In this document: one piece after another, positions 1 through 64,000 of the stretch
How positions within the stretch are numbered: position 1 is the first letter of the stretch
Layout of the letters: the number at the start of each line of letters is the position of its first letter
Assembly (NCBI RefSeq): GCF_047511655.1
Contig: NC_133398.1
Span: 110,252,332 to 110,316,331, forward strand
Origin: Castor canadensis
Taxonomy: Eukaryota; Chordata; Mammalia; Rodentia; Castoridae
Reading direction: 5' to 3'
Length of the DNA: 64,000 nt
Program-made: the position numbers and the translations under genes
Notes under the pieces: model-generated
Database searches by the model: none
What the model was told of the DNA's origin: nothing
Seen by the model: only the letters and a program-made list of their open reading frames with translations

Positions 1-175
1 AACAATGACCTTCCCTTTGTTCTACTTAATTGTAGTATCTTAGTAAATTATAGAGTGAAAATTTCTTTATTACATGTGTGGATTGTTTTAGTTTCATTTC
101 TAATGTATTTTTGCTGAACACTACCACTTATAGTAATATAATTGAGCTTGTCAATATCTTGTTGGATGCTTTCAT
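1..175. other. AT-rich flank left of the TULP3 retrocopy
   Basis: This non-coding AT-rich sequence precedes the left copy of the direct repeat that bounds the TULP3 retrocopy. It would have been continuous with position 3864 onward before that insertion. I see no gene or recognisable repeat family in it. Confidence 0.5.
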
Positions 176-189
176 CTCAAAAGGTCTTT
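176..189. repeat. Left target-site duplication of the TULP3 retrocopy
   Basis: The 14-base string CTCAAAAGGTCTTT is identical to 3850-3863. The two copies bracket exactly the GC-richer block that contains the TULP3 pseudogene. On the sense strand of the retrocopy the repeat begins with an A run (AAAGACC), as expected after cleavage by the L1 endonuclease at a T/A-rich site. Confidence 0.85.
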
Positions 190-232
190 TATCATATATA
201 TATCTATATTGAGATATAAAGATGTATACTCT

Positions 233-238
233 TTTATT
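233..238 (-). promoter_or_regulatory. Candidate polyadenylation signal AATAAA of the retrocopied mRNA
   Basis: The minus strand reads AATAAA here, about 45 bases before the left target-site duplication. That fits a cleavage site followed by a degraded poly(A) tail. AATAAA is common in such AT-rich DNA, so position is the main argument. Confidence 0.45.
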
Positions 239-1861
239 TATGTAGCATACAAAATGTATAAATAAAATTTATGCAAAACCAATCACCTGCACACTCAAGC
301 AGGTGATTGAGGTGAATGTACATGGAACTGGGGTCTCCAGCTCTAAGCTGGAGAGAGCAAGAGGAAGCATATTAGAGCCTGTTGTCCTGCTGTGGGCCTG
401 ACCCCAACACTGTGATACCCACAAATGGAGATAAGTGGACATGCTCTGGATCATTAGTATGTCAGGACATTGCAATAGGGGTGTGACAGGTGTCAGGGTA
501 ATTTTATAAATGAGGCACTTGATAGGAAGGAAGCCTGAAGTGGAAAGTCATGTCAAAACAAACAAGTAGGACCTGCAGATGGGGCCCAGCAGGGGTTCCA
601 ACTCCCACTGTCCTTCTGTGAGTCACATGGCTTTGATATGGCATGAGGAGAAACAGGAAGTGAGGAGGAAGGGCTAGTACCTTGGAGCAGCAGCTTGGGA
701 CCTAGACTGTGGAGGTATTCTCAAGATGGGATGAGAAAGGAACCAATGAAGAGTTGTCAACTGCTGGAAGGCCTCAGCAGGAATCTCAGCACCCATATGC
801 CAGTGGATGTTGGACAAAGGGCCCCACATGGCCCAAGAAGTTCTTCAGAGCGAGGTCTGTGAGCTGCTTCTCACCAAGCCCTCTTGTGCCTTTCCTGCCG
901 TGACATAGACACTTTCTGTGCATTAGGTTCCCTGGCCTACCCTGCAGCAAGTGTGTGTGACCTCCATGCTAGTGGCACCATAATAACAGTGTGGTAGTCT
1001 TCCTTCAGCTGTGAAAGCAGCTATCAAATGCCCCTCAGTCCTCTGAAGAGTGAATTTTTTCAGCCAAAACTTAAATGAAGACAATTAGAGAAAATTCCAG
1101 TATTGTTAACAGATTTGGCCACAGCCACTTCAACTGAGATTGGTACCCCTGACCTGCTCTGTGGGATGACAAGGAAGGGAGACTGGTGTCAGAGACTTCT
1201 CAGCCCACACTAACCAGCCAGCTTGTAAAAGCAAATGTCACACTCCCTCAGATGAGGAAGCCCAAGTCCAGGTTTGTTCCTAGTGTATGGGTCAAGTGCA
1301 GGCACTGCCCTCTCCCAGAATGATGTCACCTGTGGGGAGTCCAGGTGAATAGACTTTTTTTCTCTGCCCTAATAGTAGATGACACTGCAGAACCATCATC
1401 ACCACAAGGAGGTAAAGCTATGCCACAGTGCTACAGTTTGAGTGCCTCTTAATCCACAGGGCTTCTGTGTCTGTCCTCACTCATGATTTCACAAGCTCAG
1501 GTCCACTCTGGAAGAAGCTCAAGCCCACAGATTATACAGACATACTTGAAGCAAGGGCAGCAGACCAGAGCTCACATGTCAAGTCTAGCCTGCTGCCTTT
1601 TTGTCAACAAAGTTTTATGGAACTCAGCCACATTCCTGTGTGAAAGGGTTATGGCTGCTTTTGTGCTACCAAAGCAGATGTGAGTAGAGTGAGAGAGACT
1701 ATGAGGCCATTGGTGGAAAATGTTTTCAGGCTCCTGTCCTGAATACTAAATGCAATTTTTGAGACAATCCCTCTATGACCTCTCTGAAAAGGTCTTCAAA
1801 AAAAGTGACTGAAGTATTTAATCATAGAATCTGATTCTGCTGCACATTTCCTAACACAGGA

Positions 1862-1863
1862 AA

Positions 1864-1910
<47 letters not shown>
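1862..1910. repeat. (CA)n microsatellite
   Basis: An almost pure CA dinucleotide run of about 48 bases. It abuts the SINE fragment at 1911-1990 and probably grew from that SINE's A-rich tail. Confidence 0.95.
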
Positions 1911-1913
<3 letters not shown>

Positions 1914-1990
1914 TCTGCAGTGCTGGGATTGCATTCAGGACCTCAGGCATGCTAGGCCTGCAGTCTCACCATGGAGCACCTCCCCATCCC
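1911..1990 (-). mobile_element. SINE fragment (ID/tRNA-related type)
   Basis: On the plus strand it reads TGCTGGGATTGCATTCAGGACCTC, then CATGCTAGG, then a block like CTACCACTGAGC...CCCCATCCC. This is the reverse complement of the box A/box B region of rodent ID-like SINEs. It lies inside the inferred TULP3 3'UTR. Either it inserted after the retrocopy landed or it was already in the parental 3'UTR. Confidence 0.6.
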
Positions 1991-2301
1991 ATGGAAACTT
2001 CACTCCTGAGGCAGTGTCTGTTGGGCAGTGACCTCATAAGTCCTGGATGTGCCCTGGATGATAGCCAATCTGTGCTTTCAACAGTCTCTCTTCCATGCTG
2101 AGCCATGATCACTGACCAGGTCTCTGAAGCCCAGAGAAAATGTGTGTGTATGCATATGTGTGTGATACAAAAACAGATGCACATGCACATGGGACACCCA
2201 CTTGGTGTTTGGTTATTCCAAAAGGGGCAAACTGTTGTTCTCCACATCCTGGGGCAGGGTGAGGAAGGCAGTGAAAAGTCCTAGATCTGCTGGCTGTCCA
2301 T

Positions 2302-3781
2302 AGTTCACATAACAAACTTACTGTTGAAGCTTGAAAGCCTGATGGCAAAGGCCTGAAGTGCACACAGCGTATTGTTGTTGTAGTCCAGTGTGAAGATGTC
2401 CTCTGCCACACATCCAAATTCCATGACTATGTAATCAGGGTCAATCCCGTGGACTATCAGAAAGTTCTTCACAGATGCCTGAGTGGCCCGACCATGGAAG
2501 TTGTGTTAGGATTGAATGTTTTAGTTCCACATGGGGGTCTTGAGCAGTTCAAACAAGTTCTCCATGGTTTTGTTTTACCATTGTGAAAGCAAACTCTCTG
2601 GTCATTCCTTGGCTGTAATAGGATCCATTCATGATTCAGATTCATCCATGAAATAATCACAGCTTCCTAGGACCTTTAAATCCAAACCCATTTGTTTCAT
2701 AACAAATGGCTGATAGCTTCTGCTGGGTGTGGGCCTTTTCTACCTGGCCCTGGGTTGTGACTGAGCTGAAACCATGGTCATACACTGTGAACTTGGTCCC
2801 CATGAGGTTTGATCTAAGTTTGTCAATGTAGCAGTCCTCTTTTTGAGATAAATCTGTTGGGTCAGTGGAGATAAGATAATTTGATGTTTTGCTCTTTTTA
2901 CACGTTCTACCTGAAAGAAGAAATATCTTCTGGTTCTTGTATTTTTCCAAGTGCATATAGTAGGTGGGGAAGAGACACTAATCCATTCCTTTCTTGTCCC
3001 TGGTTACTCAAAACTTTAAGGTGATCGATTGAGGGGGGTGCTATATGCAAAGTCCTTTAAGTTTTCCACTTCTCCCAGCTGGTTGTTCACTTGTTAGGCT
3101 ATTGTACTAAAAGCTCCTGTATCTGTGGTTAATTTCTAGATGGATGCAGAATTGGGTCTCTGTTTCTGAATACAGTGATTGCAAAATTATTTTTCTCTGT
3201 CTTCCTCACCATTGGTCTTCTTGTCAAAGGTCAAGCTACAAGAGATACCATGCTTTTGGAGAATTTCTTGAAGGTCCAGCTTGGAAGCAGTGTACAGAGC
3301 ACTTTCCTCATCCACATTTCCTTCAGTGTGCTCTTCCATAGCAGAGGGGCCCACTGAGAGAACATGCAGTTTGGTTTCCAAACAGTGAGTATCTGGTTTC
3401 AAGAAGGCAGCTAGACCATCAGTGCCTGGAAGGATGCTAACTTGGTCCTTATTGTCCATCTCAGACTCCTCCTGCCTTCTCTTAGGTCTTGGAAAAGGGT
3501 ACCACCACAGAATTGAGCTTCCTAAATACACAATATGGAGGATGACATTGGTATATGGGGTCTGAGGATCCACCAGAAGCCTGTGCTCCTAGATACCTCT
3601 TGGCTTCAGACACCAGAGCCTGAAGTGCTTTGGCTGGACTATGAGGGGCTCTAGGCACTTCTTTCACTGCTTCTTCTCCAGAAGTACCCTCTGATTGTAC
3701 AATTTAAGTTTGAAGCTTCATGGTCGCATCTTCAAAGCCACTGTCTCTATGGGATTTGAGGCAATAGTGTGAAGACTCCAT
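2302..3781 (-). pseudogene. TULP3: Processed pseudogene of TULP3 (tubby-like protein 3)
   Basis: The minus strand encodes, without introns, the TULP3 protein from its start to its C-terminus. The initiator ATG equivalent is 3781-3779 (MESSHYCLK...MKLQ), followed within a few codons by a TAA. Recognisable blocks follow in order: TPYTNVILH near 3550, TASKLDLQEILQKHGIS near 3270, RPNSAS near 3155, LKDFAYS near 3055, [10 protein letters not shown] near 2955, [15 protein letters not shown] near 2815, [14 protein letters not shown] near 2690, NLNHE and RPRND analogues near 2620, and a tubby C-terminal stretch to SSFNSKF near 2315. Stops, for example in RKGMD* near 2975, and frameshifts near 2657 and 2515-2560 break it. 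TULP3 normally binds PI(4,5)P2 through the tubby domain and IFT-A through its N-terminus to deliver receptors to cilia. This copy cannot encode that protein. TULP3 fits better than TUB because of the N-terminal blocks. Confidence 0.9.
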
Positions 3782-3849
3782 GCCAGCCACCAGGTCCAGA
3801 TAATCAGATGCCACTGCTAGGGTGGCACCTCTGGCTGGCAGCCCAGCCA
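3782..3849 (-). pseudogene. TULP3: Probable 5'UTR remnant of the TULP3 retrocopy
   Basis: This GC-rich sequence lies immediately upstream, on the minus strand, of the pseudo-initiator ATG and runs to the right-hand duplication. It is best read as the transcribed 5'UTR and suggests a full-length or nearly full-length reverse transcript. Confidence 0.6.
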
Positions 3850-3863
3850 CTCAAAAGGTCTTT
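3850..3863. repeat. Right target-site duplication of the TULP3 retrocopy
   Basis: An exact 14-base copy of positions 176-189 at the 5' end of the retrocopy. Beyond it the composition returns abruptly to AT-rich. Confidence 0.85.
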
Positions 3864-4534
3864 CTGAAGTAACCTAAACTTACTTTATATTTATAGTCTA
3901 TATAGACTATACAGAAGACTGTATAGTTGTTCCTTGTTTACTTGGCTCTTAAAACCACCTGGAGTTGTTGGGTTTTATTTTTTGCTTTTTTCTATGATAA
4001 TAAGTCAATACATTTTAATTACCAGTTAAGGAATTAATGCATTTATTCACTGTAATTGCAGTTCTACAGGAAGCAAATAGTTCATTGATCCATTTGTTTG
4101 CTTGTGATTTCAAGGTTATGACAAAGAGATCTAATGTGTTTCTCTGTGTACCATTGAATACTATCTAATGATTGTATCATGAGTAAGCTAAAATAAATGT
4201 CATAAATAAACAAGCTCTAAATTTTTATTGTAGCATCAAAATTACATTGTATCTCAGATTAATTGCTTCTTTCAAAATTAGCAAAAATACTTTTCATTAA
4301 ATGCAAAATATTACTCTCATGGTATACACATTTCCTTCTAAAGTTGGAAATGGTTGGTACTGCAATTTTACTTAATAACATGTCTTTCTATATCATTATA
4401 AAAGTGTAATTGATATTTGCATATTGACCATTTACACAGAAGCCTTTTAAATACTCACAAATTATAGAAAAGGTTTTGCACATTTCATAATATTTTCTAC
4501 ATGTGTAAGCCCTTCATCTGTGAATTCAAATTGT
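3864..4534. other. AT-rich non-coding sequence
   Basis: I see no gene or recognised repeat family. A 20-bp perfect palindrome centred on TATA lies at 3892-3911. Confidence 0.5.
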
Positions 4535-5067
4535 AGTGGTTAGTCTTAATTGTCTACTTAGTTGATTTGTAGAATCCTAGGAGATTATTAAAGTATATTT
4601 CTGGTTGTATTTGTAAGTGTGTTTCCAGGAATAATTGGCACATGGGACAGAAAATGAGGAGGTAACACCTAACCTGCATGTGATTTGCAACTTCCAATTT
4701 TGTAGATTTCCATGTGAAATGAGGAAAACCATCCATCTCAAGAAAACACCATTCTTCCTGAACAGGTGTGTCTATTGTGGGTATCATAAACTATATGCTT
4801 CAGACTCCCAGCTATTCAGCCTTTTAATGTGGCCTCACATAAGTGATTTTCTGCAGAGATTCCAGGACTTCATCCTCAGACTGGAGTTGCAATATTGGTA
4901 TCACTTCTCAGGCATCCAGCTTTGTTGTCTAAGGAATTATTGGGTTTTCTGTCTCTTTAGGATACATACAGCAGTCCTTTGGATATGTGGCTTCAATTAC
5001 TATAAGAGAATTTAATAAATCCTAATTTTTCTGTTCCTCTATAGAACCTACAGCTAAGACATATTTA
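4535..5067 (+). repeat. Old dispersed mammalian repeat, family not named
   Basis: The block starts with GTGGTTAGTCTTAATTGTCTACTT and continues with GTGTTTCCAGGAATAATTGGC. It ends with TAATAAATCCTAATTTTTCTGTTCCTCTATAGAACC. That order (a GTCAACTTGA-like start, a GTGTTTC block, a CAGACTGGA block, and a TTCTGTTCCTCT.GAGAACC end) resembles a widespread ancient mammalian repeat whose name I do not recall with certainty. The 126-codon frame at 4635-5015 lies wholly inside it and is judged fortuitous. Confidence 0.4.
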
Positions 5068-6239
5068 GGGCTGAAATTGATTCTAGTGAAATTTAATTAT
5101 AAGGAAAAATTAACTCAAATGCCTTTAGGGGTTTCTGTAGTTGGCTTTCTAATTTGATTAGAATTACCTTTCCTAAAGAATATCCTTATTGTGGTATACT
5201 GAACAATGATAATCTTTGATATGAACAAAATGAATACCTTTAAAGATCCTAAATCACCACATGTGAGAGAGAAGGGATGTATTGAGTCTACATAGACCCT
5301 TTGAACATTTCTGGAAAGCCAAGAATATAATAAACATAACCAATATCAGATGATTGCTTCTTACATCTCTGGAAAAAGAAATTACATATATGAATGAACT
5401 AATAAATTCAATTACCCAGTCTCAGGAGTGTATAAATAACCTAAAGTCTTGATTGTGTGCCCTGAAAAAGATTCTCCTTTGGCAATAAGTCTGAAGCTGC
5501 CTAAAACCAAGCATAGTTATGGAGTGAAAAATTATGCAGATTAACTCTTTGCCTTAGGTGGTGTCTAAAATTAAGGTGAAGTCACTCTTTTGAAGAGAAT
5601 GAGGTCCTATGAATTGGTATGGATACATGTGGGATGATTCTGATGAGTCAAGGTACAATGAATGTATAAATTATAATCTGTCCAGAGGATTGTGTGTGTT
5701 TGTGTATCTGATTCTGTTAGTATTTGAAAAAATATTTATAATTAAGTATAATAATTTTAAACTTTACTCTTATGGCCTGAAATATGAAAATGAAAGATTA
5801 GTAAAGATCCTTCTTTTTAGTTTGAACAGGTAGAATGAAGCCAGTCTGTAAGTGTAAGCTCTATTCTTCTTGAAAAAAGTGTCTATTAAGGCTCTCATAA
5901 CTCATAAAAATCAGACTACACATTTTTCAGCCTTCCATTCTGGATGAACTCCAGCAACTGTTCAGGGACTTTCCAAACTTTGAGCCTCAGCCTGGAGCTT
6001 CACCATTTCTTCCCTGTAGTTGAATGATTTTCGTATATTGTTTTAAACTTCTTTATTTTACTGATGAGTTTCTTTTGTTGTGATGTTTTCTTTATTTTAG
6101 CCCAGGAATGGATGTAGGATTAAAATTTTTCAATCATTGCAAAAAGGAAATAATAGATTTGAAAAAAGTCATGAAGATTAGGCACTAGCAGCTAAAAACA
6201 GTGTTGGGGAAATTTTCAAAAGGTCAGAAAATTTGCAGA
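5068..6239. other. AT-rich non-coding sequence
   Basis: I see no supported gene. A weakly GC-richer patch at 5930-6020 may be a fragment of an old repeat, but I could not place it. Confidence 0.4.
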
Positions 6240-7010
6240 TATATAAATGGGCATGATTGGAACAGTTTGAATGGTCAAAAATATCAATCATCTCTAAAGT
6301 GATAAATAGATTCAATGCAATCACAAGAAATTCCAAAAGGTATTATAAGAAGGTATAATATAAAAGGAAATTCGATGGATAAAGAAGAGGTGAAATGATT
6401 TTTAAAAGGAAAAGAAATGTGAGAGAGAATCTTTGATACCTAACTTCAACACTTATGATAAAGCTACAATAACCAATGAAGTGTGGTATTGATGCCAATA
6501 CACATCAATAAACCAATGATATCACACATTATTGATTTTTAGAAGAGGTTCAATCATACTTGAGAGTAAAAAGGATAGGTTTATTCAGCAAATTATATTA
6601 GAAAAACTGAATATTCACAGGCAAAAAAAATGTTTCTATACTTCTTGCCATAAACAAAAATGAAGTCATCCCCCATGGTACAAGGGATGCCACTTGGGTT
6701 TGGAACGAATGGGTTCAGTTGGACCATCAACTCTCCAGGGGCTTGGAAAGGTATACCTGTTACCCACTTTTTCCAATTTATTTCTCCTCCATAAATAACC
6801 TAAAAATAAAAGTAAATTCAAATGCATTTAAATGTAATTATTAAATAGACAAATCCAAAATGTAAAAATATTATAGAAAACAGGGAGAATATTTTGGTGA
6901 TCATATATTAGGTGAAGATTTCCAAGTTTAGGCACAATAATTTTGATTCATAAAAAGATCAATAAATAATTTTGATTTATTCAACATGTGAAACTTCAGC
7001 TTTTCATTTT
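6240..7010 (+). mobile_element. Decayed L1 fragment (ORF2 C-terminal part)
   Basis: Segments match the familiar L1 order. First comes TATCAATCATCTCTAAAGTG...AGATTCAATGCAATC near 6280-6325. Then CTACAATAACCAATGAAGTGTGGTATTGATG...ACACATCAATAAACC near 6460-6515. Then ACAGGGAGAATATTTTGGTGATCATATATTAGG...AAGATTTC near 6875-6925. These correspond to the region after the reverse transcriptase. It is heavily diverged, with no usable frame. Confidence 0.65.
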
Positions 7011-7029
7011 CATATTAACTGGATTCACT

Positions 7030-7547
7030 TACTTTATAAAATAGTGAATTTCACTACAGTATTTTCATGATTACATACAATACACTTCAATCAAACTTAG
7101 AATACATAGGGGTCTATGTTCCCCTCTCCCTTCTTCCTGACTCTAGAAATAGCAAATATTACACTTTGTACACTCTTATTTGTTTTTGACATATGAGAGA
7201 AAACACATATTTGTCTTTCTGAGTCTAGCTTATTTTGCTTAATCTAATGATTGCAGTTCCTTTCATTTTTCTGCAAATGACATAATTTCAGTCTTCCTAG
7301 GGATGAATAATATTTCATTGTGTAAGTGCACCATAATTTCATCATCCATTTACCTATTCTTGTGCATATATTTAAGCCTTCCCTCCATTATTGGGACAAT
7401 TTCAACAAGGTTTATTTTTCTATTTTCATATATGGATATAAAATACATCTAACATATGCATGCTAAATATCCTTTTCTTGTGCCAACCCCTCTCACTGAT
7501 ACCCAAACCCAGAAAAGATTTATTTTTCTCTCCTGCCCTTTGTAGTT
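7030..7547 (-). mobile_element. Older L1, 3' part, left of the nested L1
   Basis: The plus strand reads as reverse-complemented L1 ORF2 terminus and 3'UTR: GTCTAGCTTATTTTGCTTAATCTAATGATTGCAGTTCC near 7225-7265, then CCATTTACCTATTCTTGTGC near 7345. The last 11 bases (7537-7547, CCTTTGTAGTT) recur at 14407-14417, so the younger L1 split an older 3'UTR here. More than one old 3' end may be present. Confidence 0.6.
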
Positions 7548-10072
7548 CTTTTAAAAAATTATTCATTTATTCACATGTGCATACATTTCTGAGTCATTTC
7601 TCCCCATGGCTCCCCTCCCCCACCTTCCTGTCCTCAGTTCCAGGCAGGTCCTGTTCTGCCTTTATTACTAATTTTGTTGAAGAAAAGACAAGCCTAATAA
7701 GGAAGACAAAGCATTTTTGCTAGAAGAGTTAAGGAGAGCTATACAGAAATATTCCTAGCATTGCTTTCGTGTACACATGTGTTATAACCCATGTTAATTC
7801 ATCTCTAAGTAATCTTTAAACTGGTTACTGATCCCCTTCTCATGATAACCTCTGTCACTTTAAGGTTTCTGTATTATCTCCTCCGGAATGGGAACATCAA
7901 ATGTTTTGATGTTTTGGGTTTTCTACCTATTCTTATATCTCCCTTATGTGCCTTCCCTTGTCATTTGACCAAAGTCCAACCACATTGCTGCATTTGTCCT
8001 AGATCTAAATTCTGCATGTGAGGAAGAACATATGATATTTGGTTTTATGAGCCTGGCTGACCTCACTCAGAATGATGCAATCCAGTTCCATCCATTTACC
8101 TGCAAATGATAAGATATCATTCTTCTTCATGGCTGAGTAAAATTCCATTGTGTATAAAATCACATTTTCTTAATCCATTTATCAGTAATGGGGCAACATG
8201 GCTATTTCCATAATTTGGCTATTGTGAATACTGCTGCAATAAACATGGGTGTGGAGGTGCCTCTGGAGTAACCTCTGTTGCATTCTTTTGGCTATATCCT
8301 TAAGAGTGGGATTGCTGGCTCCTATGGCAGATCTATATTTAGATTTTAAACAAGCCTCCAAATTTTTTTCCAGAGTGCTTGCACCAACTTGCATTCCCAC
8401 CAGCTGTGTACCAGGGTTCCTTTTTTCCCACATCTTCACCAACACATATTGTTGGTGGTGTTTTTGATGATGGCTATTCTAGCAGGGGTAAGGTGGAACC
8501 TTAGTGTGGTATTGATTTACATTTCCTTCATGTCTAGAGATGCTGAGCATTTTTTCATGTACTTTTTAGACATTTGAATTTTTTCTTTTGAGAAAGTTCT
8601 GTTTAGTTCAGTGGCTCATTTCTTAATTGGTTAATTGATTTTAGGAGAGTTTAGTTTCTTAAGTTCCCTGTATATTCTGATTATCAGTCCCTTGTCTGAT
8701 GTATAGCTGGCAAATATTTTCTCCCGCTCTGTGAGTGGTCTCTTCAGTTTAGAGACCATTTCTTTTATTGTGCAGAAACTTTTTAATTTTATGAAGTCCC
8801 ATTTGTCCATCCTTTCTGTTAGTTGCTGGGCTGCTGAGGTTCTATTGAGGAAGTCTTTGCCTATACTTGTTAGTTCCAGAGAGTTTTCTGCTTCTTCCTG
8901 TACAAACTTCAGAGTTTTGGGTGTGATATTTAGGTCCTTGATCCAATTTGAGATAATACAATAACAGGGTGATTGACATTGATCTGGTTTCTGTTTCTTG
9001 CAGATGGGTAACCACTTATCCCAGCAACATTTGTTGATGAGGCTGTCTTTTCTCCATTGTATATTATTGGCACCTTTGTCAAAAAGTAGGGTGGGTATAG
9101 TTGTGTCACTTCATATCCAGGTCCTATATTCTGTTCCACTGGCCTTCATGTCTGTTATTTTCCCAGTACCATGCTATTTTTATTGCTATTGATTTGTAAT
9201 ATAGTTTGAAGTCAGGTATTGTGATACCTCTAGCATTGCTCTTTTTGCTGAGAATTGCCTTGTCTATTCGCAGTCTCTTGTGCTTCCAAATGAACTTTAG
9301 GGTAGATTTTTCAATCTGTGTGATGAATGTCATTAGGATTTTAATGGGAATTGCAGTAAACATGTAGATTGCTTTTGGTAGTATAGCCATTTTTACTATG
9401 TTGATTCTACCAATGCAAGATCATGGGAGATCTTGCCATCTTCTGTAATCTTCCTTGATCTCTTTCTTCAGGAGTTTGTAATTCTCCTTGTAGAGGTCAT
9501 TTACATCCTTTGTCAAATTTACTCCTAGGTATTTGGTTTTATTTTCAGGCTATTGTGAATGGAATTTTTTCCATGTATTCCTTCTCAGTTTTTTCATTGT
9601 TGGTGTATAGAACAGCTAATGATTTTTGTAAGTTGATTTGTACCCTGCCATCTTTCTGTAGCTGGTAATGGTGTCTAAGAGTCTTTGGGTAGTGTTTTGT
9701 GGGTCTTTCATATATAGGATCATATCATCTCCAATAAAGATATTTTGACAGTTTCTTTACCTATTTGTATTCCTTCTATTTCTTCTTCTTGCCTAATTGC
9801 TCTGAATAGAAATTCCAGTTCTATGTTGAATATGAATGGAGATAGTGGGCACCCTTGTCTCATTCCTGATTTTAGGGGGAATGGTTTCAGTTTTTCACCA
9901 TTAAGTATGATGTTGGCAACTGGTTTGTCATATGTAGCCTTTACAATGTTGAGGTACATTTTTCTATTCCTAATTTTCTTAGAACTTTTATCATGTAATG
10001 GTGTTGGATATTGTCGAAGGCTTTTTCTTCATATATTGAGATGATCAAGTGGTTTTTGTCTTTGTTTCTATT

Positions 10073-10078
10073 AATGTG
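10073..10078. repeat. 6-bp target duplication, left of the solo LTR
   Basis: AATGTG occurs here and again at 10509-10514. The L1 sequence reads through cleanly if one copy and the LTR are removed. Confidence 0.9.
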
Positions 10079-10508
10079 TGTTGGAGCAGGCAGTGGGACC
10101 ATGCCTGTGTGAGTTGGTATCTGGCCTTGTGAGAAAGCTCTAAGGAACTGAGGCAAAGATCACAGAACCAAACATCCAGAAAAACAATGATCAAGATTCC
10201 CCAGATAGCTTTGTGTCCTTCAGATGTAAATAAGAAAGGTTATGCTGACCATGTGCTTCTTCTGCTTCTCTGTTCCCATTTTAAAGGGGACATAACAAAG
10301 AGTTAATTTTAACTGTGCTTCCCTGTACTAATGTAACCTTGCCATGTAATACTTGGCATTCTTTTTCTGACCAAATGCTCTCTGTGAAAAAGGAGTTTAT
10401 AAAAATCAGAAGTAATGTTCATTAAAGTGACTATTGAGCACACACTTGGTCATCAACTAATTTTTTCTGGCTCTGGTCACTGAGGTCCAGGACAAGAAAT
10501 GGCATACA
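10079..10508 (+). mobile_element. Solo LTR of an endogenous retrovirus (ERVK-like)
   Basis: The 430-bp element begins TGTTGGAGCAGG and ends GGCATACA, so it has the TG...CA termini of an LTR. It has exact 6-bp target duplications. A TATA-like TTTATAAAA lies near 10398-10406 and ATTAAA at 10433-10438, giving U3, a short R and U5 in plus orientation. A TGTTGG start with 6-bp duplications is typical of class II (ERVK/IAP-type) LTRs. There is no internal viral sequence, so it is the product of LTR-LTR recombination. It interrupts L1 ORF2 in the opposite orientation. Confidence 0.88.
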
Positions 10509-10514
10509 AATGTG
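10509..10514. repeat. 6-bp target duplication, right of the solo LTR
   Basis: An exact AATGTG copy of 10073-10078. L1 sequence resumes here (GTGCTATATTACATTTATTG). Confidence 0.9.
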
Positions 10515-12320
10515 CTATATTACATTTATTGATTCACGTATGTTGAAGCACCCCTGCATCCCTGGGATGAAGCCAACCTGGTCATGTGGAATGATCTTTA
10601 TGATGGGTTGTTGGATTCTGTATGCCATTATTTTATTAAGTATATTTCCATGGACATTCTTTAAGGAAATTGGCCTTTTCTCCTTTTTGGAGGTGTCTTT
10701 GTCTAGTTTTGGGATTAGAGTAATATTTGCTTCCTAAAATGAGTTAGTGTTACTTCCCTTTCTATTTCATGGAACCGTTTAAGGAGGGTTGGTATCAATT
10801 CTTCTATGAATGTCTGATAGAATTCAGCAGTGAATCCATCAGGTCCTGGACTTTTCTTTTGGGGGAGGCTCTTCATTGCTGCTTCAATTTCTTTTTGTGT
10901 TAAAGATCTATTCAGATGATTAATATCTTCTTGGTTCAGTTTTGGGTACTTGTAAGTTTCTAGAAATTTGTCCATTTCTTCACGATTTTCAAATTTATTA
11001 GAGTACATGCTCTCAGAGTAGTCTCTGATGATTTCCTGGATTTCCATGGTGTTTGTTGTTATCCCCACTTTTGTATTTCTGAATTTACTGATTTGGGTTT
11101 TTCCTCTCCTCATTTTAGTCAGGTTTGCCAGGGGTCTGTCAATCTTATTTATTGTTTCAAAGAACCAGCTTTTTTGTTACATTGATTCTATGTATGCTTT
11201 TTTTGTTTGTTTGTTTCTATTTCATTGATTTCTGCCCTTATTTTAATTTTTTCTTTCCTTCTGCTTTTTTTGGGATTTGCTTTTTCTTGCTTTTCTAGGG
11301 GTTTGAGCTGTAGTATTAGGTCATTGATTTGAGATCTTTCTGTCCTTTTAATATATGCACTCATGGCTGTACACTTTCCTCTCAGGACTGCCTTTGCTGT
11401 GTCCCATAGGTTCTGTTACATCTTGTTTTCAGTTTCATTAACTTCCTGGAATCTTTTAATGTCCTGTTTTATTTCATCAATGACCCATTGATCATTGAGC
11501 AATGTGTTGTTCATCTTAAAATTGTTTGCATGTTTTTTACTAATGTTTTTGTTGTTGATTTCTGGTTTTAATACATTATGGTCACATAGAATGCATGGGA
11601 TAATTTTATCTCCTTATATTTGCTGAGGCTTGCTTTATGCACTAAGATATGATCAATTTTGGAGAAGGTTCCATGGGCTGCTGAGAAGAATATATATTGT
11701 GCAGAAGTTGGATGAAATAATCTGTAGACATCAACTAAATCCATTTAATCTATGGTGCAATTTAGTTCTAGGATTTCTTTATTAATTTTTGTTTGGGTAA
11801 CCTATCTGTTGGTGATAAGGGAGTTTTAAGGTCTCCCACTATGAATGTGTTGGAGTTCATATATGTTTTAGGTCCTTCAGAGTATGTTTGATAAAACTGG
11901 GTGCATTGACATTGGGTGCATATAGGTTGATAATTGTTATTTCCTTTTTGTGTATTTCCCCTTTTATTAGAATGGAGTGTTCTTCTTTATCTCATTTGAT
12001 CAGTATTGGTTTGAAGTCTACTTTGTTCGAGATATATATTGCTATTCTTGTCTGTTTTCAGTGACCATTGGCTTGGTAAATCTTCTTCCACCCTTTTACT
12101 CTCAGCCATTACTTATTTCTCTCAGTAAGGTTGGTCACCTGTAGGCAGCAGATTGTTGGATCTTCCTTTTTAATCCAGTTTTCCAAATGGTGTCTTTTGA
12201 TGGGGGAACTTAGTCCATTAACATTCAATGTTAGCATTGATAATTATGTGTTGATCACTGTCATGTAATTATCTTTGATGATTAAGGGTTTGATTGTGTA
12301 TGGCTGAATCAATGTTACTT

Positions 12321-13506
12321 TTAACTTTCTTGCCTTTTCTTATCCTGTGGTTTGGTATTGCCTGCCCTTTCATGGTTTTGTTTGCTTTCATTTTCTGAGT
12401 GCAGAAATCCTTGGAGAATCTTTTGTAATGGCAGCTTGGTGGTCATATATTGTTTGAGTGTCTGCTTATCATGGAAGACTTTTATTGTTTCATCTCTTTT
12501 GAATGATAGTTTTGCTGTGTAGAGTATCCTAAGTTTGAAGTTATTTTCATTCAGTACTTGGAAAACCTCACTTCATGCTCTTCTTTTTTTTATTGTTTCT
12601 GTTGAGAAGTCTGCTGTGATTTTGATGGGTGTACCTTTGTATGTTATTTCTCTCTTAAAACCTTCAATACACCTTCTCTAGTCTCTTTACTTGTTGTTTT
12701 GATGATAATATGTCATGGGGTGGTTCTATTTTGGTCAGGTCTGTTCTGTATTCTGGAGGCTTCCTTTCCCTGAATGGACATAGTTTTCTATCAATTTCAG
12801 AAATTTTCTCTTATTATTTTGTTGAATATATTACCCATTCCTTTTGCTTGCCCCTTTTCTTCTTCTTCAATGCCTATGATTATCAGGTTTGTTTTTTTAA
12901 TGGAGTCAATGAGTTCTTTCATTTTCTTTTCACAGGTCTTGAGTTGTTTAACTAATAGTTCTTCAGTTTCTCCTTTAATTCCCTTTCATCTTCAAGTTCT
13001 GAGATTCTGTCTTCTGTTTGTTCTATTCTGATGGAGTGGCTTTCCATTTTGTTTTGCATTTCTGTTTGATTATTTTTTCTGAGGTTTTCCATATCATGAG
13101 TTACTTCCTCTACAATATTGTCAAATTTTACCCTTAATTCATTTATCTCTATATTTATTGTGATCTCAGTTGCAGTTGGGTGTTTATTTAGGACTTTTAT
13201 GATTTCATTTATTTGTTTCTGTGTTTTCTCATATTCTTTGTTTTTGTTCTCTTGGAATTTCTTGAGTGGCTCCTGTAAGTTTTGGTTGACCATGTCTAGT
13301 AACATCTCTATGAAATTCTTGTTAATTACTTGTAGGATTTCTTCTTTCAGGTTGTTCTTGTGGTCTTCATTGGGTTCCTTGGTGTAGATTATCTTTGTTT
13401 TGTTGGAGTCTTGATCTGGGTATCTGTTTTCTTCATTTCACTCTAAATCCTGTAGTACTTTATTTTTAGTGGGAGAATGATTTCCATCTCTTTTTCTTCT
13501 TCCCAT
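12321..13506 (-). pseudogene. L1 ORF1 (RNA-binding chaperone protein), broken
   Basis: The start ATG is 13506-13504 (MGRRKRDGNHSP) and a TGA replaces codon 23. A long heptad-rich coiled-coil frame follows (13305-12952), including MENLRKNNQTEMQNKMES and RIEQTEDRISELEDE. The frame is then broken before the RNA-recognition region (LIIIGIEEE near 12890). A C-terminal-domain remnant (KLSFKRDETIKVFHDKQ) lies near 12500, and the frame closes at TAA 12323-12321. Length and domain order are normal for an L1 ORF1. About 57 bases separate it from the ORF2 start. Confidence 0.85.
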
Positions 13507-14406
13507 ATTTCCACTAGGTACTGTTTCTGTCCCTGGACTGTGTGTAATTTACTATTAGGTGGGTTACAATATTGATACTAACAAAACCAAGAGAGAAGGA
13601 TAAAAAAGAGAAAGAGAAGGAAAGATGAAAGGAAGAGAGAAGAGAGGGAAAAAAATGAGAGAGGAGATGGTTGATCAAACAGCAAACCAGGCAGCCAAAC
13701 TTTTAAAGAAGGATGAAAGAAGAAAAAATATCACCAGTTCTGGAATAGTAGAATTGCAGTCTTAGTTATTCTGATGTTACTCCTTTAGCAACCAGTCTTG
13801 TCTGTGTGTGTCTCTTAGGCAGGTTTGGAGCCTTCTAGTGGTGGCCTGAGCAGTAGCCTGATGGAGCAGTTATCTGGAAAGCCTGTAGAGCTGTGGCCTG
13901 GCTCTGCCTGAGGGGAAGGGATTCTGGTGGAGTGGGGATCTGGCAGTGCCTGAGGGGTGGGGATCCCAGTGGGGCATGGCTCTGATCATTCCACACAGAG
14001 ATGGGATCTGGCAGGGTCTGAGTGGTTGGGAACCCAAGGGGCATTGACCCCAGTAGAGTGTGGAATTTGTGTGGGGCTGAGGCCCAGCAAGGCCCTAGGG
14101 ATAGGGAGCCCAGTGGTGCATTGATCTGGCTTGGTGCTGTGGCCCGGCACAGCCCAAGGTGCAGAGAGCCCAGCGGAGCTGAGCAAGAGCTCTGTGGGCC
14201 TATGGGGTCGGTACTTGGCAGGCCAGCTGTTCTTTTATTAGATATGAGCATGGAAAGCCTTCCATGATCTAAGGGTTTAGAGTGCTGTATTTTGGCTCTT
14301 CCTAGTGCTTTACCTCAGCCAAATGTATCTGCAGCATGTCAGCAAGGTCCCTGGTTCAAGAGTTCATGAGGTCTGCTGCTCTGTCCTAGTCGCCATCTTG
14401 GATCTG
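13507..14406 (-). promoter_or_regulatory. 5'UTR/internal promoter of the minus-strand L1
   Basis: About 900 bases. The 5' tip reads AGATCCAAGATGGCGAC and matches the tip of the L1 at 25119. A GC-rich block with tandem 60-bp units follows (13835-14190), then a pyrimidine-rich tract (sense strand, 13575-13670), then a segment near ORF1 (ACACAGTCCAGGGACAG) shared with the plus-strand L1. The upstream GC-rich module is not shared with that element. Confidence 0.75.
13835..14190 (-). repeat. Imperfect 60-bp tandem units in the L1 5'UTR
   Basis: Translation of the sense strand exposes the period. APLGSLHLG and APLGSLSLG start exactly 20 codons apart (14179 and 14119), and degenerate units follow near 14059, 13975 and 13930. 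An open frame of 138 codons (14251-13835) results from the repeat and is not thought to be a protein gene. Confidence 0.7.
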
Positions 14407-16375
14407 CCTTTGTAGTTTTAAATTAAGTGTATATTGAGAGTCCAGGAAGCTCACACTTTTCCTTCAGGTCTGTATATATCATGCTTTTATCAAAGTAACC
14501 CCCTCCCACTGTTAATTACTCATTCTCTTTCATCATGCTCCCCTTGTATTCAACAGATTACTATAAAGTGAGTTATATTATACTCATATATAGATGGATT
14601 ATTTCAATGTTTTTCATTCTTTAACACTTTCTCTCCCACCTCCTGTAGTATCCTGTCACACTCACTACTACAATTTTGTTTTCTCTGTTACCATATATGT
14701 ATATATATGACTATATATGTATATATATATATGTGTTACTTATGTATTATATATATATATATATATACAGCTTATACGTATAGCTTCCACATATGAACAC
14801 ATGCAACCTTTGATTTTTGAGCTTGTCTTATTATGCTTCCCATGCAGTTCTCCAGATCCATTCATTTACCTGCAAACAATATTATTTCATTCTTTTTATG
14901 GCTGAATAAACCTCCATTTTGTATACATACCACATTTTGTTAATACATTCATAAGTTTGGTTCATCTGGGCTGCTTCTAAAATTTGACTATTATAAGTAG
15001 TGCCACAAAAAACGTGAGTGTGTAAGTTGCCTTATCATATTTTGGAGTACATTTTTTCAGATATATGCCTAGGAGTGGTATTGGTATATCATGTGTTAGT
15101 TCTATTTTTAGTTTTTTGAGGGACCTACATATTGCTTTCCACAGAGGTTGCACTAATTTACATTCCCACAACCAGAAGAGAAGTGTTCTTTTTCTCAGGC
15201 ATCCTTGCTGTCATTTGTTTTTTTGTGTGTTATTGGCAACAGCCATTTTTGTTTGAGATGAGGTGAAATCTCAATGTAGTTTGGCTTTATATTTCCATTG
15301 TAGTAAAGAAGTTGGCCATTTTTTGACATGTCCATTGGTCATTTGTACTTATTCTTTTGAGAATTGTCTGTTTAGTTCATTTAATCAGTGTGTTGTTGAT
15401 TCTTTGAGAGGTTTGTGTTTTGAACTTCTAGTATATTCCGGTTATTAATCGCCTATCAGATGTACAGCTGACAAAGATTTTCTTCCATTATGTAGCCTGT
15501 TTTTTCAGTTTAGTAATTGTTTCCTTTGCTGTGCAGAAATTTCAGTTTCATGTAGTATCATTTGTCAATATTTTGTCTTAATTGCTGAGCTATTTGAATT
15601 CTTTTCATAAAGCTATTACACATGCCTATGTGGTTCAATGTGTTCCCTACTTTTTCCTGAATTACTTTCACTGATTCTGATCTTACATTAAGATCTTTAA
15701 CCCATTTTGAATTGATGCTAGTACAAGGTGATCGTGACCTAGTTTCAGTATTCTACAGGTGGAAATCCTGTTTTCCCTGGACCATTTGTTGAAGATACTG
15801 CCTTTTCTCCAGTTTATATTTTGCCCATCTTTGTTGAAAATCAGATGGCTATAGTTGCATAGGTTTGTTTCAGGGTCTTCTATTCTATAGGTCTTCTGGT
15901 CTTTTTTTGCCACTGCCATGCTTCTTTTATTACTATAGCTCTGTGGTATTGTTTGCAGACTGGTATTGTGTTACCTCCAGCACTGCTCTTTTGGATCAGC
16001 ATTGCTTTGGCTATTCAAGGTCTCTTGTGCTTCCAAATGAACTTTAAGATTGATATTCTTCTATCTTTGTGAGGAATTTCCTTATGATTTTGATAAGGAT
16101 TGCATTGATCATATAGATTGATGTCAGGACTGAAGATATTTTTCACAATATTGACTTTGCCAATCCATGAACATGAGATGTCCTTCCATCTTCTGATGTC
16201 TTCATTCATGACTTGTTTTCACTTTATAGGTTGATTGCTTCCTTTGTTAAATTTATTCCTAGGTATTTTATATTTTTTGAACCTATTGTAAATGGTATTT
16301 GTTTCCTATATGTTTCTCAGACTATTCATTATTGTATATAATAATGCTATTGATTTTACATTGATTTATAGTTAG
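14407..16375 (-). mobile_element. Older L1 (ORF2 C-terminal half and 3'UTR), host of the nested L1
   Basis: The reverse complement carries the 3'UTR (14418-14820), then ORF2 pieces. These are NLCNYSHLIFNKDGQNINW at 15870-15800, ISTCRILKLGHDHLV near 15740, and SWIGKVNIVKNIF plus [11 protein letters not shown] at 16170-16015. It is more diverged than the nested element, with many stops. 14407-14417 is the right copy of the 11-bp duplication. Confidence 0.8.
14695..14770. repeat. TA/TATG-rich microsatellite
   Basis: Runs of TATATATG and (TA)n lie within the old L1 3'UTR. Confidence 0.85.
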
Positions 16376-16394
16376 AGGAAAGCACTTTATGGTC

Positions 16395-18180
16395 CAATAT
16401 TATTTACTCAAAAGAACCAGTGAAAGAAGGGTAAATATTGCTAATTCAATTTTTATAGGAAAATTACTCCAAACTCAAGGAGATTCATGATCATTCCTAA
16501 AGTTGCACTAATATCACATGCTCAAAGTGCTCAGATGGACATAGCCTAGAATATCAAAAATCACCAAAGAGTGATAGCAATTTAGGATCAAAATAAGGAT
16601 TCAGTGATTCAAGTGCAAAGTATATTTAGAGGAGAGCTATAAAGTTTGAATAAAAGACAAGAAATCAAAATTTATGTAGAGTATGAAGGAGTACTGAAAT
16701 GGAATACTTACCAATGCATTTGAAAAGAAGTAAACAGTTTCTGTGCTAAAGATTAAAAGCTTCCTTCCACAAGTTTGAGTAACTGTGAAAGAGAAATGGC
16801 AATACGGAAATATCCAGTCAAATACTCAGAAGGCAAAAGTCTACTTAAAATCCAATCACTAAAAATTATCACAGAAATAAATGTAAATTATCAGATGGGC
16901 ATATCCTTATTCTTAATCATAGTGCTCAAGAAGGTGACCAGGACATGTAAGAATTTCAGTTACTCCTAGAACTTTTGAATTAATAAAACAAGTTTTTTTC
17001 TTTTCTAGATTGGTATTGATTTTGAATTTATCCATGTCTTACATAAGCTACATAGAGTCTATGTTGTTTATGGCACCTATATTTTCTGACATTTTTATAT
17101 GTATTTTGTTATTCATAAATATATGTAATAGATTTTTTTCAATGGCCAGAATATATTAGATTTGTAGGAACAGAGATCATTCACAGAGAAATTTCAAGAG
17201 TCCTGGTGGATGTTCTAGGACACTAAACAATACCCTAAGAACTGAGAGAAATGAACATACAAGTTGTCAGTTTTTTCAGTTATAAATTATCATGTATTGA
17301 AACATAAAATATCAGTGATGAAGCAATAATTTATTGAAAATTGTGAATGAGAATACTTACATAAAATGTGAAAAATGAATTCAAAACCACAGAAATAAAG
17401 CAGAAGACAGGTATCATAAAAATTATCCTACACTTAGGAGAAAAATCAGGAAGGAAGTTTATATATAAAACCTTAAATTTTGCCTTAAAATTTATTATAA
17501 GCCAGAACGAATTCTATGCCAAATAAATCTAGAAAGTATACAAACATTATTACATTACAATGGTCAATCGTTGGTATAATTTCATGTGGCTTCCAAACAC
17601 TGTGTACAGTAAGGTTTCCAGAAAAATAATTACTATGAACTTTCTGACTTCTCACTAAGAAATTCAACATGACCACAGGATACTTGTTTAAGAATAAGAT
17701 TCTAAGTAAGTCTTCACAAAGTAGAACATGTAATTTAAATTGTAATATATGTACAAAATCCATTCCATGGTTTAGAAAAGTTTTATTGAGATTGAACAGA
17801 GAACATAGAAAAAAAATTGAAGTAAAGAAAAAATAACATTAAATTTTTATGTAGGATGTAAATGAAAAAATTGACACTTGCAGTTCTAGGGAAAAAATTC
17901 AGCCACTTAATTAATCAAGGTGCTACAAATTATATGCACTTTATTTTATCTTTGACTTTTTGCAATGTGTAGAAAAACTCTCAGGAAATCACAGAAAATA
18001 GAAGAAGATCCTGACCTCAGAATTAAAAGGCCTAAAAGAAACATTGCATTTGCAAGTGACAGAATGTGCAAAGAAAATGAGAAGAAACGTGTTCAAAGAT
18101 ATTTATTAAAATTTAAAGAAAAAGTTACAAACAAAATAGTCACTCACATATATTTATAAAATACACTGATATAAGTTCTA
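16395..18180 (+). repeat. Unclassified AT-rich repeat family, plus copies
   Basis: This carries the box order seen in the later clusters. The upstream box (GGTGACCAGGACATGTAAGAATTTCAG) is near 16935. The CACAGAGAAATTTC form of box A is near 17190, and a TTATAAATTATC box D is near 17280. A GAAGCAATAATTTATTGA box C is near 17318. CTTCCAAACACTGTGTACAG (box B) is near 17590 and a TCTCACTAAGAAATTCAAC box F is near 17650. No reading frame is preserved. Confidence 0.6.
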
Positions 18181-19015
18181 TAGTGATACTTTTATAGAAA
18201 GCACATCAACTATACTCACCTTCTTAGCTTCCTTCATTTAGCCTCCTTCTTCCATTCATTATTGCCCCTTAACCCAATTTTAATATTTTTGCACTTGTAT
18301 TGTGATTATCTTTCACATATAAAAGAAATAATACACTTTTTTTCTTTATGAACAAGGCTTATTTCACTTAACATTATGTCCTTCAACTACATCCATTCAT
18401 GTTCAAACTAAGTGGTTTCATTCTTCCTAATGAATACAACACCTCCACACACACAAGCATTTTCTTAATTCATATATATAATCTTCTTAATTCATTCCTC
18501 AATTTTAGAGCATTTTGGCTGTTACTATAGCTTGGCTATTGTGAATATTGCTGCAATAAAGATCAGTGTGGAAGAGTCTTTGCTGTATTCTGACTTACAT
18601 TCCTTTGGGTATATCCCTAGGGTGGTATTGGAGCAGCATATGGGAGTCCTATTTTTAGTTTCTTGAGGCAACTCCCTATTGTTTTCCATAGTGATTGTAC
18701 TATCTTACATTCCCACCAACAGTGTATGAGGGTTCTTTTTCCTCACATCCTTGCAAACACTTGTTGTTTGTGTTCTTGATGATAGCCAGTTTAACATGAG
18801 TCAGGTGGAATCTTTTACATTTCCTTTATGACTGGAATTCTGAGCATTTCTTCATGTGTTATTTGGCCGCTTGGGACTTGTTTCATTGAAAAAGTTCTGC
18901 TTAGCTAATTTGGTCATTTCTTCATTGAGTAGCAGATTTTGGGGAGAGATTTTTTTATGAGCTTCCTGTATATTCTAGTTATTAATGCCTTGCCAGATGT
19001 ATAGTTGGGAAGAAA
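18180..19015 (-). mobile_element. 5'-truncated L1 (ORF2 C-terminus and 3'UTR)
   Basis: The plus strand shows the reverse-complement signature of the L1 end of ORF2. CTTGGCTATTGTGAATATTGCTGCAATAAAGATC is near 18530-18565, and TCCTTTGGGTATATCCCTAG near 18600. TTACATTCCCACCAACAGTGTATGAGGG is near 18705, and TTCCTGTATATTCTAGTTATTAATGCC near 18960. Confidence 0.85.
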
Positions 19016-19199
19016 GACTATATAATTTTATACCTGTTGGAATCAGCATAAGAAGGGGACTAAGGCAGAAATGAGAAAAACAGAATGTGTGAACCAATTC
19101 AGGTAATAATACATATACATAGGGAAATGTCAGAATGAAACGACCTGTATAGCTATCTTAAGCACTCATAAATGCATTTTTTTTCAAAAAAAGCACAAG

Positions 19200-19460
19200 A
19201 AGGTAAAACAAGTCTTATCTGGGGGTTGGTATCAGTGGGAGGCAGGACAGTATAAGAAAAGGGTGCTGGAGGTTTAATATAGGGAAACATTATGTACTCA
19301 AATAAGAAATGGAAAAATTAGATGTATTGAAACACTTCCAGGAATGGGGATAGGAAGACATAAAGGAGAATGATGGAGGGTGAATTCAACTATTGTATGT
19401 TGTAAAACACTTTTCTAAATCTCACAATGTACACCCATTAATATAATAATATGGTAATAA
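19200..19460 (+). mobile_element. L1 3'UTR tail fragment
   Basis: A purine-rich 3'UTR-like stretch (GGGGATAGGAAGACATAAAGGAGAATGATGGAGGGTGAATTC) leads to ACCCATTAATATAATAATATGGTAATAAAA, like other L1 3' ends of this window. Confidence 0.5.
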
Positions 19461-19464
19461 AAAT

Positions 19465-22400
19465 AAATATAAAATGTTTGACTTGTAAGCAAATCATTTG
19501 TATGATATTGTTAAAAATGAAATAATTTTACTAATGAATTATAGGAAGAAAATATAACCATCAAGCACTGAGGAAAGGGAGCCATTATGAAGAGATACAT
19601 GAAAAGTGAAATATATTGGTATAGAAATGTTAATAAATTACTACTTTTGAAGAAGATAGTGGAAAGAAAGCAACTATTCAGCAAAAAAAGAAAAAAAATC
19701 TATTACTCATAATTTCTACAAAAGACAGAAGAATATAGAAGGTGAAAACAAAATAGCCACTGCCACATGCTTGAACAATTATTAAAGGAAATGGCAATGC
19801 CTAAGAATAATATACTCAAATTTGCATAAAAAAACCCTATGAGCATCTTCAAAGCCCAAAACTGGGTGGAAATGTGAATTAACAAGATGTTATAAACTGA
19901 ATTGTCTTGACAGTGAATGTAAAGGAGAGAAGGAGACCTTGGAAACAGGATCTCAGTGAATTTTCAAGGAAATCCCCTGAGTTTTTGAACAGATGCTCAA
20001 AGAATCATAATTGTTCTAGCATATGACCCTGAATTTTCACCATGTTTCTGATAGAAATGTACTGAAAAAAGTTAAAGAAACAAATGCTTTCAGATATTAA
20101 GTGAGAAATCATGATGTGGTCAAAGATGTAATGATTTTGCAATTTAACTAAAGCTTAGAGAAACACTTTGTTTGTAATCCAAAAATAAATATCATAGCTC
20201 TTATTCATCTTGTTAAGCTACATAATGGCTAAAAGGCAAAGCAACACTTTTTGTGTGATCACTATCACTTTATAATGTATTTGAGCCCAAGAATTTTATA
20301 TTCATAAACATTTATGTTGTTCTAGAAAATTATCATGCTACTTCCTAAGTGAATAATTTGAATCAAACACTATTTTATTTGAATATAACTGACTTTTATG
20401 TTTTTGTGCTAATTTCTTTTTTCCACAAGTATGATTTTATCAAAACTTTTATAATTATACACACATTTTTAAAATATGAAATTTCATCTTCCAAATTTAA
20501 GTGATATGTGTTAATATCTAACCTATTTTAGGAAAGAATTATTGTGTTGATACCAAAATATAAATTATGTTCTGGATATTTTAGAATAGCTTGAACATAT
20601 TGCATTTTTATAGTGTGTTTGTCTAAGGATAAAACTGCAGGCTGTTTCTAACCTACAATAAATGAATAAGTTTTCATTTCATTTCATGAATTCCAGATAA
20701 TTAAGAAAGATGTGGAGACAATAAACATAACTCTAAACTGTACTTTACCTGTATATTCATTAGCAAACCAAGTAAATTTTATAAAGGTTTGTAATAAATG
20801 CTGCTACATAGTATATATATTATCACTATCATTCTTTATTTCACTAAAGGGATAAAGGAACAAATTAGTAAAACAAAAATGTCATGCCGTATTATACATC
20901 CATATCAACAAATTGTCTCTAATATCTTTTGAAGTGATACAAAATTTTATAGTATTCAGTTTCTATTTTGTTTGAGGTATTTTGTGGATATGTGCCATAG
21001 GATTGCTCTTCCTTTAAAATATTCATAAAAATCAATAACTTGAATGGAGCAAGAGTATATTGAGGAATTTACATAAGAATATAGGAGAAAATCACTACAG
21101 AATCAAATACAAGAAAGGGAAAATATCAGAAGACTTAGTGATAAAAATTATACTCCATACATCAGAAGAACTATGATGAAAGTTTATATCAAATCCAGAT
21201 GTTTGCTTCTGTAATTTTAAAAAGTAAGAGTCAATGCAAAATGACCTATAAATCTAGGAAGTTTGAACAGAATGTTCAATCTTAGAAGAATCTTAGAAGA
21301 GGTTACATATTGGCATGGTTTCGTGTAACTGCATATGAATATCACTAGCGCATCTTAAAATTTACAGGATCTTCTGACATGACAATGAATAAGAACATTA
21401 GGATGGTCACATCTTATCTGCCTCAAGAAATCACCAGTGTATCTATGCAATGTACATATAGTACAAGATGTGACTCAAAAATAAACTCCTCATAATACCT
21501 TTTTATAGAGGAAAATATATGGAGAATAAAAAGTAAATAAGTGAAATTTGGGAAGTCAAAAAATAATAAAATATACATGGGAGACAAAATTTTAAAATTT
21601 ACAATTGCATATTTAGAGAAGAAAAAAATTCAGTCAAATTAATTAACACTACAACACACACATAATAAATTACAAGATGAAGATGTTGCAACATAGATAT
21701 TCTCTATGGCAACTTTGACAAAGAAAACTTAAACCCAGCAACAATCCAGTAAAGAGGAGAAACAATTTTATTGAGAGTGTAAGGAACTCAAAGAACTCAC
21801 AATAAAAACTCCTAACAAGTTGAGAACATGATCCAAGTATAGGAATGGGCCAGACCTAGTATAGTAAATTTTTACATTAGTGAAAAAAATGTACCAAGAA
21901 ATCAAATAAATAATGCTTTCAAACATTAAGTTATAAATTATTCTGTGGTAAATGATGTAAAGAAATCAATAATTTGATGGAACAGTAGTCTATTGAGAAG
22001 TATGCACGACAGTACTGTTGTATGAACTATTATGTAAACAAGTCCAAAAACTGTCCAGAGACAGACAAAAATTTTTCTCTTCACATATCAGAATAATCTT
22101 GAAGAATGTTTATCTCTAAATCTAAGTGTTTTCCACTAGAAATGTCAATTAGTTCATCAAGGATGAACTCAAAATATCATAGTACTCTAGAATATGTAAC
22201 AAAACTATACTCCATAGAAGTAAAAACTATTACAGAGATTTTTAGCTGGCTACTGAACACTATGTTCATGAAGTTTATCAGGACAACACTGATTTTCATG
22301 GATGTTTGTGACATCACAATGGAGAGAAAATCAAGTAGGCCACAAGATAACTGTGCCAGGAAATTTCACTCTAAGTAAATTTTTCCACAAAAGGATATAT

Positions 22401-24240
22401 ACATTTAAAACCAAAGTCCTTCCCTAAACAAATTTCTCTATTTACAAAAGAATATATATATATAGTGATTAAGCAGAGAAGAAAATAAAATACGTGCAGT
22501 GGCAAAAATAAAACATTGTAACATTTCTATACATGCTTATGATGTGCCTTAGTTAGATTTGCTCCACCAAATCTTCCCTTTTTTTCCATTCACCTACTTA
22601 AAACAATTACAACAAGTTTTATTGTTTTATTTCATATAAATATATAAATTACATTAGAAATATTTTGTTTAAGGAAAGTAAGATATTACTCAATTCAAAG
22701 CATATATACTAGAAGGAAAATTGCATATGAGCAACTGGAATTAAATGAGCCATAGGCTCTGCATTCTAAATGAATGCATATTCATATTACATGTTTGAAT
22801 AATTATTTAAATTATGTTCCATACCTAAGGATACTACAATTAAATTTTCATAAGAGAAAGATTTAATTAAAATCCATTCAGCATAACCAATGTAAAAACT
22901 GAGTGCAGAGATAAATAATTGGGTTTTTACAACCTGGTTTTTATCAATAGTGTGCATGTGGGTGGTTGGGATATTATACTAATTGAGAAATTCAGACAAT
23001 TTACCAAGAAATCTCCAAAGAATTTGAGGACATGTCCCAACTGGAAGATTTGTCATAGCCCAAGATATTAAATCTTTACCCAAAGGCTAACACAAATGTA
23101 CTGATAAATTCAAAGGAAAACAGTTGTCATATATTAAGCATTGAATTTTTCTATGATAAAAGAAGTGAAACGATCACTAATTTGAATGGATTGATAACAT
23201 ATTGAGAAATGTGCATGACAGCACTGAAATAACAAAAATTCCAAAATACAGAAAATGTTATAATAAAAGTCAAGTATCTTTAATTACTCTAAATATAACA
23301 GACTAAACATGAAGAAATTTTATTTGTGTGTCAAAATGTACCCTCTGAGACTCTCAACATTCTATGATCAATATAAATTGTAACTGAAATCTATAAGGTA
23401 TAAAAATGTGATTGTGGAAATGGTAAATTATTATAGTGATTTCACTTAACTCTTAAATACTGTACATTAATTCTACCAGGACAAAATATAATTTAGAGGA
23501 AATTTCTTACATCTCAATGTCAAAGAAAATCATGATGCTCTTATGTTACCTGCACCACAAATAGTCCGTCAAAGAAAATATGTACATAAGTGATACATAA
23601 TATGAAAAGAAATGACTCAAAGTACATTCTACTCTTTAGGCAAATGTGTTAAGATCAAAGAAGGAGAAACAGGAAGTATCTAAAAATAACATCATCCACA
23701 CGTCAATCTTTCAATTATATGTAATGTATATTAGATTAACTATTGCATTTTAGGAAAAAAGTAATCTGTTGGTATAAATTAATCAATACTGTCATGTAGA
23801 CAAAAAGTCATGCTGCAAACTATTTACTCCATTGTACCTATCTTAAAAAAGGGGAAAAAATTAAAAACTGGTAGCAGCACTCAAAGAAAAAACATTTCTT
23901 AGGATCCAAATTTAATGTTAAATTGGCCTTCAACCCTGTGTAAACAAAGGATACCAGAGAAGCTGTAAAAATGGTAGTATCTTCAGACCTAATGATGAAA
24001 ATCTAAAAAAAGGAGTCTACCATTCCCATAAGCCAGATGGGATCTAAACCAAGATATTAACCATATTCATACAAATAATTTTAATCTCAAATAAAAACAG
24101 TAAGAATATGGTCACTTAGATAAGACAGTAGAAAATACATTAATATGACCATGGCAATAAATGAGTAATTTTGGAGAAGTCATAATGGGAAGGAAACTAC
24201 TCATAACCATTTGGGGAAAAGGGACAATCACTGATGTATT
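19465..24240 (+). repeat. Unclassified AT-rich repeat family, head-to-tail plus cluster
   Basis: At least three successive copies lie in the same orientation. Box D (CTTTCAGATATTAAG-type) is near 20090, with variants near 21930 and 23135. Box C (ATTGAGAAATGTGCATGACA) variants start near 21055, 21991 and 23201. Box B variants (CTGGCTACTGAACACTATG-type) are near 21315, 22245 and 23440. Box F (CACAATGGAGAGAAAATCAA) variants are near 21385, 22316 and 23515. Copy-to-copy spacing is about 0.93 and 1.2 kb. The join at about 21770 passes straight from the end of one copy to box A of the next. It is very AT-rich with no conserved ORF. Confidence 0.65.
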
Positions 24241-24244
24241 CTTG

Positions 24245-24676
24245 AAATGATGGCATCAATTAAACTCAATGTGAGAAATCAACAACAAAAACAGCAGTAA
24301 ACAATATGCAAATAATTAGAAGCTGAACAATACATTGCTGAATGATCAATGGGTCATTGATAAAATAAAAGAGGAAATTAAAACATGCATGGAAGTTAAT
24401 GAAAATGAAAACACAAGCTATCCGAACCTGTGTGACACAGCAAAGGCAGGCCTAAGAGGAAAGTATATAGCCATGAGTTCATATATTAAAAGGACAGAAA
24501 TATCTCAAAACAATGATCTAATACTCAGCTCAAACTACTAGAAAAAGAACAAGCAAATCTCAAAACAAGCAGAAGGAAAGAAATAATTAAAATAATGGCT
24601 GAAATCAATGAAATAGAAACAAACAGAAACATACAAAGAATCAAAGAAACAAAAAGCTGATTCTTTGAAAAGAAAT
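24245..24676 (+). mobile_element. L1 ORF2 internal fragment (end of endonuclease domain)
   Basis: It is strongly similar to 28310-28665 of the full-length L1. Shared strings include GATCAATGGGTCATT, GTTAATGAAAATGAAAACAC and ATATTAAAAGGACAGAAATATCTCAAA. It is an internal piece, truncated at both ends. Confidence 0.85.
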
Positions 24677-24904
24677 GGAGGCAAATCAGCACTTCCATAA
24701 AATTGTCACACCAGTTAGGTTTGAAAACTTGTAATAGAAGTTTGTGCTTACAGAAAGTTATAATACAAATCAGAGAAACATTAAATAGAATAGAAATCAG
24801 ATATTTTCTAAAATATCTTTTTGTTATTCTGCTCAAAACTTATTTCTGCATGAATGTTTAGAAAACTCTCATATTTGATCTCTGCTTAGCATGACCTGTT
24901 TTTC
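24677..24904. other. AT-rich spacer between L1 fragments
   Basis: I see nothing I can identify between the two oppositely oriented L1 pieces. Confidence 0.4.
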
Positions 24905-25097
24905 ATAATATTGCATGCATTTGTATTAACTCTGTATTCCACAGATGAGAGAAAACATATGGCTTTTGGCCTTCTGAATCTAGCTAACTTCACTCAAGAT
25001 GATGTTCTCCAGTTCTGTCCATTTACCTGCCAATGGGAAAAATTTCATTCTTCTTTGTGGCTCAAAAAAATTCCAGTGTATGTAAAAATCACATGAA
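24905..25097 (-). mobile_element. L1 fragment (ORF2 C-terminus)
   Basis: The plus strand (GAATCTAGCTAACTTCACTCAAGATGATG, CCATTTACCTGCCAATGGG, CATTCTTCTTTGTGGCTC) matches 8045-8165 of the minus-strand L1. Confidence 0.8.
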
Positions 25098-25118
25098 AAA
25101 CAAAATCAAAACTCCTCA

Positions 25119-26378
25119 AAAGATCCAAGATAGCAACTAGATAGAGGAAGTTGACAGCATGAGCTCTGTAAAGCAAAAATCTTGTTGAGATGCTGGAGAC
25201 ACACCTGGCCTGAAAAACCACCAAAAGAAGAACAACTCTGACACCCTGAACCCCCAGCCTACACAGAGCTTCTGCATGCCACCTTACACAGAGAAACCAG
25301 GAGGGCTCCTGCACCTCCAGACACCAGTTCATAACATTTTTGGGAGACACAGACCAACAGGTGAGCAAATAAGTGGCACAGGACATCCCCACAGCCACAC
25401 TTGGGATAAACCAGCATAGCCCCCTGGACAGTCTGACCCATGCCCTTGGGGAAAAAACTGAACAATAAGCAAGGAACTGAAAAGGACATGTAGCAAAGGG
25501 GGCAGGATGCATTGAGAATGCTGGAGAAGTGGGGAGGGGCAGTCTCCCTAGCCAACGTTAAATAAACAAAGCCTTCTAGAGAAGGTGGGTGTGATGGCTC
25601 CCCCAAGCGAACTTTACTGAATAATGCCTGCAACAGTAGCTGACATGCAGCACTCTTCACTGGAGAAGAGGGAAGGGGCAGTCACACTCATGAGCTTTAA
25701 ATAAACAAAACTTGCTGCAGTAGGTGGGTGTGAAAACTCTCCCAGCAAATTTTAAATACATAAAGCCAGCAACAGCAGCCTGCAGGAAGTAGGTGGCAGA
25801 TGAACCACAGCCTGAAACAGGCTGATAGTTGACCCAACCACCTGGCAAGACAATGACACTGCTAATGCTTAAATACCAACACCAGGACTGGATGTTGAAA
25901 GAGCAATACCAGAACTACTAAGACTGAAACATCATTGTTTCTGGACCTGAAATTTTAATTTTTTATAGTTTTATATATCTTTTCTATTTTTTAAATTATT
26001 TTTTCTTTTTTCATTATTAATATTAATTTTTCCCTCTGGTGAGACAAAAACAAAGCTAGTACTCAAATACCAACCAGGACTGGCTACTGAACAATTAACA
26101 CCAGAGTTATTAAGACTGGAATTTTTATTGAAAAAGATTTTTTTTTCTTATTCCCTCTTCTTTTTTCTTTTTCTCTTTTTCTCTAAATACTTGCTTAGTT
26201 TACTGTTGATGAGTACAGTCATCAAGAGTAAACACTCATTAATTTCTTCAGCTCTCTATTTTTTCTTTTCTTTCTTTTTCTTCTTACTCTTCCATTGTAG
26301 TTATCATTAACTTTACTATTACAAGGTAGATTATACTAAATTATACACAGTCCAGGGACAGTAATAGCACCAAGTAGA
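25119..26378 (+). promoter_or_regulatory. 5'UTR/internal promoter of the plus-strand L1
   Basis: After the shared AGATCCAAGAT tip it has its own upstream module. This includes two tandem monomers of about 140 and 128 bases (25521-25660 and 25661-25788). A duplicated block of about 70 bases follows (25861-25930 and 26055-26122), then T-rich tracts, then a pyrimidine tract (26140-26300). An ACACAGTCCAGGGACAG segment lies 30-40 bases before ORF1. Only the pyrimidine tract onward is clearly homologous to the other L1. Confidence 0.75.
25521..25788 (+). repeat. Two tandem monomers in the L1 5'UTR
   Basis: CTGGAGAAG(T/A)GGG.AGGGGCAGT starts each unit, at 25521 and 25661. TTAAATAAACAAA and GGTGGGTGTGA recur at matching offsets. 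Inside each unit a TTTA..TA.ATA.AGCC-like segment recurs about 55 bases apart. The arrangement resembles monomeric promoters of mouse L1. Confidence 0.75.
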
Positions 26379-27510
26379 ATGAAGGGAAGAAGGAAAAAGG
26401 ATGGAAATCATTTTTCCCCCAATAACAAGTTAGTACAGAAACCAGAGGGAATTGAAGAAAACTGATACTCAGATTCAGACTCCAGCGAAACAAAGAAAAA
26501 CTATACCGAGGAACCCAGGAAAGCCCATAAGAACATTCTGAAAGAAGAAATCCTGCAAGTAATCAATGAGAATTTCACAGAGATGATCCTGGATATGGTC
26601 AACCACATTGTACAGGAGACACTGAAGAAATTCCAAGACAACAAAAATAAATATTACAAGCCCTGAATAAACACCAAAGTTAAAAAAAGAATACCATAAA
26701 TTGACAATACTAAAGAGGAAGTGACCCATGATATGGAAAACTTCAGAAAAAAGGAACAAAAGAGAAATGCAAAACAAAATGGAAGGCCACACAAGCAGAC
26801 TAGAACAAGCAGAAGACAGAATCTCAGAACTCAAAAATGAAATTTTAATTAAGGAAAAACTGAAGAACTACTAGTCAGAAAACTCAAGACCTGTGAAAGG
26901 AATATGCAAGAATGCACCAACTCAATCAAAGACTAAACATGAGAATCATGGGCATTGAAGAAGGAGAAGAGGTGGAAACAAAAGAATTTTGTAACATATT
27001 CAACAAAATAAATACAGAAAATAACCCAAATCTAGAGAAAACAATGGCAATCAAGTACAGAAAGCCTCCAGAACACCAAAAAGACTTGACCAAAATAGAA
27101 CCACCCCATGACATATCATCATTAAAACATCAAGCACAGAGTATTGAGAAAGAATATTGAAGGCTGTAAGAGAAGAAAAAAGAAATAACACACAAAAGTA
27201 AACCCATCAAAATCACAGCAGATTTCTCAAAGGATACCTTCAAAGCAAGAAGAGCATGGAGTGAGGTGTTCCAGGCACTGAATGAAAATAACTTCAACCC
27301 TGGGATGCTCTACTCAGAAAAACTATCATTCAAAATAGATGGAACAATAAAAGTCTTCCATGATAAGCACAACTACAACAATATATGACCACAAAGCCAC
27401 AACTACAAAAGATTCTTCAAGAAATTCTGCAAAGTGAAAGCAAACAAAATTATGAAAGGGCAGGCAGTACCAAAGCACAGGAGAAGAAAAGGCAAGAAAG
27501 TAGAGAGTAA
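26379..27510 (+). pseudogene. L1 ORF1, broken
   Basis: The start ATG is at 26379 (MKGRRKKDGNHFSP) and a TGA replaces codon 29. The coiled-coil region follows in shifted frames (KEEILQVINENFTEMILDMV). The RNA-recognition part is at 26912-27160 (MRIMGIEEGEEVE, IFNKINTEN). A C-terminal-domain remnant (LSFKIDGTIKVFHDK) lies near 27325, and the frame closes with QEKKRQESRE and TAA at 27508-27510. Confidence 0.82.
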
Positions 27511-27560
27511 CATCGATTTAGCTGCACACAATCAAAACCTAAAACAACTAAGACAATTAA

Positions 27561-30500
27561 ATGACAGGAACCACAACATACCTATATTAATACTGAATAT
27601 TAACAGACTTAATTACCCCATCAAAAGACACCTTTTGACAAACTGGATTAAAAAGGAAGATCCAATAATTTGTTGCTTACATGAGACCCATTTCATCAAC
27701 AGGAACAAGCTTAGGCTTAGGGTGAAAGGCTGGAAGAAGATTTATCAAGCCAATGGTCCCCCAAAACAGTCAGAAGTAGAAAAACTTACCTCATACAATA
27801 TAGACTTCAAATCTATATTGATCAAACGAGATAAAGAAGGACATTCCATACTAATAAAAGAGAAAATACACCAAAAGTAAATAACAATTATCAACCTATA
27901 CACACCCAATATCAATGTACCCAGTTTAATCAAACATATTCTGAAGGTCTTAAAATCATATATAAACTCCATCACAGTGCTAGTGGGAGACTTTAATAAC
28001 CTCCTATCACCAATAGGTAGGTCAATCAAACAAAAAATTAATAAAAAAATCCTAGATCTAAATCATACCATAGATCAAATGGACTTAGCTGCTGTCTACA
28101 GAATACTTCATCCAACTTCTACACAATATATATTCTTCTCAGCAGCCAATGGAACCTTCTCCAAAGTTGATCATATCCTAGGGCACAAAGCAAGCCTAAG
28201 CAAATATAAGAAAATAGAAATAATACCATGCATTCTATCTGATCACAATGCATTAAAACTAGAACTCATCAAAAATAATAGCAAAAAATATGAAATATGC
28301 TAACAGTTGGAAACTGAACAACACATTGCCCAGTGATCAATGGGTCATTCATGAAATAAAAGAGGAAATTAAAAGGTTCCTGGAAGTTAATGAAAATGAA
28401 AACACCACTTCTGGAACCTGTGGGACACAGCAAAGGAAATCCTGAGAGGAAAGTTTATAGCCATGAGTGCATATAGTAAAAGGACAGAAATATCTCAAAT
28501 CAGTGATGTAATGCTACATCTCAAACTCCAGAAAACAAGAACAAGCAAACCCCAAAACAAACAGAAGGAGAGAAATAATAAAAATAAGAGCTGAAATCAA
28601 TGAAATAAAAACAAAACAAAAACATACAAAGAATTAATGAAATGAAATGTTGGTTGCTTGAAAAAATAAACAAGATTGACAGACCTCTGACAAACCTGAC
28701 TAAAATGAAGGGAGAAAAAATCCAGATCAGTAAAATCAGAAACGCAAAATGGGAGATAACCAAAAACACCACAGAAATCCAGGAAATCATCAGAGACTAC
28801 TTTGAGAATCTATATCCCAATAAATTTTAAAATCTTGGAGAAATGGACAGATTTCTAGATACTTATGATCATCCAAAATTGAACCAAGAGGGCATTAATC
28901 ACATGAATAGATGCATAGCACACAATGAAATTGAAACAGCAATAAAGTGTCTCCCAACAAATAAAAGTCCAGAACCTGATAGATTCACTGCTGAATTCTA
29001 TCAGATGTTTAAAGAAGAACTAATAACAAGTCTCCTCAAACTGTTCCATGAAATAGAAAGGGAAGGAAAACTGCCTAACTCATTTTATGAAACCAGTATC
29101 ACACTCATCCCTAAACCAGGCAAAGTCACCTCCAAAAAGGAGAACTATATGCCAATCTCTTTAATGAATATTGATGCAAAAATGCACAATAAAATAATGG
29201 CAAACTGAACTCAACAATAAATCAGGAAGGTCATTCACCATAACCAAGTCGGCTTCATCCTAGGAATGCAGGGGTGGTTCAACATAAGCAAATCAATAAA
29301 TGTAATACAGCACATTAATAGAAGCAGACAAAAATAACTTAATCATCTCAATAGACACAGAGAAGCCTTCATCATTATCCAACACCATTTCATATTAAAA
29401 GCTCCAAGAAAACTAGGAATAGAAATACTTGAACATTATAAAAGTTGTATATGACAAATCTACAGCCAACATCATACTCAATGGCGAAAAACTGAAACAA
29501 TTTCCCCTAAAAAAAGGAATGAGACAAGGGTGCTCATTATCCTCATTCCTATTCAACATTGTACTGGAATATCTAACCAGAGTACTTAGTCAAGAAGAAG
29601 TAATAAACAGAATGCAAATAGGTAAAGAAAATGTCAAAATATCCCTATTTGCAGACAATATGTTCCTATACCTTAAAAACCCAAAAACCTCTACTCAAAA
29701 ACTCCTAGACAGCATCAACAGCTACAGCAAGGTGGCAGGACACAAAATCAATATACAAAACTCATTAGCTTTTCTATACACTAATAATGGACAAACTGAG
29801 AAAGAATATATGAAAACAATTCTATTTATAATAGCCTCAAAAACATCAGATACCTACAAGTAAACTTAACAAAGTATGTGAACGACCTCAACAAGGAGAA
29901 CTATAAACCCTGAGGAAAGAGATTGAGGAAGAGTACAGAAGGTGGAGAGATCAACCATGCTCATGGATTGGTAGAATCAATATAGTAAAAATGGTTATAC
30001 TACCCAAAGCAATCTACATGTTTAATGCAATTCCCATCAAAATCCCAATGACTTTCATCACAGAGATTGAAAAATCTAACCTAAAATTCATTTGGAAACA
30101 CAAGGGACTGTGAATAGCCAAGGCCATACTCAGCAAATTAACAATGCTGGAGGTATCACAATACCTGATTTCAAACTATATTACAAAGCAAGAACAAGAA
30201 ATACAGCATGGTACTGGGAAAATAACAGACATGAAGAACAGTGAAACAGAATAGAGAAACTGGATATGAATCCAAACAACTCTATCCAACTTATTTTTGA
30301 AAAGATGCTGAAAATATACAATGGAGAAAAGACAGCCTCTTCAATAAATTTGTTGGGATAAGTGGCCAGCTGTCTGCAAAAAACTGAAACTAGGTCCATG
30401 TTTATCACCCTGTACTAGTATCAACTCAAAATGGATCATGTACCTTAATTTCAGACCCCAAGCTCTAAAGTTGGTACAGGAAAGGGTAGGAAACACCTTG

Positions 30501-31355
30501 GAAGTAATAGATCTAGGCAATCACTTCCTCAATAGAACCCCAGCAGCTCAGCAACAGAGAGAAAGTATAGAAAAATGGGACTTCATGAAACTGAAAGCTT
30601 CTGCACAACAAAAAAAATGGTTTCTAAACTTGAGAGGCCACCCACAGAGTGATAGAAAATACTTGCTATCTACATATCAGACAAAGGACTGATAACCAGA
30701 ATATATAGGGAACTTAAGAAACTAAACTCTCCCCAAGTTAATAAACAAATAAAGAAATGGGCAAGTGAACTAAACAGAATTTCTCAGAAGAAATTCAAAT
30801 GGCCAAAAAACACATGAAAAAATGCTCACCATCTCTAGCTATAAATGAAATGCAAATCAAAACCACATTAAGATTCCACCTCACTCCGCTTAGAATACCC
30901 ATCATCAAAAACACTAAAAACACAACAGGTTTTGGTGAGGATGTGGGAAAAAGGAACCTTCATACGCTGCTGGTAGGAATGCAAACTAGTGCAACCACTC
31001 TGGAAAAAATATTTAGAGGCTTCTTAAAAATCGAAAGATAGACCTGCCATTGATCTAGCAATCCCACTCCTGGGGATATATACAAAGGAATGTGACACAG
31101 GTTACTCCAGAGTCATTTGCACACCTGTGTTTATTGCAGCACTATTCACAATAGCCAAATTATGGAAACAGCCAAGATTCCCCACTACTGACAAATGGAT
31201 TAAGAAAATGTGTATTTATAAACAATGGAATTCTACTTAGCCATGAAGAAGAATGAAATCTTATCATTCACAAGTAAATGAATGGAACTGGAGAATATCA
31301 TAGCCTGGCTCAGCAGACTGATAATCGTACATTTTCCTTCATGTGTGGACTTTAG
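27561..31355 (+). pseudogene. L1 ORF2 (endonuclease-reverse transcriptase), broken
   Basis: Endonuclease landmarks survive in scattered frames: LNINRLN and CCLHETHF at 27595-27695, VGDFNN near 27985, and LSDHNALKLEL near 28240. Reverse transcriptase landmarks follow: [14 protein letters not shown] near 28965, [20 protein letters not shown] near 29520, and [11 protein letters not shown] near 29645. The usual FADD therefore reads FADN, losing one catalytic Asp. Multiple frameshifts and stops are present. The C-terminus reads SFMCGL and TAG at 31353-31355. The span equals about 1265 codons, normal for L1. The start is uncertain because the early frame is shifted. Confidence 0.85.
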
Positions 31356-31848
31356 ATCAAGGGACAATACAGCAAGGTGATTGGATCTTGGTTACATGAT
31401 AAGGAGAGAGCACAAAAGGTAGGTATGGGGATAGGTAAGAAACCCAAAAAACATGACAGTATGTGATGTCTTCAAGGCAAAGGAACTAATGCAGAAACTT
31501 TAAAGTGACCAAGGCCAATAAAAGAAGGAAATCAAGAACTAGAGAAAAGGTCAGTTTGAGAAGAGTCAACTTAGAATGTAAAGCATACACACATGGAGCT
31601 ATAGGAATCCCTCTGTATAGCTATCCTTAACTCAACTAGTAAAAACTCTTTGTCTTCCTTTTTATGCTTATATCTTCTCTTCAAGAAAATTAGAGATAAG
31701 GGCAGAACCCTTTCTGCCTGGAAGTGATAGGTAGGGAGAGAGAGGGTGGGAGCATGGGTGAAAGGGAGGGCGTGGGGGGGAGGTGTGATAAAGGGCACAA
31801 ATATTGTATGCACATATGAATAAGTGAAAAAAAATTTCAAAAAATAGA
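31356..31848 (+). mobile_element. 3'UTR of the plus-strand L1
   Basis: It contains a G-rich stretch at about 31720-31790 with runs of three to seven G. Such a tract is a conserved feature of mammalian L1 3'UTRs and can form a quadruplex. It ends in an A-rich tail. Confidence 0.75.
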
Positions 31849-31854
31849 AAAAGA

Positions 31855-32025
31855 ACAGCCATGTGATAAAGCAATTTCCCTACCAGGAATATACCCAAAG
31901 TAATTTAAGTCAGGTTTCAATCAGGTTACCTGTACACCATTGCTTATTGCTACATTATTCATACTAGCTAAGCTATGGAAACAGCCATGATGCCCCCTCT
32001 ACTGATGAAATGAATTAAGTTAATT
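31855..32025 (+). mobile_element. Older L1 fragment (ORF2 C-terminus)
   Basis: GCAATTTCCCTACCAGGAATATACCC and CTAAGCTATGGAAACAGCCATGATGCC are the end of L1 ORF2. They repeat the content of 31050-31180 in more diverged form. Confidence 0.75.
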
Positions 32026-32639
32026 TTTTGCAAAAATCAATAGAACTACCTGTCTTCACTGTATTTCTTTTTAGATAATCATAATGCACTACACATCAGT
32101 CACTTAAAATTGGAAAATGTTAAATATTTAGCACTATAATATATATTAAGGAAAGTAAATTCCTTGGTTTAGCCTCCTCAACTCCCCTGCCAAGTACTTT
32201 TATTGATGTTAAATGTCATTTATGAAGTAAATTTCTCAAGAATACTTGAGCTATTTCTCAAGTATAATCTGTGAAACCCTGTTTTTCAAAATTAGTATAG
32301 ATAACATAACTAACATTAAAATATTAATCAAAAATACAGTTAATCAAACCCAGGGCATACTATCTTTCTAACACTAAATTAAATCCCAGGTTATAAATGT
32401 TTTTATGTCAAGTGTATCAAGGAAATAATATTAATCATATTCTTTTTTGAATGATTTTTGAGCAGGTATAAAGACACAAATTGCTCAGTTTCGTTATGTG
32501 ATAAGTTTTTAAAGTTGTTTCAGTATTAATTACTTTCTTAGGTGGAGCCAAATACCTGTAGGAGATAACCTTCTTCCACTGAAAATTTAAGTAGCACTAT
32601 CTTAAATGAGAGCTTTATATACCCATTTGGTGCCCCTTC
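32026..32639. other. AT-rich non-coding sequence
   Basis: I see no gene or confidently assigned repeat. Confidence 0.4.
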
Positions 32640-34085
32640 TTTTATGACTGATATTGGCAATTTATTCCTTTTTCTTTAATAATCTTTTAATAGATTAGAA
32701 GTTTATCAATTTCATTAATGTCACATAAAGTTCATTATTTTATAGATTACTAATTTTATTTCTTTTTAATTGAAATGATTACTGGTATTCAGTGTTTCAT
32801 TTCTCTTTTTTAGGGATCTTCATTTTCAAGATAATTTATATATTAGTAAATATTAATTGCCAAAAGGTTTTTCATTATTATATACATATAATATATTTTG
32901 ACCAAAATCAGCACTTTATCTCCCATCTTTTCAACATTTTAAAGGGTTTCAGAATTCTGTCTTTATATGTACATGAAAAGTATTTTGATCATATAACCCT
33001 ATGTTTTTCCTGCTGCTACCTTCTTCTGGTTTCCTTCATACATTCCCCCTTTTTCATTCATGTTATTTTTTAAGTTTAGATTTCACATGTAGAGAAGACA
33101 TGTGACATTTATCTTTCTATGTCTGACTTATTTCACTTAATAATATTTTCTTTCCTTTGTTCATACATATGCCTATAAATGTTACAGCAAGATCATATAG
33201 CATTTTGATTTTCAGCTTCTTGGGGGAAATTCTAAGCTGATTTTCTTTTTTTACGCATTGTTTTTATCATTTTTACATTTACTTACATGTGTATACATTG
33301 TTTCTGCCACCTCCCCACTACTCCGGCTCCCCAACACCCATTTTCAGGCACAACCTTTTCAGCTTTTTTGTTCTCTGAATTTGTTGAAGAGAAAACATAG
33401 GAGATAATAAGAAAGACATAGGATTTTTGCTAGTTTAAGATAAAGAGAGCTGTATAGAGAGATTCCTAGCATTGCTCCCATGCATTTGTGTATTGCAACC
33501 CACATTTAGTGACTAATTTACATTCCCACTAAAAGAATGTTAATTTTCCTTTTCCATCATATCCTCACAAGCATTTGTTGATGTTCATTTTCTTAGAGAT
33601 AGCCATTCTGATTTGGGTGATTTTTCAAATTCAGTATCCTTTTAAATTTCATTTTCTAGCTTTTTTAAAATTTTCTTTCTGGGTATTAAAACTTTCTGGA
33701 CGTTAAACCTTTCCTCATGTATTTTTTTGGCATTTGTAATTCTTCATTAAAGAGACATCTATTCAATTTTTCATTCATTGATTTGGTTTTTTATTCTTTA
33801 GTGTTTAATTGTTTGAATGTTTTGTATTCTGGATGTTAATCCTTTGCCCATTCAATAGTTAACAAAATTTGTCTCTGATTCTATGGGTCACTACTATATT
33901 CTGGCAATTATTTCCTGTAGTTCACAGAAGTATTTTAATGTGATGCAATTCAACTTGTCAATTCTTGTTTATATTCTGAGCAATTGGTTTGCTATTAAGA
34001 AAAGTCCTTGGCTTCACCTATATCTTACCTGCCTTCATTATATTTTCACCAAGTCCTTTCAAAGTTGTCATAACGTAGCATCTAA
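32640..34085 (-). mobile_element. Composite of old L1 fragments
   Basis: At 32640-32820 there is reverse-complement ORF2-like sequence of low certainty. At 32960-33230 lies an ORF2 end and 3'UTR (CTGACTTATTTCACTTAATAATATTTTC). At 33240-33505 lies a 3'UTR resembling 7548-7790 (GAATTTGTTGAAGAGAAAACATAGG...GGATTTTTGCTAG). At 33506-34080 an older ORF2 C-terminal part resumes (TAATTTACATTCCCACTAAAAG, GGATGTTAATCCTTTGCCC). This suggests a short L1 3' end inserted into, or recombined with, an older L1. Confidence 0.65.
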
Positions 34086-34089
34086 AAAA

Positions 34090-36905
34090 ACTGTAGGAAA
34101 AAAATAACTAAATAGAAATGGTATATTATTAAAACATTTTCAGCTGGATGCTAAGCATTGTGTAAATTAATGTTAACCAGGCAAGATATTAGAGAATTTT
34201 AATGAGGTACGTCACATCATAGTGAATAAGCATAGCTAGGTGGCTACAGGTTAACTATGCTAGGAATTGTGAATGTATCAAAGTAATAACTTAAAAATGG
34301 ATAGGCAATTAAAATGAAATTCCTTCTTAAGATACATACCATTATTTATGGAAAATGCATAAAGAGTAGAGAAAAATGAAGCTGTTGAGAGGGCACAAAA
34401 ATCACATTAAATATATATGTGATGTAAAATTTAAAAGTTGATGATCACACTTGTAGGTAAAATAAAATGAACTCAAATCACATAAATTAATAAAAATAGC
34501 AACATGTACAAAAGCCCCACAGAATAAAACCAGAATGAACACACTAACCTTCACAATGAGGGAAATATTGAAACCCATTACAAACCCAGAAATGGAAAAA
34601 AACATATTTTCCACAATGCATGCAAGAAAATATCAGAAATCTCAAGGGAAGTCCATAAAGAATTTGGAGACGCATTCCAACAAGGATGGGAGTGGCCTAG
34701 AACATTAAATTGTCACTCTACTACTTATAGATAGGTACAGACAAAATCAAAGAAACAAATGCTTAAAAATAATGAATAACTTATCATACAAGAGAAAGGT
34801 AAAAATCATTAATTTGGGTGTCTCATGTCACAAGAAATGGAAAATTTAGTCATTTGGGTGTTACTGAGACATGTGCATGACAATGGTAAAATGATAAGTA
34901 TTACACAAATCGATTGCAAAAGCAAGGAAAAAAACACTAGATACACATTGAAAAATTTCCAACCACATAGCAGATTATTAATGAAAGAAGTTATATCTAA
35001 AACCAGATTATGATCCTAGAACTTTTTGAAGGACATGATCAACTCAAAATGACATATAAAACTTGAAATTATAACAAGAAGTATTCAAAGTACAAAGAGG
35101 CATTATCACTCCTGGTTTGTAAACACTGTTTACATGAAGAATGCCAGGACAACATAGAATTTTGAAGAACTCCTGATATTAAAATGACAAAGAAAATCAA
35201 GTTGAATATATGTTATCTGTGTAAGAATCCCCAATATATAAATATATATGTATATATGTATGCATATGTATATACATATATATGTATAAATATATACATA
35301 TATGTATGTCTATATATATATACATATATATATATACAATATTCCCTTATATATATATACTATTTAGGTAAAAGATAGTAAGATCAAACAGGGATAAATG
35401 AAAATTTTAGAGGAAAAAACCTAATACATATGTATGTATGAGATAAAATTGAACAGTTTTTCATTATATTTTCAAAGTAAAAATACAGCAACATATTTAA
35501 TCAGTACTGCAACATATATGATAAACAGTTCAAAACAAGTATTCCAAACCACAAAGCAAAATAATTTTAAAACCAGTACCAAATCTGAAAGGAAAAAAAA
35601 ATTAGATTCCCTGACATCATGCCAGTTCAACCAAAACTCAGTTGAATTTCAGAGCTGTGTAAATAAAGATGGTCAGAAAATATCCTGGGGATACATTCAG
35701 ATATCAGGATGACCAGGTTGCCAAAGGAAGGCCATATTTCTATGTGAGTGTATAGAATGAGAACAATGTATAACAAATGTATATAGACTCCATCATCAAA
35801 TATAGAAAGGAAACAGAGACTCAACTGTTATAGTAGAGAACATGCTGTTATGAGAATGGTAAGAAATCACTAATTTCAAAGAACACTGGAAGAAAAGTTT
35901 CTTACCAGTAAAGGGTGGGAGAGAAGTGAATAACATTACATTCTGGAAAAGAAGGAAAAAATTTGTATTGTCACGAAGAAAAACAATATCACATGCATAA
36001 TGCATACCCACAAAAGATATCAGTGGCTACATATATTATATTTAAATTTTCAGAAGAGAAGAATTTACTTAAAATCCAAACTGCATATAAAAGGATAAAA
36101 AATTGTGTGGAAATTATTCATAAGGTTGTCATAAAATGTCATAATATGCACACGAATGGGACCAGAACATAGATTTTCAGGAACTTGAAGAACAGAAAAT
36201 AATCTCCTACAAAGTGAAGAATATGATCCAAGGAAAAGGAATGGCCTGGGACATTTTATTTTCACTCAATTTCTAATATAAATGCACATAAAAAAGAAAA
36301 TGCTTTCAAATATGTGGTTATAAATTACCCTATGGTGAAAGAGTACAAAAATAAGAAAAGTGGGTAGAGCAATATTGTATTGAGAAGTGTATTTGAGCAT
36401 GCACATAGTAATAAACTTTACATAATTACTGTACATATACTAGAATATTCATAACTAGCATTATATCTAAGTTCAGGTGTATGCTCCCGGAACTTTCAGA
36501 CATCCAGTATTAAGACAAAAAGTCCTAGAAACTTTGAAAATGTAATAAAAAATATTTTGTGTAGGAAATAAGTTATTGGAGTAATTTTTGCTGGCTGATA
36601 AACACTGTGTGCATGAAGTTAACCAGGAAAATGTAGAAAACTGAGGAAGATTCTGAATTACACTGACAAAAATATCAAGGTTGCCATGGGATATCAGTAC
36701 AAAGTAACCAATATGTATACAAAATCTTACACAAAAGGAGTTTTAAAATTAAAAGTAAACATCTTTTCAAAATCTGTTCCACACTTGAAAGTGGTAAGTG
36801 AATACATCTGATTATGTGTATAATTTTTCTTTGACATTTCTTCTAGTGCATGGAATACAATATATAAATGTAGCATGGCATTTTTCATGTTGAAGAACCA
36901 ATTTT
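34090..36905 (+). repeat. Unclassified AT-rich repeat family, plus cluster
   Basis: Box B copies are near 34141 (CAGCTGGATGCTAAGCATTG), 35111 (CCTGGTTTGTAAACACTG) and 36591 (GCTGGCTGATAAACACTGTG), spaced about 0.97 and 1.48 kb. Box A is near 34640 and 36180, box C near 34866 and 36390, and box F near 35185 and 36655. No ORF is conserved between copies. Confidence 0.65.
35235..35365. repeat. (TATATG)/(TA) microsatellite
   Basis: An extended run of TATATATGTATATATG-type sequence inside the plus repeat cluster. Confidence 0.9.
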
Positions 36906-37535
36906 TAGTGGTTATTATATCAACACTCATGCACACTTCTCAATATGTTTTTGCTCCAATCACTTCACTGATTTGTACATTCTTATCATATTGTTTTATA
37001 AGTTAATATCTGAAAGCATTCCTTCTTTGATTTATGTGTGCATTTAAATAAGCACTTGGATGAAAATATATTATCATCAAACTTGCTTATCCTGATGCTT
37101 AGAATATGTCCTCATCTTCTTAGCTTATTTCTTTGTGAATCATATAAATTACACAATTCTAATATATCCTGATCAACTTCATATGTATTGTGAATAGAAC
37201 ATAGGCTGTGGGAACCTTTTAATTTGCCATTCTCCACAATGTTTATGCCCTTATAGAAGGTAATTTGTTTTTTACCAAATCATTCTTCTGTGGAAATTTA
37301 AATATTTTGAATTTAAACATGTTTCTTTTTCTTGAATAATTATTCATGCACATGCCCATGGATTTTAAATTTATGCCTTCAAAAATATTTTCTTTCTTCT
37401 CTATAATCCTGTGATAATCATCCCTTTTCCTATAGGTACTGAAAAGTACTTTTCCTTCATTATGACTTCTTTGAAATTAGCCATTTGTATCATATTCATA
37501 TCAAAATAGTTACTACTGTAATATCTGAGTGACTA
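36906..37535 (-). repeat. Unclassified AT-rich repeat family, inverted copy
   Basis: This is the reverse complement of boxes C, D and A in that order: CACTTCTCAATATGTTTTTGCTCCAATCAC near 36926, TTATAAGTTAATATCTGAAAGCATTCC near 36998, and CCTGATGCTTAGAATATGTCCTCATCTTCTTAGC...TTTCTTTGTGAATC near 37090-37140. It abuts the plus copy ending near 36900. Confidence 0.65.
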
Positions 37536-37539
37536 TTTT

Positions 37540-38080
37540 CTTTCAATGTGAGGGGAGGGTGATAGTGAGAGAGGGACAGTAAGTAGAGAGGATAAAGGAG
37601 GGTGAATGTGGACAATGTATGTTTTACAAATATATGAATATGGAACATTGAAACCTGAAACCGTGAAATCATTTTATGAAGGGGAATGAGGGAAGAAGCT
37701 GGTAATGGAGGGGAATGAATTAAACCAGGTACAATATATGTACTTATGAAAATATTATAAAGAAACCCCTTGCATAATGCTTATGCAAATAATAATGTTT
37801 TGTCAAAAAGTAAATGAGTTTGAAAGGAGAATTACTGGGGAAAGAGAGAGGTTGATCAAAGTACATTTGTATGCATGAATGAAAAATTCATAATGAAATA
37901 AATTTAAAATAAATCACAAATGCCATGTTTTCTTTCATAAGGGGGTGACGCACAAAATACAAATATAAGCAATATTATAAATAATGATGTGGTAATTATA
38001 GGAGATGGAGGGTAAAAGGAAGTTAAGAAGGCGAGTATCATTGATGTACATTCTATACAAGAATGAATATAGAAAGGAAA
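37540..38080 (+). mobile_element. Several L1 3'UTR-like tails in a row
   Basis: Purine-rich stretches each end in a (T)GTA.AT.TATG-like segment with an A/T-rich tail. They recur near 37540-37650, 37670-37790, 37800-37900 and 37975-38060. They resemble the 3' terminus of the L1s in this window (GAGGGTGAATGTGGACAATGTATG). Confidence 0.5.
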
Positions 38081-38239
38081 GTTCAAGATAGTGGATAGTT
38101 GAAGGTCTCTGGTATCAAAGTCTAAGATTATAGAGGAATACTTCAGATTCAAGGTAACAAGGATTAGGTAACATGGCTTTTTTGCTAACTAAGATATCAC
38201 CAATATATAGTGTACACATAAAATAAGATGATTGAAATT

Positions 38240-40862
38240 CGTTTTTATATCCCATCACAACCCTAGAATCCCAGGTGCTGTGGACCAGCAGCTGCTGGTT
38301 ACCTGCTGGAAAGCCATTTCTCCTTTTTTGGCCTCTTTTATCCTCTCTTGCTCAAACACAACACAGTGAACTGTATAATAAGTTCTGAAAGTTTCTGGGA
38401 CATTCTGGATCCACCATAACGCATGGACAAAGAACCTTGGCCTCCTGTCTGCCTGAGCAATCCAGGAGCTGATTGCATTCCTCCTAGTGTAACTGCCACC
38501 CTGACAGGTGAGTGTGACACATCATTTGTTCTTGAGGGAACCACCTAATCCAGTGTAGCACATGGGCAGCATGAATCACACCCAGACAAAACTGGTGGGT
38601 ATAAACAGGCAGAAAATTTCACCTCTGCATTCTGGATGTGGGGCAGAAAGTTGAGCTGACTCAGCCTATGTGGGGGCGGGGTGGCTAAGCTGCATTCTGG
38701 TGAAAACTACAGCACCATATTCATCCATCTTGGAGAAAATGGTAGTGAGCGGAAACTGAAAGACTTCCAAGAGAAAAATTAGTTGAATAAAATCCCTCTT
38801 CTACCTCACAGACTTGCCCTGCAGCCTGTGGACAAGGGACTGCTCACATACCAGCTCTGCTTCAGAGAATCTGCTACATCAGATGGCCCATCCACCACAG
38901 GAAGCCTGGGCTCAAACACTCTGAGCTGATTTCCCCAAACTATCTGATAAGGAAGTGTGACATCCATGGACACACAGTCCAGAATACCAACATTAAGAAG
39001 GGGCAGAGATGCAAAGTCAAAGAGTTAACCCATGAGTAGAAATCATAGGAAAGAGCCTAGAGCTCTTACTGAACTGAGAGTGAACACATTCACAGATTCT
39101 TCTCCCAAACAAGGAAGAACTTTGGGGATAAATACACACTAATATATATATATATATGATTTAGTACTTTCGATCTTTAAATTTTATTTAATTATTTTGA
39201 ATTAATTAAAAAATTTGTTGATACCTATGTCCTTCCTCCATTCTGTCAAACTATTAATGTGCATAACCCTCTTCTGTTCCACTTTCCTTTCCCTCCCCTT
39301 AATTTTTCTTCTTTTCTGTTTTTACTCTTCTCTTCATCTTCTTCTTAAGTTTCTCTCACCATTCCCCCATTCTTCACACTGTCCCTACCTTCTCCACACT
39401 CACCACTCACCAAATAGTAAAACAACATTACACATTACTCCCATCATTCCTATCCTCTGCAATCCCTGCCAATAGTACTTCCTCCATAATGACTGAACTA
39501 TGCCTTACATACATTGGTGTCTTATTACCCTGAAGCCTCCAAACCTCATACCTCATCACTCCGTCACCCAATCTCCCTTCACTGCCATCAATTCTACCAC
39601 CATCTTTTTAATTATATGACCATCTGACTTAATTGACCATAAAAAGAGGCAGGAGTATCAATACTTATATCAGATAAAAAATATTTCAAACATTATTAGT
39701 CAGAAGAGAAAATTAAGATCACTAAATACTAATAAAAGGAACATTACATCAAGAGGAAACAATAATTGTTAACTTATGTGAGCCCAATGTTGATTCATCC
39801 CAATTCACTAGACATATTCTGAACATAAAACACAGATAGACCAAACACAGTTGTGGAAGTGAAGTTCAGTTCTCTGTCAACAACAGATAGGTCAACAATA
39901 CAAAAAATTAACAAAGGTAATCTAAAGTTGAATAAATGCATAGATCAAATGGACCTGACAGACGTCTGCAGAGTATTCAATCCTGCAACAATACTAAACA
40001 CATTATTCTTATTCTCAGCAGCCCATGGAACTTTCTTCAAACTAGAATATATTTACAGTCACAACTAGTAATAACAAATATAAGAAAATTGAAAAAATAA
40101 CCTTTCATACTGTCTGACCACAATGCAATAAAACTACAACTCAACAAACAATAGAAACAGCAGAGAATACTAAAAAACCTAGAGAATGAAAAACACCTTG
40201 CTTGATAATCAATGGATCATGAAAGAAATAAGGGTGGAAATAAAAAATTTCCTGGAATTTAACAAGAATGAATGCACAGCATATTTGAACCTATGGGACA
40301 CAGCAATAGCAGTCCTATGGGGGAATGTTTATAGTTATGGGTACAGATATTAAAAGCACAGAAGGATTTCAAACTCCTAGAAAAACATCTCGAACTCCTA
40401 GAAAAACAAGAGTAAGCTAAAACCAAAAGTAGCAGAGGGAGAAAAATAATAAAAAGAAAGTCTGAAATTAATGAAATAGAGACAAAAAATTTTACAAAGA
40501 ACCAATTAAACAAAAAGCTAGTTCTTTAAGAAGACAAATAAGATTGACCAACCCCTGACAAGTCAGATTAATATGATGAGGAAAAGACTCAAATTAATAA
40601 AATTGGAAATGAAAAAGGGGAGTTAAATTGAATTTTTTTAAATAAAAAGGAAATCCAGGGAATTACTAGGTACTACACTGAAAACCTATATTCAAATAAA
40701 TTGGAACATCTAGAAGGAATGGACAATTTCTAAACAAATATGACCATCCAACATTGCTCAACATATCTATAATGAGCAATGAAATTGAAGCAGCAATATA
40801 GATTCTCTCATAAGAGAAAATAAAGGATATGATAGATTCACTGCTGAGTCCTATCAGATCTT
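38240..40862 (+). mobile_element. Third L1, older, with 5' region but no ORF1
   Basis: 38240-39160 is a GC-richer 5'UTR-like block unlike the two other L1 5'UTRs. At 39240-39370 a pyrimidine tract follows, like that before ORF1 in the plus-strand L1. ORF1 is absent. ORF2 endonuclease sequence begins near 39640 (AGGAGTATCAATACTTATATCAG). It includes IDQMDLTDVCRVFNPATI and FLFSAAHGTFFKLEYI (39853-40068) and a SDHNA-like stretch near 40115. It stops near 40862 at the start of the reverse transcriptase (DRFTAESYQI). Confidence 0.75.
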
Positions 40863-40864
40863 AT

Positions 40865-41000
40865 TTCTTCCCTTTTATAATATGATAATTTTTTTTCTTT
40901 TTTCCTGTATTTATCTTGATATGGGTACATTGTGGCATTTTCAAAGGTCCAGTGTATCAAATATATCATATTGAATTCATCTCTCCACCACTCTCAGACC
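40865..41000 (-). mobile_element. Short L1 3' end
   Basis: GGGTACATTGTGGCATTTTCAAAGGTCCAGTGTATCAAATATATCATATTGAATTCA recurs at 46030-46100 and 53255-53315. This indicates a shared L1-type 3' terminus in minus orientation. Here it is only about 135 bases long and joins the cut end of the third L1. Confidence 0.55.
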
Positions 41001-41009
41001 AGATTAATT

Positions 41010-43190
41010 TAGCGAATTTTATAAAAGAGAGTCACAATTTAGATACATAAATTGAAGAATATATTCAGATATTAGGGAAAATACATTGTGAATACAGAGA
41101 CAAATAAATAATTTAGAAAGAACAATAACACACTGCTGTGTATATGTGGGACACTGTTGGAAGAAAAGACCATTCAAATTATAATAAGTAAGAGAATGAA
41201 ATAATTTCAGAAGATATATATTAAACAATTACCTCAAGCAACAATGAAACATAATGAAGAAAGGATGCCAAAACCTAGATATACTAGAACTTTTGATATT
41301 CAAGGAAAGGTTACCATCACAATTTAGAAAATTCATAAAACTTGTTACCTGGAAAGAATGAGTTACAGAATTGGCATATACTGGAGCTTTCATGAAGGTT
41401 ACCCTGACAATAGAAATGTGACAGTTTCTGAAATCACAATGTAAAGGCCAATCAAGAAGGATACATATTTGCAGAGATGGGGTGAGTCTATTCTAGGATA
41501 TAAAGATTAAGTGAAACTATGAAGTAATAAAGAGAAGCAAAGCCACAACCGAGAAGACATTCTAATTTAGCAAACAAAATATATTTTGAGAAGGAAATTT
41601 ATAAATGAATAGAAGAGAAAATAAAGAGGAAAAATGTATGCGTGACATTGCTGAAAAACATACCAATACAATTACCCTGAAAATGTTCCAGCAGATATAA
41701 ATTAAATGTTATCCCACCAAATATTAGAATAATGCCAAAGTAAAAAAAAGACTGCAAGGAAATTCTAATGAAATTGTATAATTCATGAATAAACATAAAA
41801 TTGTATAAAAAGCAATATGTGTAGAGAATATCTTGCTTATGAAGAGTAAATTATCAGCAGTTCTAAGTTGGCTCTTAAACACAGTGTAGTTTAAGTTTAC
41901 AAATAAAATATAAGATTGTGATGCAGTTTCTGAGCTCAAAATGAAACATCAGCCAAACTGGGAGCATATTTGTAGTGCTAAGTTAGGACTAGAGTAGAAT
42001 ATCAATTATTCACACAATGATATACACAAGTTTAAAAATAAAATCAACCAAAAATACATTTTTGTTACAGTAAGTTATATGCTGTGATTATAAAATAAAT
42101 ATCTTGTAAGAAATAAAAATTAACCATAGTATATGAAAGACTGATAAAAATAAATCATTAAAATTACATTGAAAAGTTGAAAATTTCAAAATCTCAAACT
42201 ATTACTCCATCATATACCAATATGACCAAATTGAATGATGCATGTAGTAAGAAATACTGTACAAGAACTTTTAAAGCAAAGGCTGAATTTTAGATCCTAC
42301 AAAACTAGAGAATAAGAAATATGTGTATCATTTTTCAGTACTGTGGTTTTAACTCAAGGTCTACAACTTGAGCCACTCCACCAGACCTTTTTCTGTGATG
42401 GGTTTTTTTCTAGATAAAGTCTCATGACCTATTTGCCCTCATTGGCTTCAAACCATGATCCTCTTGTTCTCTGCCTCCTGAGTAACTAAGTTAACAAGTG
42501 TGAGCCACTTGCAATCAGCAAGAAACATATATAATCTTGAAAAGATAAAAAGCCACGCAAGCCTAATCTGGCTGTTAAGCAGTGTGAAGATAAATGTTAC
42601 CAAGAAAATGTATAATTTTCAGGAAGATTCTGAACTGACAATGAAAAAGCCTATTAAATTAGACACATGTTTCTTGTGTGGAAACTAGTTTACATGATCA
42701 TCTTAAAGGTTTTCAATAGTATTAGATATCATTGTAAATAATGAAACAAGCAAAACATGATATACTGCCACTATAGTACAAAATATAATTAAAAGAAGAA
42801 AAATGAATGCTTTGTAAAGAGATATAATACAGTAAAATGTATTTAGGAGACCACTGTTGAAAAATAGATCAGCACAAATGAAGTATAAAATGACTATTAG
42901 ATTCAGGTATTAGTCAATTTAACTTTTAAAAGGAAAGGATGATTTTAAAATCAGATAAAGCACAAAAACACTAAAGGATAACATTTGGAAAGTGTGAATT
43001 ATGGGATAATGCTATCCTGGCTCTTAAATACTATGTACACAATTCGAAGATATTTTCAGATATAAAAATGAGAAATCAGCCAATGATGACCACATCGTAT
43101 AATTGATAGACTGAGCTCCTTTTTGATACTACAGGTATATAAATGACAAAATATAACTTAAAATACACAATATAGAAAAATGATTTTCAG
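41010..43190 (+). repeat. Unclassified AT-rich repeat family, plus cluster with dense box B
   Basis: Box B/F variants are near 41370, 41865 (GTTGGCTCTTAAACACAGTG), 42570 (CTGGCTGTTAAGCAGTGTG) and 43010 (CTGGCTCTTAAATACTATG). They are only about 0.44-0.7 kb apart, so copies here are shortened or rearranged. A SINE interrupts it at 42335-42515. Confidence 0.55.
42335..42515 (-). mobile_element. Composite SINE
   Basis: The plus strand reads CAGTACTGTGGTTTTAACTCAAGG, then TTGAGCCACTCCACCAG, then GTCTCATGACCTATTTGCCC, then TGATCCTCTTGTTCTCTGCCTCCTGAGTAACTAAG, then GTGTGAGCCACTTGC. The 5' half is 7SL/B1-like and the 3' half ID-like when read on the minus strand. I associate this layout with beaver and its relatives. 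Confidence 0.85.
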
Positions 43191-43194
43191 AAAT

Positions 43195-43765
43195 ATACTA
43201 AAAACATACCAATATACTGATGCTTGGAATAAATACTCTGTTTATGATACTTCTTTATGGGTTCACAATGTTCCTCAGATTAACATGTATTCTGTTCTTT
43301 TGCATACTTTTCAGTGTATTATCACTCAATCTTTGTGAATTTTCTTTTTCTTTAATCATATTATAATTTATAATTCAATATTTGAAATTCCTTTTTTTCT
43401 TTAAAATGGTCTGCACAATTTTAGCTTCACTTGGAGAAACATGTAAGGCCCTATTCAGGTTCCATCCTGATGCTTGGAACTTAAGTAAAATTTCTTAGGA
43501 AATTTTCCTGTGAGTTCCTCAGATTCCTCAGATTGTAATATTTCTTGGTCATATTCAGTGAAATGTGCTTAGAATAGAGCTTAGGAAAACCTGATAATTC
43601 ATCTTACCCACTTATATTTTGCTTTGTATATGTTGATTATTAACCAAATTATTCTCATGACAATTTGTGTGGTATATTTACCTATTGGCATCTTGCTTAA
43701 TAATCATGTAAGAAGTGCATCTTTTGTTTAGGTCCTCTGAAGATTTTCCTTTCTTCCTAAAATGT
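43195..43765 (-). repeat. Unclassified AT-rich repeat family, inverted copy
   Basis: Reverse-complement boxes: CATCCTGATGCTTGGAAC near 43463, CTGTGAGTTCCTCAGATT near 43510 (box A), and TTATAATTCAATATTTGAAATTCC near 43370 (box D). A second partial box A lies near 43218. Confidence 0.6.
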
Positions 43766-43769
43766 CATT

Positions 43770-44945
43770 GTTTTGGTCCCATTTCCAAAAATACAGTATC
43801 TAAATGTAGGTATAGAATCCTGGAACATTCAATACTCCAATATCAAGCCCCAAAGCTTCAGAAATCTAGAAAATATATCCATAAATATGTTACATGGAAT
43901 GATAACTAAAGTTATTTCTGCTGATAAACACTGTATACATGAAGGTAACTGGGAGAACAAAATATTGTGCAAATCCCTCTGTTATCACCATATCAAAGAA
44001 AAGCAAGTTACCTCCAGTGTACCTGTAAGAGAAATCATAAATATAAGAAAGAAATCATAAATATAAGATTTATAGAAATTAATGTGGAATTTAAAAAACA
44101 ACTACATCTTAAAATATATTCCACTTTTAAGAAAATTATTGAATAGAGGGAGAAGAAAATGAGTGCTTTGGGGGTAAAATAAGATATATGTGGCACAATG
44201 TCTTAAAATGATAATTTTAGGGTAAAATAGAATCACAGTAGTTAATTGAAACAAGATGTGAAAAACGTTCTCCAACGTAATCACTGCACAACCTACTCAA
44301 GCTCTATTATAATTCTCATTAGGAAGAAAATAATTAAAAGCCAGTTAAAATCCAGAAAAGGAAAATTGTATTTCCCAAGGGAGCACGAAAAATCATCTAG
44401 TATTGATTTGATGTCCATCTCTGCATATAAATATTAAAACTTCAAATATGCAGGAAGTATCATATCATGGAGTAAAAAAACCTGGAAAATGGGCTACAGT
44501 TACAAATAAGGCGCAAACTGGGAAATAAAATGTTCAAACATTAGATATCCATTTAAAAACATCCATGAAAGTACAGGGAAAAATGAATAATTCAAAATAA
44601 AAAGTATAGAAAAGTACTCTTCAGATAATGGATGAAAAGAATCTGTTGCCATGACATGCTGGCAAAGAAAGTAAAAGAATTCAGAAGGCTTAATCCAATT
44701 AACCAACCAACAAACAAACCAATGCCTGAATATTTATTAAATAGTACATGAATATATGTATATACTACTCAAATTTTACAAAAGAATGATTTCAGAAATA
44801 CAATAAGCATCTCTAAAACAAAAGCAGAGTGAAAAATGTGAATTATCTTATCATGTCATTTTAACCTGACTTATAAACATGACCACAGCATATGAGAATT
44901 TGAGGAACTTGGACGTGTCACAGATATCTCCTTAGAATTTAATTT
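43770..44945 (+). repeat. Unclassified AT-rich repeat family, plus copies
   Basis: Box B CTGCTGATAAACACTGTATACATGAAGG is near 43919. The upstream box (ATAAGCATCTCTAAAACAAAAGCAGAGTG) is near 44801, and a GAGGAACTTGGA-type box A start is near 44904. Confidence 0.55.
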
Positions 44946-46005
44946 GTGTTCCATGAATCATGGTAATACTTTTTAATTGTTAATGCTTATTTCAGCTTTT
45001 ATTTTTGATTCTTCAATGTAATTCATATCTTGTTACATACCAACAAGATGTTCTACTGCATTTCTGAATGTTATTGTTGTATTTTTTAAGCTGACATTTT
45101 ATAACTATACATCTCTAATATACAGAATAAGCTCACTTTGTCAATGAAAACATGTGGCCTTCTTGGAATAATTTTTCATTTTTATTTCTGAACTTCTTTC
45201 AAAATTCTAAATTTTTCAATTCCTATTCACGTACATTACAGTATTTAACATATTGCATAGGCCTGCCTTATAACTCACTCTTTTGCACGTATTGCACTTC
45301 ATAGAATTGTTTGGAAATTTTTCTGCATTTAAATTCATTTTTGACATTAGAAAATTATATTAAGTAATATCTATGTATCTGTATCACTTTTATGAATACT
45401 GTGATATGCACTACAGTGTTTACTATATGTGATTCCCTCAATTTTCACCTGTCAATGCTCCAGTTGAAATGGTCCTTTTCACAAGTTTTTCATTAATACT
45501 TTTCATTATGATTTTTCTATTTGCAAATTATTCTTTATTTCCTTGAGTTAAAATATATTTTGTGTTATAGTATCTGCATTTCCTGTTTTGCTTGTGCATG
45601 CATTCAAAATTGCATCAACTGCTAGTATAATCATTTAATACAATTGTCTAGTCTGGGCTCATGTGAGCACCAACAACATGTTGTTTTAGTTGGATTTTTC
45701 ATTTTAAGCTAAGTGTCTTCCTGAAAATTACATATTTTCCAGGTAAATTTCCCCTACATGTTATTAAAAGTCAAATTAGGGGTTTTTGTCTACTCCTCTT
45801 TTAAAGTAATATATTTTTTCCTATGGCTTAGTGGGATTTTAAATTCACCTTCCATTCTGCTATATATTGGGGTTTATTTGATTCTCAGTAATTTCTTGCT
45901 TCTTTTTTGAAATGATTCATTTGTCATACTTTCATGTAAGTTTGTGTCTTCCTGTAGTCTTTTAAAAACACTATTTGTTTTAAGTTTTTGAAATTAAATG
46001 CTTAG
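44946..46005 (-). repeat. AT-rich sequence, probable inverted copies of the same family
   Basis: Only weak matches, for example GTGTCTTCCTGAAAATTAC...CCAGGTAAATTTCCCC near 45715, as expected for reverse-complement boxes F and B. I see no gene. Confidence 0.35.
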
Positions 46006-46009
46006 TATT

Positions 46010-46440
46010 ATTTTTGTTCCTTTATTATTGTTAGAGGTGCATCGTGGCATTTAGAAAGGATATTACAGTGTATCAAATATATCATACTTAATTTCACCCC
46101 CACTACTCTCCTTTGTGCTGCCTTCCCTCATTCCTGGAATTTCTTCAACAGGTGTTATGTTTCCAATTATGTACATGTGTACACATTTTTGCATCACATT
46201 CAGCCTCCTAACTCTTTCCCCACCATTTCCCCCTTCTTACTGGTACCACTCCCCCAGGCAAGACCTGTTCCACCCTCCTATTCTCCAATGCTGTAGAAGA
46301 AAAAAGAGAAAAGATAAAATGAAAACCATGATATTTTTGTTTTTTGGAGATACAGGTAGCTACACAATGAGTTTCCTTGTGATAATTCCAAGTATAGATG
46401 TATTGCAACCCCAATTTATTTAGCTCCTCTTATTTTCTTT
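46010..46440 (-). mobile_element. L1 3'UTR, 5'-truncated copy
   Basis: It begins with the shared terminus (GGCATTTAGAAAGGATATTACAGTGTATCAAATATATCATAC). A C-rich stretch follows (CCCCACCATTTCCCCC), then AATGCTGTAGAAGAAAAAAGAG...ATATTTTTG. This is collinear with the 3'UTR at 7565-7800. Confidence 0.65.
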
Positions 46441-46955
46441 ATTCAAATTGTTCATTTCTTATACACAATATATGACATACTATATTTTGAATGCCTTTTT
46501 GTTTAACTTTTTCTTTAGAGTTATATAAATCTTTCAATTTATCCATAAATTTTAGAAGTTTCATTATATCTATGCATTCTTTTTGTATATATTTTTCACT
46601 TTTACTTGCTCCTCTAAATATTTTATTTCTAAGCCTTCTCAAAACTTCTTTAACATCTGTATGTCATTATTTTGTTAGTGGATTTGCTTTTGTTTACAAA
46701 TTATTATTATCCTCTCAGTCTTTAAAACCTCTAATAGGCCACACTGACACTGGAAACATGCCCAAGTTTATTGAATTTTTCATTGTGAGATCAGAAAGCC
46801 TGAAGATTCTGCTCTGCAAGAAAGCTTCTTGTATGCTCAGCAATATCTAGTGTATGGCAATCTCATAATTCAGCCTTTTGGACAATGCTATTTTTCTCAA
46901 GACTGCTATAGAAAACTAACTTCCTTAACTTTCAAAAGTCTGAGAGGAATGTAAA
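46441..46955. other. AT-rich non-coding sequence
   Basis: The open frame at 46491-46850 has no recognisable family and lies between two L1 3' ends. I see no gene. Confidence 0.35.
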
Positions 46956-46959
46956 TCAG

Positions 46960-47190
46960 GGACTGTGATGGGGAGATGGAACAAGTGAGGTATAGATTTG
47001 AGAAAGGATACCATTCAGGGGTTGAAAAAAGTACTGTAAATGAATGCATGTAATGAAAGAAAGTATATTAAAATTTTTGAAGGGAAGGTGATGAAAGTTA
47101 AGAAGGGGCATGATTTTGACCAAATCATATTATATGGATGTATGTAAATATCACAATAATTCCATATCCATTTGGTAATTTTAATGTGTT
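46960..47190 (+). mobile_element. L1 3'UTR tail fragment
   Basis: GGGACTGTGATGGGGAGATGG and GAAGGGGCATGATTTTGACCAAATCATATTATATGGATGTATG resemble the L1 3' terminus. Confidence 0.45.
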
Positions 47191-47640
47191 GATAAAAAAA
47201 GAAACAAGATATATCATAAGCAAGAGAAAAAAGGAAAAATGTAACAATAGATAGCAATAATCTTTATGACAGAAAAATAGGAAATAATATTCAAACAAAT
47301 CACAAACTTTTAAAAATCAAAACTTTAGCCTGATTAATTGAAAGTGAAGAAGTAAATTACGAATATTGTCTTAAGAGAGTGGACATTAAATAAACACTTC
47401 TTTCACAGAAAAGATATCAAAGGAGTCTTTTTAATTGTCATTTTATAGTCAATTATTACTTAAAGAGTGTTCAAGATGCTTTTGGTTGCAACATGAAAAA
47501 CTAGTCATTCATTTAATAAACCTAAAAAAGTAAAAATTAAAAAATTAAACAGGTTGTTTGGGCCTCCAAAAGCATCCAAGAAAAGGATATAGTGAATCTT
47601 CTGCTTTAGTTGATATGAAACCGCACTATTAATTTGCCAC
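47191..47640. other. AT-rich non-coding sequence
   Basis: Nothing identified. Confidence 0.35.
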
Positions 47641-50290
47641 TTCTGCATAACATAGTTTTGCTAAACTTTATAGATTTCTATGGCATTTAGATTTGATCTT
47701 CACAACTTTTTATATCTGTCTTTTCTTTTTCAATTTTTGGAATTGACAGCATAATGCTTACTTTTTCAACATTATCATGCAATCTATTCAATATATATCT
47801 GCTCCATCCAAATTAATGATTACCTCTTTCATTATAATATGATTTGTAAGTTAATACCTGAAAGTGCTCTTTAGTTTGATTTTTTTCCATATATTTTAAG
47901 CAATGTTTCACTAAAATGATGTTGGCCAGCCCAATATAATATTTGAGTCATACCTCAAAATATTAGAAATCTTTTGAGTTCTCCAAGTTCATCAGATTTG
48001 AATAGATTTTTGTCCTCTTCATATGCAAGGGGAGAACAAGTCTTGCTTATTATCTCTTCCCACCAAGCTTTTACATTGGTTATGTTGATTTTATTTTAAA
48101 AAATGTTTCATATGTGAAAATGTGTGTATCATATTGAGTTATTAGCATCTTTCTGTAATAATTTCTAAGCCATATCAGTGTGTTTTGTCTTTTACATTTC
48201 AATTATTTTCATTTTTTAAAACATTAATTACTTCTTTATTAATGAAATATACAATTCAAAAGAGACACCACTGTCAGAATTTCTGTTAAAACTGCCTAAA
48301 GTAGAACTGTGAAAACAAGAATTTTTATCTTATCAAAGAGCAACCTTTGAGTTGCAATTTTAACTTCATGTTAAGTGTGGACCATGGTTGATAGAATGTT
48401 CAAAATGGTTCCTTTTAAAGCCATTATTGACAATTATTCATTCTATTGTGTCTTCTTGCAAGTTAATAATTTCTCAACATTTTCATATTGATGCATTTTG
48501 TACTCTAACATCAACATGCTTATATTTCTTTTGAATTTTTATGAATTTTAGTCTATCTCTATGAACATTTTTATGTTTGTCTAGGGTCATTCTGGAAAAT
48601 AGAACTGTTGATCTTGTTTGGTGTTTTCAACCTGAGGTTTGAAAATTTCATCACACTTTAAGTTTTCCAGGTAGCCATTATATTCTCAGATCTGGTTTTG
48701 AACACTACCAAGGAAAGAATGATTTATCTTTTCTGGATTTGTGCTGGATTTATATTTGATCTTTGTTACTGAATGTTATAGTAGTCTGCCTTTGGTATCC
48801 TTGCTTTGTTATATTTATTAGGTATTTGGCAATATTGATTAACATAATGTAATTGAATTTTTTTCCTCAAAATGTGTTATTAGTTTTTCGAAACAAAATA
48901 GTATCTTACATGTGTAGTAAATTTACACATTTGCCACTTTGAAATTTTTATTTTCTTCTCTTTAATATTAATATACTCTCCATGAATAGTGGAATGTATT
49001 TTGAAAACTACTTTTTTCTATCTTTATATTTCCAATTGTGTACATGTTTGCAAAAATTGATTTGCATTTCCTGACATAAGTAACCTGTAGCTGATTTGAT
49101 ATTCTTTGTCATTGTGATGTTAGAAATTTTCTTCAATTACTTTGTTACCATGGTAACCATAATACAATAGCATTTAAGAGTCAGTTGAGATCAGGCTAAT
49201 AATTTATAATTGCCATGAAATTTTTTTTGTTGTTTCATTTTTTGGATTCTTATGCCATTCCAGGCTTATTGTAACTTTAAAATTTCCCATCATCATGCAT
49301 GAAGACTTAGACATAATCTTTCCTTTAGGCTATGGAGAAGATAATTTTAATATGTCTTCCAATAATTTATCATATTTTCATACTCAAAATTTAATAGTTA
49401 TTTCAGTACTCCCATGAAGAATTCCAATTTTCTTATACCTCCAACCACATTACTATTTATTTTATACTTTTAACAAAGGACAATTTATAACTTAGTGTCT
49501 AAAAGAATTGTTTTCCATTTTATATGTACATTTCGATAAGTACAGAATTTTCACTTTCTTTAACTCTTCTGAAAAGATTTCTGAATCCACACTCCTGATT
49601 TTTACCAAAAAATAATTGCTAACTTAGTGTCTGAATGAATTTTCCTTTGATTTTTTTGTACACATGTATCAGCACTTGGGTAGCAATTTAATGTCTTAGG
49701 CTAGACCCATCCTGATGCTTGCAACAATTCTTCAACTTCGTAGGAGGTCCCTGGGAGTTCTGAAAATGCCTCAGATTCAAAGGCAGGTTCCCACATCCTG
49801 AAAATTTACTTGCCTTTGGGACATCTATCAGATGTTACAAGCCCTATTCTGGTAAATATTTAAGTATATCAAGGCATTTGTACATTTCCTTAATAGCAAA
49901 TTCACAATAGTGTCAGCTAGATTTTTGTTGATGCTTTCTGAATTTTCTTATTCTTTTCTAGTATATAGTGATAACAGTCACTTGCCTCTTTAATGAAGTT
50001 ACTGAAGTGGAATTGTCTTTCCATCATGAATAATTTGACATTCATCATTTCTTACCATTTATATGAAAATAATTTTTTTAGAAATAAAATTTGACATTCA
50101 AATAAAATTTTGTAGAGAGCTAAAGTGACAATCCAAAAATGTCATCCACTTGGAGACCATATAAAATAAAATGATTTCTACTCTGGAAATCATTATATTT
50201 ATAATAACAAGTAGAAAATGTACATTTATATGTTTACATACTTTTTTTAATAGTCTATTTAACCTCTACCTTATTGACCACATTTTCTGC
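47640..50290 (-). repeat. Unclassified AT-rich repeat family, inverted cluster
   Basis: Reverse-complement boxes D and A are near 47845-47990 (GTAAGTTAATACCTGAAAGTGC; GAGTTCTCCAAGTTC) and again near 49618-49760 (CATCCTGATGCTTGCAAC; TCAGCACTTGGGTAG). Boxes F and B are near 49100-49180 (TTCTTTGTCATTGTGATGTTAG; TTTAAGAGTCAGTTGAGA). Confidence 0.6.
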
Positions 50291-50389
50291 TTTCTCACAC
50301 TTTACTTTCCTTTTTCCTTAATTTAAAACTTTTTATTTTCTACTGTAATATCCGAGAGTCTGTTTTCTTTGTATGTTTTTCCATAAATT

Positions 50390-50432
50390 TAAATCTCTCT
50401 CTTTCTCTCTTTCTCTCTCTCTGTCTTTCTCT
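50390..50432. repeat. (TCTC)n simple repeat
   Basis: A CT-rich low-complexity run. Confidence 0.9.
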
Positions 50433-50597
50433 GAATGTGTTTCTGTTTGGTTATCTCCTGTCACATTAAAATATGATTTCAATTTGTGGACATTTTATCC
50501 TGAGGTCTGAAGCTACCTTTATAGTCTTACTTTGCTGACAGTCTTTGAATACTCAGGGCTGAAAGCCTGAAGCAAGCATTTTCTCACTATCTAACTG

Positions 50598-51178
50598 TGT
50601 ATAACTGGAGGCAGCAGGAGATGCAGAAAGAGCACAGGGTAGACAAATACAAAGTTGAGACCCAGTGTTCCAGGCACTCGGATGCAGATGCACAGCAGTC
50701 TCATTGCTTCTTTTCCCTATTTTTCTCTTCATTTCCTCCACTTTTCTCTATCTTTATTCTTTAAGGCCTTACTCCTTTACAGTTCTTTAAAACCTTCCTT
50801 CTAAAGTCTTTGTTCTTTCTGTTTTTTAAAACCTCACTTCCAAAGTGTTCTTTTCTGTTCTTTAAAGTCTCTTTCCTTGGATTTGCACTACCCTATGCTT
50901 TTTTTAGCTTTTCTTCAGCATTATCTCTCTTAAAGTCTTTGCCCCCAGACTTGCACTGTCCCATGCTTTCTCTTTAGCTTTCTTTGAATCTAAGCCCCCA
51001 GACTTGTTAGCAATTCACCTTTAGCAATTCTTTTCCCTTCAGCAATCCTCCCTTCTGCAGTTCATTTCCCTCCCCGCAGCAATCTCCCAACAGCAATTTC
51101 CCTTCAGCCAATAACCCCCCATCAAAAATCTCCCTTCATCCAAAAATCCTCCCACATCCAAAAGCCTCACATCCTACA
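50598..51178 (-). mobile_element. Candidate LTR, pyrimidine-rich, with internal tandem repeats
   Basis: This GC-richer island in AT-rich DNA has possible termini TGTAGGATG...CCAGTTATACA when read on the minus strand. It has a minus-strand AATAAA near 50755-50760, followed by a U5-like CTCTTTCTGCATCTCCTGCTGCC. Its plus strand has repeated motifs: (CTT)GCACT..CCCATGCTTT...TTTAGCTTT at about 50887 and 50952, and a TTCAGCAATC.CCC series at about 51010-51110. No matching target duplication was found, so the LTR call is tentative. Confidence 0.4.
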
Positions 51179-51389
51179 GATTATTTGACATAAACATATT
51201 AGGAAAAGCAGCTGCTCTGCATCTTACTCTAGACTTATTCTGTGACTGGTGCTTGCCAAACTCAGCCTACAGAACATTGAGTAAAACTATGCTAATATTC
51301 TCAAAGGTTTCTTCTACTCCACTCCCCATATAAGCTAATTTTTGTGTGATCATGCAAAGTGTCTTTCTGCTTCTCTGTTGGTAGGGGAT
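51179..51389. other. Non-coding sequence flanking the LTR candidate
   Basis: Nothing identified. Confidence 0.35.
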
Positions 51390-53215
51390 TTAAATTTTCC
51401 TGTCTGATGAGAGTTCAAGTAGAGTCTCTGTAGGTTTTAAACCCTTATATTTTTATTGGTGGTCAATATTTGTGGTTTATTTTAGGTATGTTTACTATTG
51501 CATAATCTATGTGACTGGATATTTTTCCTTTTATTTCAAAAAAGTAATGGCTTAGATTTTCAATTTTTGTCACTTATACAGTGAATATTATCTTTTTGAC
51601 AACCCACAAATTTTGTGTTTTCTCATCAATCTGAATATGTTTTCCAAAAACAGTGGATACATTTTAAGAAAGATTTTCCTTCCATATTTACTCTTTCCAC
51701 TGAGTATATATTTGCTAAGGATTGTTTGTGAGTCCTCACACAAGGAACATATTGTCAGTTTCATATTCTTTGTCATTGGGTATGAGAAACTTAAATTCTG
51801 TATTGACCTCATAATCTTCATATAATTAGAGTTTATCAGCAAGATGAAGCCAATTGTTGAATTAGCTGTTTCCTAGTAATACTTTTCCTTACACTTTCTA
51901 ATTTTCTAACAAATTTTATTTTGTCATAGACTGTTGAAATTTCAGAGCTATGTTGGACCCAGTGAAAGCCACAAGAGTAGGTGAACATTTTACAGAGTGT
52001 CCATGACACACTCCATCCTTTGCACTATTGCTTTGTGTGTTATAAAACATATCCTGGATAACACTTTGCAGACAGAGAAAGAGCCCAGCAGACTAGAGGA
52101 GAGAAGAGAAATATTGTTGAAGATGATCTGGAACAAAATATAACCCTTGGTATCCTGTCCAGAAAAAACTGTAGGAGTGGGAAAGTTATGACATAACTGT
52201 AAATATTAACTCTGAAAATTATTTAGCTTCGTTCTCCAGTCAACAGACATGTAGTGACTGAATGACTTTTTTTAAACAAAATGACCTTATTATTTGTTGC
52301 CCAAATGCACTTTAGTGTCAGTGACAAACATAAGCTTAAATCTAAAGGATGGAAAATAATGTTCTAAGCATGTGATGCTGAAAAGCAAGCAAGTGGCCTA
52401 TACTCATATCTGAAAAATCAGATTAAAAACTAAAAATTAAAGTTAATTTATTATTATGAAAATAAGTCAGTTTACATAAAGGTAATTTTATATTGATAAA
52501 GGAACACATTGAGAAGTGATAACAGTTGTGAATAGATGCAGATTGAATGTTGATACACTCAATTTAATAAAAAATACTGAACCAAAAAGCACCAGTAGAC
52601 CTAAAACAAATTAATCTGTGTTATTTGTGACATCATTATTTTGTTATTTTTTTATGTTGAATATTGATCCATTTTTTTCTCTTTTTTAACTTAAGTATGC
52701 AATAGTCAGTTCTTTAATTTCATTTTGCATATTAGTTAATGCTACTTGAAAAAACCATTTTTAATAAATCTCAATATAATTTTCCTCAACAGTGCAAAGT
52801 ATTTACAGAGTTTCTTTTTCAACTGCATTTGCTTTGACATAAATATTTACTTAAATAGATTTGTTATTCCTGGCCAAAGTTATCTGGCACCAACTTGATT
52901 TTCTTTGATATCATGATGACTTAAACCATTAGAACTATATTCTAGAAAAGTTGGAGGAAGTTAGGACTGCCAAAGAAAATCACATCACTATTTTTTCTGA
53001 ATAAGTATGAAAGCATGATGCAAATACCTGGATATACTCAAATTTTCAGAAGAAATGCATGTGAATACTGTTAAATAGTCACCTTTTCTTCAGAGTGGAA
53101 AAGTATACATGAATGCTCTTATTTGAAAAAATATTTGAAGATGTTAAATTAACCTGATAAATAGGTTCATACATTATTTAAAATATCATTGAATTATTGT
53201 TTGAGTAGATTAGTA
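51390..53215 (-). repeat. Unclassified AT-rich repeat family, inverted copies
   Basis: CATATTCTTTGTCATTGGG...GAGAAACTTAAATTCTG near 51760 and CAACTTGATTTTCTTTGATATCATGATG near 52890 are reverse-complement box F. The 51950-52190 part is not recognised. Confidence 0.5.
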
Positions 53216-53224
53216 AAACTTTTA

Positions 53225-53450
53225 GTTTTACTTATTTATTGTTGAGCTGGGTGTGGGTACATTGTGGTGTTTACAAAAGTTCTTACAATATATCAAATAT
53301 AACATACTTGAATTCACTCTCTACACCATTGCTAGCCCTTTTCCCCTTAATTTGGAATAGTGTCAACAGTTTTCCATTTACTTACATGTGTACACTGTAT
53401 TTGCATGTTATATACCCTCCCACATACTTTCCCCATCTCCTTTTCTTAAG
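53225..53450 (-). mobile_element. L1 3'UTR, 5'-truncated copy
   Basis: GGTACATTGTGGTGTTTACAAAAGTTC...ATATCAAATATAACATACTTGAATTCACTC matches the terminus at 46030. A C/T-rich stretch follows. Confidence 0.6.
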
Positions 53451-53459
53451 AATTAAGAT

Positions 53460-56400
53460 TTTATAATATACATAGGCTTTATTGTAATTTTTATAAGCTA
53501 GGAAAAAGTAAATCCAATAACAATCCATCATTGAAAACAGTGTAAGATCAGAATAAACTAAATTGTTCTTCATTCTTTTGTACTCAAACATTATTAGGAA
53601 AAAGTAGAATATGCAAGAATGTTACACAATATGGTAAAATATTAAGGCAGAAAATCATATTTCCACTTTCCCCAAGAGCCTATTCTTAGCTATAAACCAT
53701 GCTCATAGAAATTACATAGTAAAACATAGATATGACATGAGTATTTAATATTAAGGTAGAAAAAAAAGAAAATATATTGGTTAGATTGTGCTAAGAAATA
53801 ACTAATTTTAAAACTGAGGTAACAAAAGCAAAAGTAATTTTTAGTGACATTGGGAACAGATATTTCCATCTGTATTCTAGAAATAAGGAAAAATTTTAGT
53901 AGGATAAATTTTTAAAAACTCCATGTCCCTGTATTAATATATTATAAAAGAATGACTGCAAAACTTAGATTTAATATATTCAAATTTTCATGAATAAATC
54001 ATACAATTAAAATCAAATCAGCATCTTCAAATGCCAAAAGTGAGTGGAATGGACAAATTGTGAGGTTATCATAAAGTGATTTCCATTATAAGTACACATG
54101 TAAATGACCTGGATATATTAGAATTGGAAAAATTTAAGGAACTCACAAGTAAATTGGCTCAAGAAGGTGATGACATTTTATGTACATTGAGATGAGCCAG
54201 TCATTATACATTAAATAATCATTTTAATGTTCATAGATGTAAACAGAAAAATCAAAGAAATATGCATTCTAATACAAAACAATAAATTATGATGTGACAA
54301 AAGAATTAAGAAAACAGTAATTTGGTGTTGAAAAAATATGTTCGGGCATGTACATTAAAGAACTGAAAACAAAAACATTACCAATTCCACAGACCAAACA
54401 ATATCAGAAGACAAATATTTACAAGTTACTCATCATACACCTGGGTAATATTGAACAAAGTACACACCTAAATTCAGATGTAATCCCTGGGAATTTTAAG
54501 AAACCTGTATCACCTTAAGTCACCTTAAAGTCCTAGAAAAACAATAACAGAGTATGCACTACGTATGCTAAAATGGTAAACTATTATAATAGTTTCATCT
54601 GCATACGAAGAACTGAATAAATAAAGGTTATCACAACACAAAATTTTGAGAAAATTTCCATCTACACAATGATAAATATAATTAATATTGCCTCAAATTA
54701 ACCATGCAGAGAATGGACAAAATGAGTAAAATTTGCATAAATGAAGATATGAATTCTGACTCCAGAAAACATATATAAGTAATTAGAAAACATATATATG
54801 ATAATCAACAGAGAAGAAAATAAATGTTTGAAATGGCCAAATAGAAATATTAAATATAAATGTGAGATAAAATATAAAATTGTTCACTACATTTTAGAGA
54901 TATAAAATAAAAAATAGTCACATAATCTAATTCAAGTTTCAATATAAGCAAAGAAATAAGCAAAACACAAAAGATGCCACAAACAAAATAGATTATATTT
55001 TGCCTATAATAGGAAAGGAAAAATTTAAAACCTGTACAAACCCAGTAAATGAAAAACAATATTTTCTTGAAAGGTTGCAAGATGAGACTAAAATTAGTTA
55101 ACTTTCACATATATACAACAAGTATGGAAGATATAAAATGTAAAAAAAATGTCATTGCATTTTCATGGAAATAATATAAAAACAACTTGATTCACGTGAA
55201 TGAGGAAATACTGCAATGTAAACCAAAAATATACAAAGAGTGATGACACTACCTAAATAGGGCCTATGTAACTTTCAATGTAAAGGAAAGGAAAACCTAT
55301 CCATAGCTTAGATAGTGTAGGATAAACTGTAAAAACTGAAGAATTTTAACAAAAATATGTGGAAATGGTAAAGTATTGGAGTGGTTTCCTCTGCCTGCTT
55401 AACAAGGTGAACATGAAGACTGCCAACTAATGTACAATTTTCAGGAAGTTTCTGATTTGATGACAAATATAATCAAGGTTAGAAAAGGATATCTGTGCCA
55501 TGACTATCAAATAAAAGTAAAGATTTACAATATAATAAGTACATTTAAAAGGACATGCCTCTAAATACAATCCAATGTTTTTGAAATACATAGTTAGATT
55601 AAACAGAAAGTTAAATAAAAATTTGAAATGGCAAATATGTTTGGGGATATGTGAGATAAAATTTAAAGAAATGAACATTGCATTTTAATAGAAATAAAAT
55701 AAAGTACTCACATCACATATGTAACTCAATATCACAAAAAACCAAAAAAAAAAGATCAAAGGACAAAGATGAAACTAACAGCAGAGTGTTTTATAGAAAA
55801 GGGAAAATAATTATAGTTAGTTCCAATATGGGGAAGGAGAAAACATTTTCCTAAGTCATGTGAAATCAGATTCAACTAAACTGATTTTCAACCCTGTTTA
55901 TATAAATGCTATTAGTGTAACTTGCATTGCACCTAAAATGCAGAAAAAATAAATCCACAATCCTATGTATCAGGGTGGGAAAGGAAATGGCATTAAACCT
56001 TGTTCGTAGAGGTACATAGAAATTCATAGAAAAACGTGGAAAAATTACTCAGATATTACAGTAGAAATTACATTGGTATTAGAATGTTAAATAATGACTA
56101 CTTGCAGAGAAAACACAATGAAAATCACTTATCTGTGACAAAGGTATAGGGATCACTATCACATCTAAAAGACAAAGAAAATACTTAAATGAATAAATTA
56201 AAAACTCAAAGTAACATGCCTGAAAAATCAGTGAAGAAATATATGTAATCTTAGATATAAAATACTAAAATATTTGCAGTAAAATGATTTTGTTAAAAAC
56301 CAATCACCATCTCTAAAGACATAAATTGAGTGTAGAAAAGAACTACCAGTTTGTCATAACCTGACTAAATCACAGTAGAAGTGAAGGTGACCAAGACATA

Positions 56401-56990
56401 TTTATATCTTAGAAACTCAGAAAACCCCTAAAATAACCCACATGAAGCTTAGGGGGTGTTTGAATCAAGAGGATGAGGTGGTCCTAGCAAATTAAATACT
56501 CACAGAAGTGCTAAATTCATTTAAAAATGAATTCAAAGACTAAAATCATTTTAAATATTAACCTATATATTATTCTGTAACTTGCACATAGAAATAATGT
56601 GTTAAGAGAACTGTGCATGAGAATGATTAAAAAAACTTACCAAATCAATTCCAAAGGAAAGAAAATCTACCAGAAGTTTGATATTTATAAATTCCACTTC
56701 ACATATAATAATCATGAAGAAAAGTTGTATCTACATGCAGATTTATGCCGTGACAATATTCGAGTCCAGTATCAACTCAAAATATTAGATAATTCTAGAA
56801 AATGTAACACAAAATACATTAAAAAGAAACAATAAATCACTGAAATGGTTTCAAAAAGCTACTAAACACTGCACATTAAATTCACCAGAACAACATAGAA
56901 TATTTGGAATGGATATGATGTTGCAAAGGCAAGAACATCTAGGCATCTCCTGTTTGCCTATTCCAGTAACTACCAATTTTCAAAATACCA
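53460..56990 (+). repeat. Unclassified AT-rich repeat family, plus cluster
   Basis: The upstream box is near 54022 (AATCAGCATCTTCAAATGCC) and 56302. GGAACTCACAAGTAAATTGG (box A) is near 54139. Box B is near 54580-54610, 55370-55415 and 56845-56870, spaced about 0.8 and 1.46 kb. AACTGTGCATGAGAATG (box C) is near 56609. No conserved ORF. Confidence 0.6.
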
Positions 56991-58684
56991 CACTTGACAA
57001 TGGATAGTTCATTTGGATAAAAAATTAACAGAGAAACTTCGGAAGTAAGTGATACTATCAACAGACAGGTACAGAATATTCTTGAAAAATGCTTAATATA
57101 CATCTTTCTCAACAGCCTCTGAAACTTTTTATAAAATACATAACAATACAGGCAACAGAAGAAAATAGAAATAACTTTTTGTATTTTCAAAGATCATAAA
57201 TTATTCAAGTTAGAAATCAACTGTAAAAAAAAAAAACTACAGAAAATATCCAGCACAACATAGATGGAAAATGACTCTGCTGAAATATAAGTGGATCAAC
57301 AAAGAATTAAGGGGGAAAGAATAAAAAAGTTTTCAGAAACAAGTGAAAATTAAAACAGATTACCAGATTCTTTGTGCTAAAATGACAATACTAAGAAACT
57401 TTGTAACTAGCAGAACATTAAAAAAACCTGAGTGATCACTAATACTCTAATGATGCAACTCAAATTCTCAATACCACAAAAGCAAACCAAATCAATAAAC
57501 AGCAGATGGGAGGAAAATAATAAAGTGATCAGGGCAGACATTAATGGACTGGAGACAAACAATATCATACAATGCAAAGAATCAGTGAAACAAAAAGTAG
57601 TTTCCTTGAAAATATAAAAATATTGATAAAACATGTAGCAAAACTAATCAAATGAAAAAGAAGACACAAAGTAATGAAATCAGAGATTTAAAAATGAAAT
57701 ATTAAAAATAACAATGATGTTCCATAGAAAATATGGGAATACTTTGATAATTTGTATTCAAATACACCATAAAGTGTATAAATTTCTACAGGTATATTAG
57801 ATACATAAATTGACCTATGATATAAACTACCAAAACAGGTCTCTAACAATTAATCAGATTGAAATAGTAATGAGAAGTGTTCCAACAAAGAAATGCTGGG
57901 AAATGGATGCATTACTTCAGATTTCTCTCAGTCTTATAAGGAAGAACTACCACCACTGATCCTAAAACTATTCCATAAAATAGAAAGAGAAGATACACTA
58001 CCAAACTCATTCTATGAAGTCTGCATTACACTTATACAAAACCTGATAATAACATATCATAAACAAATAATTAGAGCCCAATTTCATTGATTAATTTAGG
58101 CATCAATTTTGTGGTAAAATACTTGCAAAAAAATTCAAGAATATATTAGAAAGATTAGGATTTTTATCCTGGGTATCTGTGAATAGTCCAACCTACACAA
58201 ATCAATAAATATAATACAGCACATAAACACAATGAAAGACAAATATCAAATGATTTTCTTAATGAATGCAGAAAAAAAACTCTGAAATATTCCAATATCC
58301 CTTCATTATAATTTCTCAGAGGAAACTTGGAATTGAAGGAATATACATCAGTATATTGAATACTAATTATAACAAGAGTCAACCCAAAATTGCTCTCAAT
58401 GGAAAAATATCTGAATTCATTTCCTCTAAGGCCATGAAAAACACAAAGGTGTATACTCTCCCCAATATTAATCAGCATACTGCTTGAAATTCTATACAGA
58501 GCAACAAAGCTCAATAAATAAATAAAAGATAACAGACAGGAAAGTATGAAGTCAAATTACCACTATTTGAGATGATCTTATTCTCAAAAGTACTTAAAAT
58601 ATCCCCCAATAATTTTAGATCTAAAAACCTTTTTAGAAAAGTGTTAAGATAGTAACTGAACATTTTCAAGTCAAGGGAAAAGTT

Positions 58685-58765
58685 TTGGCCCAATTCCTAG
58701 AGCACTTGCCTACCAAATGTCAAGCTGTATTATCAAACAGCAGTACTGCCAAAAAATTAAATAAA
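58685..58765 (+). mobile_element. ID-type SINE
   Basis: It reads CCTAGAGCACTTGCCTACCAAATGTCAAGCTGTATTATCAAACAGCAGTACTGCCAAAAAATTAAATAAAA. This is the tRNA-derived ID core (GAGCACTTGCCTA.CAA) with an A-rich tail. It is younger than the L1 it interrupts. Confidence 0.75.
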
Positions 58766-60139
58766 AACAAGTTTAAGTAATGAAGTGAAATCTATAAAAT
58801 ATTGAAGAAAAAGATGAGGAAGATAGAGTTTTGAAAATCTTCCAGTGTTCATGCATGTATAGAATTAATATTTTGATAATGACTAAACTACCAAAGGCAA
58901 TCTTAATGTTCATTGAGATTTTCATTAAATTTTTACTGTCATTTTCTATTCTTTCTTTCTTTTCTTGTCATGCTCAATTCCTCCAATATCATTTTCACAG
59001 AAACAGAAAAACAAGTACTAAAATTTATATGGGATCATAACAAAGATAACATGATACTGGAACAAAAATAAACATATAGGCAAATGGAATTGAAGACTCA
59101 GAAATGAACCCAAACTGTTACAGTCATCTGACATGAATGTTTGTTTTTGAACAAAGGTTCCAAAAGCATATATAGGATCAAAGACAGACTCTTCAACAAA
59201 TGGAGCTGGGAAAATTTAATATTGCATATAGAAGACTAAAACTAGAACCCTATCTCCCACAATCTGTATAAACAACAATTCAAAGTGGATCGAAAATTTT
59301 AATGTAAGGCCTAACATTTTGAAACTACATGAAGAAAGCATAGGGAAAATACTTCAATTGGCTGACATAGAAAACAACTTTCTGAGTACAAGTCCAACAG
59401 ACTGAGGAATTTCACAAATGGGAGTACATCCAATAAAAATGCATGTACATATCAAAGAAAAGAGTGACCAGAAGGAAGAAAACATACACAGAATGAGGCA
59501 AAACCTTAACAAAATTTCATCAGTGGATTAATACAGATAATAGAGAGAGTTCATAAAATGAAAAAGAGCAAATAATCCAATTAATAAAAGAACAAATGTA
59601 TTGAACAGAATATTCTGATGGTGAACATAACCCTGCAGATATTCAGTATGCTTAACCATTGAGAAAATGCAAATGAAAATGTCACTGAAATTCCATCTTA
59701 CCACAGTCAGAATGGCTATCAAGCAAACGCATAACAACTAATGATGGCAAGGGTGAAGGTCAGTAAAGAATTCTTAAATAGTGTTAGGAGTGGAATTTAA
59801 TGCAGCCACTTTCTTTTTCTGTAAAGAACTCTTTACAGAGTTTCTTCAACAAAAGTAAAAGTCAAACAACCATGTGACCTTGTTATATCAAACTTATGTA
59901 TGCATATGCAGTAGTGAAAGTCAACATTCAGTACAGTTACCACCACATTCATATTAATAGTAATACCAATCACAATAATCAATGTAATCAATGCATCTAG
60001 ATTTAACAAAAAACAATGAATGGATAGAAAAATGTTGCATATGGATGGAATTGAAAATCATGTACTGGTCAAGACAGCAAAAGTTCAAAAGGACAATTAT
60101 TGCATATTTTATTTTTAAGTAGGATCTAGACCTAGCCTG

Positions 60140-60172
60140 ATAATAATTAATAATAATAATAATAACAATATT
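60140..60172. repeat. (AAT)n microsatellite
   Basis: An AATAATAATAATAAT run near the end of the old L1. Confidence 0.9.
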
Positions 60173-60299
60173 GTAAAATAGTAAATGGTTTATGTGAGGA
60201 ACAATGGGAGAAAAAAAGGAAGATTTGCTATGGGCTGAATATGATCGAAGTATATTGTACATGAATGAAAATAACATAAAATACTCTATGTTTAATTAT

Positions 60300-61480
60300 A
60301 CTTTTTATTACTTTTCTACATCCTTTGCATTGACTAAGCAAGAACATATATAATGTTTAGATATATTCAACCTTTTATGATTATTCTGTTCCATGGGGTT
60401 ATTATTAAATTTAGTTGTCTGGTATTTGGGGGGGGATTTAGAATCAATTTGTAATGAATATCTTCACCACTTTTATACATAGCCCACCATATTAATGATT
60501 TTGCCTCTTTTGTCACATAATAATGTAAAACTTAATATCTGAGTAGAATAAATTCTACTTAGAATTTATCTTTACATTTAAATCAGCACTTGGGTAAATT
60601 TAATGTTTTTCGTCATATACATAATGAGGCTTGGATCACATACTCTACTTCTTTTGAGATTCACCTTTGCATACACTGATATCTTCAAAATCTAATCTGT
60701 ACATTCCTCTGTACTGTGATTACAAGCCAGATTATGGCATCATTACTCCTATTCATTTAGTTTTTGTTTTGGGAGATGGTGATTAGTTTTTACCCAGATT
60801 CTCTGAATGTGAAAATATGAATATATTATATGTAAGTAATAGTTTCCTTTATTAATAAATATGCACACATATGGCAATGAGATTTTTGTTATGAATTTTT
60901 AAATTCCTTCCTTCTTTTAAAGAATTTACTGGTAATGGTTTAATTTGTCCTGTCAATGTTAATATGTTTTGTTATCATTTAGTTTTCTTCAAGTTAATTT
61001 CTTCTAGTTTCATATCATAGTATTTTATACTGCAATATTGCAGTTACTTTTTTGATAAATTCATCTACCTACATGAAAATGCTTTATATCCCCATCTTGA
61101 CTTGCCCTGGAATGTGGAAATGTGTCCCACATTATTTGGAATGCTACTGAGATCTAAACTTTTATATATATGTTATATTTTTCTGTCAATTTATGTACAC
61201 AGAATTGAAAGCAAGCTAAGTTAAGTAGGGTTAGGAACAATTTTAGGGAATTTTTTGTTTCCAACATAGGTTCTGGTGTTAAATTTAGCCTTTATGCTGA
61301 AAGTTAAATTTTAGTTTTTGTAATATGTGACATTTTTATTTTATAATTTAATTGCATAAGTTGTGGTATTGATTAATTTCTATGATTTCAGTGTTTTCTT
61401 TTTTCCTTAAAAATGCCATGGTCTGTTTTTAAATTTAATCTTACATAGACTTAAAGTCATCTTTTTAAAAATTCAATAAT
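60300..61480 (-). repeat. Unclassified AT-rich repeat family, inverted copy
   Basis: GTAAAACTTAATATCTGAGTAG near 60525 (box D), AAATCAGCACTTGGGTAAATTTAATG near 60580, and GAGATTCACCTTTGC near 60655 lie in reverse-complement order. Confidence 0.5.
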
Positions 61481-61489
61481 ATAATTTTC

Positions 61490-61810
61490 AGAGATAGGTC
61501 CAGTGTCTTAAATTTATAATTCTAGTTATTCAGGAAGGCAGATTACAGATTAGGAGGATCATGGTTACAGATCAGTACAGGCAAATAGTGTGCAAGATAC
61601 CATCACAACCACTGGCTGGGTGTGGTGGTGTGTGCATGTCATCACAGTGACACTCATAAGCATAAACAATATCATTGTCCAGGCCAGCCCTGGCATACAA
61701 GCAAGACCTTATGTCAAAAATAAGCAGCAAAAAGTGGCTGGAAGGGTGACTCACGGGCACCTACTTAGGAAGCATAATGTCCTGAGTTTAACTGCAAGTA
61801 TGTTGAAAAT
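61490..61810 (+). mobile_element. Two SINE units in tandem (B1/ID composite)
   Basis: The first unit (AATTCTAGTTATTCAGGAAGGCAG...GAGGATCATGGTTAC...GGCAAATAGTGTGCAAGA) matches the reverse complement of 42335-42515. The second starts GGCTGGGTGTGGTGGTG, has a B1-like body with CAAGACC, and runs into an ID-like part (GTGACTCACGGGCACCTACTTAGGAAGCATAATGTCCTGAG). Both are diverged. Confidence 0.7.
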
Positions 61811-61849
61811 AATTTTCTTCTGTGTTTAATATTATCATTTTTCCTGTTG

Positions 61850-62595
61850 TGAAATGTATTTTGAGATGGAGTTTCCTTGTAGTTTTATAATTACCTTTGT
61901 ATAAACTTTAGAAGTACTGGCCATACTGGAACAAGAAACTGAGGCCACATTGATTGTCTCTGCCTTTGTAACAACTGGAGTGTCCTCAAAATTCCATACT
62001 TTTCAGATGATGTGTATAACCACTGCATTCAGCAGCTACTTGAAAATAATCCAGTAATTTTGCTTATCCCTACGTAATACACTTAACATATAGTAGTCAC
62101 TCAATGTTTGATATATACAATATGTATTTTTTCACTTTTAATGTTCCCACAGCATTTTTAATTGATCCTGGACTCCAGAAAATATAAATTACCCCTATCT
62201 TACCTTTACATAGAGTCTAGTAGTAAACTTACAAAAACAAACTTAAGGTACAACTTTCCAAAATGAATTAAGTTGCCAATTTCATAAAAGTCTTAATTTG
62301 ACTTCATAAGAATTGGGAAGCTAAAAACAAGCTGTTATCCCTTACTTATTAGAGACTTCAAATTAGGAATATAGTAGTCTCTTCAAATGAATTGAAATGA
62401 ACAGACATTGGCATGTAGTTTATTTATGTGGGCTTTTTAGATTTTAAAAAAGCCTCTCTTCCAAATAGAGTTCATAATAAATAACCATTAGATGATAAGA
62501 TATTTCCATACCTTACCACTACCAGAAAAATATAAAAGATTGCTATTAATCTGTCAAAAGTAAATAGGTCAATTTTTATTAATAGAACTCATAGG
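61850..62595. other. Non-repetitive-looking sequence
   Basis: It shows none of the conserved boxes and no L1 or SINE landmarks. I see no gene here. It may be the original single-copy DNA of the locus. Confidence 0.35.
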
Positions 62596-62599
62596 TACT

Positions 62600-64000
62600 A
62601 TAGTAAAATCAAAAGTTACAGTATTATATAAACTTTCAAGCAGAAAATGATGTGAACAATTAGTGGAATTTGTAGGCAAAAGGAAATTGTTATTAGTTTT
62701 ACTTTGTTAACCATTAACATTTAAAAGGATATTTTACTCTTATAAGAATACCTTAAGAAATAAAACTGTATTTTGCTTTTAATGATGGACTTCACACTAT
62801 TAATAAAGAATATATGTTGATATGAAATAAGTTAATAAAATAGAAATTCGTAGAAAAATATAGGTAAGTAACACTCAGTACATATCCAGAGAATTTGAGA
62901 TAAAATGACAATAGTAAGAATGACTCATTTCAAAGAAGACATAACAGTAAGAAAGTAATTATCAGGAACTGGGTAAAATTGACTATATGGACAAGAGTTT
63001 TGAAAGGAAGTGACACATGTTAGAATGCATAAAGAAAAACCTCATTATCACATATCTGAGTGATTATTAAGAAATATGCCATAACTACATGTAATATACT
63101 CATTTATCCACAAAAAATGAGGTAATTAAAAGCCAATCAACATTTTATAGCAAAACATAAGTAGAGACAATAAAATTTCGGCTGTCATAACCATGCTTGC
63201 TAATCTGAAAATAACCAAGAAATAGTAATATTTCAGGAAATTGGGGAACTCATAAGGAAATCTCTAAAGTTGAGGACATTTTGCAGGCTTTGATATAATC
63301 TCAATTTTCACCTAAGCTGTGATAGAAAAGTACAGGCAAAATGAAAAAAAATGCCTTCAGATATTAAGTTATAAAATTTGTAAAATAATTAGTAATTTGC
63401 ATGGAGAAATGTGCATGAGACTGGTGAAGTAATAATCATTAAAGACAGATTGCCAATACAGATAATCTTTAAGAAGAAGCATATTGAAATTACCATCCAC
63501 AAATGAGCATATACATGACTGAAAAGTATATCAAAATTTATATGTGCCCAATATATTTTAATTGTCCAGAATTAAGTCTGAACACCATAGAAATATAAAA
63601 TGAGTGATGAATAATATATTACATTGGAATGGTAAGCTGTTGGAGTGGTTTTTCTTGTCTGTTAAAGAATGTGTATATGACAATTCCCAAAAGATCATTG
63701 CACTATAAGAAATTTTATGATGTCACAATGAGAAAGAATTTCAAAGTGCTCACAGATTACCTACAACAGAAATGATAAATTTAGCCAAGTAAGGATTTTC
63801 ATAAAAGGACATTTAAATTTGAAACTTCTCATGCTACACTCCAATATTTAGGGAAAATATGTAGATAACAAAAATGAAATTAAAAAATAAATATATTTTT
63901 ATAAGTATATATATAAATATATGTTCATATATGTGACACAAAAATATGCACAAGTGTATATATGAGATAAAAGGGAAAACTTCATAATTACATTTTTAGG
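62600..64000 (+). repeat. Unclassified AT-rich repeat family, plus copy running off the window
   Basis: The full box order is visible in one copy. The upstream box is near 63133 (AGCCAATCAACATTTTATAG). GGGGAACTCATAAGGAAATCTC (box A) is near 63243, and CCTTCAGATATTAAGTTATAAA (box D) near 63353. GAGAAATGTGCATGAGA (box C) is near 63404. GGAGTGGTTTTTCTTGTCTGTTAAAG (box B) is near 63643, and GATGTCACAATGAGAAAG (box F) near 63719. This is the cleanest reference copy. Confidence 0.7.

Follow-up and report, generated by a model that had tools for sequence, protein, structure and literature searches.

The window, meaning the whole 64,000-nucleotide stretch analysed here (C13:110,252,332-110,316,331, in a genome of 2.81 Gb in 181 contigs), contains from about 16.5 kb to its end the decayed remains of a tandem satellite, whose higher-order unit is a trimer of ~1.5 kb; inversions and L1 insertions interrupt it. 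The reading we favour, with a probability of about 0.86, is layered satellite evolution: this interval would be the dead layer of a satellite family that was copied in several rounds and has a live macrosatellite descendant on C13. Most of the window is AT-rich, and CpG is very scarce in it (observed/expected 0.07). The BEX family is X-linked, and because 21 of 24 BEX-family matches fall on C20 and none on C13, we take C13 to be an autosome, probably not the X.

A repeat family in the window

The preliminary description had proposed a family of at least 15 copies, recognised by six short boxes, that starts at 16,395 and fills most of the window. Box matches were compared with base shuffles (five shuffles, one strand; expectations are per strand). 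Box A has four forward and three reverse matches (0.0 expected), box B nine and none (0.6), box C seven and four (0.8), box F 11 and seven (1.4), the upstream box five and none (0.4) and, more weakly, box D eight and ten (4.0). Four of the six boxes occur in both orientations, and a few single box matches are located before 16 kb. An iterated nhmmer search seeded with 63,000-64,000 recovered 21 pieces and then 38 including the seed, all at or beyond 16,753. Eight other seeds under the identical protocol ended at 1-8 pieces, so the protocol does not create families by itself. A monomer profile (494 positions, E<=0.01) found 59 pieces totalling 19,966 bp. All are at or beyond 16,514, which leaves the first 16.5 kb empty, and the reversed window yields no piece.

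The family is therefore real, with boxes exceeding shuffles and 59 pieces against none in the reversed window, and the proposed start lies near the first piece found. The copy number had been set too low, as the profile gives 56-59 pieces, and the family covers 20.0 of 47.6 kb (42% of the interval) rather than most of it. Copies in both orientations, as first described, are seen in the boxes and in the inverted monomer runs of Table 1. Self-comparison of the window returned 57 matches, of which 20 join monomers to monomers and none joins L1 to a monomer; the 59 pieces do not overlap any of the four L1 intervals. Tandem Repeats Finder on the window gave no row near a ~494-bp period.

Monomers and higher-order structure

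The first profile, of 877 columns, consists of two related halves ~490-500 bp apart, and a model of its first half matches columns 635-772 of the same profile (E 2e-14). A core model has 50 matches in the window and one in the reversed window. Among its same-strand steps below 900 bp (n=34), 23 fall within 400-600 bp and 20 within 460-545. Coverage often reaches the end of the model and restarts at its beginning, as tandem monomers would. The full monomer is ~494 bp long and comes in types X, Y and Z and an older group W. The order X-Y-Z-X is kept at 20 of 24 scored adjacencies (0 of 20,000 permutations), with Z running into X in 6/6 scored cases, and all five scored adjacencies that involve W are WW. 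Window members are 0.69-0.78 (X), 0.66-0.78 (Y) and 0.65-0.73 (Z) identical to their type consensus. Inside the monomer, the best ungapped lags are 222, 290, 229 and 281, with self-identity of at most 0.41.

These results also decide what the boxes are. They are not modules of one element, since A, D and C lie in monomer X, and B and F in the related Y. That the family is not L1, SINE or LTR holds, because the monomers tile and close on themselves and share neither self-matches nor intervals with L1. Of the identities first suggested, a decayed macrosatellite was right in kind (tandem monomers of ~494 bp, organised in higher-order units of three), and a non-autonomous element is unsupported, as the step from Z to X closes the tandem circle.

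Table 1. Satellite runs and L1 sequence in the window (monomer coordinates from type models X, Y, Z and W)
Feature	Position	Strand	Basis
Array left edge: X 16773-16974, X 17143-17364, Y 17435-17895, Z 17966-18176	16514..18176	+	type models; first piece 16514
Monomer X	19765..20189	+	type models
Tandem run X Y X Y X Y Z: 21026-21104, 21159-21622, 21775-22037, 22084-22534, 22789-23245, 23295-23760, 23827-24252	21026..24252	+	type models, tree
Tandem run Y X Y Y Z X Y: 34086-34462, 34631-34918, 34966-35282, 35301-35481, 35557-35954, 36009-36432, 36437-36788	34086..36788	+	type models
Inverted X (36893-37352) and Z (37396-37548)	36893..37548	-	type models
Five tandem W: 40931-41196, 41282-41683, 41770-42182, 42496-42890, 42916-43211	40931..43211	+	type models; WW adjacencies
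Inverted X in two pieces	43213..43708	-	type models
Y (43797-44224), Z (44302-44562), X (44722-44962)	43797..44962	+	type models
Three inverted W	45004..46946	-	type models, tree
Inverted run, left to right Y X Z Y X X Z Y Y; on the minus strand, Y-Z-X-Y-Z-X order	47615..52926	-	type models, adjacencies
Run Z X Y Z Y Z X Y: 53477-53888, 53941-54387, 54437-54903, 55007-55108, 55240-55692, 55819-56177, 56214-56653, 56707-56978	53477..56978	+	type models
Inverted X (60438-60871), Z (60911-61313), Y (61806-62183)	60438..62183	-	type models
X (63050-63456) and Y (63501-64000)	63050..64000	+	type models
Dead copy of the live 3,705-bp unit, ~83% over 3.6 kb; runs 1.6 kb past the window in L001	61691..64000	+	unit comparison, tree
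L1 sequence adjoining the array edge, outside the satellite	7634..16367	-	self-comparison
L1 insertion within the array, no component of the satellite	24274..31727	+	self-comparison
Further L1 piece within the array	39642..40862	+	self-comparison

The sequence adjoining the left edge is called L1 by eye because its relatives carry a long ORF2-like frame, and the large insertion within the array is 79.5-79.7% identical to parts of it at 7.6-13.6 kb. In the tree, W 45004-45360 is sister to 42916-43211 and W 45446-45855 to 42496-42890, an old inverted duplication.

Copies outside the window

With a 601-base query, 38 of the 40 matches scored among 1,246 candidates lie on C13 (86.4-122.0 Mb) and one each on C25 and C82. 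A 1,680-base query (40 of 763 candidates scored) gave 42 rows; among these matches listed, 17 are on C13 (85-100%), five on C10 (69-80%) and six are weak rows on C16, C12, C6, C20 and C19 that overlap Y monomers, and 14 match only a ~140-base insert. Monomers are absent from 18 of 20 10-kb samples along C13. Type models had no match in 26 negative loci (206,577 bases), namely these 18 samples, earlier seen without monomers, and eight loci at BEX-like genes.

On C10, type models made from the window only place X, Y, Z and X head to tail in a 2-kb stretch (locus L057; E 1e-36 to 1e-72), with a period of ~1.48 kb by model positions. Head-to-tail monomers in a fixed recurring order, as in a satellite with higher-order repeats, are thus found both in the window and on C10. 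Identity to the window consensus is 79% for the C10 monomer X1, 71% for X2, 75% for Y and 64% for Z. In the tree, X1, Y and Z group as sisters with the final X, Y and Z of the run at 21026..24252 (X_22789, Y_23294 and Z_23822; 99/97, 99/95 and 97/86, bootstrap not fully settled), which argues that C10 holds an old duplicate of this trimer and not a separately grown array. The suggestion of a structural repeat of one chromosome comes close, with 38 of the 40 scored matches of the first query and 17 of the 42 rows listed for the second on C13; the exception is the verified old piece on C10. Of the four W monomers of L025 (C13:114.0 Mb), three pair in this tree with the window W block at 41-43 kb, in inverted order, which marks an old duplication within C13.

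A live macrosatellite on C13

At 100.0 Mb, one of the twenty 10-kb C13 samples consists of 3,705-bp units repeated head to tail (99.7%). Twenty further, smaller samples were added to place this unit. It is present on the plus strand at 9/9 sampled points between 99.3 and 100.7 Mb and on the minus strand at 3/3 (108.5, 108.7 and 108.8 Mb), with copies 96.7-99.7% identical across sampled points; it is absent from the points sampled at 99.0 Mb, at nine positions over 101.0-108.0 Mb and at 109.2 Mb. At 108.68-108.75 Mb, four matches follow one another at distances of 5.00, 11.97 and 1.00 units. With the unit at 12/12 sampled points of two intervals, long homogeneous arrays are indicated, continuity between points being presumed; if continuous, the larger array would be 1.4-2 Mb long. 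GC content of live-array samples is 0.30-0.32.

The unit consists of an inverted Y, a spacer, X, Y and further fragments, and is 83% identical over 3.6 kb to the window end and the 1.6 kb beyond it. Its X, Y and inverted Y are each sister to the last X, Y and inverted Y of the window (100/100 in each case). Live unit and window end share common descent.

The surrounding region is mirrored and duplicated. Matches at 97.90-98.40 Mb mirror 110.17-110.71 Mb, with near-constant coordinate sums of 208.562-208.563 and 208.616-208.617 Mb in seven of 11 printed pairs (the remainder are cross-pairs), and L001 has an inverted copy at 98.25 Mb (99.6%). Arrays and flanking blocks are mirrored about ~104.28 Mb. 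Beyond 111 Mb, same-strand pairs 1.9-2.4 Mb apart (n=19) recur at spacings of 2.160 and 2.205 Mb (four each) and 2.068 Mb (two). The mirror sums and recurring spacings together indicate a region duplicated at many ages and scales, and the mirrored arrays suggest recurrent inversion of the 101-108 Mb segment.

Live and dead copies change differently

Private changes were counted across three parts of the unit, X, Y and inverted Y, using as outgroup the type consensus, which includes the window's own copies. Two live units carry 92-109 such changes and six dead copies 38-45. The live count is higher in 12/12 comparisons, which are not independent (ratio 2.2-2.8, chi-square 19.6-33.1); the live lineage is changing 2.2-2.8 times faster than the dead copies.

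The kind of change also differs. Live units show 45-56 changes from A/T to G/C and 22-27 in reverse, compared with 13-19 and 12-21 in dead copies; per site, changes are nearly balanced in the live lineage and A/T-biased in dead copies. The bias test, computed for eight of the 12 live-dead comparisons, is significant against L004, L005, L007 and L008 (p 0.003-0.019; three of these are close relatives) and not against L001 or L006 (p 0.12-0.83). Observed/expected CpG reaches 0.29-0.45 across the 12 live samples, compared with 0.08-0.10 for window monomers, L001 and L002. None of the live unit's 32 CpGs is CpG in L001 and only seven are TG or CA there; these CpGs look like gains.

Transitions to transversions number 186:245 in live copies (8 of 11 smaller samples against the first unit, pooled), 863:654 in dead copies (L001 against L004-L008, pooled; L002, 7:4, and L003, 34:38, were excluded as too similar to L001) and 1829:1366 in five pooled L1 alignments. 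The live contrast has p 6e-7 and 4e-8 against dead copies and L1, two tests that are not independent; a single live sample compared with a single dead copy gives p 0.02. L003 and the live sample L032 (14:12) run contrary to it, and once polarised, the ratio shows a clear difference in just one of the four comparisons computed. The weaker A/T bias and extra transversions of the live lineage are accordingly less firm than its rate and its higher CpG. Similar trends are described in human segmental duplications: excess transversions, fewer CpG transitions and a G/C pull in repeatedly exchanged DNA (PMC10172114). There they are shown by population variants, whereas here they are seen between AT-rich repeat lineages with small counts.

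Proposed history and its alternatives

Under layered satellite evolution, a ~494-bp AT-rich monomer would first have expanded in tandem, giving W and the ancestors of X, Y and Z, and a block of three diverged monomers X-Y-Z (~1.5 kb) would then have been amplified as a higher-order unit. Homogenisation of the window array would have ceased, leaving monomers to drift on average 26-30% from their type consensus while inversions, block duplications and L1 insertions fragmented the array. The history up to this point is read directly off the sequence. The 3,705-bp macrosatellite, in two oppositely oriented places on C13, would next have arisen by re-amplification of a composite made up of an inverted Y, a spacer, X, Y and fragments. 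Recent large duplications probably spread dead-layer blocks over C13:86-122 Mb, the one C10 copy being much older. We infer the causes, namely unequal exchange, conversion bias and extra mutation. The live array would be kept uniform by gene conversion together with unequal exchange, and repeated break repair or biased conversion may accelerate its change; DNA outside it would lose exchange and conversion and decay as neutral DNA, with A/T bias and CpG loss.

A centromeric role of the arrays is possible; other putative roles of the live array would be in heterochromatin or in nuclear anchoring. The dead and live arrays could be flanks and core of an active or former C13 centromere, like the layered, mirrored human chromosome 8, which we consider unlikely even though a near-uniform live array has more diverged layers outside it, the arrangement is mirrored and the live rate falls within the 2.2- to 3.8-fold faster change reported for a human centromere region (PMC8099727). 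The mirror axis, however, falls in monomer-free sequence with a promoter-like stretch by eye (L041), the nine samples at 101-108 Mb lack the monomer, and CENP-B-box-like sites number 0 with at most one mismatch and 24, a raw count, with two.

A much less probable origin of the array is the intergenic DNA of an AT-rich cluster in which a tandemly duplicated gene family has decayed. Mammalian tandem gene arrays do sit in AT-biased DNA (PMC10463633), the region has recent ~2.2-Mb repeats, and stop-free runs in non-L1 stretches are slightly longer than in base shuffles (122 codons at most versus 97, 97 and 100). But ~494-bp monomers are short for gene units, and the Rfam scan of the window gave no family at gathering score, nor the tRNA search any tRNA. 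The first consensus has no long frame (longest stop-free run 57 codons), in keeping with the earlier remark that copies share no ORF, and the longest frame of the live unit is 104 codons, with no coding function seen. Marginally weaker still is the idea of an interspersed element that inserted into its own copies and is built of three domains related to one another, which would fit the two orientations and the six weak rows on other contigs but not the closing of Z on X, again on C10, the empty first 16.5 kb of the window, or 18 of 20 C13 samples without monomers against 59 pieces in 47.6 kb.

A bolder proposal stands at well below even odds, lowered by an A/T-bias contrast that is confined to some of the dead copies: C13 may be a readable non-alpha record of turnover, from fossil monomers through a fossil trimeric array to a live composite macrosatellite, in which the live state speeds up substitution 2.2- to 2.8-fold, abolishes the usual A/T bias, increases CpG and may favour transversions. 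In its boldest form, the mirrored arrays would be an evolving or abandoned centromere.

Comparison with known systems

To our knowledge, satellite layering is best worked out on primate alpha satellite. A non-alpha satellite with a fossil array near its living descendant, so that one sequence can be compared alive and dead on C13, offers a test of the generality of layering, fast change and altered substitution bias; at stake is whether these are general rules of tandem arrays or peculiarities of alpha satellite or centromeres.

With primate alpha satellite (PMC9859433, PMC8099727), the C13 family has in common monomer types in a fixed order that form a higher-order unit, a young and almost uniform array outside which older, diverged layers lie, more rapid change of the live array and a mirror arrangement. 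It differs in its 494-bp monomer in a trimer (~171 bp in alpha satellite), in having no close CENP-B-box-like site in the window family, in a live unit that is a 3.7-kb composite with an inverted part, and in two arrays of opposite orientation ~8 Mb apart. Period, rather than direct alignment, together with the low inner self-identity, sets it apart from alpha satellite itself. The macrosatellites DXZ4 and D4Z4, with units of 3 and 3.3 kb (PMC3218863, PMC13138017), resemble it in that a kilobase unit, of 3.7 kb on C13, is tandemly repeated at one or a few chromosomal sites. The BEX matches speak against identity with X-linked DXZ4, C13 being probably not the X, and unlike both systems the C13 array has a GC content as low as that given above, is built from an older satellite and apparently extends over more than 1 Mb.

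Organization of the array and its neighborhood

The older W monomers of the decayed satellite array occur in two blocks that represent an old, inverted duplication, and a small inverted X and a Y-Z-X run lie between them. A core of about 75 bp is the best-conserved part of the monomer between types (74–79%), but not within types, and may be an old binding site. The short insert interrupting the array is probably a dispersed repeat unrelated to it. The Tubby-like pieces are interrupted by stops and frame changes; this remnant is probably a processed pseudogene and appears TULP3-like by eye.

Features located in the window
Feature	Window position	Strand	Description
Tubby-like gene remains	2290–3880	-	two translated pieces with Pfam matches, Tub_N at E 1e-10 and Tub at E 1e-26
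Insert inside array	22514–22655		~140 bases; matches many contigs at 76–79% among the matches listed
Monomer core (example)	around 23450–23530		
W monomers, first block	40931–43211		
W monomers, second block	45004–46946		

Large-scale architecture of the contig

Elsewhere on the contig carrying the window (C13), two other tandem units were observed. At 88.00 Mb (L019), L1 sequence is duplicated head-to-tail (5,356 bp, copies 99.96% identical) and includes a reading frame resembling ORF2, roughly 1,000 codons long. At 96.00 Mb (L021), a TG-rich tandem has a 2,788-bp unit with 98.6–99.9% identity, and its comparison with the window gave no match. Tandem blocks of megabase size lie at 111–122 Mb, where spacings of ~2.07, 2.16 and 2.21 Mb recur.

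Inverted arms at 97.9–98.4 and 110.2–110.7 Mb mirror each other around an axis near 104.28 Mb, with 99.6–100% identity where the window was tested. These mirrored arms may be a substrate for recurrent inversion.
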